This document shows, piece by piece, positions 1 to 64,000 of a stretch of 64,000 nt of DNA. A model generated the notes under the pieces. It was given only the letters and a program-made list of their open reading frames with translations, was not told the DNA's origin and did not search any database. Both the position numbers and the translations under genes were made by a program. This stretch comes from Asterochloris sp. CNOR1 (taxonomy: Eukaryota; Chlorophyta; Trebouxiophyceae; Trebouxiales; Trebouxiaceae). How positions within the stretch are numbered: the first letter of the stretch is position 1; every line of letters starts with the position of its first letter. The stretch is taken from the NCBI GenBank assembly GCA_963969365.1, contig OZ017754.1:992001-1056000 (forward strand), in the 5' to 3' direction.

Positions 1-3000
1 GGCAAGGGGCGCAAGCGCCCAGCGTCCAGTCTGGAGGAGGACATTGACTTTGCACTGGATGACGGGGAGGACCTGGACGAGGAGCCCACAAGTAGGCAAT
101 GACAGCCGTCCTTCATGCCAGCAGCAAGACGGCTGCCAGCACTGTCAACCTTGTGTTGGGGAGGATGAGGTGGACCCGGAAGAGGAGCTCACAAAAAGAA
201 TATTATTAGAAAGAGCACAGATTTGTGTTGGCAAGCTTCACTCATTGCTCACACTGGCCTGGCTCATTGTGTTGCATATGCAGCAAGGCGCTGCAGGGTG
301 ATTGGTGGCACAGAGCCTATAGAGCTCAGCTGCTGGGGGCTGCAAGCTGCTAGGCAGCCATTCGAAGAAGGGAACGAGCCTCATGTTGTCTGAGCCAAGG
401 TGAGGAGCTCCTTGGTGTGGCAATGGGGGAGTGAGGGAGTCATAAACCTCCTGGGTCAAGACCAGATTGGTTGGTGGTGGGAACGTGCCCTGGGCTGGCT
501 CAACATGCAAAGCATCGGGTAAGCTAAAGCGCAGACCCACCTGGCAAGCAACAATGCGTGTGCCTGACACTCAATTCTTGTGCATGCTGCTGCTGTAGGA
601 GGTGGATTCGGGGTCAAGGAGGAGGAGGAGGCCTGATGCCCGCCCCCAAGTCATGGCACGGAACGGGCTGCAGCAGCACTTGAGCACAATGCTGACGTGC
701 ACTGCTCCTTTGCTGATACAGTGAGCGGCGTTGAGCTAGAGGAAGACGATGAGGGGGATGGGTCTCCTGGCAACAAGAAGAAGATTGGGCGGCCTCGCAA
801 ATATGATGGACCCCTGGACAACCCCAATCTCACGGAGCCAGAGCGGCGGCGCATCAAGCGGCGCATCGCCAACAGGGAGTCTGCAGCGCGAGTCAGAAAC
901 CGGCGGACCGTGCTCATCACTGAGCTGCATGATCAGGTGGGCTGACGCTGCGTTCTCAGGGAGGGCAGAAGGGCTGTCCATCCTGGTTGACTGACGGGGG
1001 CCAGCAGCAGGAAAGCAGGTGAGGCCCAGCAGAATGTGGCAGCCAATAGTCACGACTGTGCTTCATCAGGAGAGATGCTGTCAGACATGACTGAGAGCAT
1101 GTCCGAAAGGCAGTCTCTTCCGCCTGCCTCAGGGCCTGGGAGGTGGAATGTGGCAGGCACCATGCCCAAAAGGTGGGTACCGCCGTTCTATTGCATGCAG
1201 GGTATTGATAAGCAACACTTGCAACAAGCTTTAAACACAGCACGTGATGGTAGGCACAAGCATGTGCGTACTCAAGGCAAGCAGTCCATGTCCTTGCATA
1301 GTAAACTGCTCGCCTTTTCGCAAGGTGCTTGCCATGAAGGCGTTGCCTGGGCGCTCCTGGTGCTGAAGGCGCAGCACCTTACCTGCATCTGCATTCAGAA
1401 CTGAGGCTTGAGAATGGCAATGACTACAATGACCTGTCTCGCACCTGCATGCCAAGGCAGCAGCCAGGTCGAGCAGGTGCTGAAGCCCTTTCCTGAGCAC
1501 TCTTGCATCTGCGCAACTGTACCCTGCTGCACAACATACAGCAGCACACAGCACTGCCTGCACACTGCCCCTGCACCGTGTTCAGGTTCAGGCTCTAGGT
1601 GCCCCTGCCGACAGCAGAAGGGGATGGCACAGGTGGGCCGGGATGTGGGTGGGCTTAGTACGTAACACTTGCGTGCAGGAGGGGCCCTGGGCACTCAGGA
1701 GCACCATGAGAAGCAGTTGAGAGCGGTGAAGCGTGACATGGGTGGGCCATACAATGTGCCCTGGTGCGTGCAGGTCCAGGCCCTGGGCACTCAGAAGGAG
1801 CAGCTTCAGAAGCGGGTGATAGAGGTGGAGCGTGAGCGCGGGCTGTTCTTTCGTCACATGGAGGAACTGCGTCGGCACAGCACCACCCTGCAAGAGGACA
1901 ATGGGCGCCTGCTGACAGAGTTGAATAAGCTGAGACAGGCAATGAAACAGGTGGGCTTTGTCAAGGGTTTGGTCCAAAGACCAGGAGAACTGCCATGCTG
2001 CAGCAGGTTTGAAGAAGGGTGTGGGTCCGGGAACCGTCCTGCATTCACAGCTCCACCCCGCATGCACCTGCCCACAGAGTTGGCTGCGCTGAGACAGGCT
2101 GTGCAAATACAGATGGGTTTGTCGGGTTCTGCATGGCGACAAGTGGCAGTGGCCTCATTTGGGCAGTGGCAGTGGCCTCATCTGGGCAGTGACTTGTGGA
2201 CATGCTGCAATCTGCTCGATTCCAAGGAGGTGCTGTTCAGTCTGAAGCTCCCTTACAGGATGTCACACCACCTGCCGCTTCAGAGGCTGCAGCTGGGCCG
2301 GTGGCAATTGCAGTGCCTGCAATGGCCCCTATTCAGGCGCCAGTGCAGCTGCAGCCCCCAAACAAGCTTGCGTTGGGCGGAGGAGAGCGGAGTGGCAGCG
2401 GGCGGCTGGTGGGGCCCATCAGGTGACCATTCAAGCTGCACTGCAAATCAGCAGGTGCCTCCTTGTTGTGTGCTTGAAACATATGTGCAGATTCTGGACG
2501 CCAGCCCTGCCCCAACGGGTTGCTTGGACCATTTTGGTCCAGCGCTTCATACATTGGCAGGACAAGCTTGGTCACAATCACGCAGCTCATAAGCTGGCAG
2601 GCTAAGAGCAAACCTAGCCTGTGAGACGCAAGCCAGCCTGTCGGTCAGGGGCCTCTTCATGCCCTCTCAGATTTACAGATAGAACGCTGACCCATTGCCT
2701 GCAGACTTGACAGCAATGCCAGCCTGTCAGAGATGTGGGCCAGCATGCTGCACGGGGACCCCTCGGGCATAGAGCGCATCTCCAGCGAGCAGGTGGCCCT
2801 GCCTGAGGCCCAGGCTCAGCCCCTGTCGCTGCCTCCGCTGGCTGCTGCTGCAGGGGTAGGCAGTCTGCCCCCTGGCAGCCTTCCGCCTCTTGTCATCTCA
2901 CGCACCATATCGTCAGGGATCACATCAGCCTTTGAGCCTTGGAAGGGTGGGGGCGCAGCTGCCAGGCCAGGTGAGCTGCTGGCATAATTCCAGATCTGCG

Positions 3001-5089
3001 AAAGCTCCTGCAATGCCTCAGTGCAAGATGCCAGCTTCCGCGCATGAGCTGCATGCTCTCAGCTTGACAGTGCAATCAAAGTATTGCCCCAGTGACCTTC
3101 CAGGCTGCAGGCTGCTGGGCCTCACTTGTTTGCACTCCCCCAAATGAGCATTTGGGTCTTGCATGTTGCTGCACTAGCTTGAAGTGCTGGCAATGCGCGC
3201 CATCATGTCCACCACTCACCCGCTCAAGCTGGCTGCAGGTGGCGCGGCCACTGATGCTGGGCACAGCAGAGGGGCCCATGAAAGCCTGGTGCAGGGGGTG
3301 CCGTCCACTCAGGGGAAGGGTGCCGGCCTGGGAGCACAGCACCAGGGCAGCTCGCCCAGCAAGGGTCTGCTGGGAGTGAGCAGCACTGGCCTGTTGCCAG
3401 GGCACAACAGCTCAAGCAGCCAGGGCATGTCAGGGCGCCTCAGCCAGGGGTCCCTGCAAAGCTCTCTGCAGATCTCCGGCAACCTGGGGACCCTACCTGG
3501 CCTGCCCATAGCTGCAAAAGCTGCAGGCAGCCAGGGGGTGCCCAATGGCCCGGCTGCAGCTGCAAACGCTGCTGGCAGACAGAGCAGGGCCCTGGCTCAG
3601 CATGTCGTGGGGGCCTCCGCCACTCATCATGAACTGCCTGCAGCCCCGCAGGCCTCTGACTCTGGGACACAGGCGGCGCAGCCTGCAGGCGAGGACCTGC
3701 TGCAGCAGGGGGGCCAACGGGGGCCTACACCAGCTGGCTGGGAGCCTGTCCCACTCAGGCGAGCGCTGCCTTGCTCGGCAGCGGCTAGAGCAGAGTCGGG
3801 CGATGGCAGCAGCTGTGGGACCAGCAGCCAGCCCTCAAGGGGCCAGGCTTCTGCTGCTGCTGATCCCTCAGCAGTAGGCCAGCACCAGCAGCCGCCCTCA
3901 GAGGGCGGGCAGCGCCCTCAAAGGGCTGCTGCACCACCGCTGTCCTCCTCCCCATTCTCCGTGAGCGCGCAGCAGCAGCAGCTGCCAGGACACGGCTGTA
4001 GCTTCAGCTGCAGTGGCAGGTTGGGCGCTGCTGAGCAGCTGCCCATCACTGCGCCCTCAGTACCCATCGCTGATGAGACAGGTGACACAGCATATCCGGT
4101 AGCCAGCACAGGAGCTAATGCTGGGCCGGCCAGATGTAATCTAGGAGAAGCTGGAGGCGTTGCTGACACTGATGCAGCAGTATCTCAGGATGGCAGCGCA
4201 GCAAGCTCTGCGCTGCACAGGGATGCCCCAGCTGCAGCTGATGCGGGGCTGGCCAGGCGCGGCCTGGGAGATGCTGAGGGGGACGTGTCTCTGCATCAGG
4301 CAACTTTGCAGCAGGGTGCGCCTGGCAGCGGGAAGCCTGCGCACAGGCTCAGCCAGCTGGAACACACTGCCATGCCAGGATGTGAGCAATGTCTGCCTGT
4401 GGAGCATGTTTGCTTTCAAACTTGAGTATGGCTGAGCCCTGCCTGGCAGCGTTTGCTTCTTGCCCTTGCATTCCTCATCATCTGCCTGTCAAGCATTGTC
4501 TGCTAATTCTTGGCCTCTGAACTTGAGGTCTTCCTGCCCTGTCCAGCAGTGCCTGCTGACAATGGCTGGAGGATTCCCATGCTAGCATCCATGTGATGTC
4601 TGCCTTATGGCCAATGCATGCTGCTGTGTGCTGCAGACGGCGGCCGCAGCACCATTGTGCCATCATATAATTCTGGTCGGCAGCCCCTGATGGATTGCTC
4701 AGCACCTACAGCCAGCTGCATTCTCAGGGGAGGGGCCATTGAGTAAGTCAGCGGCGCGTACTGCGTTGCAATGATTAGGCGCCTGATGAAGAATGCTGCT
4801 TGCTTACTCTTTCATAGGGGGCATAAGCAATGTTCTGTGTCGGCCACATGTGCCTGGATTGGCTGCAGCCCTGCACCATCTGTGGGACACTTTCATGGCT
4901 GCGTGTCTCTCAGCGCCTTGGTGCATGTTGTCTCTGCTGGCAAGCAAACTATATACCGAAAGGTAGCCCTGTGTTGTGTGCAGGGTGATGCCCTCTGAGA
5001 CCCTGCCACATGCGGCAGAGGTGGCCCCGCACTTGAACAGTTTTGCAGCAGCTCCAACTCAGGAGCCAATTGTGTGCCACAGCTCATGA
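1..5089 (+). CDS. bZIP transcription factor with AT-hook-like motif (5' end outside window)
   Basis: This is a sequence-specific DNA-binding regulator of the basic leucine zipper family, presumably nuclear. Visible exons are 1-91, 722-936, 1774-1950, 2241-2422, 2705-2970, 3239-4381, 4637-4742 and 4984-5089. All junctions keep phase and give at least 761 residues. Counting from the window start, residues 1-45 are acidic, 53-57 read GRPRK (AT-hook-like) and 71-92 form the basic region, with the diagnostic N-x7-R at N81-R89 (NRESAARVR). Exon 3 (103-161) is a long charged coiled coil continuing the zipper. The remaining ~600 residues are low-complexity Gln/Ser/Gly/Ala/Pro sequence typical of activation regions. 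An open frame runs on to a stop at 4425, but splicing at GT 4382 reaches two further in-phase exons, so I end the gene at the TGA at 5089. The family call is firm; exon 4's acceptor and the last two exons are inferred. Confidence 0.85.
154..197 (+). repeat. Exon echo: copy of bZIP exon 1 3' end
   Basis: This intron sequence repeats the acidic end of exon 1 (about 62-97) in direct orientation. The reading EDEVDPEEELT echoes GEDLDEEPT. The splice donor is lost in the copy. Confidence 0.55.
1671..1735 (+). repeat. Exon echo: copy of bZIP exon 3 5' end
   Basis: GCGTGCAG plus CCCTGGGCACTCAG and the following bases repeat the acceptor and start of exon 3 (1766-1830), 95 bases upstream. Divergence increases away from the acceptor. 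Confidence 0.8.
2074..2123 (+). repeat. Exon echo: copy of bZIP exon 3 3' end
   Basis: ACAGAGTTG...CTGAGACAGGC repeats the end of exon 3 and its donor region (1915-1962) about 159 bases downstream. The real CAG-GTGGG junction has become CAGATGGG, so the copied donor is dead. Confidence 0.8.
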
Positions 5090-5446
5090 GTGGCACAGCA
5101 TTGCATGGAGCAGGTGTATGGAGGTGCGTGCCAGACAGCAGCCAGCAGCATTGCGCCACCCCCGTCTTGCAGTGTTGCTGAGACTGCTGTCTTCTGCAAG
5201 ATATTCGCAGCTGCCCTGGTCAAGCAGTAAATCAGGAGCTGAAATTCCTTCCCTGCCTCACTGAGTTCTGAGCGCTGCTGTGAGCAGCATTGTTTGCAGC
5301 AGCCCTTGAGAGTTAATGCTCCTGAGACATCCTGTTGTTCTATTCAATCTGTGAGCTAGTTGTACTAGCATTTGTCAAGCTGATGTAGCTGAGGCCTCCT
5401 AGCCCTTGATGAAGTCAAATGGTCAAAGATTGCCCCTTCTAGTGCC
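5090..5446. promoter_or_regulatory. Intergenic spacer between bZIP gene and biotin synthase
   Basis: This stretch holds the bZIP 3' UTR and the biotin synthase promoter and 5' UTR. I see no TGTAA polyadenylation signal, no convincing TATA element and no further coding exon in it. Confidence 0.4.
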
Positions 5447-8400
5447 ATGGCCCTGCGGCAGCTGGCTCAGCGCTTGGTGAGGCCACTCCAAGCGCAGGCC
5501 AGCACCTGTCAGCTGCGATCCATCAGCCACAGTACCGTAGGTCATGAGGCACAGCCGGATCCTGTTGAGTACCCCACAGTGGCAGAGGCCCAGCCTGTAT
5601 GGCTTAGAGAGCTGGGGACTATACGCAATGACTGGAGGTCTGCCGCTGCTTTTAGATCTCATCTGAATCTGGCAAGTGCAAGGCACATGTGCATCTGGCT
5701 GTCAAGGAACCCTTCACATGCACCATTCTGTCCAAGCGATCACAGTCTGCACCAGATGACACGCCTGACAAAAGGCTCCTTGCTGCAGTCGAGAAGAGGT
5801 TGCAGATGTCTACAACACACCCCTGTTGGAGCTGGTCTTCAGGGCTGCCAGTGTGCACCGCATGTACAATGACCCTCAGATGGTGAGAGCCATGCGCAGG
5901 GCACGCACTGTGCCGTTTGCAACCGTTCAAAGCTGCATGGCCCTCATGCTCCCTGCAGCCATCCTCCAGGTGCAGTTATGCACCCTGCTCAGCAAGCACA
6001 CCGTCATGAACAAGCAAGAAGGTGGTATGATCCCAGGACTGCGCTGGAGGCTGCAGCCTGCTGCGTGTTGTTCATGCTATCTGCGTGCCTTGCAGGTGCA
6101 GCGGTGCACCCTGCTCAGCATCAAGACTGGTGGCTGCCCCGAGACATGCAACTACTGTGCCCAGAGCAGCAGCTGGAGCAAGGATACGAAGCTCAAGGCA
6201 GAGAAGCTCATGGACCTGGATGCAGTCTATGAGGTGAGGCTCACTCTCTGTGTTGCAGCCTCAGTCACAGACTTGCATCAATGCAGCGGAGTGCTCCCTG
6301 AAGTTTGCAGAGCTGTGCACAGCCTGCAGAGAGCCATGCACATCTACCTGCAGGCTCCATGGTGCTGTAGGCGGCCTGCTTCTGCAGGTGGCCTGCTATT
6401 CTCACTTCCACATGCAATGCTGCAGGCTGCCTCGCAGCGCCTGCTTCTGCCCTGTTGGCAGCCTGTGTGGGGCTGCTGGCCGGCCTCACAGGCGCAGGGT
6501 GCTGCCAGCACCCATTCCCCCTGGTGGGCTCACATCTCAAGGTTTCAAGGAGATGAAATGCTGCATGCTGACCTACAGGCGGTGTGATGCAGGCAGTACT
6601 GCCCTTGCCTGGGGCCGGCCTGCCTGGCTCGCACCTGCCTGGTGCTGCTGCAACTCCATGCTGGCTGGCTCACATCTTGAGGTGCAGTCCCTGCGCTGCT
6701 GCAGGCTGCCCTGCGAGCACGGGACGCAGGCAGCACCCGCTTCTGCATGGGGGCCGCCTGGCGGGGACCCTCCCAGGTGGGCAAGCGCCAGTGGGACCGC
6801 GTGCTGGACATGGTGACCAAGATTCGTGGGCTGGGCATGGAGGTGAGGCCCACTGGCACCTGTGCCCTGAGGTCCTGTCCTCTGAAAAGGCTGCGGCCCT
6901 GCTGCAAGACGGCACCACGCTGGGGGTGGAAGCACCCCTCTTGTTTGTGCAGGAGGCACTGCTGAGCTGTGATCATGTTTCTGCTGCAGTTCTGCACCGC
7001 GCTGAGCATGTTGGCCCTTGGGCATGCTGACCCTCAGGCAGGCGCAGCACCTGCGCACCGCTGAGCTTACCCATAACTGGTCCTGCTGGCATCCTTGCTT
7101 CTGTCCAGGTTGCACTGCTGAGTGGTGACCGCTGGGCTGGTGGAGGGCACTGCGCTGCCCATGTCCACAGCCCTGCCTGTCTGGCCAGGTTGCCCTGCTC
7201 TGCAACACACTCCACTGCATTTCCGCAGGTGTGCACGACGCTGGGCATGCTGACCCCCGAGCAGGCGCAGCAGCTGCGCACCGCTGGGCTCACAGCCTAC
7301 AATCACAACCTGGACACCAGCCCGGAGTTCTACCCCAAGGTCACCTCCAGCCGCAAGTATGAGGTCAGCAGGGGGGTACACATGCTCTCGGCATGCCGGA
7401 CTCAGAAAAGCCTGTCAGCCAGCCAGCGTCTGTATGTACATGACAGGCTGTGATCTCGGCTGACACCAGCAGGGCTCCATAGCAGGGTCCTGGTCAGCCA
7501 CTTGTTCCGCTTGCTTTGAATCTTCCCTGCTCAGCAGGCAGGCGCCTGCAGCTGGCCTTGTTGAGGGTGACAAGCTGGCAGCTAAGCCACGATTGTGAAC
7601 TTTGCCTACTGGATGGTTTTAGCCTCTGATTGGGCAAACTTATGCGGACCACCCTGCTTCCGCGCTTCTTCTGCTTCTTGCGCCTCCTGAAGGACCACCT
7701 GAACACGCTGCAGAACAGCAGTCTGCATTTTGGTCGCCTCTGAGTGATGTCACCTTCTCAGGCGGCTTGCCTCCCATCCTGCTGTTGCATGACACTCAGA
7801 ACTTGTTCTGTGCCTGCAGGACCGCCTGGACACGCTGCAGAGCGTGCGCAATGCAGGCATCAGCGTGTGCGCGGGGGGGATCATCGGGCTCGGGGAGGGG
7901 CCCAAGGACCGAGTGGGGCTGATCCACCAGCTGGCCACTCTGCCTGAGCACCCCGAGTCAGTGCCTATCAACGCTCTTGTCGCAGTGGCAGGTGGGTTGC
8001 GCTGGCCTGATCTGCTCCTGCCTGGCAACGGAAAGGCATGCGCTGCCCCAGCGCAAGCTTCCTGCCACAGCTTGCATGGTGGGCAGGACACCCCAAGATG
8101 CCCAGGCACTTGTGGTCCTGTCAGGTGCCACAGGTCATTCCTGAGCTGATTGTCCTGCTGGAGCACCTGGTCATCAACATCTGTGAGGCAGTTGCAAGTG
8201 GGCTCTGCTGTCTGCTACATGCTCCTGGCCAAGCTGACTGCCTGACTTCCAGGGCCTGACTAAAGCGTCAGAAGTCCACTGCCGGGCTAGGCTGCTGCAG
8301 GATAGGGGCGTCTGAGGCATGCCTGGTGCTGCTTGCTGGCTGCTGTCTTATGGTCACCTTAGCTCTGCATCCACCCATCAGTGCGGAGACTGTCTCTGTG

Positions 8401-8947
8401 TGCTGGCTGCAGGGACACCTATGGAGGCACTGGAGCCCCCCTCAGGCCTGGACATTGCTCGCTGTGTGGCCACCGCACGCGTCACCATGCCGCAGTCTGT
8501 TGTGCGCCTCTCAGCTGGCAGGATGAAGTTCACCATCGCTGACCAGGTGGGCCTGCAGTCGGCGCTCTGCCCGGCAAGGGCACAGTACTTTGCCACTAAT
8601 ACTCTGCCTATTACCGGGTGGTGGCTCCTTGACTGAGAATGAAGCAAGAAGCAGCTGCACCCTGCTGTGGCCGTGGCAGCACTTGGGTGGCTTGACTGCA
8701 GGCATTGTGCTTCATGGCTGGAGCCAACAGCATCTTCGATGGCGACAAGCTGCTGACGACGCCAAACAATGAGCGCAATGCAGATCTGGCCATGTTCAAG
8801 GAGCTTGGACTCAAGAGCAGGCCAGCATTTATGCCATACGCATCAGGGGCAGCCTCAAGCAATGGCACAGAGGCTGCAGAGTCACCTGATATCGAGGCCC
8901 CCACTTCTCCCGCACAGCAGCCAGCACAGCAGCAAATGGCCGCTTGA
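5447..8947 (+). CDS. BIO2: Biotin synthase, complete, eight exons
   Basis: This radical-SAM enzyme inserts sulfur into dethiobiotin in the last step of biotin synthesis, which in plants occurs in mitochondria. Exons are 5447-5637, 5789-5882, 6096-6233, 6705-6842, 7229-7363, 7820-7991, 8413-8546 and 8702-8947. All phases agree and give 415 residues. Residues 1-~55 are an Arg/Gln/Ala-rich leader like a mitochondrial targeting peptide. The enzyme starts near RNDWS (residues 60-64). The SAM-cluster cysteines are C109, C113 and C116 (CPETCNYC). The [2Fe-2S] ligands C155, C189, C249 and R321 (in VRLSAGR) are all present. [16 protein letters not shown] and [10 protein letters not shown] are intact. 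The C-terminal tail is Ala/Ser/Gln-rich. Introns 2, 4 and 5 carry degenerate copies of the following exon's start. It lies tail-to-tail with the minus-strand membrane protein gene. Function is near certain; location is inferred from the leader. Confidence 0.97.
5961..5996 (+). repeat. Exon echo: copy of biotin synthase exon 3 start
   Basis: GTGCAG followed by TGCACCCTGCTCAGCA repeats the first bases of exon 3 (from 6096), 126 bases upstream. About 23 of the first 26 bases match, and a CAG precedes the copy as at the real acceptor. Confidence 0.8.
6981..7070 (+). repeat. Exon echo: copy of biotin synthase exon 5 start
   Basis: CTGCAG, then TCTGCACCGCGCTG, GGCATGCTGACCC, CAGGCGCAGCA and CTGCGCACCGCTG, repeats exon 5 (7220-7289) with one extra segment of ~17 bases. 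It sits about 239 bases upstream, and weaker copies lie between. Confidence 0.82.
7689..7727 (+). repeat. Exon echo: copy of biotin synthase exon 6 start
   Basis: AGGACCACCTGAACACGCTG plus CAGA matches the start of exon 6 at about 22 of 24 bases, 128 bases upstream. The preceding CAG acceptor is altered to GA in the copy. Confidence 0.8.
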
Positions 8948-8969
8948 GTCTCAGTCTTGAGAGTGTGTG

Positions 8970-8974
8970 TGTAA
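8970..8974 (+). terminator. Probable polyadenylation signal of biotin synthase (TGTAA)
   Basis: TGTAA starts 23 bases after the biotin synthase stop, inside a short GT-rich run (about 8962-8980). UGUAA is the usual polyadenylation signal of chlorophyte green algae. The spacer to the next gene's stop at 9104 is only 156 bases, so the two 3' UTRs probably overlap or abut. Confidence 0.55.
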
Positions 8975-9103
8975 GTGTGTATAATGTAGTCTGGTTGGGT
9001 CTGAGTCGTGCCTACTTTGCACTCCCGTACTTCCTTCTTCAAATTTTGCCAGCAAATTGAACAAGCATGAACGAAATAAGCAGAACAGGAGCATTCGATC
9101 GCT

Positions 9104-11408
9104 TCAAAACTGGGGAGCAGTGCTTGATGGCACAGTGGGCTTGAAGCCGCCACCAGTGTAGGGACCTGGATAGGCTGGAGTGCCTTGTGCCATGCCTCCG
9201 GCCAGCTGGCCTGCAGACATAGTAGTGGATAGTATGTTGCCATTGTGCCTCTCACACTGGCATACGCGTCATGCATGACCACTGAAGCAAGCAGACAACA
9301 AGTTGACTTGCCTGCAGGCCTGTTGTAGGGCCCGGCCTCATACGGCGGGGGCTGCCCAGGGAAGCCTGTGTACGTTGATGGCCCTTGATTCTGAGGATAG
9401 GGCTGCATGCCAATGTCCTGTTGCTGCACATAGCGGTTCTGCAGCCACAGAAATAGATGAGCACCTGCCCGGTGCCGCGGGCACCCCAGCATCAGGATCA
9501 GGAACTAGCAGCTAGGAGGCACAGGCGCAGCATGCAGACAGAGCACCTGCCCACTCCCCAGGCAGCTCAGCACTGTCTCACACCAGAGTCTGGTGGCCAG
9601 CAGGCCCATGCAGCAGCATGCAAGAGCAGGTTCTGGCGAGGGCCATGTCCACAGCACTGAGGCAGCCCAGCGCAGTACATAGCAACTTGTTGGGGCAGCA
9701 AGTGTGGGTGCAAGACAGGCGTGCGCACAGCAGCCAGGGTAGATGGGCAGGCACAAACAGGTGAGACAGGGCGCATATGCAGTTGCTGTCCTTACCCCTC
9801 TCCTTGAGAAGCAGCCCTTGTACCATAAGCCCCAGATAAGAATGAGCAGCAGGATGAAGCCCACGACGCCACATACCACCCCAATGGCGGCGGCATGGGA
9901 GTAATTGTCTGCATCGTCCAGGCAGGGTCCCAGTGTGTAGCGGCTGGTGGTGAGCTGCAATTGCACATCACACTCAGATTAGCAGCACACTGCCTTGGCT
10001 TGCAAGGCAACGCACAGGGGAAGGCTGATACGTGACCTGCAGCTGCACAGCAGGCAGCATGATCGGTGGGGCACACATCTGCTGGGGCACGGACCGGCAA
10101 GGCAGCAGTAAGCATGAGGCAGAGAGCCTTCCGCTGGTGCACCGCACTGCTTGGCTGCGACAGAAGCAGCCGCAAGCAGCACTGCCATGGTGGGGCTGTC
10201 AGCAGGACAAGACACTGAGCACACACAGGCAGGGCCCTGGTCAGTTCAACCCGGGCCACATGAGGCCAGCAGGGAATGCAATGAAGCAGGCAACCTCCCT
10301 GGAACAGTACCGGTCAGCACAGACTGCCAGCGCCTAGATGTATTGGCAAACAAGAAAAGGCAGCAGGTCACAAGGCCAGTTGCAGAGCAACAGCAAAGGC
10401 TGCCTGCTGCAAGGAGAGATGGAGAGAGGAGCTAGCAAGGTGGCTGACTGCAAGTCAGTATAGGCTGCAATCTGATCTTAAGGCCTGGACCTGCTGCTCA
10501 CATTCAGGGCGGTACTGTAAGCAAAGGCGCCACATGTCGTCTGGACATACACGTAGCCTGTTGTGACGGGGCTGCAGATCTGGCCAGAGTCAAACGTGGC
10601 ACCTGGGGTGAAGTTGGTCACAAAATTCTCCACCGCGCCTGCACGCACTTGTGCAGCATGAGAGGCTGTGAACACAATCCCTTGCACTGCGCAGCTATGC
10701 GAGGCTCAGGCGTGTGGAAGGCCGGCCCATGTACGCAGACACTGTGCGTGGGACAGGAGACGACAGGAGTCTTGGGCAAGCCAAGGCAGCTGGGGGCATC
10801 AAGCGGCTCGCAAGCGCTAGGCTCACTTGTGGAGAAGACTGACAAACAGGAGCTGCTTCCAGCAGTCTGCGTGCCTTCTCCATCACACTGTAGGCAGGGC
10901 GAGAATCTGGGCAATAACCATGGCAGGGAAGCTTGGGGAATGCCCAGAAAGGCCTCTTCAGCACAGCAGTACCGCATTGTGGATTCTGACCTGTGGATTT
11001 GCAGAGTTATCGCGATCAAGCAAACAAGCTCCCTGGAGGAACAACAAGCTGACACTGCATGGGCAGAAGAAGTTTGTCAGTGAAGTTGCAAGTACTACCT
11101 CAAAGGTGCTGACAGCATCCCCCGCCAAAGGACTTGCTCTCACTTGAACTGTGACGCTGTGCAGCTTGCGGGAATGGACAGGCTCGCTTGATAGGCAAAT
11201 CCTCCATAGGGAAGGGAGGAGACATTCAAAGGGTAGCATGCAGGCGCTGCAGGTATGACACATATGTAAGTTCGGTGCATTGAGAGAGCAAGCTGCAAGG
11301 TCAGACCAAACTTCACAAACCTGTTGCAGGGGGCGCGATCTGAGCGATGGAAAAGCTTGCCAGAGCATCCAGCACCACTGCAAGCAACCACAGTCCGACT
11401 AGCTGCAT
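9104..11408 (-). CDS. Type I single-pass membrane protein, PPxY tail, unknown function
   Basis: I do not recognise the family. Eight exons join in phase to 297 residues: 11408-11321, 11246-11144, 11054-10991, 10887-10827, 10686-10502, 9954-9796, 9438-9312 and 9210-9104. Residues 1-~22 (MQLVGLWLLAVV...) look like a signal peptide. Residues ~24-187 form a small Cys-containing ectodomain with several N-glycosylation sequons (for example N37 and N64). Residues ~188-212 are a transmembrane helix followed by WYKGCFSRR, a positive-inside flank. The ~80-residue cytosolic tail is rich in Pro, Gly, Gln and Tyr and contains PPPY at 250-253, a WW-domain ligand motif. The intron after exon 7 is GC-AG. I chose the ATG at 11408 rather than the upstream ATG at 11430 because only this frame gives a signal peptide. 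It could be a cell-surface receptor or wall anchor, but no enzyme or binding domain is visible. Confidence 0.75.
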
Positions 11409-11473
11409 CTTGTTCCACCGTGCCTACCATTGACTAGTGGAGCTTTCTTGGAGAATTGCAGCTGGCTTCCTGC
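11409..11473. promoter_or_regulatory. 65-base divergent spacer between two start codons
   Basis: Only 65 bases separate the ATG of the minus-strand membrane protein gene (11408) from the ATG of the mL43-like gene (11474). Promoter and 5' UTR elements of at least one gene must therefore lie within the other gene, or be shared. I see no clear TATA box. Confidence 0.45.
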
Positions 11474-12215
11474 ATGCAGCTGAAGCAGCTGAGCCGGATC
11501 GTAGTCCAGTTTGCTCCCACCTCTGGCAACTGCAGGAGCGCCAGGGAGTTTTTGAAGAGGGCCACCGGTCCCACAGCCAAGAAGAGCAATCCAGACTGTC
11601 AGGCAAACTGTCAAATCTTGCTGACATCTGTGCCACTTACTGATGTGACACTGAATGAGCTCATGTCTCCTTTTAATCAGGTCGAGGTGAAGCTCAGAAA
11701 GGGTGGGGACCCTGAGGTACATGTCGTTTACACCAATGCCCAGAAGAATAGCATCAACATCTCCGCCATGTCAGCAAGCCAGATTGAGGAGGAAATCAGC
11801 CAGGTAGCCTTTGTCTGTACATTGGAAATACCTGTTGCTGCACTGCACAAATTGGGCTTCAGACAAACAGCAACTGCCATGGAGGCAGTGTGCAGCTGCA
11901 GGTGGCCATGCACTAATCTGCCCTGCTGCTTGGCAATGTGTGCATGTGCACACATCTGACTGCCATCAAGACTGACTGCAATCGTCCCTGCTCACGCTGG
12001 GCAGGAGGAGCACGAAGGATAGCCTCTGCAGGAGGTGGACTGAGTACGTCTGATGTCAGGGCAGCAACACTGACTTTCAACTGCTGCAGGTAGCATCAGA
12101 GATGGAGCTGAATGACATGCTGAAAAAGGGAGGAGCCAGAGCTGACTTTAGACCCGATGAGGTGATGACCCAGGAGGACATGGGGCAAAGTTTCAAGGTG
12201 CCCAGAGGTGCTTGA
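11474..12215 (+). CDS. Mitochondrial large-subunit ribosomal protein mL43-like
   Basis: This is a small thioredoxin-fold protein of the L51/S25/CI-B8 domain family, best matching mL43 of the mitochondrial ribosome. Exons are 11474-11602, 11681-11803 and 12090-12215, giving 125 residues. The start MQLKQL corresponds to the usual xWQLKKL opening. CRSAREFL and NPDCQ followed by VEVKLRKGGDP match the family core. The first intron (11603-11680) is 78 bases, GC-AG, in frame and stop-free, so it reads as an insertion in a naive ORF. Removing it restores the conserved NPDC-V-x-V join. The C-terminal exon is charged and Lys/Asp-rich. NDUFA2 (complex I B8) shares the fold and is the main alternative; the NPDC motif and C-terminal extension favour mL43. 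The gene converges on the dynein gene with 185 bases between stops. Confidence 0.75.
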
Positions 12216-12400
12216 CAAGGTGCAGACATCTCCAAGCTTTGCAGAAGCAACCTTAGTGCGGCCGCGTGCTGCCGCATGCTGCATTCCGGTCAACAACATG
12301 TACAGCAGACATCCCTGCCTTCACCCTCATACAGCGTGTGCTTTCATACCAGCCCTCAGCAGACGAGGAGATGAAAGTCTTCATACGATTACACCGGATA

Positions 12401-15400
12401 TCAGCTGCACAGGGCAGCCACCCCCTGCAGAGTCCACTTGCCAGCATCGGTGCCCCCAGCCACTGGCAGGGACAGGTGCAGCACGAAGTTTGTGCTTTGG
12501 CCAGTGGTGCTCAGCATGCCAGCCCTTGCTGCAGTCCTGTACAAAGGACACTGGTAGTAGTCTGCTGGTGGGCTGAAGTCTTGTAGGGGGATAAAATGAA
12601 TGACCGGCAGTGCTGCTGTCAGCTCCCCAGGCCTGGGATCCTCCAGGCAGCTATGTGCGTCATCCCATCTGCAGCGCAGCAGTGATGCCAGTCAGCCACC
12701 CCTCTGCGAGGCCTGTGATTGGCCCACGGGCAAATGAAAAATCACCAGACAGGGATGGGGAGTGCAGCAAGGCTTGTGTCAAGGGCCTTGCCGGGTCAGC
12801 GGCTACAATGAGCTTGTTGCAGACAGCTCCGTGGCAGCCTGCAAGACGGCTCGAGAGGCAGGTAGCAGCAAAATGGCGTACAAGCCTTCCCTGTACATGT
12901 AGGTGTGAAGCTCACCTTGCATTGTCCAGCACCAGGCCATGAATGTAGATGCCCTCCTCAGGTGCGCTCTTGATTTGCTTGTGGTCCCGCTCCTGCTCCA
13001 CCTCAAAGTCATAGCTCAGGTGATCTATTGGAGTAGACGTCAGCCTGGCATGGTTCTGAAGAGCCGCAGTCAGGAAGCCCTGCAGACAGGATGGAGGTGT
13101 CAGATACATGTTGTCAGGCCAGGGCTCTGCAGGACAGCAGCCTCCCAGAGGCAGTCACCTCCAGGGAGGACTGAGCTGCAGGCCAGGAGGAAGATGTCAA
13201 TGTTTGCCACAGCCAGGCACCCACAAAGGACTGTACTGTGCTTCAGCAGCAACAGGCATCTTGCCCAAGCTGGCAGCAGTGCCACAGGCAAACAGCCACC
13301 TGCGGAAAGAAGAGGGCTGCCAGCCAGAAGGAAGTTGGCGGTCCCCTGCGCAGCCAGGCACCCACAAAGTCCACCCGTGCCTTCAGATCCTCCAGCCAGG
13401 CTGCCAGAGGCAGCAGGGAGGGGTAGGCCACCTGTGCCCACTGCTGCGGCACCTGCATGTCACCCGGCATATCACAGAGCACCTCCTAAGGCATCGCAGT
13501 GGTTACCATGCAGTGCTGGCACAAGCCCAGCAGCTTACTGGCTGAGCTGGGCAGCAACAGCATGGGACCAGCCTTTCAGCATGGTCTGGCAGCATTTTTG
13601 CAATTCATTTCTCTCTGGGCACTTTGCCGGCAGCCTGATGATTCAGGGCCATCAGCTTCAGGTGATTTGCCAAGTCTCAAATGCCTGCTGGCAGCAGCAT
13701 AGCTGAGGCAGCACCAGGGGGCAGGGGGCCGGGGGCGGGCAGGCAGTATAGAGTGGCAGGCATGTACAGCAAAGCACGCTTTGGGCAGTTACATCTGTGC
13801 GGGGCGACCTTGTCCCTCCTGCAGCAGGTCTACCCATGTACCTCACCTGATTGTTCATAAGACATGCATACATGACTTCCAGCGCGCTGGACATCACGGC
13901 CAGCCCCTGCAGACCAGGAGACACTGTCATCTTGCCTCACAGGCTGCTCAAGGTGGCATCTCACATTCCCTGCAAGCCACCACCCGACATGGCTCTGCGG
14001 ACAGTGCATGCGCAGGCACAGTGCTGCTACCAACATCAGGCCTAGCTGCCCCACACCTTAATGGCCTGCTGCAATTCTGTCAGGGTGGTCTGCAGTGTGC
14101 TCAGCAGCTGATTAAAGCGATCCAGCTCCTGGCGCAGAACCACGCCCAGAGAGTTGACTTGCCCTGCAGCACAGCTGAGGCATATGACATATTTGGGTGG
14201 CCAACAATGCGGGACAGGCGACCTGGCGGGCTCCTAGCTTTGCAGGACAGGCTAGCCTTCCCATTGACCAGATGCAGAACCGGGAGTAGTGGAAGTGGGT
14301 TACACTCAGGAGGGGCAGGGGGGTGCTCTGAGTACACGGATGCAGGACGACCTTCCCATCCTCAAGGGGTAGAATGGGCCAGCCTTGGGGCCTGGAATGG
14401 TATGCAGCATGCTTCCACCTAGGCGCTGGGAGGCCTGGTGATGCAGCAAGGCAACTGCAAATCCTCCTCCCCTTGACACAGGCACGCATGCCAGCACATG
14501 GGCACCCACATTTTGGCAGGGGCGCAAAGGGATCCCGAGGGATGCACGCCTCCTCGACGCTCATCAGGGCTGGCAGCGCCTGCTGGATGTCTGCGGCCAG
14601 GCCGGCCACAAGATCGTCGCTGGACCTGCCCCCTGTGCTGCCCACCATTCTGGGCTGCACAGACAGCACAGCGTCCAGCAGGTGACGGCTCTCCTGCAGC
14701 AGCAGGTACAGATCAACTCTGCTGCTGGTGTGCCTAGCTATGCAACCTGGATGGGGAGCAGCCGGCCAGTGCAAATAGCAAGCTGTGCATGTGCATTGGG
14801 GGACTCTGATGATTGAGAGCAGGAAGACAAGAAGGGTCTGTTGCACACAGGCTGACTGCAGCAGGCACAATGTGACACACCTGAAGCTGAAGGTTGATGT
14901 TAGCATTGGGGTGAAGGCCAAAGACAGCAGGAGCCTCCTGAACAGGCAGGGCGCGTATGTGCTTCAGGCTGGCGTCTAAGCTGCTTCCCGGGGCTGGCAT
15001 TATGTAGCCTGCCTCAGGCACAAGGGCCGCCCTGCACATCATGTGAAGTTTACATTTCCTCTCGCATAAGGTTGCCCTTCACAGCACACTGCAGTCTGGT
15101 GCAGCTCATGGCACACCTGCACATCAAGAGACGACTGTGGGCTCTTCAGTTTCAGCAAGCACATCCTCGCTTAAGGACTGACCAGACGCCATCTGCAACT
15201 GCTGTCAGCCCTGCATGCAGGAGGCGATCATGATGTGCAGAAAGAGCTGACACACACTGGAAACAGCTTCCAGTATCAGGGGGTACGAGCTTTGTGGCAC
15301 ATGCAGTCAGTCTGAAGCCACCTGCTTGCACAGCTCACTGCTGACTGAGCTTGCCATGCTAATGAGGACACTGTAGGCCTTGTGCAGGAGCTGCCACCAC

Positions 15401-18400
15401 CACTTGCACCAGGCACTGCCTTGCTCAGGGACCGCGGTGGGGACCCACCTCGGCTGTAGGACTGCAGGACTGAAGTACTGCCTGACCAGGTGCAGCAGCA
15501 GTGTCCGGTCGTTGTTGTCTGTGACCCTTCCACCATACACAATCTCCCCAGAGATGTACTGCAGCGCCTGCCATGGCACAGCCTCCTGCGCACCAGCAGG
15601 AGCAGCAGTCCTCACGCACCAGACAAGCTGCATGTGAGCCACGCCTCAGCCCTAAAGCCCTTCAGGCATAGGGCTGGCCAGTCTAAACCCACTCAGACAG
15701 TGTTGCCAGCACTTCAGCTGCACTGAAAACGTCCTGTGCAGCGCCCATGCTCGAGGAATGACAAGTCAGAACCCCAGCAGAAGCACTCCAGGTGCGCACT
15801 GTCTCTGCCAGCTGGCCTCTGACAGTCTCCAGGGAGCACCCAAGATCCCCATCTGAGAAGTCGTACTTGATGTTCCAGCCCACTGCTCCGAACTTGCGGC
15901 GCTCCAACAGGACTGCAGGGGTGGCACCCTTGCTTGCTGCTATGGCTGCATGCTGAGCTCAGCGTGTGGCAGCTGCTCTGGGCAGCAGACAGCACAACTT
16001 GCTCCACCGAGCTGCATTTTGGGGCAATCATGGGGCAGCTGGCATTGAGCCCAGGCAACACAGCAGGGTGCCCAGGGAGCCAAGGTGCCGACGCCTGAAA
16101 CCTACAGAGGATACTTCATCTGCTAAGCTGCAAGGCCAGAGCAAGGCACAGCATCACCCACCAGCATGGCAGAAGGTTGCAGCAAACAGAAGGCTGCGCC
16201 AGGCCTCTGGTTGGGCGGGGCACCCATCCAGCTTGCTGGGCGTTAAGCCTGTGTATGCCCGCAGCAGGGTAGCCCGCACGCCCTGCAGGTGCCAGCCACA
16301 GTTGATGGCAACTTGCAGCAAAGGGGTGCCCCCGTAAAGCCTGTACAGGTGCACGCTGTCTGTGCAAAATGTTGTGTACGCTGTACATGGGGCCAGTGCA
16401 GCCTCAAGGGCATCAGAGCGCAGCCTCAGATTCTTCTGAAGCCATGGGCATAGCACTCAGCAGCAGGGATGGCAGCACAAGGTCACGATACACCAGCCCT
16501 CATAAGGCTGCATTACATCAGGATGATCTCAACAAGGGCAGCCTGCAAGTGGCTGGACGACAGCTGGCAGCTGGAGCGTGCCTTGAATGGCCTCATGGTC
16601 ATCTTCACACTCTGCAGGATGGCAGGCGAAGTGCTGCATGGGCAGTTCAGCCAGCAGCCAGCGGCGGCGGTGTCAGTAGAGGCGCCAGATCAAGAGCCCC
16701 CAGCAGTGATGGCCTCCCACGGGGGCGTCAAGCATCAGGCACCCTGCAGCCCCAGCTGCCTACAGGGCAGCTAGATGACAGGCACTCTTGCAGTAGGTAG
16801 TGCTTGCCTTTGGGGGTTCCATTGTGATCTTCACACTCTGCTGCAGGACGGACACCGGGAAGTGCTGGGTGGGCAGGCAGGTCAGCCACAGGCGAAAGCC
16901 TGGGTGCAGCTTGTCGTCCCCTGCGTTTTGCAGCTCTGCCACCAGCCGCTCCAGTGTGGGCAGCCAGGAGCGGGCCAGGTGGCAGTTCTGCAGGCAGACC
17001 CAGTGCCCTGCAGCAGCAGCAGCCCTCAAACCACATACAATGGGTAGCCAGTAGCAGGCCAGGTGGTACCTCTGCACACACACACCCTGCGCACTGCTGG
17101 CAGCAATGGTGCTGTCGCGGTATGCGACTACATCCAGCAGCACCCCAGCAATCCAGCCAGGCCCATGCCTGCATGCTGGCCGCAGACCAGCCCAGGCAGT
17201 GCCCATTTCAGTGTGTCATTGAGCTAAGGGTTGCGCCTGGAAGACAACAGCAGGATGGCATATGTCAGCAGCATGACTCGCGCCCTGCTCTCTGCAAGCT
17301 TTCCGATGTGAGCAGCTCTGGTAACTGTGGAGCTGCCAGCCACTGTGTCTGGTGGCTGTCTTGACCGCAGCCTGCACTGCTGAACCCTGCCCCAGTCACA
17401 CAGTCACCCTCAGGTTGACCAGGCAGGTAGGGTCACACTATCACCCACCATCTCGGCTGGCTGCCTTGATGGCTGCCTCTGCAACAGGGCCCTGCCCCTG
17501 CCCCAGGGAGATGACCTGCAGCCGCTCCCCAGGGTGGAAGCCATGGGCAGCCCCCAGCCTTGTGAGCTGGCTGGCAGGTTGGACTCCTGCAGTCCAGCAT
17601 GCAACAGCACCAGTCTTGTGGGGTGGCTTCCAGAGTCAGCCCTTCAGGCCAGCATGCAGAGGTGACCTGGCATGGTCAGCCCCTGCAGGTCAGCATGCAG
17701 CATAGGGGGTGCAGCAGATGGAAAGCAGAGGGCCTAAGGGTGAAGGAATCTACTAAAGGGGTGTGCGCCAGGCTGGCTCATGCACCTCAAGGTGCAGGTG
17801 GGCATGCAGAAGTGCTCAGAAGGGGCCAGCACAGGCATGCTGGCGCTGTGCCCTTGCATCAAGGTAACTAGGCAGAGCTTCCAAGCATCACCAGGCACAG
17901 CTTTCAAGCATCACCAGGCAGGACACTGCACTACAGGATGTGGCTTGCCTGTGGACAGCAGGAATATGATGGGCGTCTTGGAGTTGCTCTCGTGAAGGAC
18001 CTGCAGCATGGCAGGCTGGAGACTCAGTGTCAGGAGCTACAAAGGCCTGATGCATCGACAGCCATAAACAGCACAGGCAACATTTGCCCTCTGTCACAAG
18101 ACTGAGCCCAAGGGCCTCCAGCATGCAGGAAGCATGCAATGGTATCTGGCATGCTCAGCGACTGCAGTGACAGCATCATCTGCTGTCTGGCGCTGCGACT
18201 TGCCCACCTGCGAGAGCTCCACAACAATGGGCTCTGTGAACTGCTGCCCCAGCTGACTGAAGACATAATGGCTGGCAGCAGCAGCGACGAGGTGGGGCTT
18301 GGCAGCCGCCACAATGCACAGTCGGGAGAAGGGGTCGACCTGCTGCAGCCCCTGCAGCCAAAAGCAGCCTTTTGCTCCTCCAAGCACAGCCTGCCACTAA

Positions 18401-21400
18401 GCTGCTGAGCACCAGGGCAATCAGTTGCTGCATTTTGGTCATCAGACAGGGCCGAGTGGATCAAAGCACAGCACAGCATACAGTCCAGTTCTTTGTAGGA
18501 GGTCGGCCTGTTTCAGAGCCTCCAATGTTGCCGCTGCAATGGGCAGCATGCAGTTGCCTGAACCATGGGTCAGTGGGAGGACAGGGCTGCTGACCTCCTT
18601 GTGACAAGTCGTTGCACTGAGTAAAGGTCGCTGCCCAGGACACATGGGCATTTCTCTTACCAAGGCAGGCATCGCGCCTGACACGGGGTCCTTGCTCCTC
18701 ATCCACTCAGTCCACCGCTCCGCCTGAAGGCTGAATGCCCTGGCAACTCCTCTGCAGGCTGGCACAGCAGCATCCAGGGCCAGAATGCGGGCCCAGGATG
18801 CTGCTGGAATCACTGCCGGATCAGGATTTGCCCTCAGCTCTAGCGTTTGACCTGCATGCCAGGTGCACTGATGCCGTCAGATACCAGGTGCTCTGGTTTC
18901 ATGAAGGCGTCAGGGAGTCATTGTGCAACTGAAACGGCTCTTGTGTTCAGGGATGCAACGGCTGTTGACGACAAGAAGCCTGGCTCAAGCATGTGAGTCA
19001 TGGCATATGCATTACAACATGAACACTTGCCTGTGCCTGCAGCTCCCCGCAGCAGGAAACTCCAGGACTCCCCAGGGATGGTCCCTGCCACCCTCTGAAT
19101 AGCTGTGGCAATGAGGAAGGAGAACATGGGCCTGTGAACCTCAAACAGGCCCCGGCACACCTGCACAGCAACAGCATGGCTGCTGTTATTTGGAGGCTGG
19201 CCAAGCTGACACGCAGCACTGGCGCCAGCTACAGGTCAGGGGATTATGAGTTCAGTGTGACGCCAGCTGAAGGTCAGTCATGATGAGACTGAGGTGCAGG
19301 CTGATGCTGCACGAGATGTGCTTGAGATTGCAGCGCCAGCCCAGGCATTGCTGCCGTGAGGATGGCCCACGCTGAGGGTGCACATCACGTGCAGGCAAGT
19401 CACTTAAGCCTCACTGTAGTGAAGTTGAAGCCTGTTGCAGAGGCCGCAACAATGGCCCAAAGCTCACCATTACGCACAGCGAAGTGTTTGGGATGGTCAG
19501 CAAAACATTTCCAGGAGCTCTAGTGCATGAAGCTGGCTGCTGGCTGTGGGTGCAGATGAAGTGGAGCAGCCCAGAGCTCACTGTGGAGAAGACAAAGTTG
19601 GTCACAAAGGTCAGCAGGGTGTTGAGGCGAGTCTCCAGGTCCAAAGTCCGGGCGCTGGCCTCGATGCAGTGCGTGAATAGCTGCATGAAGTACGCCAGGC
19701 TGTGCTGGTACATGGGGTCTATGGCAGCAAGGTCAGCTATCACAAAGTACAGAATGGAGCCTCGCACTGGCACCGTGCGGTACCTGCATGCCACAACAGC
19801 ACCGACTCCAGCAGCAGGCAACCAGCTTCTGGAGAGCAGAGCACTCATGTTGTTGCTTTGAGTGGGCATGTGGGCCTTGCAGTGCAGATTGATTCCATGC
19901 AGCGGTACGCTTGATGATGCTCATCAGTCCCCTGGGACTGCACTGTTTGCGTCCAACTGCAGCTGATCTGCTTGAGTGTCCCGCATCCTCGACAAATGCA
20001 GGTGGAACTAACACTGAGTCATCAGGCACAAACCGCTTGATGGCGGTGCATGGTGCTCAGGGGCATGCTCTGGTGGGACCTCACCTGCTGCGGGCTGCGT
20101 CAATGTCCCTCTTAGTCTGCTGAGCCTCCTTCACCCGTTTCTCAATGACCTCTGCAGGCAGGCAGGGCTCAGTGGCCGCATCCTGGTACACGTTTCACAG
20201 CAGGCTGCTGCATGCTACACCAGCTGTGACCCCAGCCTGAAGCTGCTGCACACCTGACGTTGCCTTAGAGTTGTTCAGCGTGCTGATGAGGGCCTCATCA
20301 TCCAAAATGTTGCCACGCGCATCCTGCAGCCAACCAAGAGGACTTCTTCACAGCTTCACAGCTGCGGCCAGTGCCATGGATGCCCGCCCACGCCTCTCTG
20401 CTGCCTTGTGCAGAGGAGACAACGGCTTGCCAGACAGCAGCCTGCTTTCCCGGGTTAACTGCCGCGCAGGCAGGCATCAGTCAATGCTTGATTGCATTGC
20501 CCACACTAATCTTGCCCTGCAGGTTGTGCAGCTCCTTGGATGCAGACATGCAGCTGCTGGGTTCTTGGTGTGCAGACAAGCCCAGCCTGCTGGCCATCTT
20601 GAGCTCCCCTGCACGTGTAGACATTTCCTTGCATGTCCTGTGCGAGGAGCGCATGCCCACCTTGAGCAACTTGAGGATGCGTGCCTGCAGCTCTTGCAGC
20701 TGCCGGGTGTCAGCTGACAGTGAGAGCACCAGCTTGTCCTTGGATGCCTCCAGATCAGCTGCCTCTCTGCGCACCACCTCTGCTAGCAGCTGCGCTTCCA
20801 AGCCCTGCACCGGCATGGCAGCTCAGAGGGAGCCTCATCTACCGTGTCTGTTCATCACATCCCAGCAGCTGAGCCTCGAAGCCAGCAGCGTGGAGGCTTG
20901 CAAGCATGGTTCCCTTGACAGACCGTGACCACTGGTCAACAGCTTTGCCCACAAGGACTGCAGCAGCATGGGTAAGAGGTACAGCTGCAGGGAGAGGAGG
21001 TTCACTGCACCTGGCAGCATGTTCCTGCTTTAGACCTCTCTCCATAACTGCATTTATAATGCCTCAGCAGCCTGCCATCTCACCTACGGCTTCCACAATG
21101 CAACTGTACTGAAATGGCCACAGTGCGTGAGTACTGCGTTCAGCCATGTTGCAGTGCTGCTTGAAGGCACTTGGGCATAGTCTGGTCACCCCACAGCAAG
21201 GCTGCACTGCACTATGGCAAATGTGTCAGTCTCTTTGGCTCTGGCCTGCTGTACAGCTACAACATGGCTCACCTCTCGAGTTACGGTGAAGTTGATGAGC
21301 GTGGTGGTGATGCAGATCTCGGGCAGGTAGTGGGGGTTGGCCAGCTTGGTGGTCAGGAACAGCTTGAAATTGGGATCATAGTCCACCTCGCTGCCCGCCA

Positions 21401-24400
21401 ACCTGATGAAGCGCCGCGAGCCCTGCAGAAACAGGCAGTAAACTGCTGCAAGTCAAGATGGCTGGTGGAGCAACATACACCCAGCTGGTGAAGGGCAGTG
21501 CACAGCATGGTGTGTTAGTATGCACCTGCTGACGGGAACGATCAAGCGCAGTTGGCTGATGGTGTACAGCACAGAGGCCTGGGGCTCAGGTGAGTGTGCG
21601 ATGAAGTGGCAGCCAATACACCCAGGTTAAGCAGCTGGCGCTGCAATATAGAAAGTCAGCGATGATTTCCAGTGGTTCAACCAGCTCTGCTGCATGCTGC
21701 ATGATGACAGCATCAATGAGCTATATCTACAGCAGCCATGTACACATGAGCCCTCACCTGCTGCACAATCTGATTTTGCAGGACGGTCTGCAGCGCTGGG
21801 TCCACCTCCTCTCCAAGGTCCTCCACTAGAACACTGCTTCCCAGACGGATGCAGCTCTCCAGCCCACGCATCAGGGTGGGGTTGTTTGGCTTGAACGTCT
21901 TGAGACCTAAGCGCCGCCCTTCCATGGTGCGGATCCACCTGCCGCAAGATCAGTAAGGTGTGAGCAGGACTCACGCAGGAAAGCCGTGCCAAGTGCCAGG
22001 ACTGCCAGTGGTACACTGCTGTACCCCATGGTCTGCCTGCCACCCCCTGTGATGATGAGCAACCCTGATGAGACGTCAGCATTGATGCGGCTGATGACAC
22101 TGCACTTGGGCCATACCTGTTTGCCTGACGCTGGGGGTCAATCATCAGAGGCCATCGCTGGCACTGCAGGACCATGACCCCATTGTCCACAGAGATGCTG
22201 TCGCTGGGCAGGCCCTGAAGCAGCACAAGACTTTTCAGGTCGCTGCGACTTACTCTGGTGTAGCACAGCAGGCAATGCAAACAGTCCTCAGTCACTGATG
22301 GAAGAAACAGCAGCAGATGGCTGAGTGCAGCTGACCTTTTTCTGACGTGGTCTGAGGCTGAGACTACCATGCACTCACCTGCAGGTTCCATTCCCTGATC
22401 TCTACAGCTGTGGCCAGTGCTGCCTGCAAATTGAAAGCCGGCGAGACCGAGAGGCCCAACTCCAATGCTCGCTTGTTCCAGGTGGCTAGCAGCTCAGCCC
22501 TGTAGGGCCCTGTCAGAGGCCCTAGGTACGAGATGGCTGCTGCCGCAAGCAGCACATCACCTGCAGGCAAAGGCTGGCATCGTGGCATGGTTGTGTCTGT
22601 GATGCACGCAGCTGTGCAGCTTGCAGGCATGTGCAGGCTGGCACTCTGGCATGAGGACGTCCATCTAGTGGCATTGAGGTGTGCAGCCTGCAGATCATGG
22701 TGTAACGGCTGCAGCTTGTCTCCCTGCAGCATGTGCGTTCAGTATTGACAGCAGTCCAGCCAGAGATCACATACTGTACAGGTTTCACACTGGCAAGCGT
22801 GGTGGCACGCTTTGCTGACAAGCTAGAGGCCCAGGTGTGCACCTGGCAGCAGCTGCAGTCGTGCAGTCAGGGCCTCAGCAGCCGCAGTCCAGCGCACAGC
22901 CTCGTTTCCCAGTGCCGCCATCAGCTTGCTGGCGCGAGCCAGACGCTTCTCGCCAAGACTGTACTGTGCCTGCAGGCTGCCTAGCTCGGCCTGGGTGTCC
23001 GCCAGCTGCTGCTTCAGGTGGTCAACCTTTTCCACCACGTCCCTGCAGCAAACCAGCAGATTTGCAGCCAAGCTTGATTCCAGCAGTTTAGGCAAGCCCG
23101 CCAGCTGCTGCCACATGCCCTCCATCTCATCCAGAACTTCCCTGCAGCACAGAAGCGATGTGGCCTTCCGCTGTGTACCCTTTTCTGCAGTGATATCTTC
23201 ATGCCTGACAGCTGCTGCCTCAGGCGCTCTGAATGACCATGTCGACCACTTGCCTCCAATGACAGCTCAGCTCTGTAGTGCCATCAACTGATCTCGAGCC
23301 ACTGCTGTGCATTTGGCAGATGTGACTGAAGGGTGAGACACACTAAGGCCAGCAGGAGGTTACCAGCATGCTCTGCAGGCACCAATGACTTGCACATGGA
23401 ACCCCCGGCTGCAGGGTCAGAGACAAACTGTACCCTAGGTGAAAGGCTCACATGCACATAGGAGACACACTGCAGATGGCTGCAGGCCCACCAAAGACAG
23501 GTCTCTCAGCAAGCACGCAAGGCACGTTACCTTAGCTGTGCACGTGTGGCAGCCAGCTGCTCCTCCACAATCTGCAGAGCTGTTTCTGCCCCCTGCAGGG
23601 CCTGACGTTTAGGCTCCACCACCCGCACCACCTTAGAGTATGTGTCCATGGCGCGCACCCACAGGCACATGCTGCGGGCTGCATTGCTCTGCTTGGCCAC
23701 CTGCAGCGCAACCACCTGTGAGCATCATGAACCCTGTGCACCTCTTGTCTGTGAGCAGCACAGGGTCAGCCACTGCGCCAGGCAATTGCCTCAACTTGCA
23801 GGCAGCTCAGGCAGGGTAAGCCTGCTGCAAGCGACAATGTGCCACCGCTCGGGGCGGCCGTAGACCGCAGGTCGCCCTGTCAGTTACACACAGGCAAGCG
23901 AAATGTGAGAAGTTGGCTTGCCTGGTCGGGTGTGAAGCGGGCATCTTCAACAACCCTGGCCAGAGCCTCACAGATGCTGGCAGGGATATTGTCGGCATCG
24001 TACCCCACAAGGCGCTCGATGAACTTAGGATTTCCCAGCACGCGCTTGGCTGTGTCCCAGTCTGGCTTTTCCTGCAAAAGCCAGAGGGCAGCTGGTCAAC
24101 AGCTGTCCTCAACGGGTACAGCGTATGAGGCGAGGCTAACTACTTCTCCTGTGCCAGGGGCCTGCCAATCAAGCCTTGTAGGTCACCATGGGCAGGCTGG
24201 GTTACAAGTGAACATCACAGGCAGCCAGTAACTCTTGCAGTGGCAGTGGCATACCTGCCCTGCAGGATCAGGTCTGCGAGATACGTGCTCAACGCCTGCA
24301 GCCTCAGCAGCCTTGCATGCATGTCACATGCAGCTGCTGCATGTGACTGACCTGGAGCAGAATGCACACACCCTCCATGGTGAGCTGCACCAGCACTGGC

Positions 24401-27400
24401 GGCTTGGTGAATGTCCGGATTTCAATGATGTCGTTTTTGTTCAGTGCATTCAAAGCCCTCTGCGCTGCCTCCAGCGTGGGCAGCACCTCATCCAGCTCGT
24501 GCCAAGCAGAGTCTGCAAAACGCAAGTAAAACTAATGTCAGTCAGGTTGTCCGAGCAGACGCCTGTGCAGCATCTCAATGCCAATGGTCAAGGCCGTCAG
24601 GGAGCTGCTGTGCATCAGCTTGGTGCTGGGGAACATCAGAACGTTGGGGAGGATCAAAAACAATTGAAAACAGAAGTCCCATGAGACACTGGGGCTGTGC
24701 CACCACATGGGCAGAAGCAGCCCACCTTTGAGGTTGGCAGTCTCAGCCCTCTGCAGCCCAGCTTTTGCCTCCTCTTGAGCCACGCTGCTGCGGATCTGCT
24801 GTGCTTCCTGGCCCTCCTTTGTCACCTGCTCGCAGAGGAAGCGCTTGAAGCCACCACCCGCATCATAGGTGGTCAGGGCCAACAGCCTAAGACTGACATC
24901 TGACAGCCGCCGCAGTATGTGGCGCACCATCTGCTTGTGATAGAAATTGTTGTTTGAGCAGAGCCAAGCTGCATCTGACGGCTGGCCTACCCAGCTGTAC
25001 CAGCTGCCACTCCAATGCTGCCGCCAGCAACAGTCATGCAGCTGCCCATGCTGACCGGCCACCTGGCTGCCAAGAGCGACATATGAACACAAGAGCTGCG
25101 CAGTGCCCGCAGTTTCCTGCTGCAGGTGGGTCGCGCCAGAGGGCAGGACACACCCTGCTGCAAAGCTTGCCAGGCCAGCTGTGAAGCCTGTGCCCCTCCA
25201 CCACTCAACAGGCTTCGGGCCCCTCAGCCAGAGAACGTCTCTACCTGCACCAGCAGCTGCTCGGTGGCTGCAGTCTTCTGCTGCAGGACAGGCTGCAGTG
25301 CTGTCAGCTCCCGTTGCATGGTGTCCACAGTCTCGTTGGTCTGACGCAGCTTGGTCAAACCATTGACAAGACGCTCTCTGTCTGCCCCCAAGCTGATCTG
25401 CTGCTGCTGCATGAGGCGGCCATATAGGCTTAGTAGGTCCAGGAAGCTGCGAGGAGTGATGTAAAACCTGCAGGGGTTGCATGGCAGAGTGACGATCCAC
25501 AGGGGTTTGAATAGAAGCTGCGACTGAGCCACAGGAGCTGGCTGCTCGAAGACAGCAGGTACCAAACTTGCTTGATGCAGAACCTGCAGGGCGCAAGCAA
25601 CAGAGCTGCAGAGGCAGATGTACATAACAATCAACTGAAGCCTTGAGTCAGATTGGTCTGCATTGGGCAAGCTGGATCACACCCTGGCCAAGTGCAAGGA
25701 CTGCAGAGGGTGTTTGCAAGGACAGCAGGCAGTCTGCCACAGGGTGGAGGCCGGTGGAGTGCATTTTTGTCCCCAACATGCTGGCAGCCGGAGCATATTT
25801 AGCAGCTGCATGACTGTAACCCAGGTAGGGATAACCCTACCTACGCCGCAGCTCTGCATAGAAGCGCTGCGCCATGTTGCCCACATCCCTGTGGATCTGC
25901 ATGGACAACTCTGCCACAGCACTGACGGCAGCTCCGGCTGACAGGCCGTCAACATCCGCAAGCATCTTGGTGCTCACAGACCTGCAGATAACCAGCTGCT
26001 TGAGGGGAGCAGCTTTGGCCTAGACCTTGGTGTGGGTTTCACCCCGCTGTACTTGCAGCACCACGGACAGTGCTTGTTGCAAGCTGTGTGCTGTGCAGCT
26101 GCTCTTACGACAGCCTGATCAGGCGTGTCTTGCGAGCCGAAGCGGCATAGCCGCAGGGAATCCTTCAGATGTCAAGTGAGCTTGCAAATGCCAGCCCATC
26201 TTAGCCTTGTATACAAGGCAAGCCTGACATCAGGCCGAGCTAGGGCTCACCTCAGAGCCTCTGCTGGCCAGTCCAGGAACCAGTCGATGGTGCAGCAATT
26301 GACCAGGGCAGGGAACTGGCGGCAACGCTGCCTGAAGGCTGGGCCCACGGGATTCATGCAAAGCACAATGTGCAATTGGGTCCTGACACGGGCCACAAAG
26401 GCAGCCCACAGACGATCCAGTGTTTCTGTGCCACCCTGCAAAGAACAAGGGCACCCTGCTGTTAGGCGCTGCCCCAAGCAAGCAAGAAGGATGTGCCTCA
26501 GTAGCCACCAATGCGCAACAGCAAACTTCTTGCTGCCAACAAAGCTTGCACGCTCTGTCAGCGCGAGGCTGAGAGGCAAGATTGTGTGCCATCGCCTTGA
26601 TTGCAACAACTATAACTTGCTGGGGCTACCTGGGAGCTGATTTGTTCGCGGCAGGCGCTGATGAGCTGCTCGCGCTCATCCTGGGCAAACATGCCTGCAC
26701 CAGCAGTGGTGCCCATCAGCTTCACAACAACGGGTCAGTGACACCATTCTACAGTGATCTTACTAAGCCTGCATGGACCAGCAGCAGAGTCGAGCCATTC
26801 TGATTGTAGCAGACAGTCAGCTTGCAGCAGGAGGTGTCTCTTGACCCACATCATCTGTCCAGGAGTACCCTGAGTATGCAGGTCCAGCCTGTGCGCAATG
26901 CTCAGCTCATCTCCGCTGACTTCATGCTCAAGCTCACCATGCACTTCCAGAGTAGCATGCCCGACACTGTTGCTGGGCTTGGCACTAAGTGAGTCCAGGC
27001 CACTGCCGCTGAGCAGCACAGATGTCTAGGCAATTTAGCACACCTGCTCAGTTGCATCAAGCTCCTAAGCAACGGTTTTCACATCAGCTCTGCTCACCAG
27101 GTTTGACACCTCTCGAATACAACTCACCAGGTACGTCCCCAGAGTTAAGGATGTTGCTCACGTCCTCCACAAAGGATTCACACACAATCTGAGAGTCTGT
27201 CAAGATGAAGGCCACTTGCTTGCCCTCCACCCCGCACAGCCGGTACACCTTCTTGAGGTCGTCCCTGAAGTCTGACACGCCGTACCTGCCAGGCAATCCT
27301 GGGAAACCTAGTCATTGACTGCTGCCTGCTCAGCTGTAATGACTGCGAGGCACACCCAGCAGGTCAAGGCATTGTGCCTGCTGCGTACCCAGCTGCTGTG

Positions 27401-30400
27401 TCAGCGGATAGCTAGACATGCCCGGCACAGCGTGGGCAATTCCAGCTGCTGCCTGCTGAGCCTGGCTGTCTTGCGAAAGCTCACAGCAAGCAGCTTGTTA
27501 GTGATCACAGCTGTCGTCTGCTCGGCCAGATTGTCTTACGACCGGGATACACCAGTGCTGTCGACAGCTTTGGAGGCAGTCAAGGTAGTCCCTCCCAAGA
27601 CAATAAAGACCCGGCTTGGTAACGTGCACGTCGCACTACTACCGTGCCCTTCAGGCAGGTCTGTGCCTCAAAGCTGTCATGCACATTGCTGCAATGGGGT
27701 GCAAGATGCCAAAAGCAATCACCTCACCCTCTTGAGGGCTGGATCTGGAAGCAGTGGACCTCTGACAGGTGGGCAGCAAAGCGCGCCAGTGTCTGTTTGC
27801 CGCTGCCACCCACGCCCACCAGCAGCGCGTTACCCTGAGGCTGGCGCAAAACGCGGCACAAGGCAGACACATGCTCCACAAATTGTCTGAAAAAGACTGC
27901 AGGGCAGGTGGCACTCGAGGTTGCCATGTGTGTTCCTGGCAGCCATATTGCTGTGATTCTTGCGAAAGGGTATGTTCTGCAGAGGCCAGGCTGCACTGGA
28001 GGTGCCCACAACCCCAGCTTGCGGCAGGTTGGTGCAAGCTTGTGGAAAAACACATCTAACCTTTCGGCAGGCAGTCAGTGCACAGCAGCTGGGGCACTTC
28101 TCTCACCAAGACTGAGACTGCTGTTCTGCTTGGCATTGAAGTCATCCAGGCTGGAGGCCAGCTTGGTCATCAGTTTGTCCTGGTCAAGCTGCACCTGCGA
28201 ATTGCAAAATGCTGGGGATGTTCTCTCAGATCAAGATTGGAGGTCGGGCAGGGTGGGCACTACAGGCTCGTCATGCAAACACTGCTCCAGACCTTCCCAT
28301 GCACATTAGTTGAATGACTAGCCGTGGGCACTGATGTGAACAAATGCCTACCTGCTCGTACACCCTAGCATCTGCAGGGACCTCTTGGCGTAGCCAGTCT
28401 CCAAACAGGATGGAGCTGCCGTCAAACACTTCCTGCAGCACACAGTCAAACACATGAATTGGCAGACTAGATCATTTGCCTGAATGCAGCTTTGTACTTT
28501 GCTCAGATGCTTCTGGGTTAGACGGCAGACGTCTCCCCAGCAGCTTCACCACATGCAGCTAAATTGGCCAGACTACAGCTAAATTGGCCAGATCAAGCCC
28601 CGGCAGGTCGTGCCGGGTTGTGCTTGACCAGGGTGCAGTTCCCAGCTTGTCAAGCCAGATAAGATAGTCTGCTCAGCCGTGATCGCAGGAAGTCTTAAGG
28701 TCCAAGTCACATCAAAGAGTGCTTCTCACTCATGGTGCAGGGCATGCCTGATTAAGCTTCCTGCTGCCCACCTCATAGTCCTGGGTCACATCAAAGCGAG
28801 CCTTGAGCATACTGTGCAGGGCATGCTTGACCAGGCTGCGGTCCTCAGCATCCACCAGACGATCATGGAATACCCGCAGGTTCTCATGCGTCCATAGCCG
28901 CGTCAGCACTATCTTGGCATCAGGGCACTGCAGTCGCACAAGTATTCTGCAGTGTATGTTCTCTAAAGTCTCGGCATGTATACATGAGAAGGCCAGAGCT
29001 GCCTTGGGCTGCGTCGCTCAACGAGGCTCTGCTTAAAGCGCTGATCCCTGCTATTGATTGCCTTGTACATGTGATTGAAGCTTGGACACAGCAGACGGCA
29101 GTGGGCTCTGCTGCAACAGATGCTAAATTGCCACTGGTGATGCTGCTGCGGGTAACAGTGTTCTATTATGTCAGCAATCACTCTTACTTGAGGATGACAA
29201 AACGCACCAAGTCATGCCATTCTCCCTCTGTACCTGTTTTGCACGAATCATGAGGATCCCCTGAAACACTCTGCTCAGATCCCGCAGGTTGAACAGGTAG
29301 TGGCTCTTAGTGGGGGTGGGCAGCAGCTGCTGACTAACCTGCAGGCAGCCAGCACTGTGATACAAGACCTGCATGAACACAATGGACGGGATGTCTGGTC
29401 TCACTGCTCAGTCAGACATGCATGCAGGCACTGTTCTGGCGATGCTGCAACTGCGGTCACCCAGGACAGACTCGCTTGCACTACGCTGCAAATGCGTGAA
29501 AGCATCGTTGAGCAAGGTCTGCAGGGTCGCCAAAACATACAGATCCACAATTCGCAGTGGGCCAGCTTTACAGTCATGGCATGCAGCTCACAGCAGTGCT
29601 GTGACGGAGCTGGCTTCATCATGGCAAAGCCTCACTGCGAGGTCCACCTCAACGCTGCTGTGCTTTGAGAGTTTGAAGGTGCGCTGAGTCATGGCAAGAG
29701 CTTAACAAGCCATGCACGCCACAAGCTCACCATGAGGTACAGCCCTATGCTGCTGTTCACCCTGGCCTTCAGCAGGACTCAGCTGAGGACTGGCCATTGT
29801 CTTTCCAAGCCACAGGCTCACTGTGAGTCGGTGTCCACCACAGACTTGGGCAGCAATCAGCTGAAAACCAGTGATAGTTCATTTAGCCTGAGGCTCACTG
29901 TGAACCCCAGCAATGCTTTCTGTCCAACCTGGGTCTGAGCAGCCCTCACTTGAGGACTCACAACATGTCATCACAGCAAGTTCAGGACGCAGGCTCTCTT
30001 TTAAGGCAGGGCTGCACATAGCTACTCACCACGAGCTTGGCCAACGCTCAGCTGACACATGAGTGAAACGTTCCTTAGGGCTGCAGGCTCACCGTGAGGT
30101 AGAGCTCTACACTGCTGTCCACCATGGGCTTGAGCAGACGTCGCCGCAGGTCAAGGCTGGTGCTGGGGAACTGGTGGTCGAAGTGCCCGCCCAGAATGGA
30201 CGAAAAGATGAGGCGCATGGACGTCTGCAGCAGCGGGGAGCTGGCATGTCACGAGAGACACTCAACAAGACTGCAGGGTACAAGCAACAGGGAACATGGA
30301 ACACTGAGCTTGCTCCTTGCGGCATCTGAGGGGGTTGAGATGAAGGCGAGGCGCATGGAGGGCTGCAGCTACAAGCATCAGCTGGCGCAGGTTGCAGCAG

Positions 30401-33400
30401 GAGATACACCGAAAGAGTAGGCCAAAGCATGAAGCGCATGGACAGCAAGATTTGATGGCAAGCTTGCCCAGCGTCAGCAGAAGGCATGCATGCAGGCCTG
30501 CCTCAATGAGTGGCACGCTGCAATCTATCCTCACAAGAGCAGGGACCTCTGGCTGCGAGGAGATGCAGCTGGCCTCCTCATGCTGTGCTGTGCAGGAGGA
30601 GTACAAGCAAGAACAAGAGGGCAAGACACATGCTACATGTCCTGCAAAGCTTTGGTTGTCCAGCAAGGCTCGTGCCTTTGCAATTTATGCTACCCTGATG
30701 AGTCAGAGGCTGATCTGGCAGGAGCAAGCTGCCAACAGGCAACAGTTATCGCCAGCTGTTTTTACAGGCAGCAGCTACTTGAGGCTGCCCCAGGATGCCC
30801 AAACCTTGTTCAAGCCCACCTCAGAAGGCGGTGGCATGCACAGCACCAGGAAATGCCGCGTGAAACGCGCTGACATGTCCTGCCGTCCTCCTCCTGGCGG
30901 GGCGCAGGCAGCCAGCATGGTGACATCTACAATCTCCTTCCAGAACAGCTTGCCCCGGTCATAGAAGCCGCCGTGATCCTGCAGCAAAGCAATGAGGCCA
31001 GCATGCGGGCTCAGCGGTCTGCGTATGCAGGATGCTTTGTGTCAGATGCAGGTTCCCTCTAGTAACACCTATGCCGCATGATTTGCAGAATGCTTTGAAG
31101 TCTTCACAAGCCAGCACCGCACTGTGAGTATTCATCAGCAGGCCATAAGCAACCACACGGACACACACACACCTTTAGCTGCCAGAGCAGCTATCCAGTC
31201 ACGTTCAAAGCACAATGCAGCCGTGTTGTGCCACGTGAGCACACACCCACCTGCAGCTGTCGCAGCAGCTCCACAGCTGGCTGCGCTCCATAGACCTCCT
31301 TAGCAGGCATACTGACATCGTCCACAAAGAGCAGCAGGCGTTTGCCCAGGGGAGCCCCAAATCTGCAGCGTGAGCTGGTTGGCTTGCCAAGAGCATCAGA
31401 TATGACAAGGTGAATGCAGAGACCTGCGTCTGCGCAAAACATTTCTGTGTCTGCACAGTCTTCAGCTGGCTTATGCTGTCAACTAGAGTTCGATACAACA
31501 CAGAGCACGCGCGATTTTGGAACCCGAGATGCGCGATCAGGTGCAAGATGCGACAGCAGATGCGTAACAAACAATGGTGAGGTCTGATGCCTGCTGGCCG
31601 TATACTGCTGATGGTTTGGCCTTACACATGCCTGTGTCTGCAAGTACCAGTGAGACCCATTGCTGACTTTGCCATGTGTTTGCCACTCTAAACATGGCAG
31701 CACGACAGCTTGCACCTGTTTTTGCGCAGCTTCTCCAAGCGGCCCTCAATGATCTGCTGGGCTGCAGCGCTGGTGGTTTGGGCACTGTAATTGAGCATGA
31801 CAGGCACTGCCTGTCCGCCTGCGTCCTGCTGGCGCAGCACGCTCTGGACCAGGGCAGTCTTGCCCACTCCAGTGCCACCTGCCAGGGCAGATCGAAGGAC
31901 TTCGATATCTTGCAAGCATGATTCGCAACAGCAACACGCTCTGCATCAGCGCAGTTCTGCCAGATGTCAGTACAATTGACATGCCAGAGAAGCTCACCAC
32001 ACGCACACACAAGGTGGCTGGCTGGCTGACCACCACAACTTGCCAGGAAGCAGCCTGCGAATTGACCCAGTGACCTGTGATCATCACAGGCTGCTGTGCG
32101 CCTGTGAGCAGGAGAGGCACCCGCAGCTCTGGTGCAGCCTGCGCTGTACTGGAGAGACCCAGTTGGGAGGCAGAGCAGCCTACCTGTGAGCAGCACAGGC
32201 TGCTGCACCTCCAGCGCGGCCTGCAGCAGCCAGCTGAAGCGCGTGGTGTCCACAGTGGGCACCTGGATCTGGAAGTAGGGCTGCTGGGGGTCGTATTTGA
32301 AGGGCGGCACGACCTCCTCCCAGCTGCGGAGTGCAAAGTTCCTGCAAGGGGACGCAGGTGCAGGGGGACTGAGATGTTGCGGCCCTGCGTGAGGTATCCC
32401 CTGCCTGCAGAAGCCTGCAGCAAGCAGGCTTCCTGCAGGCTGAGGCAGGCAGTATGAGAGCAACACGCCCCGTACAGACAGGACCAGCTCTCCCTGAAGC
32501 TGCAGATGCACATGTCCTCTCCAGGGACAGGCTGGAGGTGGACTGGATGGCAGAATTCCTCAAGTTGAGGTACTGCGGCAGCGCACAGATCCTGCAGGAT
32601 CCCCATGTCCCAAGTCTGTGCCAGGTGCAGCATGCAGGCAACCCCTTGCAGCAGTGCTGCTGTGCAGGACAATAAGGCTTTGCACACTAGCTTGCTGTTC
32701 CATGCTAGCGAGCAGTACAGAGCTGCATGGCCAGACGGACCCCCTGCCAACAGGTTCAGCGTCGGTGGGCCCAACTGCTGCAGGCATGTATGAGGCAGCA
32801 GCAACACCTGCCCGGCCCCGTTGACTTCGAATGCAGCCAGTCACCTCACCTGTCTGGGTCACAGTAGTAGTCATGCACCAACCCTGCGCCTGGAGGGTAG
32901 TTGGCCACTCCTTGGAAGGCGTCCCTGACAAACTTGTCAAAGGGGTCCCTGCAAATGGGAGCAAAGTCCTACTGCATGCCTTCATTCCACAGCAGGTGTT
33001 GCCTGCCTTGCTCCCAGGTGGGACTTGAGTCAGTCAGCCCCCAAGAAAGGGCAGCTTGCCAAGAAGCGATCTGGCCGCAGGCAGCCTTCAAAGGAGAGCT
33101 TGACAACCTCGTCACGATTGCTCGACAGCATGGCAAGTGACAGGCAGCAACCGGGGACCAACCTGCTGGCAGCTTCCAGCGTGCCGCCAAGCGCCCAGAC
33201 ATAGCAGAAGGCAAAAAGATTCTGCAGCGCGTGTTTGGTGCTGTCTGTGAAGGGCGCCAAAATGCCCGAGAAGCGGGCTGGCATTAGGACGGCCTGCAAC
33301 ACCAGGTGGAGAATGCTGCAAATTTGTTGCAGCCCCCCACTTTTCCTGCTGACATGCAGCCCTCAACCTCTGGCCCACCTAGACTGCAGGAGCCTGACAG

Positions 33401-36400
33401 CACAATGAGGCACCTGCACGAGATGCTATTCATGAGGGCAGACGAACAGCGTACATAGTTTGAGTGCCAGCGCCTTTCGAGTGCTCTACAAAGCCTACTG
33501 GCTGCATCGTCAGCGACATTACCAGGGTGGCTGTCATGACTGCCCCACCTGCAAGAGTCTGCTGAGCGAGGCAACTTGGCTGAGCTCGGGGGTGGGCATG
33601 ATCTGTGCACAGCGGCCCCGCACAAAGGCCAGGCCGCGGTCAACGTACTGGTCAAAGAGGCCCCACAAGAAGTCAGCATCGTCAGGCTGCAGCTCCACTA
33701 CCTGCTGCGGCGTGCTGAGCAGCTGGGGCAGCCTGGCCAGCCAGGATCTGTGGGCAGAGACACAGGCAGGTGGCCTCAGCAGGCATCGCCCAGTCCGCAA
33801 CAGCAGTGGGCACATCCCAGGAATCGCAGTCAAACAGGTTTACATGAGTCGCAGGCAGCCATCAGCAGCACTCGCGGCCACAGCTTGCTCACTCTCAGCT
33901 GGCCATCTCGCAAGCCGGCTGAGCATCAGGCTGAGACACATCTGAAGAAGCTCCTGCCTGCTGATGGCAACATCAGCCTGGGTGCTGATTGAAGATATGC
34001 AGGACGCCTGATGTGCAGCTGCCAGCCAATGCCAGCCGCCAGCATGCCGACCATTTCGAAAGATGAATGCCATCACTGGCTGGTCTCAGCACGGTGGCAT
34101 GCCAGGAGCTCACCGTATGTATGGCTGCCACCCCAGGTCGCTTGGTGGCATGTAGACCATCCCACAGCGCGAGACTGTCGCCGGGGAAGCCTGGGTCAGG
34201 TCACCCACCTCGAACAGGATGCGCATGGTGCCAGCATTGAGTTTGAGGCGCTCTCCATTGGGCAGACACAGCAAGCAATTGTCGTCCAGCACCTGCAAGG
34301 GGACTCACCTGTTGAAGCTTGCTGTAGCAAAAGGCAGGCCAGTGCACTGCACCCAACTGCACAGTGAGCAGATGGGCAGCAGCTACTCCCACGAGTTCTC
34401 TGTGTCTCAAAAACCAGCGTCAAACCGGCATGAAAATGCCAAAGTTACATAAGCAGAGGGCAGGACAGATGGACGGATGCCCATGCAGCAGCCATCAGCA
34501 CAACCAACTGATAGCATGACCAGGCCCACCGTGTTCATGTTCTCCACCCAGACAGCGTCCACAGGGCCATCAAAGACAACCCATTTATGGCCAGGCCCCT
34601 CATCTGACACGGCGCCGCGAATGAGTACGGAAGCGATGCCATCACGCCACTCGTTTGTGACTGCGTTGTACTCCCCAAACAGCTCTCCCAGGCTGATGCT
34701 TTTAGGGTTGAGGGTCAGTGTCTGGACGGACTGGTACCCGCTTGTTGAGTCCTGCTGGCGGGCCAGCAGGCACAACGCATCGCGCAACATGCTGCAACAC
34801 TGCGTCTTACCACCGCCTGCAGAGGGCAGGTGTGTCTCCAATGACAGGGCATGCAGGCCGGCTTGCTGCCCAGCAGCCACTGCAAGCAGGGCTGCATGAG
34901 CCGCATGACACTTCCAGGCCAGTAGTTGGGCACAGCCTTGTCCTGCCATCATCCAAGACAGTCTGATGCAGGCGGCTGTGAAGGTGCAGCAGGACATGAA
35001 AGCATGACAGCACCCACTCTCTCTCACCTGTTGGCCCAATGAGCATGACTCCAAAGCGCACACCCAAGGTCTCATGCAGCTGCAGACACTTGTGCACAAA
35101 TCGCGCAACAGGCTGCAGTCCAGCTGCCACGCAGCTGAGCTCCACAGCAGCCTGCAGCTCCCCATGCTCCTGCAGTGCAGAACCCACTATGCTTCCCGCC
35201 AGGTGTGTTGTCATGCACACTCGGCTTGTAAAGCAGGCAGTGCAGCACAAAATGCTGCTTATGATGGGTCACCGCACCGGGTCTGGCACCGACAGCTGCG
35301 GAAATAGGTCTGAGACAATGGCCTGGAATAGCACAGCGTCTTCACTCAGGAACTTGGGCATGTTGCTGTCCCGCATGGCCCAGATGAGCACCAGCTCCTC
35401 AGAGGCACCTACATGGGGCATAGGCTGTCAGGCTGGTGCACAGCACTTGACATGGTGGATAGCTGCAAGAGGAACACTTTCATGCACTGCTGCCAGACAG
35501 TACAAAGCCACACAGCTCAGAACCACAAGCATGTGCTGGTAACATCTGCCATTGCCACATCATGATATGTGCAGCAATCAGCTCCATGGGTGCCAGCAGT
35601 TCAGTCAGCTTGCTCCTCCGCAGGCTGCCAGCCATGATGAGCACTGCCATTAGAGCCAAGCAAGCAGAACAGGGCCGCTTGTCTTCCCCGCCCACAGGCT
35701 GCCAGCATGGCCAGTGGACCCGTGGCCCCACACCGCAAGTTTGCATAATGCAGTGCCCACCTAGCTTGCTCCTCCGCAAGTTGCCAGCCATGGCCAGTAC
35801 AGACTTGAGTGCACGCATGCCAAAGTCATAGTGGTCCTGCTGGCTCAGCTGCTCGCTGGCCAGCCTGTACAATGCCACCATCTTCCGCGACAGTGCCTTG
35901 GCCTGCATGAACCCTGCAGAGCAAATGCTTCCAGTCAGGCAGTGCTGCATTGCGCATTTGCTTGACAACAAAGGACCAGTGCTCAGGGCGACACATGCCA
36001 GCACTCCTGCAAGTCTGACTGACTGTGCAGGCCAGCACCAGGGAGGCGGGCGCATGGGGATCACACTGCCCGCAGGGCATGTCCGCGCGGCAACTTAGTG
36101 TGGTTGCAAACTGTCTGCATAAGCAGATTGCACTTCTCAGCACAGTACTGAGGCCCACCTTCACTGAAGAGCATGACCTCTGCCACCAGGGCATAGTCAG
36201 GGATCATCATGGCCACAGGCCTGAAAAGAGCCTGCACAGATCATGCATGTTCCTTCATTACAGCAGCATCCTGGACTGAGCACAGTGCACACTGAAGCAG
36301 TGCTGAAGTGGCTTTCTGACTGACACACACTGCACGCAACCCAGCATTACCTTCAAATTGTCAGGCAGCTCCGTCCTGCCAGCATAGCCAGGATTCATGG

Positions 36401-39400
36401 TGATGAAGACGCCACAGGTGGCCGTCAAGCGCAGCTCACGCCTCTGAACGCACAAGCCAAAATGGTGAGATTAAGCTGTGCACGTGACTTCCACAGGGGG
36501 CTTGTAACAATTGCCCAGGCAATCAATATGACACAACAACCCAGTTCACCTCAAATACGAACTTGGACAGCCCTGCGCGGAGGGCGTTCTGGATGGTGGT
36601 GAGCTGCTGAGCAACCACAGACAGCACCTCGATGTCAATGCGATTAAATTCGTCAAAGCAGGCCCACGCGCCGCTCTGCGCTAGTCCTGCAGCACAGAAC
36701 CTGACCATGAGGCCTGACAAGAAGTTGATGCAAGCACCAGCACCCCCACATAGCAGGTCCGCCGCTGCGCTGCGCCTGCCCTGCAGCAAGATTAGAGCAC
36801 CGAGTCACAACAGCGCCTGCACAGCAATGCTGAGTCAGCCCATACTGCTGCACCGGCTGCTAAGCCGACCAGGGTGCTGCCATTGATGCTCTGGCATCCA
36901 ATGTGGGTGGCAATGCAGGCAAAGTGGACAGCCTATGCCTCCCAAAACATTTGAGCACCACAGTCGCTGTGGTGGCTCTGCAGAGCCATTGGCAGCAAGT
37001 TTTGCAGGGCATGCCCACCTGCCATAAACTGATTGTGCTGCACAGTCACAATCAGCAGCAGCACCATCTTGAGCTACCTGCAACCCCAGTGTCAGCTTTG
37101 CCAGCCTTACCTGCCAGAAATTTGGCCATGAAGTGGTAGTCCAGATGCTCTCCACAGTTGAACACCACGCACTGCATGCCCAGCGCCTTGCCCAGGTCCT
37201 GCAGCATGCACCAGTCCAGTGCAATGCTATCAGTGAAAGGGTCCCATGTTCTCTGGCGAAATGCCAGTACTGATTTGCACAAGTCCTGCAGCACAGCCTT
37301 CTCAAAGCAGTCTCTGCACCAGCAACAGAGCGCAGAGCAGTACAAAGCTGTCGCATCACCATCTGCAGCTGCCGGACATCGCATGCCTCCTGTGAAGGAA
37401 TTTGCAAAACACCTTTTCATGTCATGCATGGCACGTCCAGGTCGGCAGCAACACTGCTGTTCATGGCAACCTTGGTGGTCTCTGTCTTGCCAGTGCCAGC
37501 TGGGCCTTGGGGAGCGCCACCCAGGTGCATGTGCAAGGCTCCAGTCAGCGTCATGTAGCAGCGATCAGTCATTGGGGTCACCACCAGCCTGGACTGTGCA
37601 CCCAGGTACTCATAGCCATATGTGAAGGTGGCGTTGACCTGCATGCCAACAGCAGGTGCAGCTGCCACTCCAGCAGGTCTGCAATCCTGCAGGTGCGGTC
37701 CAGATGGCGAGACATTGCAGGCCATGGTGAGGGCAGGCAGCTTCTCAGCGCCTGCCAGGCAATAGCTGCGGCCTTCACCGGGGCTGACACCAAGAAGTTA
37801 CTATGCCTCCCGGCCAGCACAAAAGCAGTGTCTCACTTGATTGGCTAACAGATCGCCCTGGTCAATGCAGGAGTCTGCACAGCTGCTTCAGACTACATGC
37901 CAATCTGGTGGCTCTGGTCAATCATTGTGTGAGCCAGGAAGCAGCAGGCACTAGCCACCTGCCTGAACTCCTAGGAGACACTTACACAGCTGCTGGGCAC
38001 TGCGCAGCTCCTGGTGTGTCTCACCAAAGGCACTGTCTCACAGGGCCTGGCTCTCTAGACATCAGCAGCTCACTTGCTTGATTTGCAGCGTGTCATCTTC
38101 GACGTGGTAGTAGGTGCGCAGCTGGCGCTGCCACTCAAAGTCGCCCTGCCTGGTGCAGGAGGCCACATTGAGCCCCTCCACAATGTCCCTGCAGCAATGA
38201 GACTCATGTAGCACAGTGCATTCTTCAATTACTGGCATTGTCTGATGACCAGCCTGCACCAGCATGCCCACGTCTGGCCAGCCTCAGACCATCTGTGCCC
38301 AAACAAGAACATGGCCACCATGCTTGTCCAAGTGCACAGCAGCGGCTTGCTATGGATTGACCCTAAACAAACCCACAATGCAGATGTGGCTGCCTGCCAA
38401 TGCTGATGGAAGTTAACAAACTGGCCGGTGCCGCCCTCACCTGTTGTGGACCTCAATGGTGATGAGAGCAATCATCACTCTCCTCTCCAGGTTGCTGAGG
38501 GACCGACCAACCATGTCACAGAGGTCATTGAGCTTCCCCACACATCTTTGAAGCAGCTCTTGCAGGGCTGCTTCTGGGTTGAGCTGGTCAAAGCAGGCCT
38601 CCACCTGCACCAGAAACCCGCCACAGGATGCAGGCTCAAGCTCAGGTGAGCAGTTGCCGTGGAGTGACTGCAGGCTGGCTTCTGCTGTCCAGGGCTGCAG
38701 AGACACCTCTGGCAGCAGCCCACTCGCGTGATGCTGCAGTGCTGGAGACAGCCAGCTGGGCACGCTGCTGCATCATCACAACATCGAACAGGGTCAGACA
38801 ACGAGACGGTCAGCGGCTCGAGCGCCAGCTGCAGTCCACCTGGCTGCACCATGCAATGCAGGACACAACCAGGACCAGCTGTGCAGGCTGCTGCATAAGT
38901 GCTGAGGTCATAACACAAAGCATGACATGTTTTCGGCAAGGTGCAAGCAGCAGCCTACCTGGGAGCACCAAACAATGCTGGAGACAGCCAGGACCATCTG
39001 CGCAGGCTGCTGCGTGATCCACTCATCCTGGGGGACATCGTGAAAGTCCCGCAGCGCCTTCTTGGCTGCAGCTTTCAGTGCCATGCGCATCTGAGACTCG
39101 ACAGCAGCCAGCCATGTCTCCACTGGGGCCCGCGCCTTCAGGTTCTTGCCAAGCTGCACCCTCTCTCCCTCACCTGCAGCTAGTTCGTGTAGCTTGCCAC
39201 AGACATGGTGAGGCTGTGTGCATCCATCTTCCTCCGTTCCCAGGTTGAGCTGCAAGTGGGCTGACAGGCCAGAGGGCCATGAAGAGGCTCTGGCGGCCAA
39301 CAGGGCTGTGCTCCAAGACAGCTCAGCAGCGCACTGCCTACCTGAGACCATGGCGTGAATGTCCACAATGGTGGTGCCCTCCCCGAACTCAAGGCTCTGG

Positions 39401-42400
39401 ATGCCGTCAAAGCACTTCTGCAGGTGCGGTTGCACCGCACGTGCATTCTTGGTCTGAGAGATGATGTCAATCTGCAGCAGGGGCAATCTGGGCTGAGGGG
39501 CATCGTTTGTTACTGGACAATCTCAGGCAGCAGCAGGCGCTACTACTGTTGTGGAGGTGGTGCATGCTTCATGTGCGTGGCGCATGGTGCTGCCAGGCAA
39601 AACTGCAGCGCACCAGCAAGAGCTCAAGCTGGCAGCTGCAGTGCATGTGGACAGGCATCAGGGTCTGACAAGCTGCTATGGGCCGACACATGCCAAGGGC
39701 GCGCTACACAGCGCAATGCACTCTCCCACTTGCTGCCAGACAATTCGAGCGTTGCATTGAAACAGTGGCTCTTCCCACCAGTTCTTCATTGGACAGGAAG
39801 TAGAACCGTGGGAAGGCCAGCCTCTTGGTCTCCAGGTGGTCTGACAGGCTCTTGTGGATGGCCTCTAGGCTCTCATTGCAGCTGGTGAACGTTTCCAACC
39901 AGCCAGGGGTGGTCACCGCCTGCAGGGTCAGAGCAGCAATGTGAGGGCTGGCATCAAAGTGCCTCGAGGCACTCACTGCAGCTGATCATGTCCAGCCATC
40001 CTGGGGATGACCCCAACGTGCCACAGATGAGGCTGGGGGAATGCACTTTCTGATCGTCCCTGCTTCAGGGCCAAAGCTTGACCTTGGCTTGCCACAAACG
40101 AGGCTGAACTAGGCGCTTAGCACCTCAGGCAAAGCCAACACAGCACTAGTAAATCATGCAGCCAGCCTGCTGTGTTCTGGGCAGATGGGGGTGACAGGTT
40201 GCCATTCAACAGCAGGCACGGCGCGGCCAAACCTGCAGGGCTCCTGGGCGGCCGTGCACTGTCCGCATGATGCTCCTGTACTGCTTGTCAACCTGCAGCA
40301 TGACCACAGTACGAGGGCCATTCAGCTCTGCAGCGCACAAGTTTGGACCTGTTCAAACGAGTATAATGGGACAGAAGCGCCAAAAGTATGCAACCTGTGG
40401 CATGTAGGCTGGAACGCTAGCAGGAGGAGGCCACAACCTCAACGGTCCTACCTGCACAAATGCCTTGCTCTCGGCCGGCAGCTGGCGCTGGATGTCCGAC
40501 GCCGAGAAAATGCTTTCTAGGAACAGCCAATTCTTCTGGCATTCCAGCCAGGCCTCCAAAGTGCTGCTGAACAGGCGCAGGGCCTGGTCCAGCTTGTCCA
40601 CCTCAGCCCTGATGCCTGCAGGGACAGTGATACCTCTGGAAAGTGGGCAGCTGCAACGCAACAGCGATAGGCATCGTCCCTGTTTGCCTCTGGGCTGATC
40701 TCCTGCAGGGACGGATGTCATGGACATAGTGAAGGCTGACTGTGTGGCACAAGGACACTCATTACTTGGGCTTCGTTGCTGAATTCCTGTCCACCAAGTC
40801 ATAAGGGCCCTCAACAGGTAGCATATACATCCCAGTGGCACACCTGCGGCAACATGCAGGGCCCCAACTGTCGCACTCATGCCCCCCAGGCTGATCTCCA
40901 GCAGTCTGCACCCGCAAAAGTTGCTCAGGCAGCCCCACAAACCTGCTGCAAAGCGCAAGGCTGTGGTGCGCACATGATCTCTTCCAGCACAGCCTGCAAG
41001 TCCCTCCCCTCAAGCAGCCAGGTCGTGTGCAGATCAGGTGTCCAACATGCCGCTCATCTGTTGCAAGCATAGGGTTGAGGTGCAGCTGTATCCAGGGATT
41101 CTGACTATAGCATGAATGCCTGGACTGGCAAGTCCAACTCACCTGCCACAAAGCGCGAGGCTGCGATGGTGCCCATCATGACCAGGCTGTCCTCCAGCAC
41201 AGCCTGCACATCCTCCACCCCCGCCAGCAGCCAGGTGTCCTTCAGATCCCGGAACGGCTTGACTACAAATTCAACGCCTTCCCACTTGGCTTGCACGCGG
41301 TGCAGCATACCCTCCAGGCCGGCCTCTTGGCTAGCTTCTGTGCTCACAGCCACCAGATCCTCCTTGACAGTGACCAGCTGCAGTGCAAGCAAGAGGGAGT
41401 GAGCAGCAACAGCAGTCACATGTGTTGTGCAGTCAAAGAGGTTGAGCAGTTGCGCTGACAGCCAACACTATGCAGAGCTCCCCACCCAATGCTGAGGCAG
41501 GCACAGGGGGCCAGCAACTGCCCTGGCAACACCTGAGGACACACCTGACGCTCCAACAGCGTCTGAACAGTGAAGCCAGGCTCTGTGGGCTGGAGCCCAT
41601 CGCCCAGCACAGCTGCCACCTTCTGCCAATGCCGTTCCTGCAGCTGGGGGTTGCGCAGGGCAGCAGCCACTGGCAGCATGGCACGCCAGGTGGCCACCTG
41701 CTCTTGCAGGACTGGCACCACCTGCAGGGGCAGCAGTGCAGCCTGGGACTGCTGCTGACTGATGCAGATCACTGCTGGCAAGTTGCTTGTCCTGTCCTGC
41801 TTGTTGTTGTGCTGCTGGCTGCTGCAAACCAGGTCATAATCTGACAAGAAGTGATTTGAGTACAGCACTGCGGGCAAGCCAGCAGCTGGGCCGCAAGCAG
41901 GCACAGCCAGACCAACCTCAGGCTGGCAATGCAGGGACAACCCAGCTGTGCAGTGTTTAGACAGTGCCTGGGAGGCTTATGCTGCAGAACGGCACGTGAA
42001 CACGGACAGTCAGCCCCACAACAAATCCCTCACATCAGGGCGCCATGTCTCTGGTTGCCAGGACTGTGTGCAGTGCAGCCGCTCTGTGGCTGCTTGGGGG
42101 AGGCCCTCAAATGAGAGCCTCACAAACAAGCCAATGCAATGATCTCTGTGAGAAGCGTGGATGCTCTGTACCCAGTTCAGCAGCTGCCCCTGCTGTGATG
42201 TACACTGAGAGATGTCAGCTGTGCTGTGCACTAGTCACATGGCAAAGGGACCAGCAAGTGCTGTACGCTGGGAGTGCCTCCGTGCTGAGCACCAGTCGCT
42301 TAACAGAGGGACCAGCAAGAGACTTGCACCCAAACCAAGCTCCTGCTCAACCCTTCAGAGACCGTCTATTATGCTCACCCGGTTCAGCGACAGCCCCTTC

Positions 42401-45400
42401 TCAACACGCTGACCGGTCCGGGTGTATTGAGCCACAGCTGCCTCCAGCGCAGCGATGTCCAGCTGCCGCAAGGGCTGCCCAGCCACCCTCTCAGTGAAAT
42501 CGGCCCAGGCATCTAGTGAGGACCACAGCAGGTGTTTGAGGGACACCTCCTCTGCGCAGTCCTGCAGCTCGCTGAAGTTGGCTTCCGGGATCCTGCAGGC
42601 AGGACTGGACAGCTGGGTAGCTGGGTGCCATTCCGTGCCCGTTGTAGAGGTAGCTCCAGGGCACAAAAGTACCCACCAACCTGACGCTGTCGCAAAGCAG
42701 TGGGCAAACAAGTGGGTCTGGGGCCCACAAGCAGTTCCAGCTATTTGCTTGATGGCCCTGATGTTCTGCTTCTTGATGGAACCAACGTTTTGAATGCGTT
42801 CAGCCTGCAGAAGCTGCCATGCGGCTCACTTGAATACCCGCTGTAGCTCCACAATATGATCTGCCTGCTGCTGCAGCTCCTGGGCCTTGCTCAGCAGCTG
42901 GCCTGTGAATGTCAGCACCTGCATTGTGCCCGTATGGTATAGCAAAATGCCAGCTGCGACAAACGTTAAGTGCACAAGTGCAGAGGGGTACACTGTGTGC
43001 ACAACTTGGGCCCAAGCATTGACACCACTGCAGTCGATCTCTTGGGGATGGGCACCAACTTGTTCTCTGCCAGCAGGAGCATAAATAGGCTAAAGCTCTC
43101 ACTCTGCTGCAGTCCGCATCTGGGTCTGACACCATGTCATGTTGCGCCAGCAGACGGACATCCACCACTTCCTTGGCCAGCCCTGCTGCCTGCACAAGGC
43201 ATACGATATGTTGCAGCCATGGAACGGCACAGGCAGAGCACTCACACCGGTCCATGGCAGGCTGCAGCATGCACATGCTGGAGGCAGCACAGATGCAGGC
43301 GCGTCACAAGCACGACTTGCTGCTGTCATGGCAGGGTGATGGCCACGACGCACGCTGCATGCACAATTGCGCTTGCACGATGCCTGACTGCAGCCTTGCT
43401 AACGATAGAAGGGCATTGTGGACAGCCCCAGGCTGCATATAGTCTGAAGGCATGCGCTGGGCGCTGTGCTCGCTGTCTGTGTTGACATGTTGCAGTCTAC
43501 TGTGGCTCAGCAGGTGCACCAGCATGCCTACTGGCAGTCCAGATAGCTGCATAACAACTAGAAATTGTAGCCAAGCCAAGCCGCCAGGCCAAGCCAGGCC
43601 AAGCCAAGCCAAGCCAAGCCTAGCCAAGAAATTGTATTGGCTTGGAAAGTACGACACGGGCAACCCTACCTCCGCGTCCAGCTCTTTCTGGAACCTGACA
43701 ATGTTGTCCTCCTTGTTGGCTTCTGCGGCGTACAAAGCGTCATTCAGGGCTGTCAGGTCAGCCTCTATCATCTGGAACGCGGCCAGCTCAATGGGCGGAA
43801 CCGCAATGTCAAACTCCTTAATCAGTTCATAGTGGGCAGACACCTGCACAGGGGGGCAGCACAGGGAAGTCAATGAGAGCCTCAGCAATGTCCGGCCTTG
43901 TGATCAGGTGGCAGTAGGCAGCGACCTGAAAAGGAAGCACAGCAATGCCAAAGGGACACCATGATGCATCGACACTATCCCAGTGACACTTGCCATGCAG
44001 GGTTCATGGCCCTACATGAGCTGAGCAGCCATACCGCATACAACGTGACGCAGCAGACTTGGGCGCCAGCAGGCAACCAGTGCTCCAGCTGCCGGCATGA
44101 AAGGAGCACAGCTGACTGCAGCCATTGCCAGTGACGAGATGATGCGGCAGGGGGCCCCTCACGTCATCAGCCCGATCGGTGAACTGCCGACGGCACTGCT
44201 CAGTGCTGGCCATGAAGTCCAGCAAGGACACCATCTCGGCTGGGGTTGTGGGGGCAGCAGAGAGGCGCCTGGTGGCTCCATGCACCTGCAGGTGGCGCGG
44301 CACAGATTGTCTCACGCTTCAGATGCACCTTGCAGCAATGTAGGCACCTTCCTACCACCTTAGTAGTGAGCTGCAGCAAGGTCAGCAGCTCAGGAGCATG
44401 ATGGTTGTGAGCATGAGTTTTGAGTGCACAGTTCAGCGGTGCCCCCAGCAGACGCAAGGCTGTGCATTCAAGAAAAACGTTTTTTGCACAGGTGGCAGTC
44501 GGGACCCCGGCACATCCTGCATGGTCTCCTGCTGCTGGCATTTGCACCACCTGTACTTAAACCTTGCAGGAATGCCTTACATCCCCACTTGGCAGGGCCA
44601 AGACCCTGAGGATGTAAGAGGACGCAATCCTGCTGGCAAGAAATGCAGATGCGTGCAGCTCAGGTGCCTGGAGCAAGAAGGCTTGGGCCTTGGGCATACT
44701 TGCCCTGTGTGCACAAGATCCTCAGCAGACAGGACGTGACCATGGCGTTAGAGACTCTGCAGCAAGACAGCGCATCTGCAATGGCTTGGTGGTCTTCTCA
44801 GCAGAGAAAGCACTATGCTTCTCCATGGCTGACCTCCTCAACAAGCTCCTGGTAGCGCTGGGCAGCCAGCTGAGGGAGCAGGGCATGGATTTCCTCCAGG
44901 CAGCGCTGAGGGGAGGGCAGCAGCTCCCTGATGAGGTCCTGCACAGCATTGGGCACACAGGCAGATTAGTGAGGGGACCTCTGCCAAAATGGGCACCAAC
45001 AGCCGCTTTAGAGCAGGCTTTGGATTCTACACGCTGCTCCTGATGGTGCTGAGCAGCCATGCGGCTGCCGGATGTGCAGGCTGCATGCCACAGCCTCAAC
45101 AGAGTTTCTGGCAAAGACACAGGACATATTCACTGCCCCTGATGCTGTGGTCGACGGGGATTGCTGCGGGTGCCCATAGCATGCAGGCTCTGCCTCTCTC
45201 CATGGAGCGTGGTGCACTCAGCAAGGAGAGCCGCTTGTTGGTGGGCTTAAGAGCAATGCACCAAAGGGCAGTGCATGGGCGCTGCCATGCGGAGGGCATA
45301 TAGCATCATGCCTTCCTTTGCAGCGGGCACTGGGACGAAATGGAGCAGACATGCTTGTGTGCAGTCTTCCAACATTGCGAGTCCTGTCACTTAGCTCAGG

Positions 45401-48400
45401 GACCTGCCTGCTGGTGGATTCTGAAGATGGACACGTCCTCTGTCTCAGGCAATGCACTGATGCGCTGCTGCTGCGCCTGCAGGGCCAGCATGTGCTCCCT
45501 GAAAGTGTCCAGGTTGCGTCTGCCAGTCACCACCTCAGAGTGCATGCTGTCAGCCGTCACTGCCCTGTTCCTCACAATCAGGTCTCTGCAGTGCAAGACA
45601 TCTTGATTACAGCACAGCATCTGCCTCCTTGCCTGCTGTCTACAGACCCAAAATGCCACAGCAGCATTCCCTGCGGATGCACGCGATCCTGAGTGTTCAC
45701 TGCATGGAGTCAGCATGTCAACTGCATTGCTGCATGGGCACCTGCTGACTGCCCTCTGAGTTCTGCAGATTTCCACAGTATCATATTGCTGCAGCATGCC
45801 AGCCAAGCAGTGCGTGCTAGGGCAACAACCTTTGGGAGTCACTGCCTTGCACAAACAGTCATGTTTCCAGCTGCTGAGGGCAAAGCATTTGATGTCATGT
45901 GGTTCCCTGCCCAGCTGAAGCAGCACATCTGCTCGCCCTTGGTGTGCCAGCAGCAGTGCAGTGCAATGGGGTGGTTGCTGCAACCCTCAGTCTGCAAAGC
46001 TTTGCCTGTGCCCATCTGCCAGCACCAGCAGTGCGACGCAGTGGGACCAGCCGCGCACCTCAGCCCCTCAAAGCTACTCCTGTGACCATCTGCCAGCAGC
46101 AGCGCTTCCCTGAGGGCTTCCTGCAGGGCCTGGGCCAGCTGCCTCTGGGGCTCATCGTGCACCAGCTGCAGCAGTGAAAAGGCGCCAACGCCTTCTGATG
46201 CTGTGCCGCCCAAAGCAGCTACCACATGCTCCTGCAGCAAGCAGGAGGCAGCAAATAAGTTGAACTGCAAGGATGGAAGAGCAACATCCAGCTACCTGCT
46301 TGCCTCTGCAGCAACACAAAGCCAGACACCTCAGGCCATGGAAGTCATCTGCACAGTGCCTTGCAGAGCGTCTTCTTAATATGTGTCAGGCATGGCAGGC
46401 CTTCAGGGCATCTGATGTCTATCTGGAGTAGGCAAAGTGACACTGCTGCTCAGTGTGCAGTGACTAGACGCACCCGCAGCTCATCATGAGTCAACAGGCG
46501 CTGCACAGCAGCAGCTGTGGCTGGCATCTCTCGCAGCGTCTTATCCAGGAAGCCGCGAATGTCAAGTGGATCTGGGTCAAACAGCAAGTTGTCTGAAGCG
46601 GCGTCCAGAAGAAGAGTCAAGCTGAGCAGGGGGCTGCAGAGGCAGAGTATAGGGTGCCTGAGACATCATACACCGCATCTTCCAGGCTTGATGGAGAACT
46701 GCAGGGTCGGGACACAGACTGCCCGACGGCTCCTTCAGCAGAAGGCTGCGGCTGAACTGCAGCGTCAGAGAACGCCGTACTGCAATGGGGATGAGGCTGA
46801 GCAAACGCTGTTGGGTCAGGGTTGCCCATGCGGACCCTCAGTGACAAGGATGTGCTGATGAGGTTAAGATGCTGCTTGGACAGGGTGCAGCCCAAAAACA
46901 CAAACATGGCACCTTGGACAGGGCTCACCTAGTGCCAAGCGCTGGCTGCGGCTTGAGCAGCTGCAGCAGGCTGTGCATGGTGTCCAGCAGGACCGCCTGC
47001 AGGCTGTTGCTCATCATGAAATCAGCCATCCTGCACAGCAGCCAGGATCACGTCACGTGCCACGTCTGTGAGGCAGTACACTGCATTGTGACATTTGCCT
47101 GCTCAAGGGAGGCAACAGAACTTGGGGACAGACTAGGTGCTTCGTTTCAAAGCAGATCAGGTATGGCTGAACACTAAGCTTGAGGCAAAGTGACAGCTTG
47201 CATGTCTGCGGTGTGCAAAAGGCACCTGGCAAACAGATATGCACAGCAAAGCAGGTTCTCGTGAGCAGGGCTGCTTGCAGCAACATTTGTGAACCCTATG
47301 CTCAATGTGGAGTAACAGCCTGCAGGCAATGGCTCCGCAGTGGGCACCTGATGAATGCCAGGAAGCGCCGCTGCTCAGAACGCTTGCTGGCACTGGTGGC
47401 GTGGCCGAACTCAGTTCGTGGCTTCCGGCGGCGCAGTCCCTTGGAGAGCTGGCGCTGCAGGAATGTCCTGTCTGTCTCATTCACACCTGTACAGGGGGTA
47501 CCGACAGCTGAGGCCAACACCCTTGACAGCAGCCAACCGTCATGGATGAGGCGCTGCTCACTGGCAGCGCAAACAAGGCTGGACCAGCACAGTACGACAT
47601 CAGATGAGGGGTGGTCCTGCCTGCCTGCCAATGCAGCTGCACCTCCTGCTGCTCCTTGGCCCCTGTCCAATCGTCGTCTTCTCCAGTGCCTGATGTCTAC
47701 GCAATTGCCATGCGGCCATGACGGTGGCCGCCGGTGGCATACAAGGAGAGGCCTCCTGCCCACTGGTTCCCAACCTGTCATGCCTGTTGTGTCAGCTTCT
47801 GAGCCACACCCACCAGGCCTGCTGTACCTTCGTGTTCTCCCTGATCAGCCCACCACTCTGCCACAGGTCATGCTGCCTCCATCAGCCGCGTGGCTTGTGG
47901 CATCGCCAGTGACACCCAGCTCCCCCCCCTCCCCCACCCCCCGGGGTCAGAAGCAAACAGTCCGCCAGGCATGTCATGCTGCCCATCTGCCATGCCTGCC
48001 ACATTTCCCCCATTGGAGACCTCACATGTTATCAGGTCTGCCAGTTGCACGCAAGCTCTGGCCCCTGCTGCCTCCTGCAGCTGCCCCACCTGTCAGGCCC
48101 GCAGAGTCTGCTGGACGTGTCAGGCTACGGCTGGCGTCCAGGGTGCTGAGCATGTTGGTGGCACGCATGAGCATCGCCTCCATGGTACCCTCCAGCTTCT
48201 CCAGTGCCGTGTCGCAGGCATCCTTGACCAGGATGAGCACGTCTAGCCCAAACCCCTCCAGCTGCATGCGCGCCGCCTGGAGACGGGCATTGAGTTCAGG
48301 CCATGAGACAGTTGGAAGTGGCTGGCAGGCCTGCTGTTCCAGTAGCACCAATTTGAACCAGCAGCTTACTAGCTGCCTGCATGCCGCCTCCATGCAGGCA

Positions 48401-51400
48401 CAGGGTGGAGGAGGAAAGACAAGCTTGCAAGTGGCAGCAGAAGCTGCATACCTAGCAAGCTGGGCATCAAGTGCAGGTAGGGCGTGGGTGGTGGACGGCC
48501 AAACGGGGCCATACACACGCGCCAGCCTTATGCATATCTGCAGCAAACCCTACATCCTGAGGCACATGCCACTGCTGCATGATGCAGACCGCGCTAAGAG
48601 ATGTTTCAAATCAGGCAATGTTGATGCTGTTTCACGAACTGCACAGAGTCCTGCACAGAGTCTCCCTGATAAGCAAGGAGATGTGGGTCCCCTGCAGCTG
48701 GACGGTGCCATGCACATGACAAGATTGCCTGCAGGTAGTTGGCTGGGCCTCTGGCAGCAGCGCTTGCAGCATGTGCAGGACAAAAGCTGTGTAAGCACGT
48801 TCGTGTCTCCTGCAAAGTGAATGCGCCCGGCATGCCTTGAGCTTGCGTTCCTCTGGAGTTGTCAAGCCATGCACCACCAATCTTGCCTGCAGGCAGTTGC
48901 TCTGGATGTCCTGCAGCTCCTGCAGCGTGTACATGCGCCCGGCATGCACACCATGTAGGCGCAGGCGCCACAGCGCTACGCACCGCCGCCGCAGCTCCAG
49001 GATGGTGGGCTGGAAGCTCACGCTCACCAGGAACAGCTGCTCCCGCAGAGTGGTTCTGCAGCCACATAACACGCCCACGATGACACGAGCCTGTGGGCAA
49101 GGGGCACTGCCCAAGCCCAGCTGGAGGGCGCAGCAGCCGCAGCCTGCAGCCTGTCCTCAAGCAAAAAGACAAGCGCGCTGCTTGGCTTAGCAGGAATTGT
49201 CCAGCAAGTGTTGCAGCCTGAATCTGCAATACCTGTATCACTTGCAATCATGCTGAATGCTGGCTGGTGTTAAATTGCTGCAGTCCCAGGAATGCTCAGG
49301 GCTCAACGCATTGGCATGCAGGGCATATTGTGGTCCTTCAGACCACACCCCTATGCCATGCAGGTGACGTCTCTGATCTTTCACACCCCCACCTCTACAC
49401 CATGCAGGCATTACGATGTTTGTCAAGTCTCCCAGGACCGACCTGCCAACCTCCATGACCCTGTTGCGCACAGCCTTCTTCCAGCGTGCAAACTGCTTCC
49501 ACACCCTGTGCTGGCGAAACAGTGGGATGGCAATGAGCTGCCAGAAGAGGGCGTACTCTCGCTCCCACTGGGGAAGAGGTGTGAAGGTCGTCTGCAAAGC
49601 AGGGCAGTCAGAAAGGCTCAGCTCTTGAATGCTGGGCTGTGGAGCTACCAGATGAAGGCCCACCCTGCTTCCACTGATGCCGCAGTGCGAAGACAGTCTG
49701 CACAGTACGGCTGCCAGGTCACCACTTTGCAGAAGCCAGTGCTGGGCGCAAGTCAGGTGCCAAGACCGCAAGAGCATTTCAGTGTTGATCATGCTGTGAC
49801 ATCATGACATGACACTCACTATGGCCGACCCACTATTGCCCTGGCAGAATGCCAGCATGAACAAGTGGCTGGCGTGTCTCACACCGTTTTCACTGCACAT
49901 AGTTTGCTTCCTGAGGACTCGGTGGCCAGTCTCACCTCCCCCTTATAGTAGTGTGTCACCCCCTTTGCACTCATCGTGCTGTAGTTGTGAGCCAAAGAGC
50001 TCTTGTGATTGACCACCTTCAGGTCGTATGGGTTATAGAGGGCTGCACTGAGGTTGGCTGGCACCAGATAGATGAACTCCAGGCACTCCTGCAGCATGAG
50101 GGGCAGTTGCGTAGCATGCATGGCACTGCAGCAAAGAAGCCACCACAAGAGAGGTGCAGATAGAGGGAATGGACTTCAGAGGCAGTAGCTTGGCATCACA
50201 TGCTCTAAAGCACAGAGGAACAGACATTGTTCAAGCAGAGAAAGTGTAGGCTCCTGCAGCAAATGCATGCCAGTGATTCAGCTTGAATGCCTTCCAGTGC
50301 AGCAGCCTGCACAAAGCTGGGCTCCTCAGACACCAAGTGGACGACGTCCAGGGCACTCCTGCAGCACAGCTGTGTAGCTTTATGCGTCATGCACAGCATT
50401 TCACAGTAGCAAACAGCTTCAGCACGGCGTTTGTGCTTAGGGGCAGAGAGGCACGTCTAAGTCAAGCAGCACACCTGGCGCCGCCAGGAGGGAGCTGCAA
50501 CATGTGCCAAATGAGCAACAGGTGACAGGCATGGGCATTGTCGGGGATGTTCGAATCAGTGTGCTACAGGGAGCTGCAACTAAGACCATACATGAGCACA
50601 ACACATGGCAGGCAGGCGTGGCCAATCCTTGTGCAGCTCACCGGGTGCTGCTTGAGCATATCCAGGAACTTGCGCCAGGGCGGCTGCACAAGCTGAGGCT
50701 GCACCGGCCAAGGCTGTTCAAAACCCACAGGCGGCACGCGCTGCTTAGTGGGAGACCTGCAGGAAGCGTTGGACTTGAGGCTACAAGTGACAGCAGCGCA
50801 GGCAGGCTGCATCCATCACGCTAGAGCTTCGTCCCGGCAAGGGTCTGATGGATCACTGTGCCTATTGGCGGAGGAGGCTGCTATGCTGCAGCCATGTAGC
50901 AGATGAATTACAGTAGGCTGGACCCAGTCTGGTGAAATTTTTCATGCACCCTGCACGCATCTCAAGAAGCTGGATGCCAGCTGCAGCTGGCAAGCATTTG
51001 TGTCAGCAGGTCTGGTGCCCTTCCCTACCCCAACCTCTGGGCTCCTTGAAAAGCATGTCTTGCCTGCAGGCTGCGACTGTGCCAAGAACAGCACAGGATG
51101 TTGGCCCTCCCTGGACCTGCTGTGTGTTCCACAGGAGTCTGTCCTGCTGCAGGCTTATGCCGTCAACCATCCCTTTCACGCACAGGTGGAACAGGAGTTG
51201 AGGCCCATAAGCACTGTCCTACTGCCACCAGATTGCCTTCCATGCACACCCTTCATTCTCCCCAAGCACTGCCCGCTCAGCCTCCCCCCCTGCAGGTGCT
51301 GCGCCAGGGGCGTCCTTGCTGGGGTTGGCATTCTCCTGGGTCGCCCGCAGCCTCTTCTCAGGGCTCCTCAGATCAGGCCTCCTGCGCAGAATGGCCTGGG

Positions 51401-51980
51401 AGGCACGCCTGGGGGTGCTGGCTGCTGGCTGCTGCCTGGGACTCAGAACCAGGTCCCCTGCGGCATGGCAGGGTACGCTGGGGGGTGCACAAGCTGCAGT
51501 CACATTACACTGAAGCTACCTGCAGGAGACAATTGTTTGAGGGACCTTGCAGCGCATGACAGACACCTTGGTGAAGACAGACATGCCGCCAGGCAGAGCG
51601 GCCACTGACATGCGAATGCTCTGGTGCTGCAGCGCCGGGAGCAGCAGCCTTCTACCTGCCATGGGTCGGGGCTGCAGGCCTGGTGAGAGGGCACTATGCG
51701 GTCGCGCGGCCCGAACAGCAGACCCTGGGCTGCGGCGGCCAAAGCTGGGCAAGCTGCCCTCGTTCAGGAGCACCCCCTGGCGACGGGCTCCAGGGCTGGT
51801 TACTGAGGCACTGGCTGACCAGGGAGCGGTGCGGGCAGGACTTGCCCTGCTGGGGCTGTCCCGCAGGACTGCCCGCAGGAAACGCTCTGAGGTGCCCGGG
51901 CGGGAGCCTGGGCTGCTGCCTCCTCCATGGCCAGGCAGGGAGCTTTCACGTGAGGCAGGGCGGCTCCCCTGCAGTGGCAT
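12401..51980 (-). CDS. Axonemal dynein heavy chain, inner-arm type, complete ~39.6 kb gene
   Basis: This is the ATP-driven minus-end microtubule motor of cilia and flagella. From the ATG at 51980 the first exons are 51980-51656, 51457-51250, 50756-50642, 50088-49936 and 49591-49415, with consistent phases. They encode a Ser/Arg-rich N-terminus followed by the conserved tail (SAKGVTH, WREYALFW-like and YTLQELQ-like blocks). The linker and tail continue to about 38.07 kb. AAA1-AAA4 each have a P-loop: [24 protein letters not shown] and GVGGSGKQT. Next come stalk CC1, the microtubule-binding domain, CC2, AAA5, AAA6 and the C-terminal region. The last exons are 13452-13300, 13079-12916 and 12668-12401, ending in STTGQSTNF...LQGVAALCS and TGA. 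The AAA1 block resembles single-headed inner-arm chains of the DNAH6 kind, but I cannot fix the subtype without a tree. Some tail exons, the start of AAA3, and the joins near 33.1 and 15.2 kb were not fully resolved. Introns are packed with exon-like copies and several use GC donors. Confidence 0.95.
13181..13231 (-). repeat. Exon echo in penultimate dynein intron
   Basis: On the plus strand, AGCCAGGCACCCACAAAG and its surroundings repeat 13322-13373, part of the exon at 13452-13300 (VDFVGAWL and following). The copy lies in the next intron. Confidence 0.75.
16575..16652 (-). repeat. Exon echo of dynein exon 17007-16808 3' end
   Basis: About 80 bases match 16802-16882 closely, including ATCTTCACACTCTGC and GAAGTGCTG. 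The copy, 227-230 bases away, reads [10 protein letters not shown] against [10 protein letters not shown] in the exon. Confidence 0.85.
17041..17097 (-). repeat. Exon echo of dynein exon 17007-16808 5' end
   Basis: TGGGTAGCCAGTAGCAGGCC plus AGGTGG repeats 16958-17014 at a spacing of 83 bases. The copy reads [13 protein letters not shown] against [13 protein letters not shown]. The same exon therefore has an echo at each end. Confidence 0.88.
18661..22560 (-). other. Dynein AAA5 and AAA6
   Basis: Exons are 22560-22379 ([14 protein letters not shown]), 22214-22117 ([13 protein letters not shown]), 21938-21758, 21422-21273 ([14 protein letters not shown]), 20804-20661, 20323-20254, 20151-20085, 19783-19582, 19160-19031 ([15 protein letters not shown]) and 18851-18661. 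As in other dyneins these last two modules lack a working P-loop. The exon ending at 19031 uses a GC donor. Confidence 0.85.
20841..20883 (-). repeat. Exon echo of dynein exon starting 20804
   Basis: The minus strand reads GFEAQLLG in the intron, against GLEAQLLA in the exon about 77 bases away. Confidence 0.7.
22843..25467 (-). other. Dynein stalk coiled coils and microtubule-binding domain
   Basis: CC1 is in exons 25467-25245 and 24825-24726. The stalk tip begins in 24512-24352. The microtubule-binding domain core is 24071-23922 ([19 protein letters not shown], then GYDADNIP). CC2 is in 23715-23531 and 23042-22843. The binding-domain exon ends at a GC splice donor. A small exon between 24352 and 24071 may be missing from my model. 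Confidence 0.85.
23101..23149 (-). repeat. Exon echo of dynein CC2 exon starting 23042
   Basis: Sequence 99-100 bases upstream of the exon start repeats 23001-23050 including CTGCAGG. The copy reads [15 protein letters not shown] against [15 protein letters not shown], and its frame stays open into the exon. Confidence 0.82.
25841..28927 (-). other. Dynein AAA4
   Basis: Exons include 28927-28772, pieces near 28.4 and 28.15 kb, 27896-27728 ([14 protein letters not shown]), 27285-27128 (AFILTDSQI), 26694-26630, 26435-26251 ([19 protein letters not shown]) and 25981-25841. Phases agree wherever exact ends are given. Confidence 0.88.
28703..28755 (-). repeat. Exon echo of dynein exon 28927-28772
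   Basis: GTCACATCAAAG and GTGCAGGGCATGC recur at an exact 79-base spacing from 28783-28835. The copy lies just downstream of the exon in gene orientation. Confidence 0.8.
29630..30060 (-). repeat. Array of about five echoes of dynein exon 30224-30093 3' end
   Basis: The exon end plus donor (30081-30140 on plus: GGCTCACCGTGAGG...) recurs at about 29632-29680, 29720-29795, 29806-29870, 29886-29955 and 30019-30055. Each begins with a CTCAC/CTCACT donor complement followed by similar spacing and a CTTGAG- or CAGCTGA-like tail. Confidence 0.7.
30336..30449 (-). repeat. Two upstream echoes of dynein exon starting 30224
   Basis: AGGCGCATGGAGGGCTGCAG (to about 30366) and GAAGCGCATGGACAGCAAG (30431-30449) resemble the exon start at 30192-30230 (AGGCGCATGGACGTCTGCAG). 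The same exon has the downstream array, so it is flanked on both sides. Confidence 0.7.
33163..35169 (-). other. Dynein AAA2
   Basis: Exons are 35169-35028, 34816-34530, 34292-34114, 33747-33549 and 33293-33163. The P-loop GPTGGGKT is split by an intron after its first glycine-containing half. Walker B is [18 protein letters not shown], and [14 protein letters not shown] is present. The exon after 33163 is uncertain and may use a GC donor near 33.07 kb. Confidence 0.88.
35608..35648 (-). repeat. Exon echo of dynein exon 35913-35761 3' end
   Basis: GCTTGCTCCTCCGCAGGCTG and GCCAGCCATG repeat 35763-35800 at a spacing of 155 bases. The copy reads [13 protein letters not shown] against [13 protein letters not shown]. 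Confidence 0.85.
37262..37300 (-). repeat. Exon echo of dynein AAA1 exon starting 37198
   Basis: CTGCAG-GACTTGTGCAAATCAGT on the minus strand repeats the exon start CTGCAG-GACCTGGGCAAGGCGCT. The protein reading [10 protein letters not shown] echoes [10 protein letters not shown]. Confidence 0.6.
38074..39919 (-). other. Dynein linker exons
   Basis: Five consecutive in-phase exons are 39919-39776 ([15 protein letters not shown]), 39471-39342 ([17 protein letters not shown]), 39173-38959 (VETWLAAVE through [18 protein letters not shown]), 38604-38441 and 38188-38074 ([11 protein letters not shown]). These are the canonical dynein linker blocks, which swing across the AAA ring during the power stroke. 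Confidence 0.85.
38833..38897 (-). repeat. In-frame exon echo of dynein linker exon 3' end
   Basis: About 65 bases align without gaps to 38953-39017, 120 bases away. The copy reads [18 protein letters not shown] and keeps a CAG-GTGG donor; the exon reads [18 protein letters not shown]. Confidence 0.9.
43570..43627. repeat. CCAAG/GCCAA short tandem repeat in a dynein intron
   Basis: Plus-strand units of AGCCA/AAGCC repeat about ten times, with two interruptions. They are bracketed by direct copies of AGAAATTGTA at about 43560 and 43627. This is a microsatellite inside an intron. Confidence 0.85.
47930..47952. repeat. C-rich tract in a dynein tail intron
   Basis: A run of almost only C on the plus strand (G on the coding strand), broken by single T and A bases. 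This is simple sequence within an intron. Confidence 0.8.
50325..50370 (-). repeat. Exon echo of dynein exon starting 50088
   Basis: Minus strand CTGCAG-GAGTGCCCTGGACGTC, then CACTTGGTG, echoes CTGCAG-GAGTGCCTGGAGTTC and ATCTGGTG at the exon start, about 269 bases upstream in gene orientation. Confidence 0.72.
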
Positions 51981-52397
51981 CTGCAAGGTGCTGCAGGCGC
52001 CAGGTTGCTGTCCGTGCATGCATTGACATGTTGCACTGCCTGGAATCGACCAGCAACTGCTCAGATGCTGCACAGCCATGTGATGGCAGCATGCCAGCAT
52101 TTATTCAGACGCAGCCATGGGAAAGCTGATCATTGCCGTCACCATGGCTCTATCAATAGCTGATTCGTATCTGACAGCATTGACCCCATAACTCCACCCA
52201 TTTTCAATGCATGCCACATCTGCTCACCCCAGACAGGAAGATGTTGGCCCTGAGGGCCTCTCGTTCTTCAGACATGATCAGAAGGCATTAACATTGATTC
52301 CTGGCATGCTGCAGCCAGCAGCAAACTTGCACGGTCAAACTTTAGATCATCGACTTGCGTTCTTGCAGATGAGCCATAGTTCACACTCAGGGCGCTC
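51981..52397. promoter_or_regulatory. Divergent spacer between dynein and U-box cyclophilin start codons
   Basis: The dynein ATG (51980, minus) and the cyclophilin ATG (52398, plus) are separated by 417 bases, which must hold both promoters. The dynein frame stays open upstream to 52100, but that extension is Cys-rich and looks non-coding. I see no obvious paired motif. Confidence 0.4.
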
Positions 52398-55300
52398 ATG
52401 GGCAGTAAGTCCAAGCAGAAGGACAGAGGGTCGGTGTCATGATGCTCTGCTGCAACTCCTCGTTGTGTGTCCCTTTTCTGACAGGGGTGCTGTGCTGCAT
52501 GCAGGTACGTCACTGCAACAGAGTGGCGAGAGGAGTGGGGTGGAGCCAAAGACAGAAGCCACCTGCCATTCAGGCGCCTTCCCTTCCACTGCTGTGCCAT
52601 CAGTTTCACACCCTTCGAGGACCCAGTGAGTAATGCAGCGCAGCATCCCAACATAGCAGCACCAGCCCAGGCAGCTTGGCTATGACATCTGCACATCAGA
52701 CGAACGATTGGACCCACTTGGCTCTGCAGGCCTGCACAGCAGACGGCACAGTCTATGACATCACCAACATCGTGCCCTACGTGCAAAAGTTCAAGCGGCA
52801 CCCTGTCTCAGGAGAGCCCCTGCAGCTGAAGGATGTCATCAAGCTCAACTTCTACAAGAACAATGATGGGGAGTACCATTGTCCCATGCTGCACAAGGTA
52901 GGCACGATGTTGTGCTGCTCAATGACCAGCAGCTGCTGCTGAAAGTGGTTGTGTCTTAGGGGAGCATATGCTGTGCAAAGGTCTCCTGCGTGATGGCTTA
53001 TACCTGCTGCCGGTATGCATGTTGCTTGTAAACAGCCTGCACTGTCTGTGCTGCACAAGTGCCTGGTAGCCCATACACGCCTGCCCCACGCCGTCCATGC
53101 ACAGCACAGCCCTCATGCTCGCTGAAGCGCAGCGCTCGTGCCTGCAAGGAGGATGCATTGTCAGGCTCGACGAGTGCTGCAGGTGTTCACAGAGAGCACG
53201 CACATCGTGGCCATCAAGCCATCTGGGAACGTGTACTGCTGGGAGGCCATTCAGGAGCTCAACATCAAACCCAGATTCATGCAGGCAAGTTCTGCCCTGC
53301 TGGCAGTAAACCTGCCACTGCACTAAAGCACAGGATTAAACTAGGCAGCCAGTGTACATGGCCAGGCAGGCACCAGCTGCATGAGCCCAATTTCTGCCAT
53401 CAGACCTGCTGCCACAAATCTCACCGCCCCACCAGCAACTTGTTTCACTGTCAAACGCTGATCACATCAGCTTGCTAGGTGTCACTGCAGGACCTGCTGA
53501 CAGATGAGAAGTTCACTCGCAAGGACATCATCCACATCCAAGACCCCATGAACCTTCAGGTCTGCATCTTTACTTGCTGCTTACCACTGATGTTCAGGTC
53601 TGCTGGAGCTGGTGTGGGGGCTGGCAGGAACGCCACAGCTTGCGCCACAGAGGATCCCAAGCTGCATGGAGCATGTTGTCTCATGCCTCCCTGACAGAGC
53701 CTGCATGTGCTCATGCTGTGCACTTGACTCCTGCTGGAGGTGGCAGCTGAGGGACCCTTCCTGCACACACAGAGGTCGCAGCCACTTGAGGCCCTGTGCA
53801 GTGTTGCAGTATGAACACATCGAGCGTTGTGCTGTGCCAACCCAAAGTCTGCTGCTGGTTTCCTGCAGGCGCGCAACCTGGCCAAATTTGACCATGTGGT
53901 CAAGGAGCGCCAGCTGCAGGACCCTGAAGAGCTGCTCAAGCAGCAGGCAGACCCTGCATACACCCTGAAGTCGATGAGCGAGGACACGGCACGCGCCATG
54001 GCCAAGCTGGGAGGCGCCGATGCCCAGAAGGTGGGCTGGGCTGTAGCTGCCCTGTAAACAGATAGACAAGTCAGCATGTGGCAGGGCACATGTTCGAAGA
54101 GCCTTCCAAAGCTTAAAGCACTGCGTCTTCTGCTGCATGCAGCACATGCACTGCACATCCCCCGCCCTCTTGAGGGTCAAAGGCTGCTGCAGGCTTTTAG
54201 AGGAACCATTTGCTCATAAGATCATGGCAGGTCAGCAGCGAGCCCCAGGAGGAGTCCACCATACAGCTTCAGGAGCTGGGGTGTTGTACTTGTGCCTCTA
54301 GCCTGCTTGTCGCCATGATGGGTGTGTGAATTCGAGGTCTGACACTCGCCAAACAGTGCTCGCAGTGGCTGGCGTCCAGCACATTGCGCCGCCAGCAGGC
54401 CTGAAGGACTTGGGTCAAGCTGCTGCTGCGCATTGCAGGCCTTTGAAGCTGGAGGCGGGGGCTTGCGGGCAGCCACGCAGCGCATGCTGGCGGAGGCGCA
54501 GGCAGCTGGCAAGGCCAAGGGGACCATCAAGGAGAAGCAGGAGGGGCCCGACCCCAGGCAAGCCTTGCAAGGCAGTATAGGGCACCAGTGTTGTTTTGTA
54601 CTGGTGCCCAAGCAGCAAGGTTGGCTTAGGGCTGCCGTCATGTGCGCAGCCACTGCTCAGGTGTGTGTAGCTGCCATCTGCAGCTTTTGCAGGGTATAAC
54701 AGCGTTCGTGGCAGCCAATCAGCAGGTTAAATCCACCTGCACAATGTTCTGCTTGTGCCGGGCCTGCAGCATACAGAGGGACACACATGCGGCGCAAAAT
54801 CCCCTGCATGAGCAGACATGTGCTCTGCTCCAGCTGCAGGCTGGACAGGTGCAGCATGTCAGCACAGAAGCCCGGCACATGAGCAAGCTGCTGCGCTGCA
54901 GAGTTTTGTTACAAGCGCCAGTCCGCGATGTCATCCCACCACCGCTTGGGAGCAATCTGACACTTCATAGATGCACCCGCAGTGCCCAGCAAGCTGCAGA
55001 GTGATGTTCATATGAGCACAGCCTCTGTGCTGCAGGCTGCAGCCGCCGGCGCCAATGCCAAAAGACGCCATCTTCAAGCCAGGCGCCTCCACCTGGAACA
55101 CCGACGACCCAGCACAGGCACACCACCCACGTGAGGCTTGGCACCGCAATGTCGGTCTGTGAACAGCCGCTCTGCTTTCGCTATGCACCAGGACAGGCTC
55201 TCTGTACAGCAGCTTGGCGCTGCTGCCATTGCTATTGTTGCGAGGTGGCACAATGGCTTCATTCAGGCACATCAGAGGTGCATCTAATGCTGCGCCTAGA

Positions 55301-58300
55301 CGTCATGTGCTGCATGGGGCTGGCCTTTGCAACCTGGCATGCCTTGTGGAGCTTGCTGATGGGAGCCTGCACACATTTTCCAGAGCTCCATTCACTGCCC
55401 TGCAGCCGCCAGTCGGAAGAAGAAGCGCCCTGCGTCTTCCATGGCTGAGGATGCAGAGCCAGTGGTGGACCCCTCGGGTGGGAAGCGGGCGCCGCGGCCG
55501 TATGAGAGCGATGCCAACTACGTGGAGACCAGCATGCGCACCACCGGTCAGCCCCCCTGGGCTGTAGTCCTGATGCAGTCAGCAGCGCCCAGTGTATCGC
55601 TCGACACCCTCTGCGCTCTGTGGGGCATGCCCTGGCATGCAAAGCACAAGTCAGCTCCCTGCTCCACCCTCTTTCACAGCACATGGTCCACATGGTGACT
55701 CAAAACCACGCTCCAGAGATGCTGCCGCCAGCATGCACCTCACGCCTGCACTGCTGCAGGTACGGCAGCCTGGTCCATCACCTCCACCAGCAGTCAACAG
55801 ATGTCTGAAGACTGCCGCAGCAGGGCTGCACTTAGCAGCTACCTCTCATGTATGTGCAGCTCTTCCTGAAAGGGCAGCCTTGCCTGCAGGCGCCACAACG
55901 TGGTGCTTCACCTTGGCTGACGCAAATAGTCATCCCAGACATGCCGCAGCTCTCACAGACTGCACCAGTGCTTGCAGACACGCCAACTCAGTCACCTCCA
56001 CAGTAAGGGTGCTGCCAGCTGCCATCTTATAAATGCTCTGGTAGCATAGACACCCGCTTGCAAGAGGAGGAAAGCCCTTTGTTAATCAATGGGGCCATTT
56101 TTGCTCTTTGGTATTGCTGTGTGCTGCAGGCGCTGCATGAGTTGGAGAGAGCATCCGCCCTGTCTGCCTCATGGGCATGCGCTGGAGTCCTGCGGCACAC
56201 CACCAGCCGCCTTCAACAAGCACCATCACCTGCAGGTGCGGCGTCCCGGTCCTTCACCTCCACAGCAGTCAATGTGGTCACCAAGAACACGCGCCAAAGG
56301 GTGCGCGTGGAGCGCAACCCCTCCAAGAAGGGCTACCTGCGCCTGCACACCAATCTGGGCGACCTGAACCTGGAGCTGCACTGCGACATAGCCCCCCGCA
56401 CCTGTGAGAATTTCATTCTCCTGGCTGAGAGCGGGTACTACACGGGGACCAAGTTTCATCGGCTGATCAAGAACTTCATGATCCAGGTGGGCCTAATTAT
56501 CGTAGTGCGCCCAATGTAGTTCAAGACACAGGGCTGCCAGCCTGCCTTGGTCTGCGTATCTCCCAGCCTGGGTTGCAGATCCGCACTTAGATCCACGCTC
56601 ACCCCCCTCAGGAGTGAGGCAGCCTCTGCAGACTGTTGCTGCTATATCACATTTGGTTTGCTCCTTGTTCTGTGTGGGGCAAATCTGTGGGCAGATGCCT
56701 CATGTCCAGTTGCAGCTCAGTGCGTCTGATGTTCAAGCATCATGCGTGCAGGGGGGTGACCCCACAGGCACAGGGTCTGGGGGTGAGTCCATCTATGGGC
56801 CCACCTTCAAGGACGAAGTGGACTCCCGTTTGCTGCACGGCGAGCGAGGGGTCCTGAGCATGGCCAACAGCGGGAAGGACACCAATGGCAGGTGGGGCGA
56901 TGTTGGCCTGCAGTGTGCACGCACGCTGAGCAGTCCTCTGGGGGGCGGCAGACGGCTCACATCCCAAGATCTGGGCGTGCAGGCCTTGCTGACAAGCCAG
57001 TCTTGCCTGAGTAAGCTGTCTTGCTGCTCTCAACACTTCCTGCTGCTGGGCAGCATCATGCACTTTGCTGGTCTGGCTGATCAGTGCTCCTCCATCAGCA
57101 TCCAGCTGAGCACCTTGCATGGCTAGCTGTGCAATCCTTTGCCAATGCCTGTCCTGTGATGTGGCCTCCTGAGTCGTTCTCCCGCTTCTTGATGCAGCCA
57201 GTTCTTCATCCTCTTCAAAAGTGCAGCCCACCTCAATTTCAAGCATACTGTGTTTGGCAAGCTCGTTGGAGGTGAGCTGCCTGCCTGCATGTAGCTCATC
57301 ATTAAGCCTACTCAATACCAGCCATCGTCAACTGGGCTGACCCCGATGCCCCCTTGCTGCGGCCATGGCTGCCGGTGGCGCTCTGCTGCCCTCACACTCA
57401 CGTTTGAATGTTTTCAGTTGTGTGCTCTTGAGCGTGAACTTCCCAGCTGCAGGCTTGAATGTTCTGTCTGCCATGGAGAAGGTGCCTGTGGATGGGGATG
57501 ACAGGCCTGAGAAGGTCAGTCTCAATGCAGAAATGCAGCCCTGTGGCACCTGCTGCCGTCCTTTTGCTTGGGCTGGTCTGATAGGCATCCTCAGCAGCAG
57601 GCTTGCTACCAAGCACATTGTGTGTGCTGGTCGACCCAGCTGCACCTGCATCCCATATGTGCTCTGCATGTCAGGAGGCTGTCCTGCTGAGCTGCTAAAA
57701 TTCTGTGCTCTCTGACCCTCTTGATTGTGGACACCACCATTGCGCAGCTTGGCAAGCACATGTGTGCCTGCCATGGCTAATCATTGACTCCTGCCCCCAG
57801 ATTCACGTGTAACCTTGTTTCCAGAGGGACCACCAATCCCTGAAGTCTGTTGATGATGCAAGGTACACTTAGTGCGCAGATGCAAAGATGCGCTGACTTC
57901 TTCGGTGTTGCCCGCAGGACATTGTCATCACTGGCTGCCCGGTGTTTCTGTCTTGCCTGCTCACCACTGGTTGCGTGACACTGCGCCTGCAGGACATCGA
58001 GATCACTGGCTGCACTTTGTTTGTGAACCCATACAAGGAGATGGAGGAGGAGGAGAGGCGCAAGGCAGAGGCAGCCAGGAAGAAGGTCAGTGCCGTGCTC
58101 TAGCAATCTCCTGCCTGCCTGTCCTCCTGTTGTGGGGCACCTCTACATTGCCTGGCTGCTCAGGGTGGGATGCAACTGGAGGACTACCCTGCACCTGCCC
58201 CTGGGCGACTGGCCTGCTCAAATCAGGCTGCAATCAAAGTGACGCTGCCAGAGATGTTTCCCTGAGGTGCCCTTGCCCTGCATGTTTTCGGGATTCGGGC

Positions 58301-58761
58301 CGCCAAGCCCTGAGCATTTGCAGAGGCTGGGATGATTGACCATTGCCTGCCAGGGTGCAGAGTGGATAACACAGTTCGCATGCCCCGGCATGAGCAAGCT
58401 GTGTGGCTGGACTGGTTGACATGTAACGGGAGAGGGGTGCAGGAACTGGGGCAGCCTGGGCTGCTTGAAGCACGTGTCAGCCTCTGCTGGCATGGCCCTG
58501 CAGGCTGAGAAGGACTCTGCTCCAGCTGGCCCCGAGGATGAGCCCGGCAGCTGGTTCACCAATCCATCCCAGTCAGCTGCAGCCCAGGCAGGCCAGCCTG
58601 CAGATGGTGTAGCTGGTGGTGTGGGCAAATACCTCAAGATGCCTGGGAGGGAAACCACCAATGGGGCACCAGCTGCAGCTGCCCATGGTGCTGAAGCAGC
58701 ACCAGCAGTCACAAAACACATGCCGCAGCAGAAAGGCTATGGCAACTTTGATGCATGGTGA
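52398..58761 (+). CDS. U-box / cyclophilin peptidyl-prolyl isomerase (PPIL2, CYP60 type)
   Basis: This protein joins a modified U-box (ubiquitin-ligase fold) to a cyclophilin domain. Relatives are nuclear and associate with the spliceosome. Exons are 52398-52429, 52505-52625, 52730-52897, 53183-53284, 53491-53559, 53869-54030, 54439-54557, 55036-55130, 55406-55546, 56236-56486, 56752-56891, 57198-57271, 57453-57514, 57993-58085 and 58504-58761. All phases agree, giving 628 residues. The N-terminus is [18 protein letters not shown]. The U-box spans residues ~35-110 ([27 protein letters not shown]). The family block [14 protein letters not shown] follows. The cyclophilin domain is residues ~369-520, with [11 protein letters not shown] then [13 protein letters not shown] and [13 protein letters not shown] low-complexity Ala/Gly tail ends in GYGNFDAW. 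Introns 4 and 7 are GC-AG. The insert at ~255-335 (basic, Pro-rich) is less conserved, so exon 8 is the least certain. Confidence 0.93.
55751..55940 (+). repeat. Two exon echoes of cyclophilin exon 10 start
   Basis: Copies start after CTGCAG at 55760 (GTACGGCAGCCTGGTCCATC...) and near 55890 (GCGCCACAACGTGGTGCTTC...). Both resemble the exon 10 start at 56236 (GTGCGGCGTCCCGGTCCTTC...). The first also shares CACCTCCAC and GCAGTCAA. Confidence 0.75.
57909..57952 (+). repeat. Exon echo of cyclophilin exon 14 start
   Basis: CCCGCAG-GACATTGTCATCACTGGCTG repeats the acceptor and exon start CCTGCAG-GACATCGAGATCACTGGCTG at 57993, exactly 75 bases upstream. The copy still reads DIVITGC against DIEITGC. 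Confidence 0.85.
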
Positions 58762-58991
58762 AGCGCACTCTGGCATCCGCAAGCTGTGCTATGCATCCTA
58801 GCGCCATACACTTATCTAACCCTGCCTCTTGACGGCGGGGATATGAGACCAGCGGCAGTGACATCGCAGGGCGGCTGGCCCCTGCATGCTGGTCTCTCAG
58901 GCCCGCCCACATTGTGTCTGACAACCAGTCTCAAGTTCAGTCACTGACACATTCATACATTGACAATGTGGCCCATCAGCCATGGTCTGCA

Positions 58992-60612
58992 TCAATTTGC
59001 TTGGTCAAGCTTGCGTCGACTGTCCCATTGGTTCATGTCATTGGCCACGTTAACTGTGTACTTTTCAAGCATGCCTTGGAGCAGGGCAGGCATAGTATGC
59101 CCTGTCGCAGTGCTCCAGGACCAGACTATAGATCAAGCTGTCCTGAATTCTTCAGAGTCTGGGAGCCAGGGATCATCCACCCTGCTCACTAACCTCTGCA
59201 CCAGGGAGATGCTTGCCACCTGCATGTTAAATAGACTCTCAGCTAGCCTCTTGATGTGTCCAGTGTGGTCCAGGACCAGGCACATGGGTTGCATGGCTTT
59301 TGCCTCCTGCAGGCCCGGATGGCATAAGTCAGCTTTGTTGTCAGCCACCATTCCAATCAGCGCTCACGTTTTGTCAAATGGCTCCTCAGTCATTGCTAAG
59401 CCCCGCATCCTGAAGCTCAGTAGTAACTCATGATCAGGCAACCTGAGGTCTCTGTCAAAGGCTGCTCATAGACCAATGACTTGTGCGGGTTTATTCTGTA
59501 GGGACCCCAGGCCAAGTCTCACCATTGAAACGAGCCAGGTTGGCACTAACACTCTGTGGCAGTGGCTTGAGCTGAATGAGACGGCAGTCAGAGCTGGTTA
59601 GTGGCATTCCCCCAGTCACAGCTGACATCTAGCTGCAGCGTTGGAACCTTTGCTCCAGATTGCGGGAACTGCTGCACAGCAGCAGGCGGTCAGTAAGTAG
59701 CAATCAACAAGTACACTTGCTGGAGAGGCCCATCTCCTTCTGCCAGGAGCTTTGACCAGCTGCAGGAGACAATGCCAGTGGACATCTGCACTTTGTCAGG
59801 GGTTCACTAACCCAGGCAGGGCTGTCACTGTCGCCAGCTGAGCAGCAGGGGCTGTCACCAAGTCAACCGCCCCAAGCCTGCAAATTGACACCAGGTCCCA
59901 CATCAGCCACAAGCCGCCTCAACACTGGTGTCTGTAAGTCACAGACCTGAGCAGGGGACCATGTGCGGGCCACCACCTCGCCACAGCACATAGACCTCCT
60001 TTTGAGGTGAGCATGGTCAATGCAGCTGTTGCTTCATGTTGACAAGAAGCCCCTGCGGGGGGCGTTGCTGAAGGCTGCAGTGTCACCAGAGCCTGTGCAG
60101 TCTTGCACTCTGGCGCCGCCCAGAGCCTGGGCGGGCAGCTACTGTGCACCTAGCAGCTTGGTCCTAGCCTTTCATACCACAGACTGGGTCTAACAGGCAG
60201 GAAAGGGCCTCTCCATGATGATTGCTTACCTGTCACAGCCCTGCTGCTGGCATGCAGCTGCTGTTGTTGGAGTGTTTGCTCTGAGTCTCTGAGAAGAACT
60301 GCAGAGTGCCGCAGTCCCCTGAATACGATGGGATGATGAGGAGTCTAGGCAACAACAATGTGTTTCAGTTCGCACATGCTGCGAGACCGGGAACTTCCGC
60401 TTGAATCTCTTAAAGCGATGGCTTAATGCACCCCTGCAGGATTGCTGCTGCCATTGCTTGTGCAAGGGATGTTGTCAAACACCACGGCGCAGGGTCTGCC
60501 GTCCACAGGCTCATACAGATCAATGGACATCTTCAAGGGTTCCAAGAGCAATTTTTGGTGCATATACACGTTCACTGAAGTATTCCGATTGTGCACATAC
60601 AATGCAGCCTGC
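58992..60612 (-). CDS. Possible unrecognised minus-strand gene, fragments only
   Basis: Several minus-strand stretches read like protein but do not join cleanly. One at 60612-~60470 follows a GCAG acceptor and contains VYMHQKLLLEPLKMSIDLYE. One at 59461-59368 contains LRLPDHELLLSFRMRGLAM and ends at a GTGAGC donor. One at ~59320-59134 contains CLVLDHTGHIKRLAESLFNM. One ending at a TGA (58992-58994) contains EKYTVNVANDMNQW. The phase from the second to the third piece does not fit without another exon or a shift. I do not recognise the family. It may be a real low-conservation gene convergent with the cyclophilin gene, or a decayed one. The outer limits are only those of the visible pieces. 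Confidence 0.3.
59480..60460. other. Stretch with no supportable feature
   Basis: Between the visible pieces of the possible minus-strand gene I find no conserved frame, RNA gene or repeat. If that gene is real this is intronic. A short basic stretch on the minus strand (RFKRFKRKFP, about 60425-60395) might belong to it. Confidence 0.3.
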
Positions 60613-60657
60613 CACAGGTGCAGGCATGATTGAATCACGCGAGCTCCTTGCAGGACA

Positions 60658-63600
60658 ATGGCTGCTATGGCAGCAGAAGTCTCTGGCCAGCTGCTGCCCT
60701 TACACCTGGACCTGCACCAAAGCAATGCTGATTTTCAGCTGGACCCAGAGCCATCAGCAGCCAGCAGCGATGGGCCGCCTAGGGCAGGACATGACCGCTC
60801 GCTGCTAGGCCTGCAGGTCCGCCGCCAGTCCCTGGATGTCCAACGCCTGAAGTCTCTGGATGTCCAACGCCTGCCACAAATGAAGTCTCTGGGACAATCA
60901 GGTGGGTATGGGCAGGAAGCATGGGCCTTTAACCTGTTGGTGATGGGGCTGGCAGCGCTGACCATTGAGACTCCTCCTTTGGAACTCAGTGAGTGTTGCA
61001 TCAGGGTCTGGGCACCTGAACACAGGTGTTCTCACATGGTCGCCAGGCGTGAAGCCCACACGCATGCTGCCTCCCAGATGCAGTGGGGGAAGGTGCCTGC
61101 TGGTTGTCTAGGCTTGGCTCTGTGCTGCACCTGAGGATCGTTTGCATGGACTGCAAAAATGGCTAGGCGTCCAACATCCCAGCTTTCCCGCCTGTCGCGA
61201 TGGCACAGACATATGAGCTACACATCCACTGATTGCAGGCTTTTTGGGGGGCATGCCAGGACCAGCAGGGCAACACAGGTGCCAGACCAGGTGAACAACC
61301 CAGGATCTGCCTCTGTCTGCAGGTGACGTTCAGGGCATGCTGGACTTTTGTGAAGCCCTACCTGCCAAGCAACACCCCCATGCTGGACCAGGCCGTGTAC
61401 TGGATGAACAAGTACCAGCGCGAAGCCTTCCTTGAGGCTCTGCATGCCCTGGGGGTGCCCATCTCCCCTGGCATGCTGTCTGGCCTCATTCGCAGCCATG
61501 CCAAGATGCTTGATGTGGCGGCTGCCTGCACGGCCTTTAATAGGTGGACCGCTCAGGGGGTGCCTGCGACCATCGAAGCCTGAAGGGCCCTGGCGTGCAG
61601 CCACGTATATCAGCCCAACCCGCAGGGCAAGGCTCGGAAAAGATTCTGCATTCTTGCGAGCCATTTGCATGAAGCATGCATGCTGCACAGCGCTGCCAGG
61701 CATTCCTTTGTACTGTGGCCTCAGCAGGGCCTGCCTTCTACTGTCAACATTGGAGCAATGGGCCACCATCTTCGTCTGTCACCCACCCTGTAGGCATACT
61801 GCACATGTGCATGCCCCACAATGGTGCTGTCACCAGACCTGACGCTACCAGCTCAGCCACCAGGTGCATTGTGCACACACCATGTGGGGTGCGGGGATGC
61901 AGATGCTGGCCCAATGGCAAACCCTGTACACCCCGCCAGCCCCAAACCATACGCTGGACACCTCAGTCAGCCAGCAGGCTACCCATGTAGGTAGCGGCCC
62001 AATAGAGTCCTGGCAACATCTGCTGCATGTGGCTGCTCCGGGCGCCAGGAGCCTGCACTGTCTGCATGAGCTCTCATTTTGGCCCAGCTGTCACGTCAAG
62101 CAAGCACCGGCTGGCTGCTCCTCACCTTCATGTCTACTCTGATGATGGTCAGCCAATTGCAAGCCTTGCAATGCAGGGCGTGCGGGACATCATCATGCCG
62201 GCTCGCAAGGCCAAATGCCCAGACGCTCACCATCTGTATGTAGTGCTGGTGAAGGCCGCTGCAGCAGCCCTGAGCCCAGCAGATGCCAGGTTTGACGCAG
62301 CCTGTATGCCATGTCCTTAGCGATCTAGACACTGTGCCTGGCACACTATCTCTTGCTTGCTGACCACAATCAGGCACAATGCTCATTGCTCAGCCCTTCC
62401 TGCTTGCTCACCACAGTCTGTGATGCAGGGACGTCCTGCTGAAAGAGGTGCCTGCAGCGGGCGTGGACCTCAGGATTGTACACTGGGCGGCACTGGCAGA
62501 CATGCACGCTGCCCGCACGCCTGCCACCCTGTTTGTGCGTAGTTGCTGTTGGCTCCTCTGTGGAGTCATTTAGCAGTGCAGTTGTTGCCTCTTGAGTACT
62601 GATGTACAGCTGATCATGGGTAGCTGTTCTCATGTGTGCATTGTTCCTGAGTTCAGTTTGACTCTGCAAGAAAACTGCATTGTCTCAACCTTTGGAGAGG
62701 CTACACCGCCACTAACCTCATGGACTCTGCCTTCCTTGCTGTCAGACAACGCTGGAGCTCATGCAGCAGGCTGGCTTCAAGCTAAGGGAAGATTTCAGGA
62801 CTGAGATCATCATGCGCTGCTATCTTATGGCGCAACAGCCCAAAATGGTGCTGGCAACCCTCCAGGACCTCGTTGACAATGGTGGGCAGGTAAGCAGCAG
62901 GGTGCCTCAAGACGCTGAGCATTGCCACTAGCAGGTGGGCTTGATGGGTGGCGGAGCAAACAGGCTGCCTTGTGCACTGCCCAGCCTGTGCATGCCAACC
63001 TGCTGCTGTGACGGAACAACCAGGCCAGCTCAGCTGCGCTGCCAGGCTGTGTACACCCAACTCCTGCAGCCAGCCTTCCTCCTGTTGCCTCCTGCCCTCG
63101 CCATCACAGCTTTGGCACTGCCGGGCATGTGCAGGGCATGCATATGCATTTGTGGTGCTGACAGCCTGGACTCCACATGCCCCTCATTGACGCAGGCTTT
63201 GCTTTCTGGTGATGAGTCCACCGCGCTGTTGGAGCTGCAGGGAGCCATCAAGGGCGTGTTCACCTGGACGCGTGCCTTGCATGGGCTTGGCCTTTCTGCC
63301 AGTCTCTGAGCTGCTGTTTTTAATGCATCTTTTCTTTATAGGCATGCCGAGCCTGGGCAGCTCCCAAGCTCTTGTCTGCACCTGCAGGCAAACTCGTATC
63401 AAATCAGTCTCGCAGCCGCTGCCTGTGCTAAGGCCGGGCAGCCGGAGGCCGTGCGCGCCCTGATGATGCAGCTAGCTAAAGTTGCGCATCCGATCAGCCA
63501 CAGCAAACTGCTGTGGAGCGCACTGGTGTCTGCCCACATATCGGCAGGGCAAGTCTCCCAGTGAGTCAATGTATTCACAGATCAGGAGTGTGTTGGCTGA

Positions 63601-64000
63601 TGCCTCTGGCAGCGTTTCATGTGCATCTAGGCTGTGCTTTCAACGTGCGCCGCTGCCAGGCCTTTGAAGTGCTTTGCTGGATTTTGAGGCTGCATGCCTG
63701 CCAGGTCTCCCCAGGGTTGTCTGGTTTTGTGGGTGACGTGGGTGACTTTGTGCACTCAAGTGTCACGGCCTGTCAAGCCCTGAGTAAATGTGCTGCAGTT
63801 TAGTTCTACAGGGTGCAGTCCATGTATATAAAGCTGGGAGGCATGCAAATGCCTCATTGCGCATCGTGCCCTCATGCTGGTCCCTTTGCCCAGGCTCCTG
63901 CCTAATGAGTCTAGCCGCCAAGCCTGCCCAGATGGTGAAGGGCAACTGACTCAGATCTAGGCTGTTGCTTGCAGGTCAACACTGAGAGCTCTCACATGAG
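60658..64000 (+). CDS. PPR-like helical-repeat protein, 3' end outside window
   Basis: This is a tandem alpha-helical repeat protein resembling pentatricopeptide repeat (LRPPRC-like) sequences, which usually bind organellar RNA. That function is inferred from repeat style only. Proposed exons are 60658-60988 (or starting at 60817), 61323-61543, 62177-62289, 62429-62534, 62746-62889, 63196-63255 and 63388-63560. The run from 62177 to 63560 is in consistent phase. Repeat-like pieces include ACAKAGQPEAVRALMMQL, LWSALVSAHISAGQVSQ, TLELMQQAGFKLREDF and MLSGLIRSHAKMLDVAAA. Exon 61323-61543 is readable as coding in two different frames in its two halves, and the exon linking it to 62177 was not found. 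The start is uncertain, and the gene continues past the window edge. Confidence 0.4.
60829..60876 (+). repeat. Two-copy 24-base tandem repeat
   Basis: TCCCTGGATGTCCAACGCCT and TCTCTGGATGTCCAACGCCT are adjacent 24-base units. In the proposed PPR-like frame they read SLDVQRLK twice, with a third partial unit following. Confidence 0.85.

Follow-up and report, generated by a model that had tools for sequence, protein, structure and literature searches.

In the potato RdRp gene, an intron is described as having been gained by tandem duplication of an intron-exon junction, with the duplicate being spliced and one new intron arising in one gene (Ma, Lan and Niu 2016, PMC4974935). The exon echoes of Asterochloris sp. 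CNOR1, i.e., copies of exon ends inside the adjoining introns, differ from that account in that the extra copy is apparently unused, lengthens an existing intron, and occurs in many genes, mostly in an old and decayed state. In the AGGT model, introns are gained by tandem genomic duplication (Rogers 1989; Hellsten 2011; Gao and Lynch 2009, through citations in PMC4974935, PMC3443670, and PMC2809761); as outlined in the citing papers, the model likewise involves an internal tandem duplication in a gene, the extra DNA being hidden by splicing; here, however, existing borders are copied, and the spacing seldom equals the intron length (3 of 89 cases). Tandem exon duplication and mutually exclusive exons, in the account of PMC9013439, also place exon-like sequence beside its own exon and are found by a similar search; that account concerns duplicated exons and their expression, whereas the echoes are mostly partial exon ends with one border. 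Its frequencies of about 2% (human), 0.08% (D. melanogaster), and 0.06% (C. elegans) come from another method and are not strictly comparable with the 1.04% of exonic bases that have an intronic echo at 80% identity or more here. In rice, patch-mediated break repair leading to tandem duplications (Vaughn and Bennetzen 2014, as described in PMC7407515) yields insertions of 10-1000 bases, some of them tandem or partly tandem duplications, but the description in PMC7407515 connects them neither with exon borders nor with decayed splice sites. In an account for Drosophila, which treats intron sliding and exon tandem duplication (Lehmann et al. 2010, PMC2891723), splice-site positions similarly shift via nearby cryptic or duplicated sites; the novel intron positions lie less than 32 nt from the old ones, whereas the echoes need not move the intron position in the protein. 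No description of genome-wide decayed border-spanning copies was recognised among the literature matches listed, a scope that leaves most subscription journals outside.

Copies that seem unused, decaying in the neighbouring introns, would preserve as fossils one way for introns to grow. A recognisable border-spanning duplication fossil lies at about one exon end in ten, touching on two open questions, namely intron growth and the choice that splicing makes between two duplicated sites. Since the fossils retain the splice site that won as well as the one that lost, it can be asked which site survives and how fast the loser dies, and also whether the same mutations sometimes yield new introns or alternative exons.

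Sequence data and definition of pairs

The analysed sequence amounts to 264 kb, composed of the window (the whole 64-kb stretch of Asterochloris sp. CNOR1) and 20 sampled 10-kb stretches. Gene models were predicted ab initio, the gene finder having been trained on the very sequence that it annotates; predicted exons shorter than 50 bases were counted as intron, and the false exon 6953-7009 was changed to intron by hand. As a BLASTN self-comparison of the window gave few short-offset matches, which was ascribed to culling near the self-diagonal, local similarities were identified with a purpose-written banded Smith-Waterman procedure with stiff gap costs. The pair set comprises alignments with a score of at least 95 and an offset of at least 40, removal of the smaller offsets having reduced it from 176 to 163 pairs; for exon-intron pairs in the window, at least 20 exon-to-intron columns were also required. 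Pairs belonging to one array are not mutually independent.

Local direct similarity

Exon echoes inside adjoining introns are confirmed as real, also outside the window. Throughout the 264 kb, 149 direct local similarities were found at offsets of 20-1000 and scores of at least 100, compared with 1.3 in matched controls. Within the window, 40 alignments scored at least 130 at offsets of 20-2000, versus 0, 0, 3, 0, and 1 in five far bands of equal width. At offsets of 20-1000, the same threshold left 39 direct alignments and none inverted or mirrored, four local dinucleotide shuffles giving 0-1; a threshold of 100 gave 91 direct and 14 inverted alignments, and 20-24 in the shuffles. The 20 other stretches contained 93 local alignments scoring at least 130, versus 3 in a cross-locus control of 20 pairings, so that the window itself is not special; pair density ranges from 0 to 14 per 10 kb between stretches. 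The same comparison (3 cross-locus and 93 local alignments in the sampled stretches) lacks the related copies at many unlinked sites that mark introners or transposons.

The pentamers CTGCA and TGCAG rank first and fourth in frequency, at about 7.5-7.7 times the mean, and it might be suspected that composition, common words (CTGCAG), or cryptic simplicity produced the similarities as an artefact. Such an origin is scarcely credible: at equal scores, the far-band, cross-locus, inverted, and local-shuffle controls yield few alignments or none, 50 kb of E. coli gave a single alignment at 95 or above, and composition would not leave the crossed end comparisons (see below) nearly empty.

Echoes in the window

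The window contains 34 exon-intron pairs on both strands (Table 1), all of them in the four genes named in the initial annotation: dynein (23), biotin synthase (5), bZIP (4), and U-box cyclophilin (2). All 34 agree with its statement that upstream introns copy 5' ends and downstream introns copy 3' ends. The spacing, given there as 75-480 bases, was measured as 56 to 476, and its word "throughout" is too strong: the window pairs touch 30 of 274 exon ends, and in the whole sample about 10% of facing exon ends outscore all 60 of their own controls. The exon copy was also said to match the protein family, which is borne out by alignment for two predicted dynein pieces, which run collinear with a solved dynein, and for the rest at the level of domains. 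The mini-exon 29731-29766, mispredicted inside an echo, is an insert relative to the solved dynein. One dynein query found no relative among viral contigs.

Table 1. Exon echoes in the window (offset in bases; positions count from the first base of the window)
Feature	Position	Strand	Identity	Offset	Remark
Echo of 3' end, predicted exon 1-91	160-194	+		103	exon truncated by window edge
Echo upstream of bZIP exon 1679-1950	1616-1736	+		93	copies overlap, like a decayed array
Echo of 3' end, bZIP exon 1679-1950, downstream intron	2064-2123	+		159	donor GT changed to AT
Weak echo, assigned to predicted exon 4178-4381	4113-4153	+		123	
Echo of acceptor and 5' end, biotin synthase exon 6096-6233	5932-5994	+		128	
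Echo of acceptor region and 5' end, exon 6705-6842	6469-6627	+		143	
Echo of acceptor region and 5' end, biotin synthase exon 7229-7363	6986-7027	+		239	overlaps relabelled 6953-7009
Echo of biotin synthase exon 7229-7363, upstream intron	7019-7070	+	88%	223	neighbours relabelled 6953-7009
Echo of acceptor and 5' end, exon 7820-7991	7686-7714	+	90%	127	
Echo assigned to exon 16808-17007	16569-16645	-			assignment uncertain because of partial overlap with predicted exon 16547-16611
Echo of 5' end, exon 16808-17007	17041-17105	-		84	
Echo of 3' end, exon 17449-17586	17337-17400	-		105	
Echoes of 5' end, exon 17449-17586	17610-17702	-			two pairs: 17610-17658, 17649-17702
Echo of acceptor and 5' end, exon 22843-23042	23098-23156	-		99	
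Echo of 3' half, exon 28772-28927	28706-28758	-		79	
Echo of 3' end, dynein exon 30093-30224	29722-29775	-	81%	362	donor dinucleotide intact; holds the mini-exon
Second echo of 3' end, dynein exon 30093-30224	29836-29947	-		191	decayed three-copy array
Echo of 5' end, dynein exon 30093-30224	30343-30369	-			
Echo of donor region and 3' end, exon 31251-31362	31153-31192	-		78	
Weak echo of 5' half, exon 31716-31878	31931-31961	-			
Echo of 3' end, exon 35761-35913	35607-35656	-		156	
Echo of acceptor and 5' end, exon 36550-36686	36749-36788	-		95	
Second echo of 3' end, dynein exon 38959-39173	38712-38777	-		235	
Echo of 3' end, dynein exon 38959-39173	38824-38894	-	82%	119	
Echo of 5' half, exon 39779-39919	39961-40006	-		100	
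Echo of 3' end, dynein exon 41143-41377	40931-41035	-		200	
Echo of 5' end, exon 43670-43843	43870-43934	-		82	
Echo of 3' end, exon 46059-46231	45948-46029	-		75	
Echo of 5' end, exon 48090-48276	48325-48435	-		111	
Echo of 3' half, exon 48836-49055	48707-48777	-		159	
Echo of 5' end, exon 49443-49591	49642-49717	-		107	
Echo upstream of cyclophilin-gene exon 56130-56486	55754-55797	+	86%	476	
Echo of acceptor and 5' end, cyclophilin exon 57993-58085	57910-57950	+	80%	75	

Topology of the proposed duplications

At scores of at least 90, 20 of 345 exon 5' ends match their own upstream intron and 20 of 345 exon 3' ends their own downstream intron, as opposed to 1 of 345 and 0 of 345 in the crossed comparisons, and 18 of 82,800 in all for non-adjacent introns. 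The direction rule (5' end upstream, 3' end downstream) is held by 87 of the 90 exon-intron pairs, versus 64% under random placement, and in 73 of 90 the copied part touches the exon border facing the copy (39% under random placement). The pairs thus combine contact with the facing border and an echo on that side, as in a tandem duplication across an exon border; the direction rule follows because a copy made in tandem across a border can be placed only on that border's side of the exon. In dispersed local copying, break repair would instead paste templated patches from nearby, exonic or not, into introns. Many similar cores do span just part of the offset, and non-tandem insertions nearby accompany tandem ones in rice as described in PMC7407515; nevertheless, a patch need not touch the facing border or follow the direction rule, and with the crossed classes nearly empty this explanation is improbable.

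Tandem duplication of short segments across existing exon-intron borders, with the unused copy decaying as intron, is the preferred reading, with a probability of roughly 0.85. The earlier proposal of small duplications of this kind is supported by direction, facing-border contact, the crossed classes, the pair L013, and the longer introns (see below for the last two). Short segments, mostly of 60-250 bases, would be duplicated in tandem at apparently random positions of a gene, probably by replication slippage or error-prone break repair. Where the unit spans a border, the original mRNA could still be made via the copy contiguous with the remaining exon, which is presumably the one spliced, while its counterpart, exon end and splice site included, would turn into intron and decay, the intron gaining one unit. 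Judging from the sequence, selection would keep one copy. Units within introns would also be tolerated, and units within exons, altering the protein, would be depleted. Exon-exon pairs are indeed depleted (14 versus 25.3 expected), probably owing to purifying selection.

The case for border duplication rests on topology and not on pair enrichment. Exon-intron pairs number 80 versus 76.6 under random placement with loose scoring, which is no enrichment, and 76 versus 65.3 with stricter scoring; after the false exon was relabelled, 90 were found versus 73.9 expected at a threshold of 95, and 61 versus 52.9 at 110. Counted by bases, the ratio to expectation is 1.27 for intron-intron columns and 0.96 for exon-intron columns. 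Besides the copied exon ends reported originally, intron-only pairs are common (56 of 163, about as expected). Mainly intergenic pairs are absent versus 4.2 expected, which tells against the preferred reading, the intergenic label being uncertain and covering 15.6 kb only. Core ends in general do not cluster near exon borders (27 of 560 within 6 bases, 28.9 expected), and high-identity tandem arrays detected by TRF show no border preference (4 of 36 touch one, 7.5 expected). Exon ends are not clearly preferred as duplication targets; the exon-end copies are the visible share of duplications that also fall wholly within introns.

Unit geometry and intron length

Introns with an exon echo (n = 70) have a median length of 414, or 258 once one offset is subtracted, compared with 247.5 for those without (n = 402); the excess in echo-bearing introns comes to about one unit. 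Intron gain by AGGT tandem duplication, in which the introns themselves are duplicated exon, involves the same class of mutation and would make the offset equal to the intron length. The two agree within 10 bases in the 3 of 89 cases mentioned above, the other 86 being further off, and the median ratio of offset to intron length is 0.31. Intron gain of this type is therefore very improbable as the source of the echoes, in line with the distinction drawn in the initial annotation.

In L013 (from 7127), a 65-base unit composed of 30 bases of exon 3' end with the donor and 35 of intron is repeated immediately at 90% identity; it is a younger case with a nearly intact duplication. Core length divided by offset has a median of 0.38 in exon-intron pairs and of 0.51 in intron-intron pairs, and the core reaches at least 0.7 of the offset in 41 of 163 pairs, which are in direct orientation. 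Beyond the similar cores, the flanks resemble each other slightly more than controls do (mean rank 0.617, p=0.005, 122 pairs). As most pairs do not close and this similarity is weak, many are tandem by topological inference only. Most duplicated units look old, and young-looking ones are few, which is unexpected under a steady process.

Decay of the echoes and their splice sites

Most features of the echoes look like neutral decay. Gaps are not a multiple of three in 35 of 42 cases, mismatch at codon positions 1, 2, and 3 (0.236, 0.201, and 0.285) has a weak periodicity, and 10 stops occur in 1163 echo codons, a raw count without neutral expectation. Of 60 aligned echoes, a fraction of 0.82 retain the acceptor AG, more than the 0.56 of simulated neutral decay, which tells against the preferred reading; the donor dinucleotide survives in 0.53 of 34. 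These figures leave out pairs with both copies at borders; with such pairs included, the acceptor dinucleotide is kept in 58 of 67 and the donor in 24 of 39. The exon splice site outscores that of the echo in 29 of 34 donor pairs and in 44 of 60 acceptor pairs.

Acceptor retention, together with scores above the 5th percentile of functional sites at 43 of 60 acceptors and 16 of 34 donors in echoes, could suggest that the echoes are functional alternative or mutually exclusive exons under selection. This is quite improbable, given the frame-breaking gaps, the weak codon periodicity, and the absence of one echo-encoded mini-exon from the homologous solved dynein. Moreover, the whole exon, with both borders as in whole-exon duplication, is covered in just 6 of 90 exon-intron pairs, and intronic TGCAG words outside acceptors are also often kept (110 of 149, versus 52 of 58 for acceptors).

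A past pulse of 60-250-base tandem duplications might have reshaped gene structure in this lineage and contributed a main share of the intron length here, with echo acceptors over-retained as alternative or decoy 3' splice sites. This extension of the border-duplication reading is doubtful; if true, the echoes would constitute a dated natural experiment on spliceosome choice between duplicated sites.

Within pairs, identity is 0.752 in exon-intron columns and hardly lower, 0.734, in intron-intron columns, the former exceeding the latter in 22 of 39. With the exon copy under constraint, exon-intron identity ought to stand clearly higher, which tells against the preferred reading; restriction to similar cores biases this comparison. 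No microhomology role of CTGCAG is established by TGCAG/CTGCA, the sole word tried, which occurs at 30 of 169 terminal matched runs versus 55 of 461 interior ones (p=0.066).

Local direct similarity

The initial annotation had described decayed direct copies of exon ends ("echoes") in the adjoining introns, an observation that is confirmed. When the window was aligned against itself by banded Smith-Waterman, offsets (spacings between copies) of 20-2000 yielded 40 alignments scoring at least 130, compared with 0, 0, 3, 0, and 1 in five far bands of equal width. At the same threshold, offsets of 20-1000 gave 39 direct alignments and no inverted or mirrored ones, while each of four local dinucleotide shuffles of the window gave 0-1. 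Twenty other 10-kb stretches (L009-L028), drawn from eight contigs including that of the window, contained 93 alignments versus 3 in a cross-locus control; the sampled genome comprises 56.4 Mb in 21 contigs and, to judge from its spliced genes, is eukaryotic. Over the window and these stretches together (264 kb), stricter scoring retained 149 alignments of at least 100, against 1.3 in the control (mean of three sets), and 50 kb of Escherichia coli K-12 gave a single alignment of at least 95.

Echo density is patchy, ranging from 0 to 14 pairs of similar copies per 10 kb across the twenty stretches. The echo-poor L010 and L011 also have no predicted intron longer than 433 bases. CTGCA and TGCAG occur at about 7.5-7.7 times the mean 5-mer frequency in the 264 kb, the hexamer CTGCAG doubling as the consensus at splice acceptors.

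Geometry of the copies

The terminal 60 bases of exons of at least 90 bases were aligned with the adjoining introns and, as controls, with 60 length-matched stretches from non-adjacent introns per exon end. Adjacent introns outperformed non-adjacent ones in the facing combinations: scores of at least 90 were reached by 20 of 345 5' ends against the upstream intron (controls, 5/20,700) and by 20 of 345 3' ends against the downstream intron (6/20,700). The crossed combinations gave 1/345 for 5' ends against the downstream intron (6/20,700) and 0/345 for 3' ends against the upstream intron (1/20,700). All of their own controls were beaten by 10.4% of facing ends and by 1.2-1.7% of crossed ends, the latter being roughly the chance rate. 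Echoes are present as annotated but not "throughout": they affect roughly one in ten exon ends. The annotated direction rule (5'-end copies upstream, 3'-end copies downstream) is obeyed by all 34 pairs in the window, at 30 of 274 exon ends.

Among 163 pairs (score at least 95, offset at least 40), 90 have 20 or more columns in which exon is matched with intron. The copied part sits in the echo-side half of the exon in 87 of these and reaches the border facing the echo in 73, compared with 64% and 39% under random rigid placement; in 7 it extends to the opposite border. Both the direction and this geometry are expected of a contiguous tandem unit, because a unit joining exon and intron must contain their border. 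Since exon-intron pairs show no more than mild enrichment (90 versus 73.9 expected; 80 versus 76.6 with looser scoring) and intron-only pairs are close to expectation (56 versus 59.8), the data suggest that exon ends are no special targets of duplication. Exon-exon pairs number 14 versus 25.3 expected, presumably depleted through selection on the protein. No pair lies mainly in sequence labelled intergenic, against 4.2 expected, the label covering little and being uncertain. Tandem duplication across exon-intron borders, the reading originally proposed, is supported, with its extent reduced and with exon echoes as one visible class among tandem duplications; that one copy is spliced and selected for is what we infer.

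Several results fit less well, among them the missing intergenic pairs and, as described below, the incomplete closure of most pairs and the scarcity of young units. A conserved exon copy should give a larger gap in identity than the one seen within pairs (0.752 in exon-intron versus 0.734 in intron-intron columns, the former higher in 22 of 39 pairs), a comparison blunted because alignments are trimmed to similar cores.

Introns with exon echoes (n=70) have a median length of 414, or 258 once the offset is subtracted, which is close to the 247.5 of other introns (n=402). The excess supports duplication but falls short of proof, since an insert of any kind is more easily accommodated in a longer intron. 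Eight cases, suspected to be gene-model errors, have an offset larger than the intron itself. AGGT intron gain, from which the initial annotation had already distinguished the echoes, does not explain them, because offset and intron length match in 3 of 89 cases.

Decay and young units

Gaps in echoes are mostly not multiples of three (35/42), mismatch rates at codon positions 1, 2, and 3 are 0.236, 0.201, and 0.285, and stop codons account for 10 of the 1163 codons in echoes. The exon splice site is stronger than its echo in 29 of 34 pairs for donors and 44 of 60 for acceptors. Echoes retain the donor dinucleotide much as under simulated neutral decay (0.53 versus 0.59), and the acceptor AG more than under it (0.82 versus 0.56; 264 kb). 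The latter is no proof of function, because intronic TGCAG words outside acceptors frequently survive too (sense direction, 110/149, compared with 52/58 for acceptors).

The core (aligned similar part) spans at least 0.7 of the offset in 41 of 163 pairs; the majority are not fully closed, and flanks of the incompletely closed pairs are only slightly more alike than controls. For the nearly closed units, copy distances are most often 0.3-0.5 substitutions per site (28/41; 264 kb), and 11/41 fall below 0.3, where a constant rate predicts 68%; the shape of this distribution is provisional, since members of one array are not independent. Duplication in a past pulse, or at a rate that has since fallen, would explain the scarcity of young units. 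The sixth most similar nearly closed unit has 100 bases, and the lengths of the top five (see the table) span a narrower range than the offsets overall.

Features in the window and in sampled 10-kb stretches
Location	Strand	Feature	Details
Window, 9104-52275	-	Single merged prediction	Includes a gene for a DNAH6-like axonemal dynein heavy chain, its short exons very numerous, joined in the prediction to adjacent genes
Window, 29731-29766		Predicted mini-exon inside an echo	12-residue insert relative to solved dynein
L013		Nearly intact duplication of a 65-base unit, directly repeated	Unit made up of the last 30 exon bases, the donor and 35 intron bases; 90% identity
L025:545-748		Three tandem 68-base units	About 97% identity; acceptor motif in each; just ahead of a predicted exon
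L014		Two 64-base units	Ending at the acceptor
L025:545, L022:6019, L014:5285, L013:7127, L018:167		Five most similar nearly closed units	64-69 bases

Relation to known cases

Intron gain via tandem duplication is described as an accepted route (PMC3443670). The closest known case comes from potato, where a new intron arose in one gene when an intron-exon junction was duplicated in tandem (PMC4974935). Rice insertions include tandem duplications that are ascribed to break repair (PMC7407515). Among the papers listed by a search of open-access literature, none was found to describe decayed copies that span exon borders genome-wide and follow this direction rule. Exonic bases with an intronic echo amount to 1.04% at 80% identity or more; a tandem exon duplication study, which used a different method, gives the share of exonic bases with homologues at that identity as about 2% for human, 0.08% for Drosophila melanogaster, and 0.06% for Caenorhabditis elegans (PMC9013439).

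Gene models

Genes were predicted ab initio by a hidden Markov gene finder trained on the sequence analysed. The best match of a piece of the predicted dynein is PDB chain 8glv_Fm (E=0, 1128.7 bits); DNAH6 entries score 955.1 bits or lower. 8glv, which we take to be a Chlamydomonas axoneme, would be in keeping with a green alga. Two long pieces of the predicted dynein are collinear with a solved dynein. Besides the mini-exon, a second insert of 23 residues contains a stop and is a misprediction; because of such inserts, exons shorter than 50 bases were counted as intron. The window also holds biotin synthase and cyclophilin genes. For the annotated "U-box cyclophilin" the cyclophilin part stands, while the U-box label meets only sub-cut-off Rtf2 and zf-NOSIP matches, and the bZIP factor match (22.1 bits) is under the Pfam cut-off of 27.6. 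In these ab initio models, GC replaces GT at about 13% of predicted donors in the 264 kb. The gene finder learned donors resembling CAG/GTGAGC and acceptors of the form CTGCAG/G.
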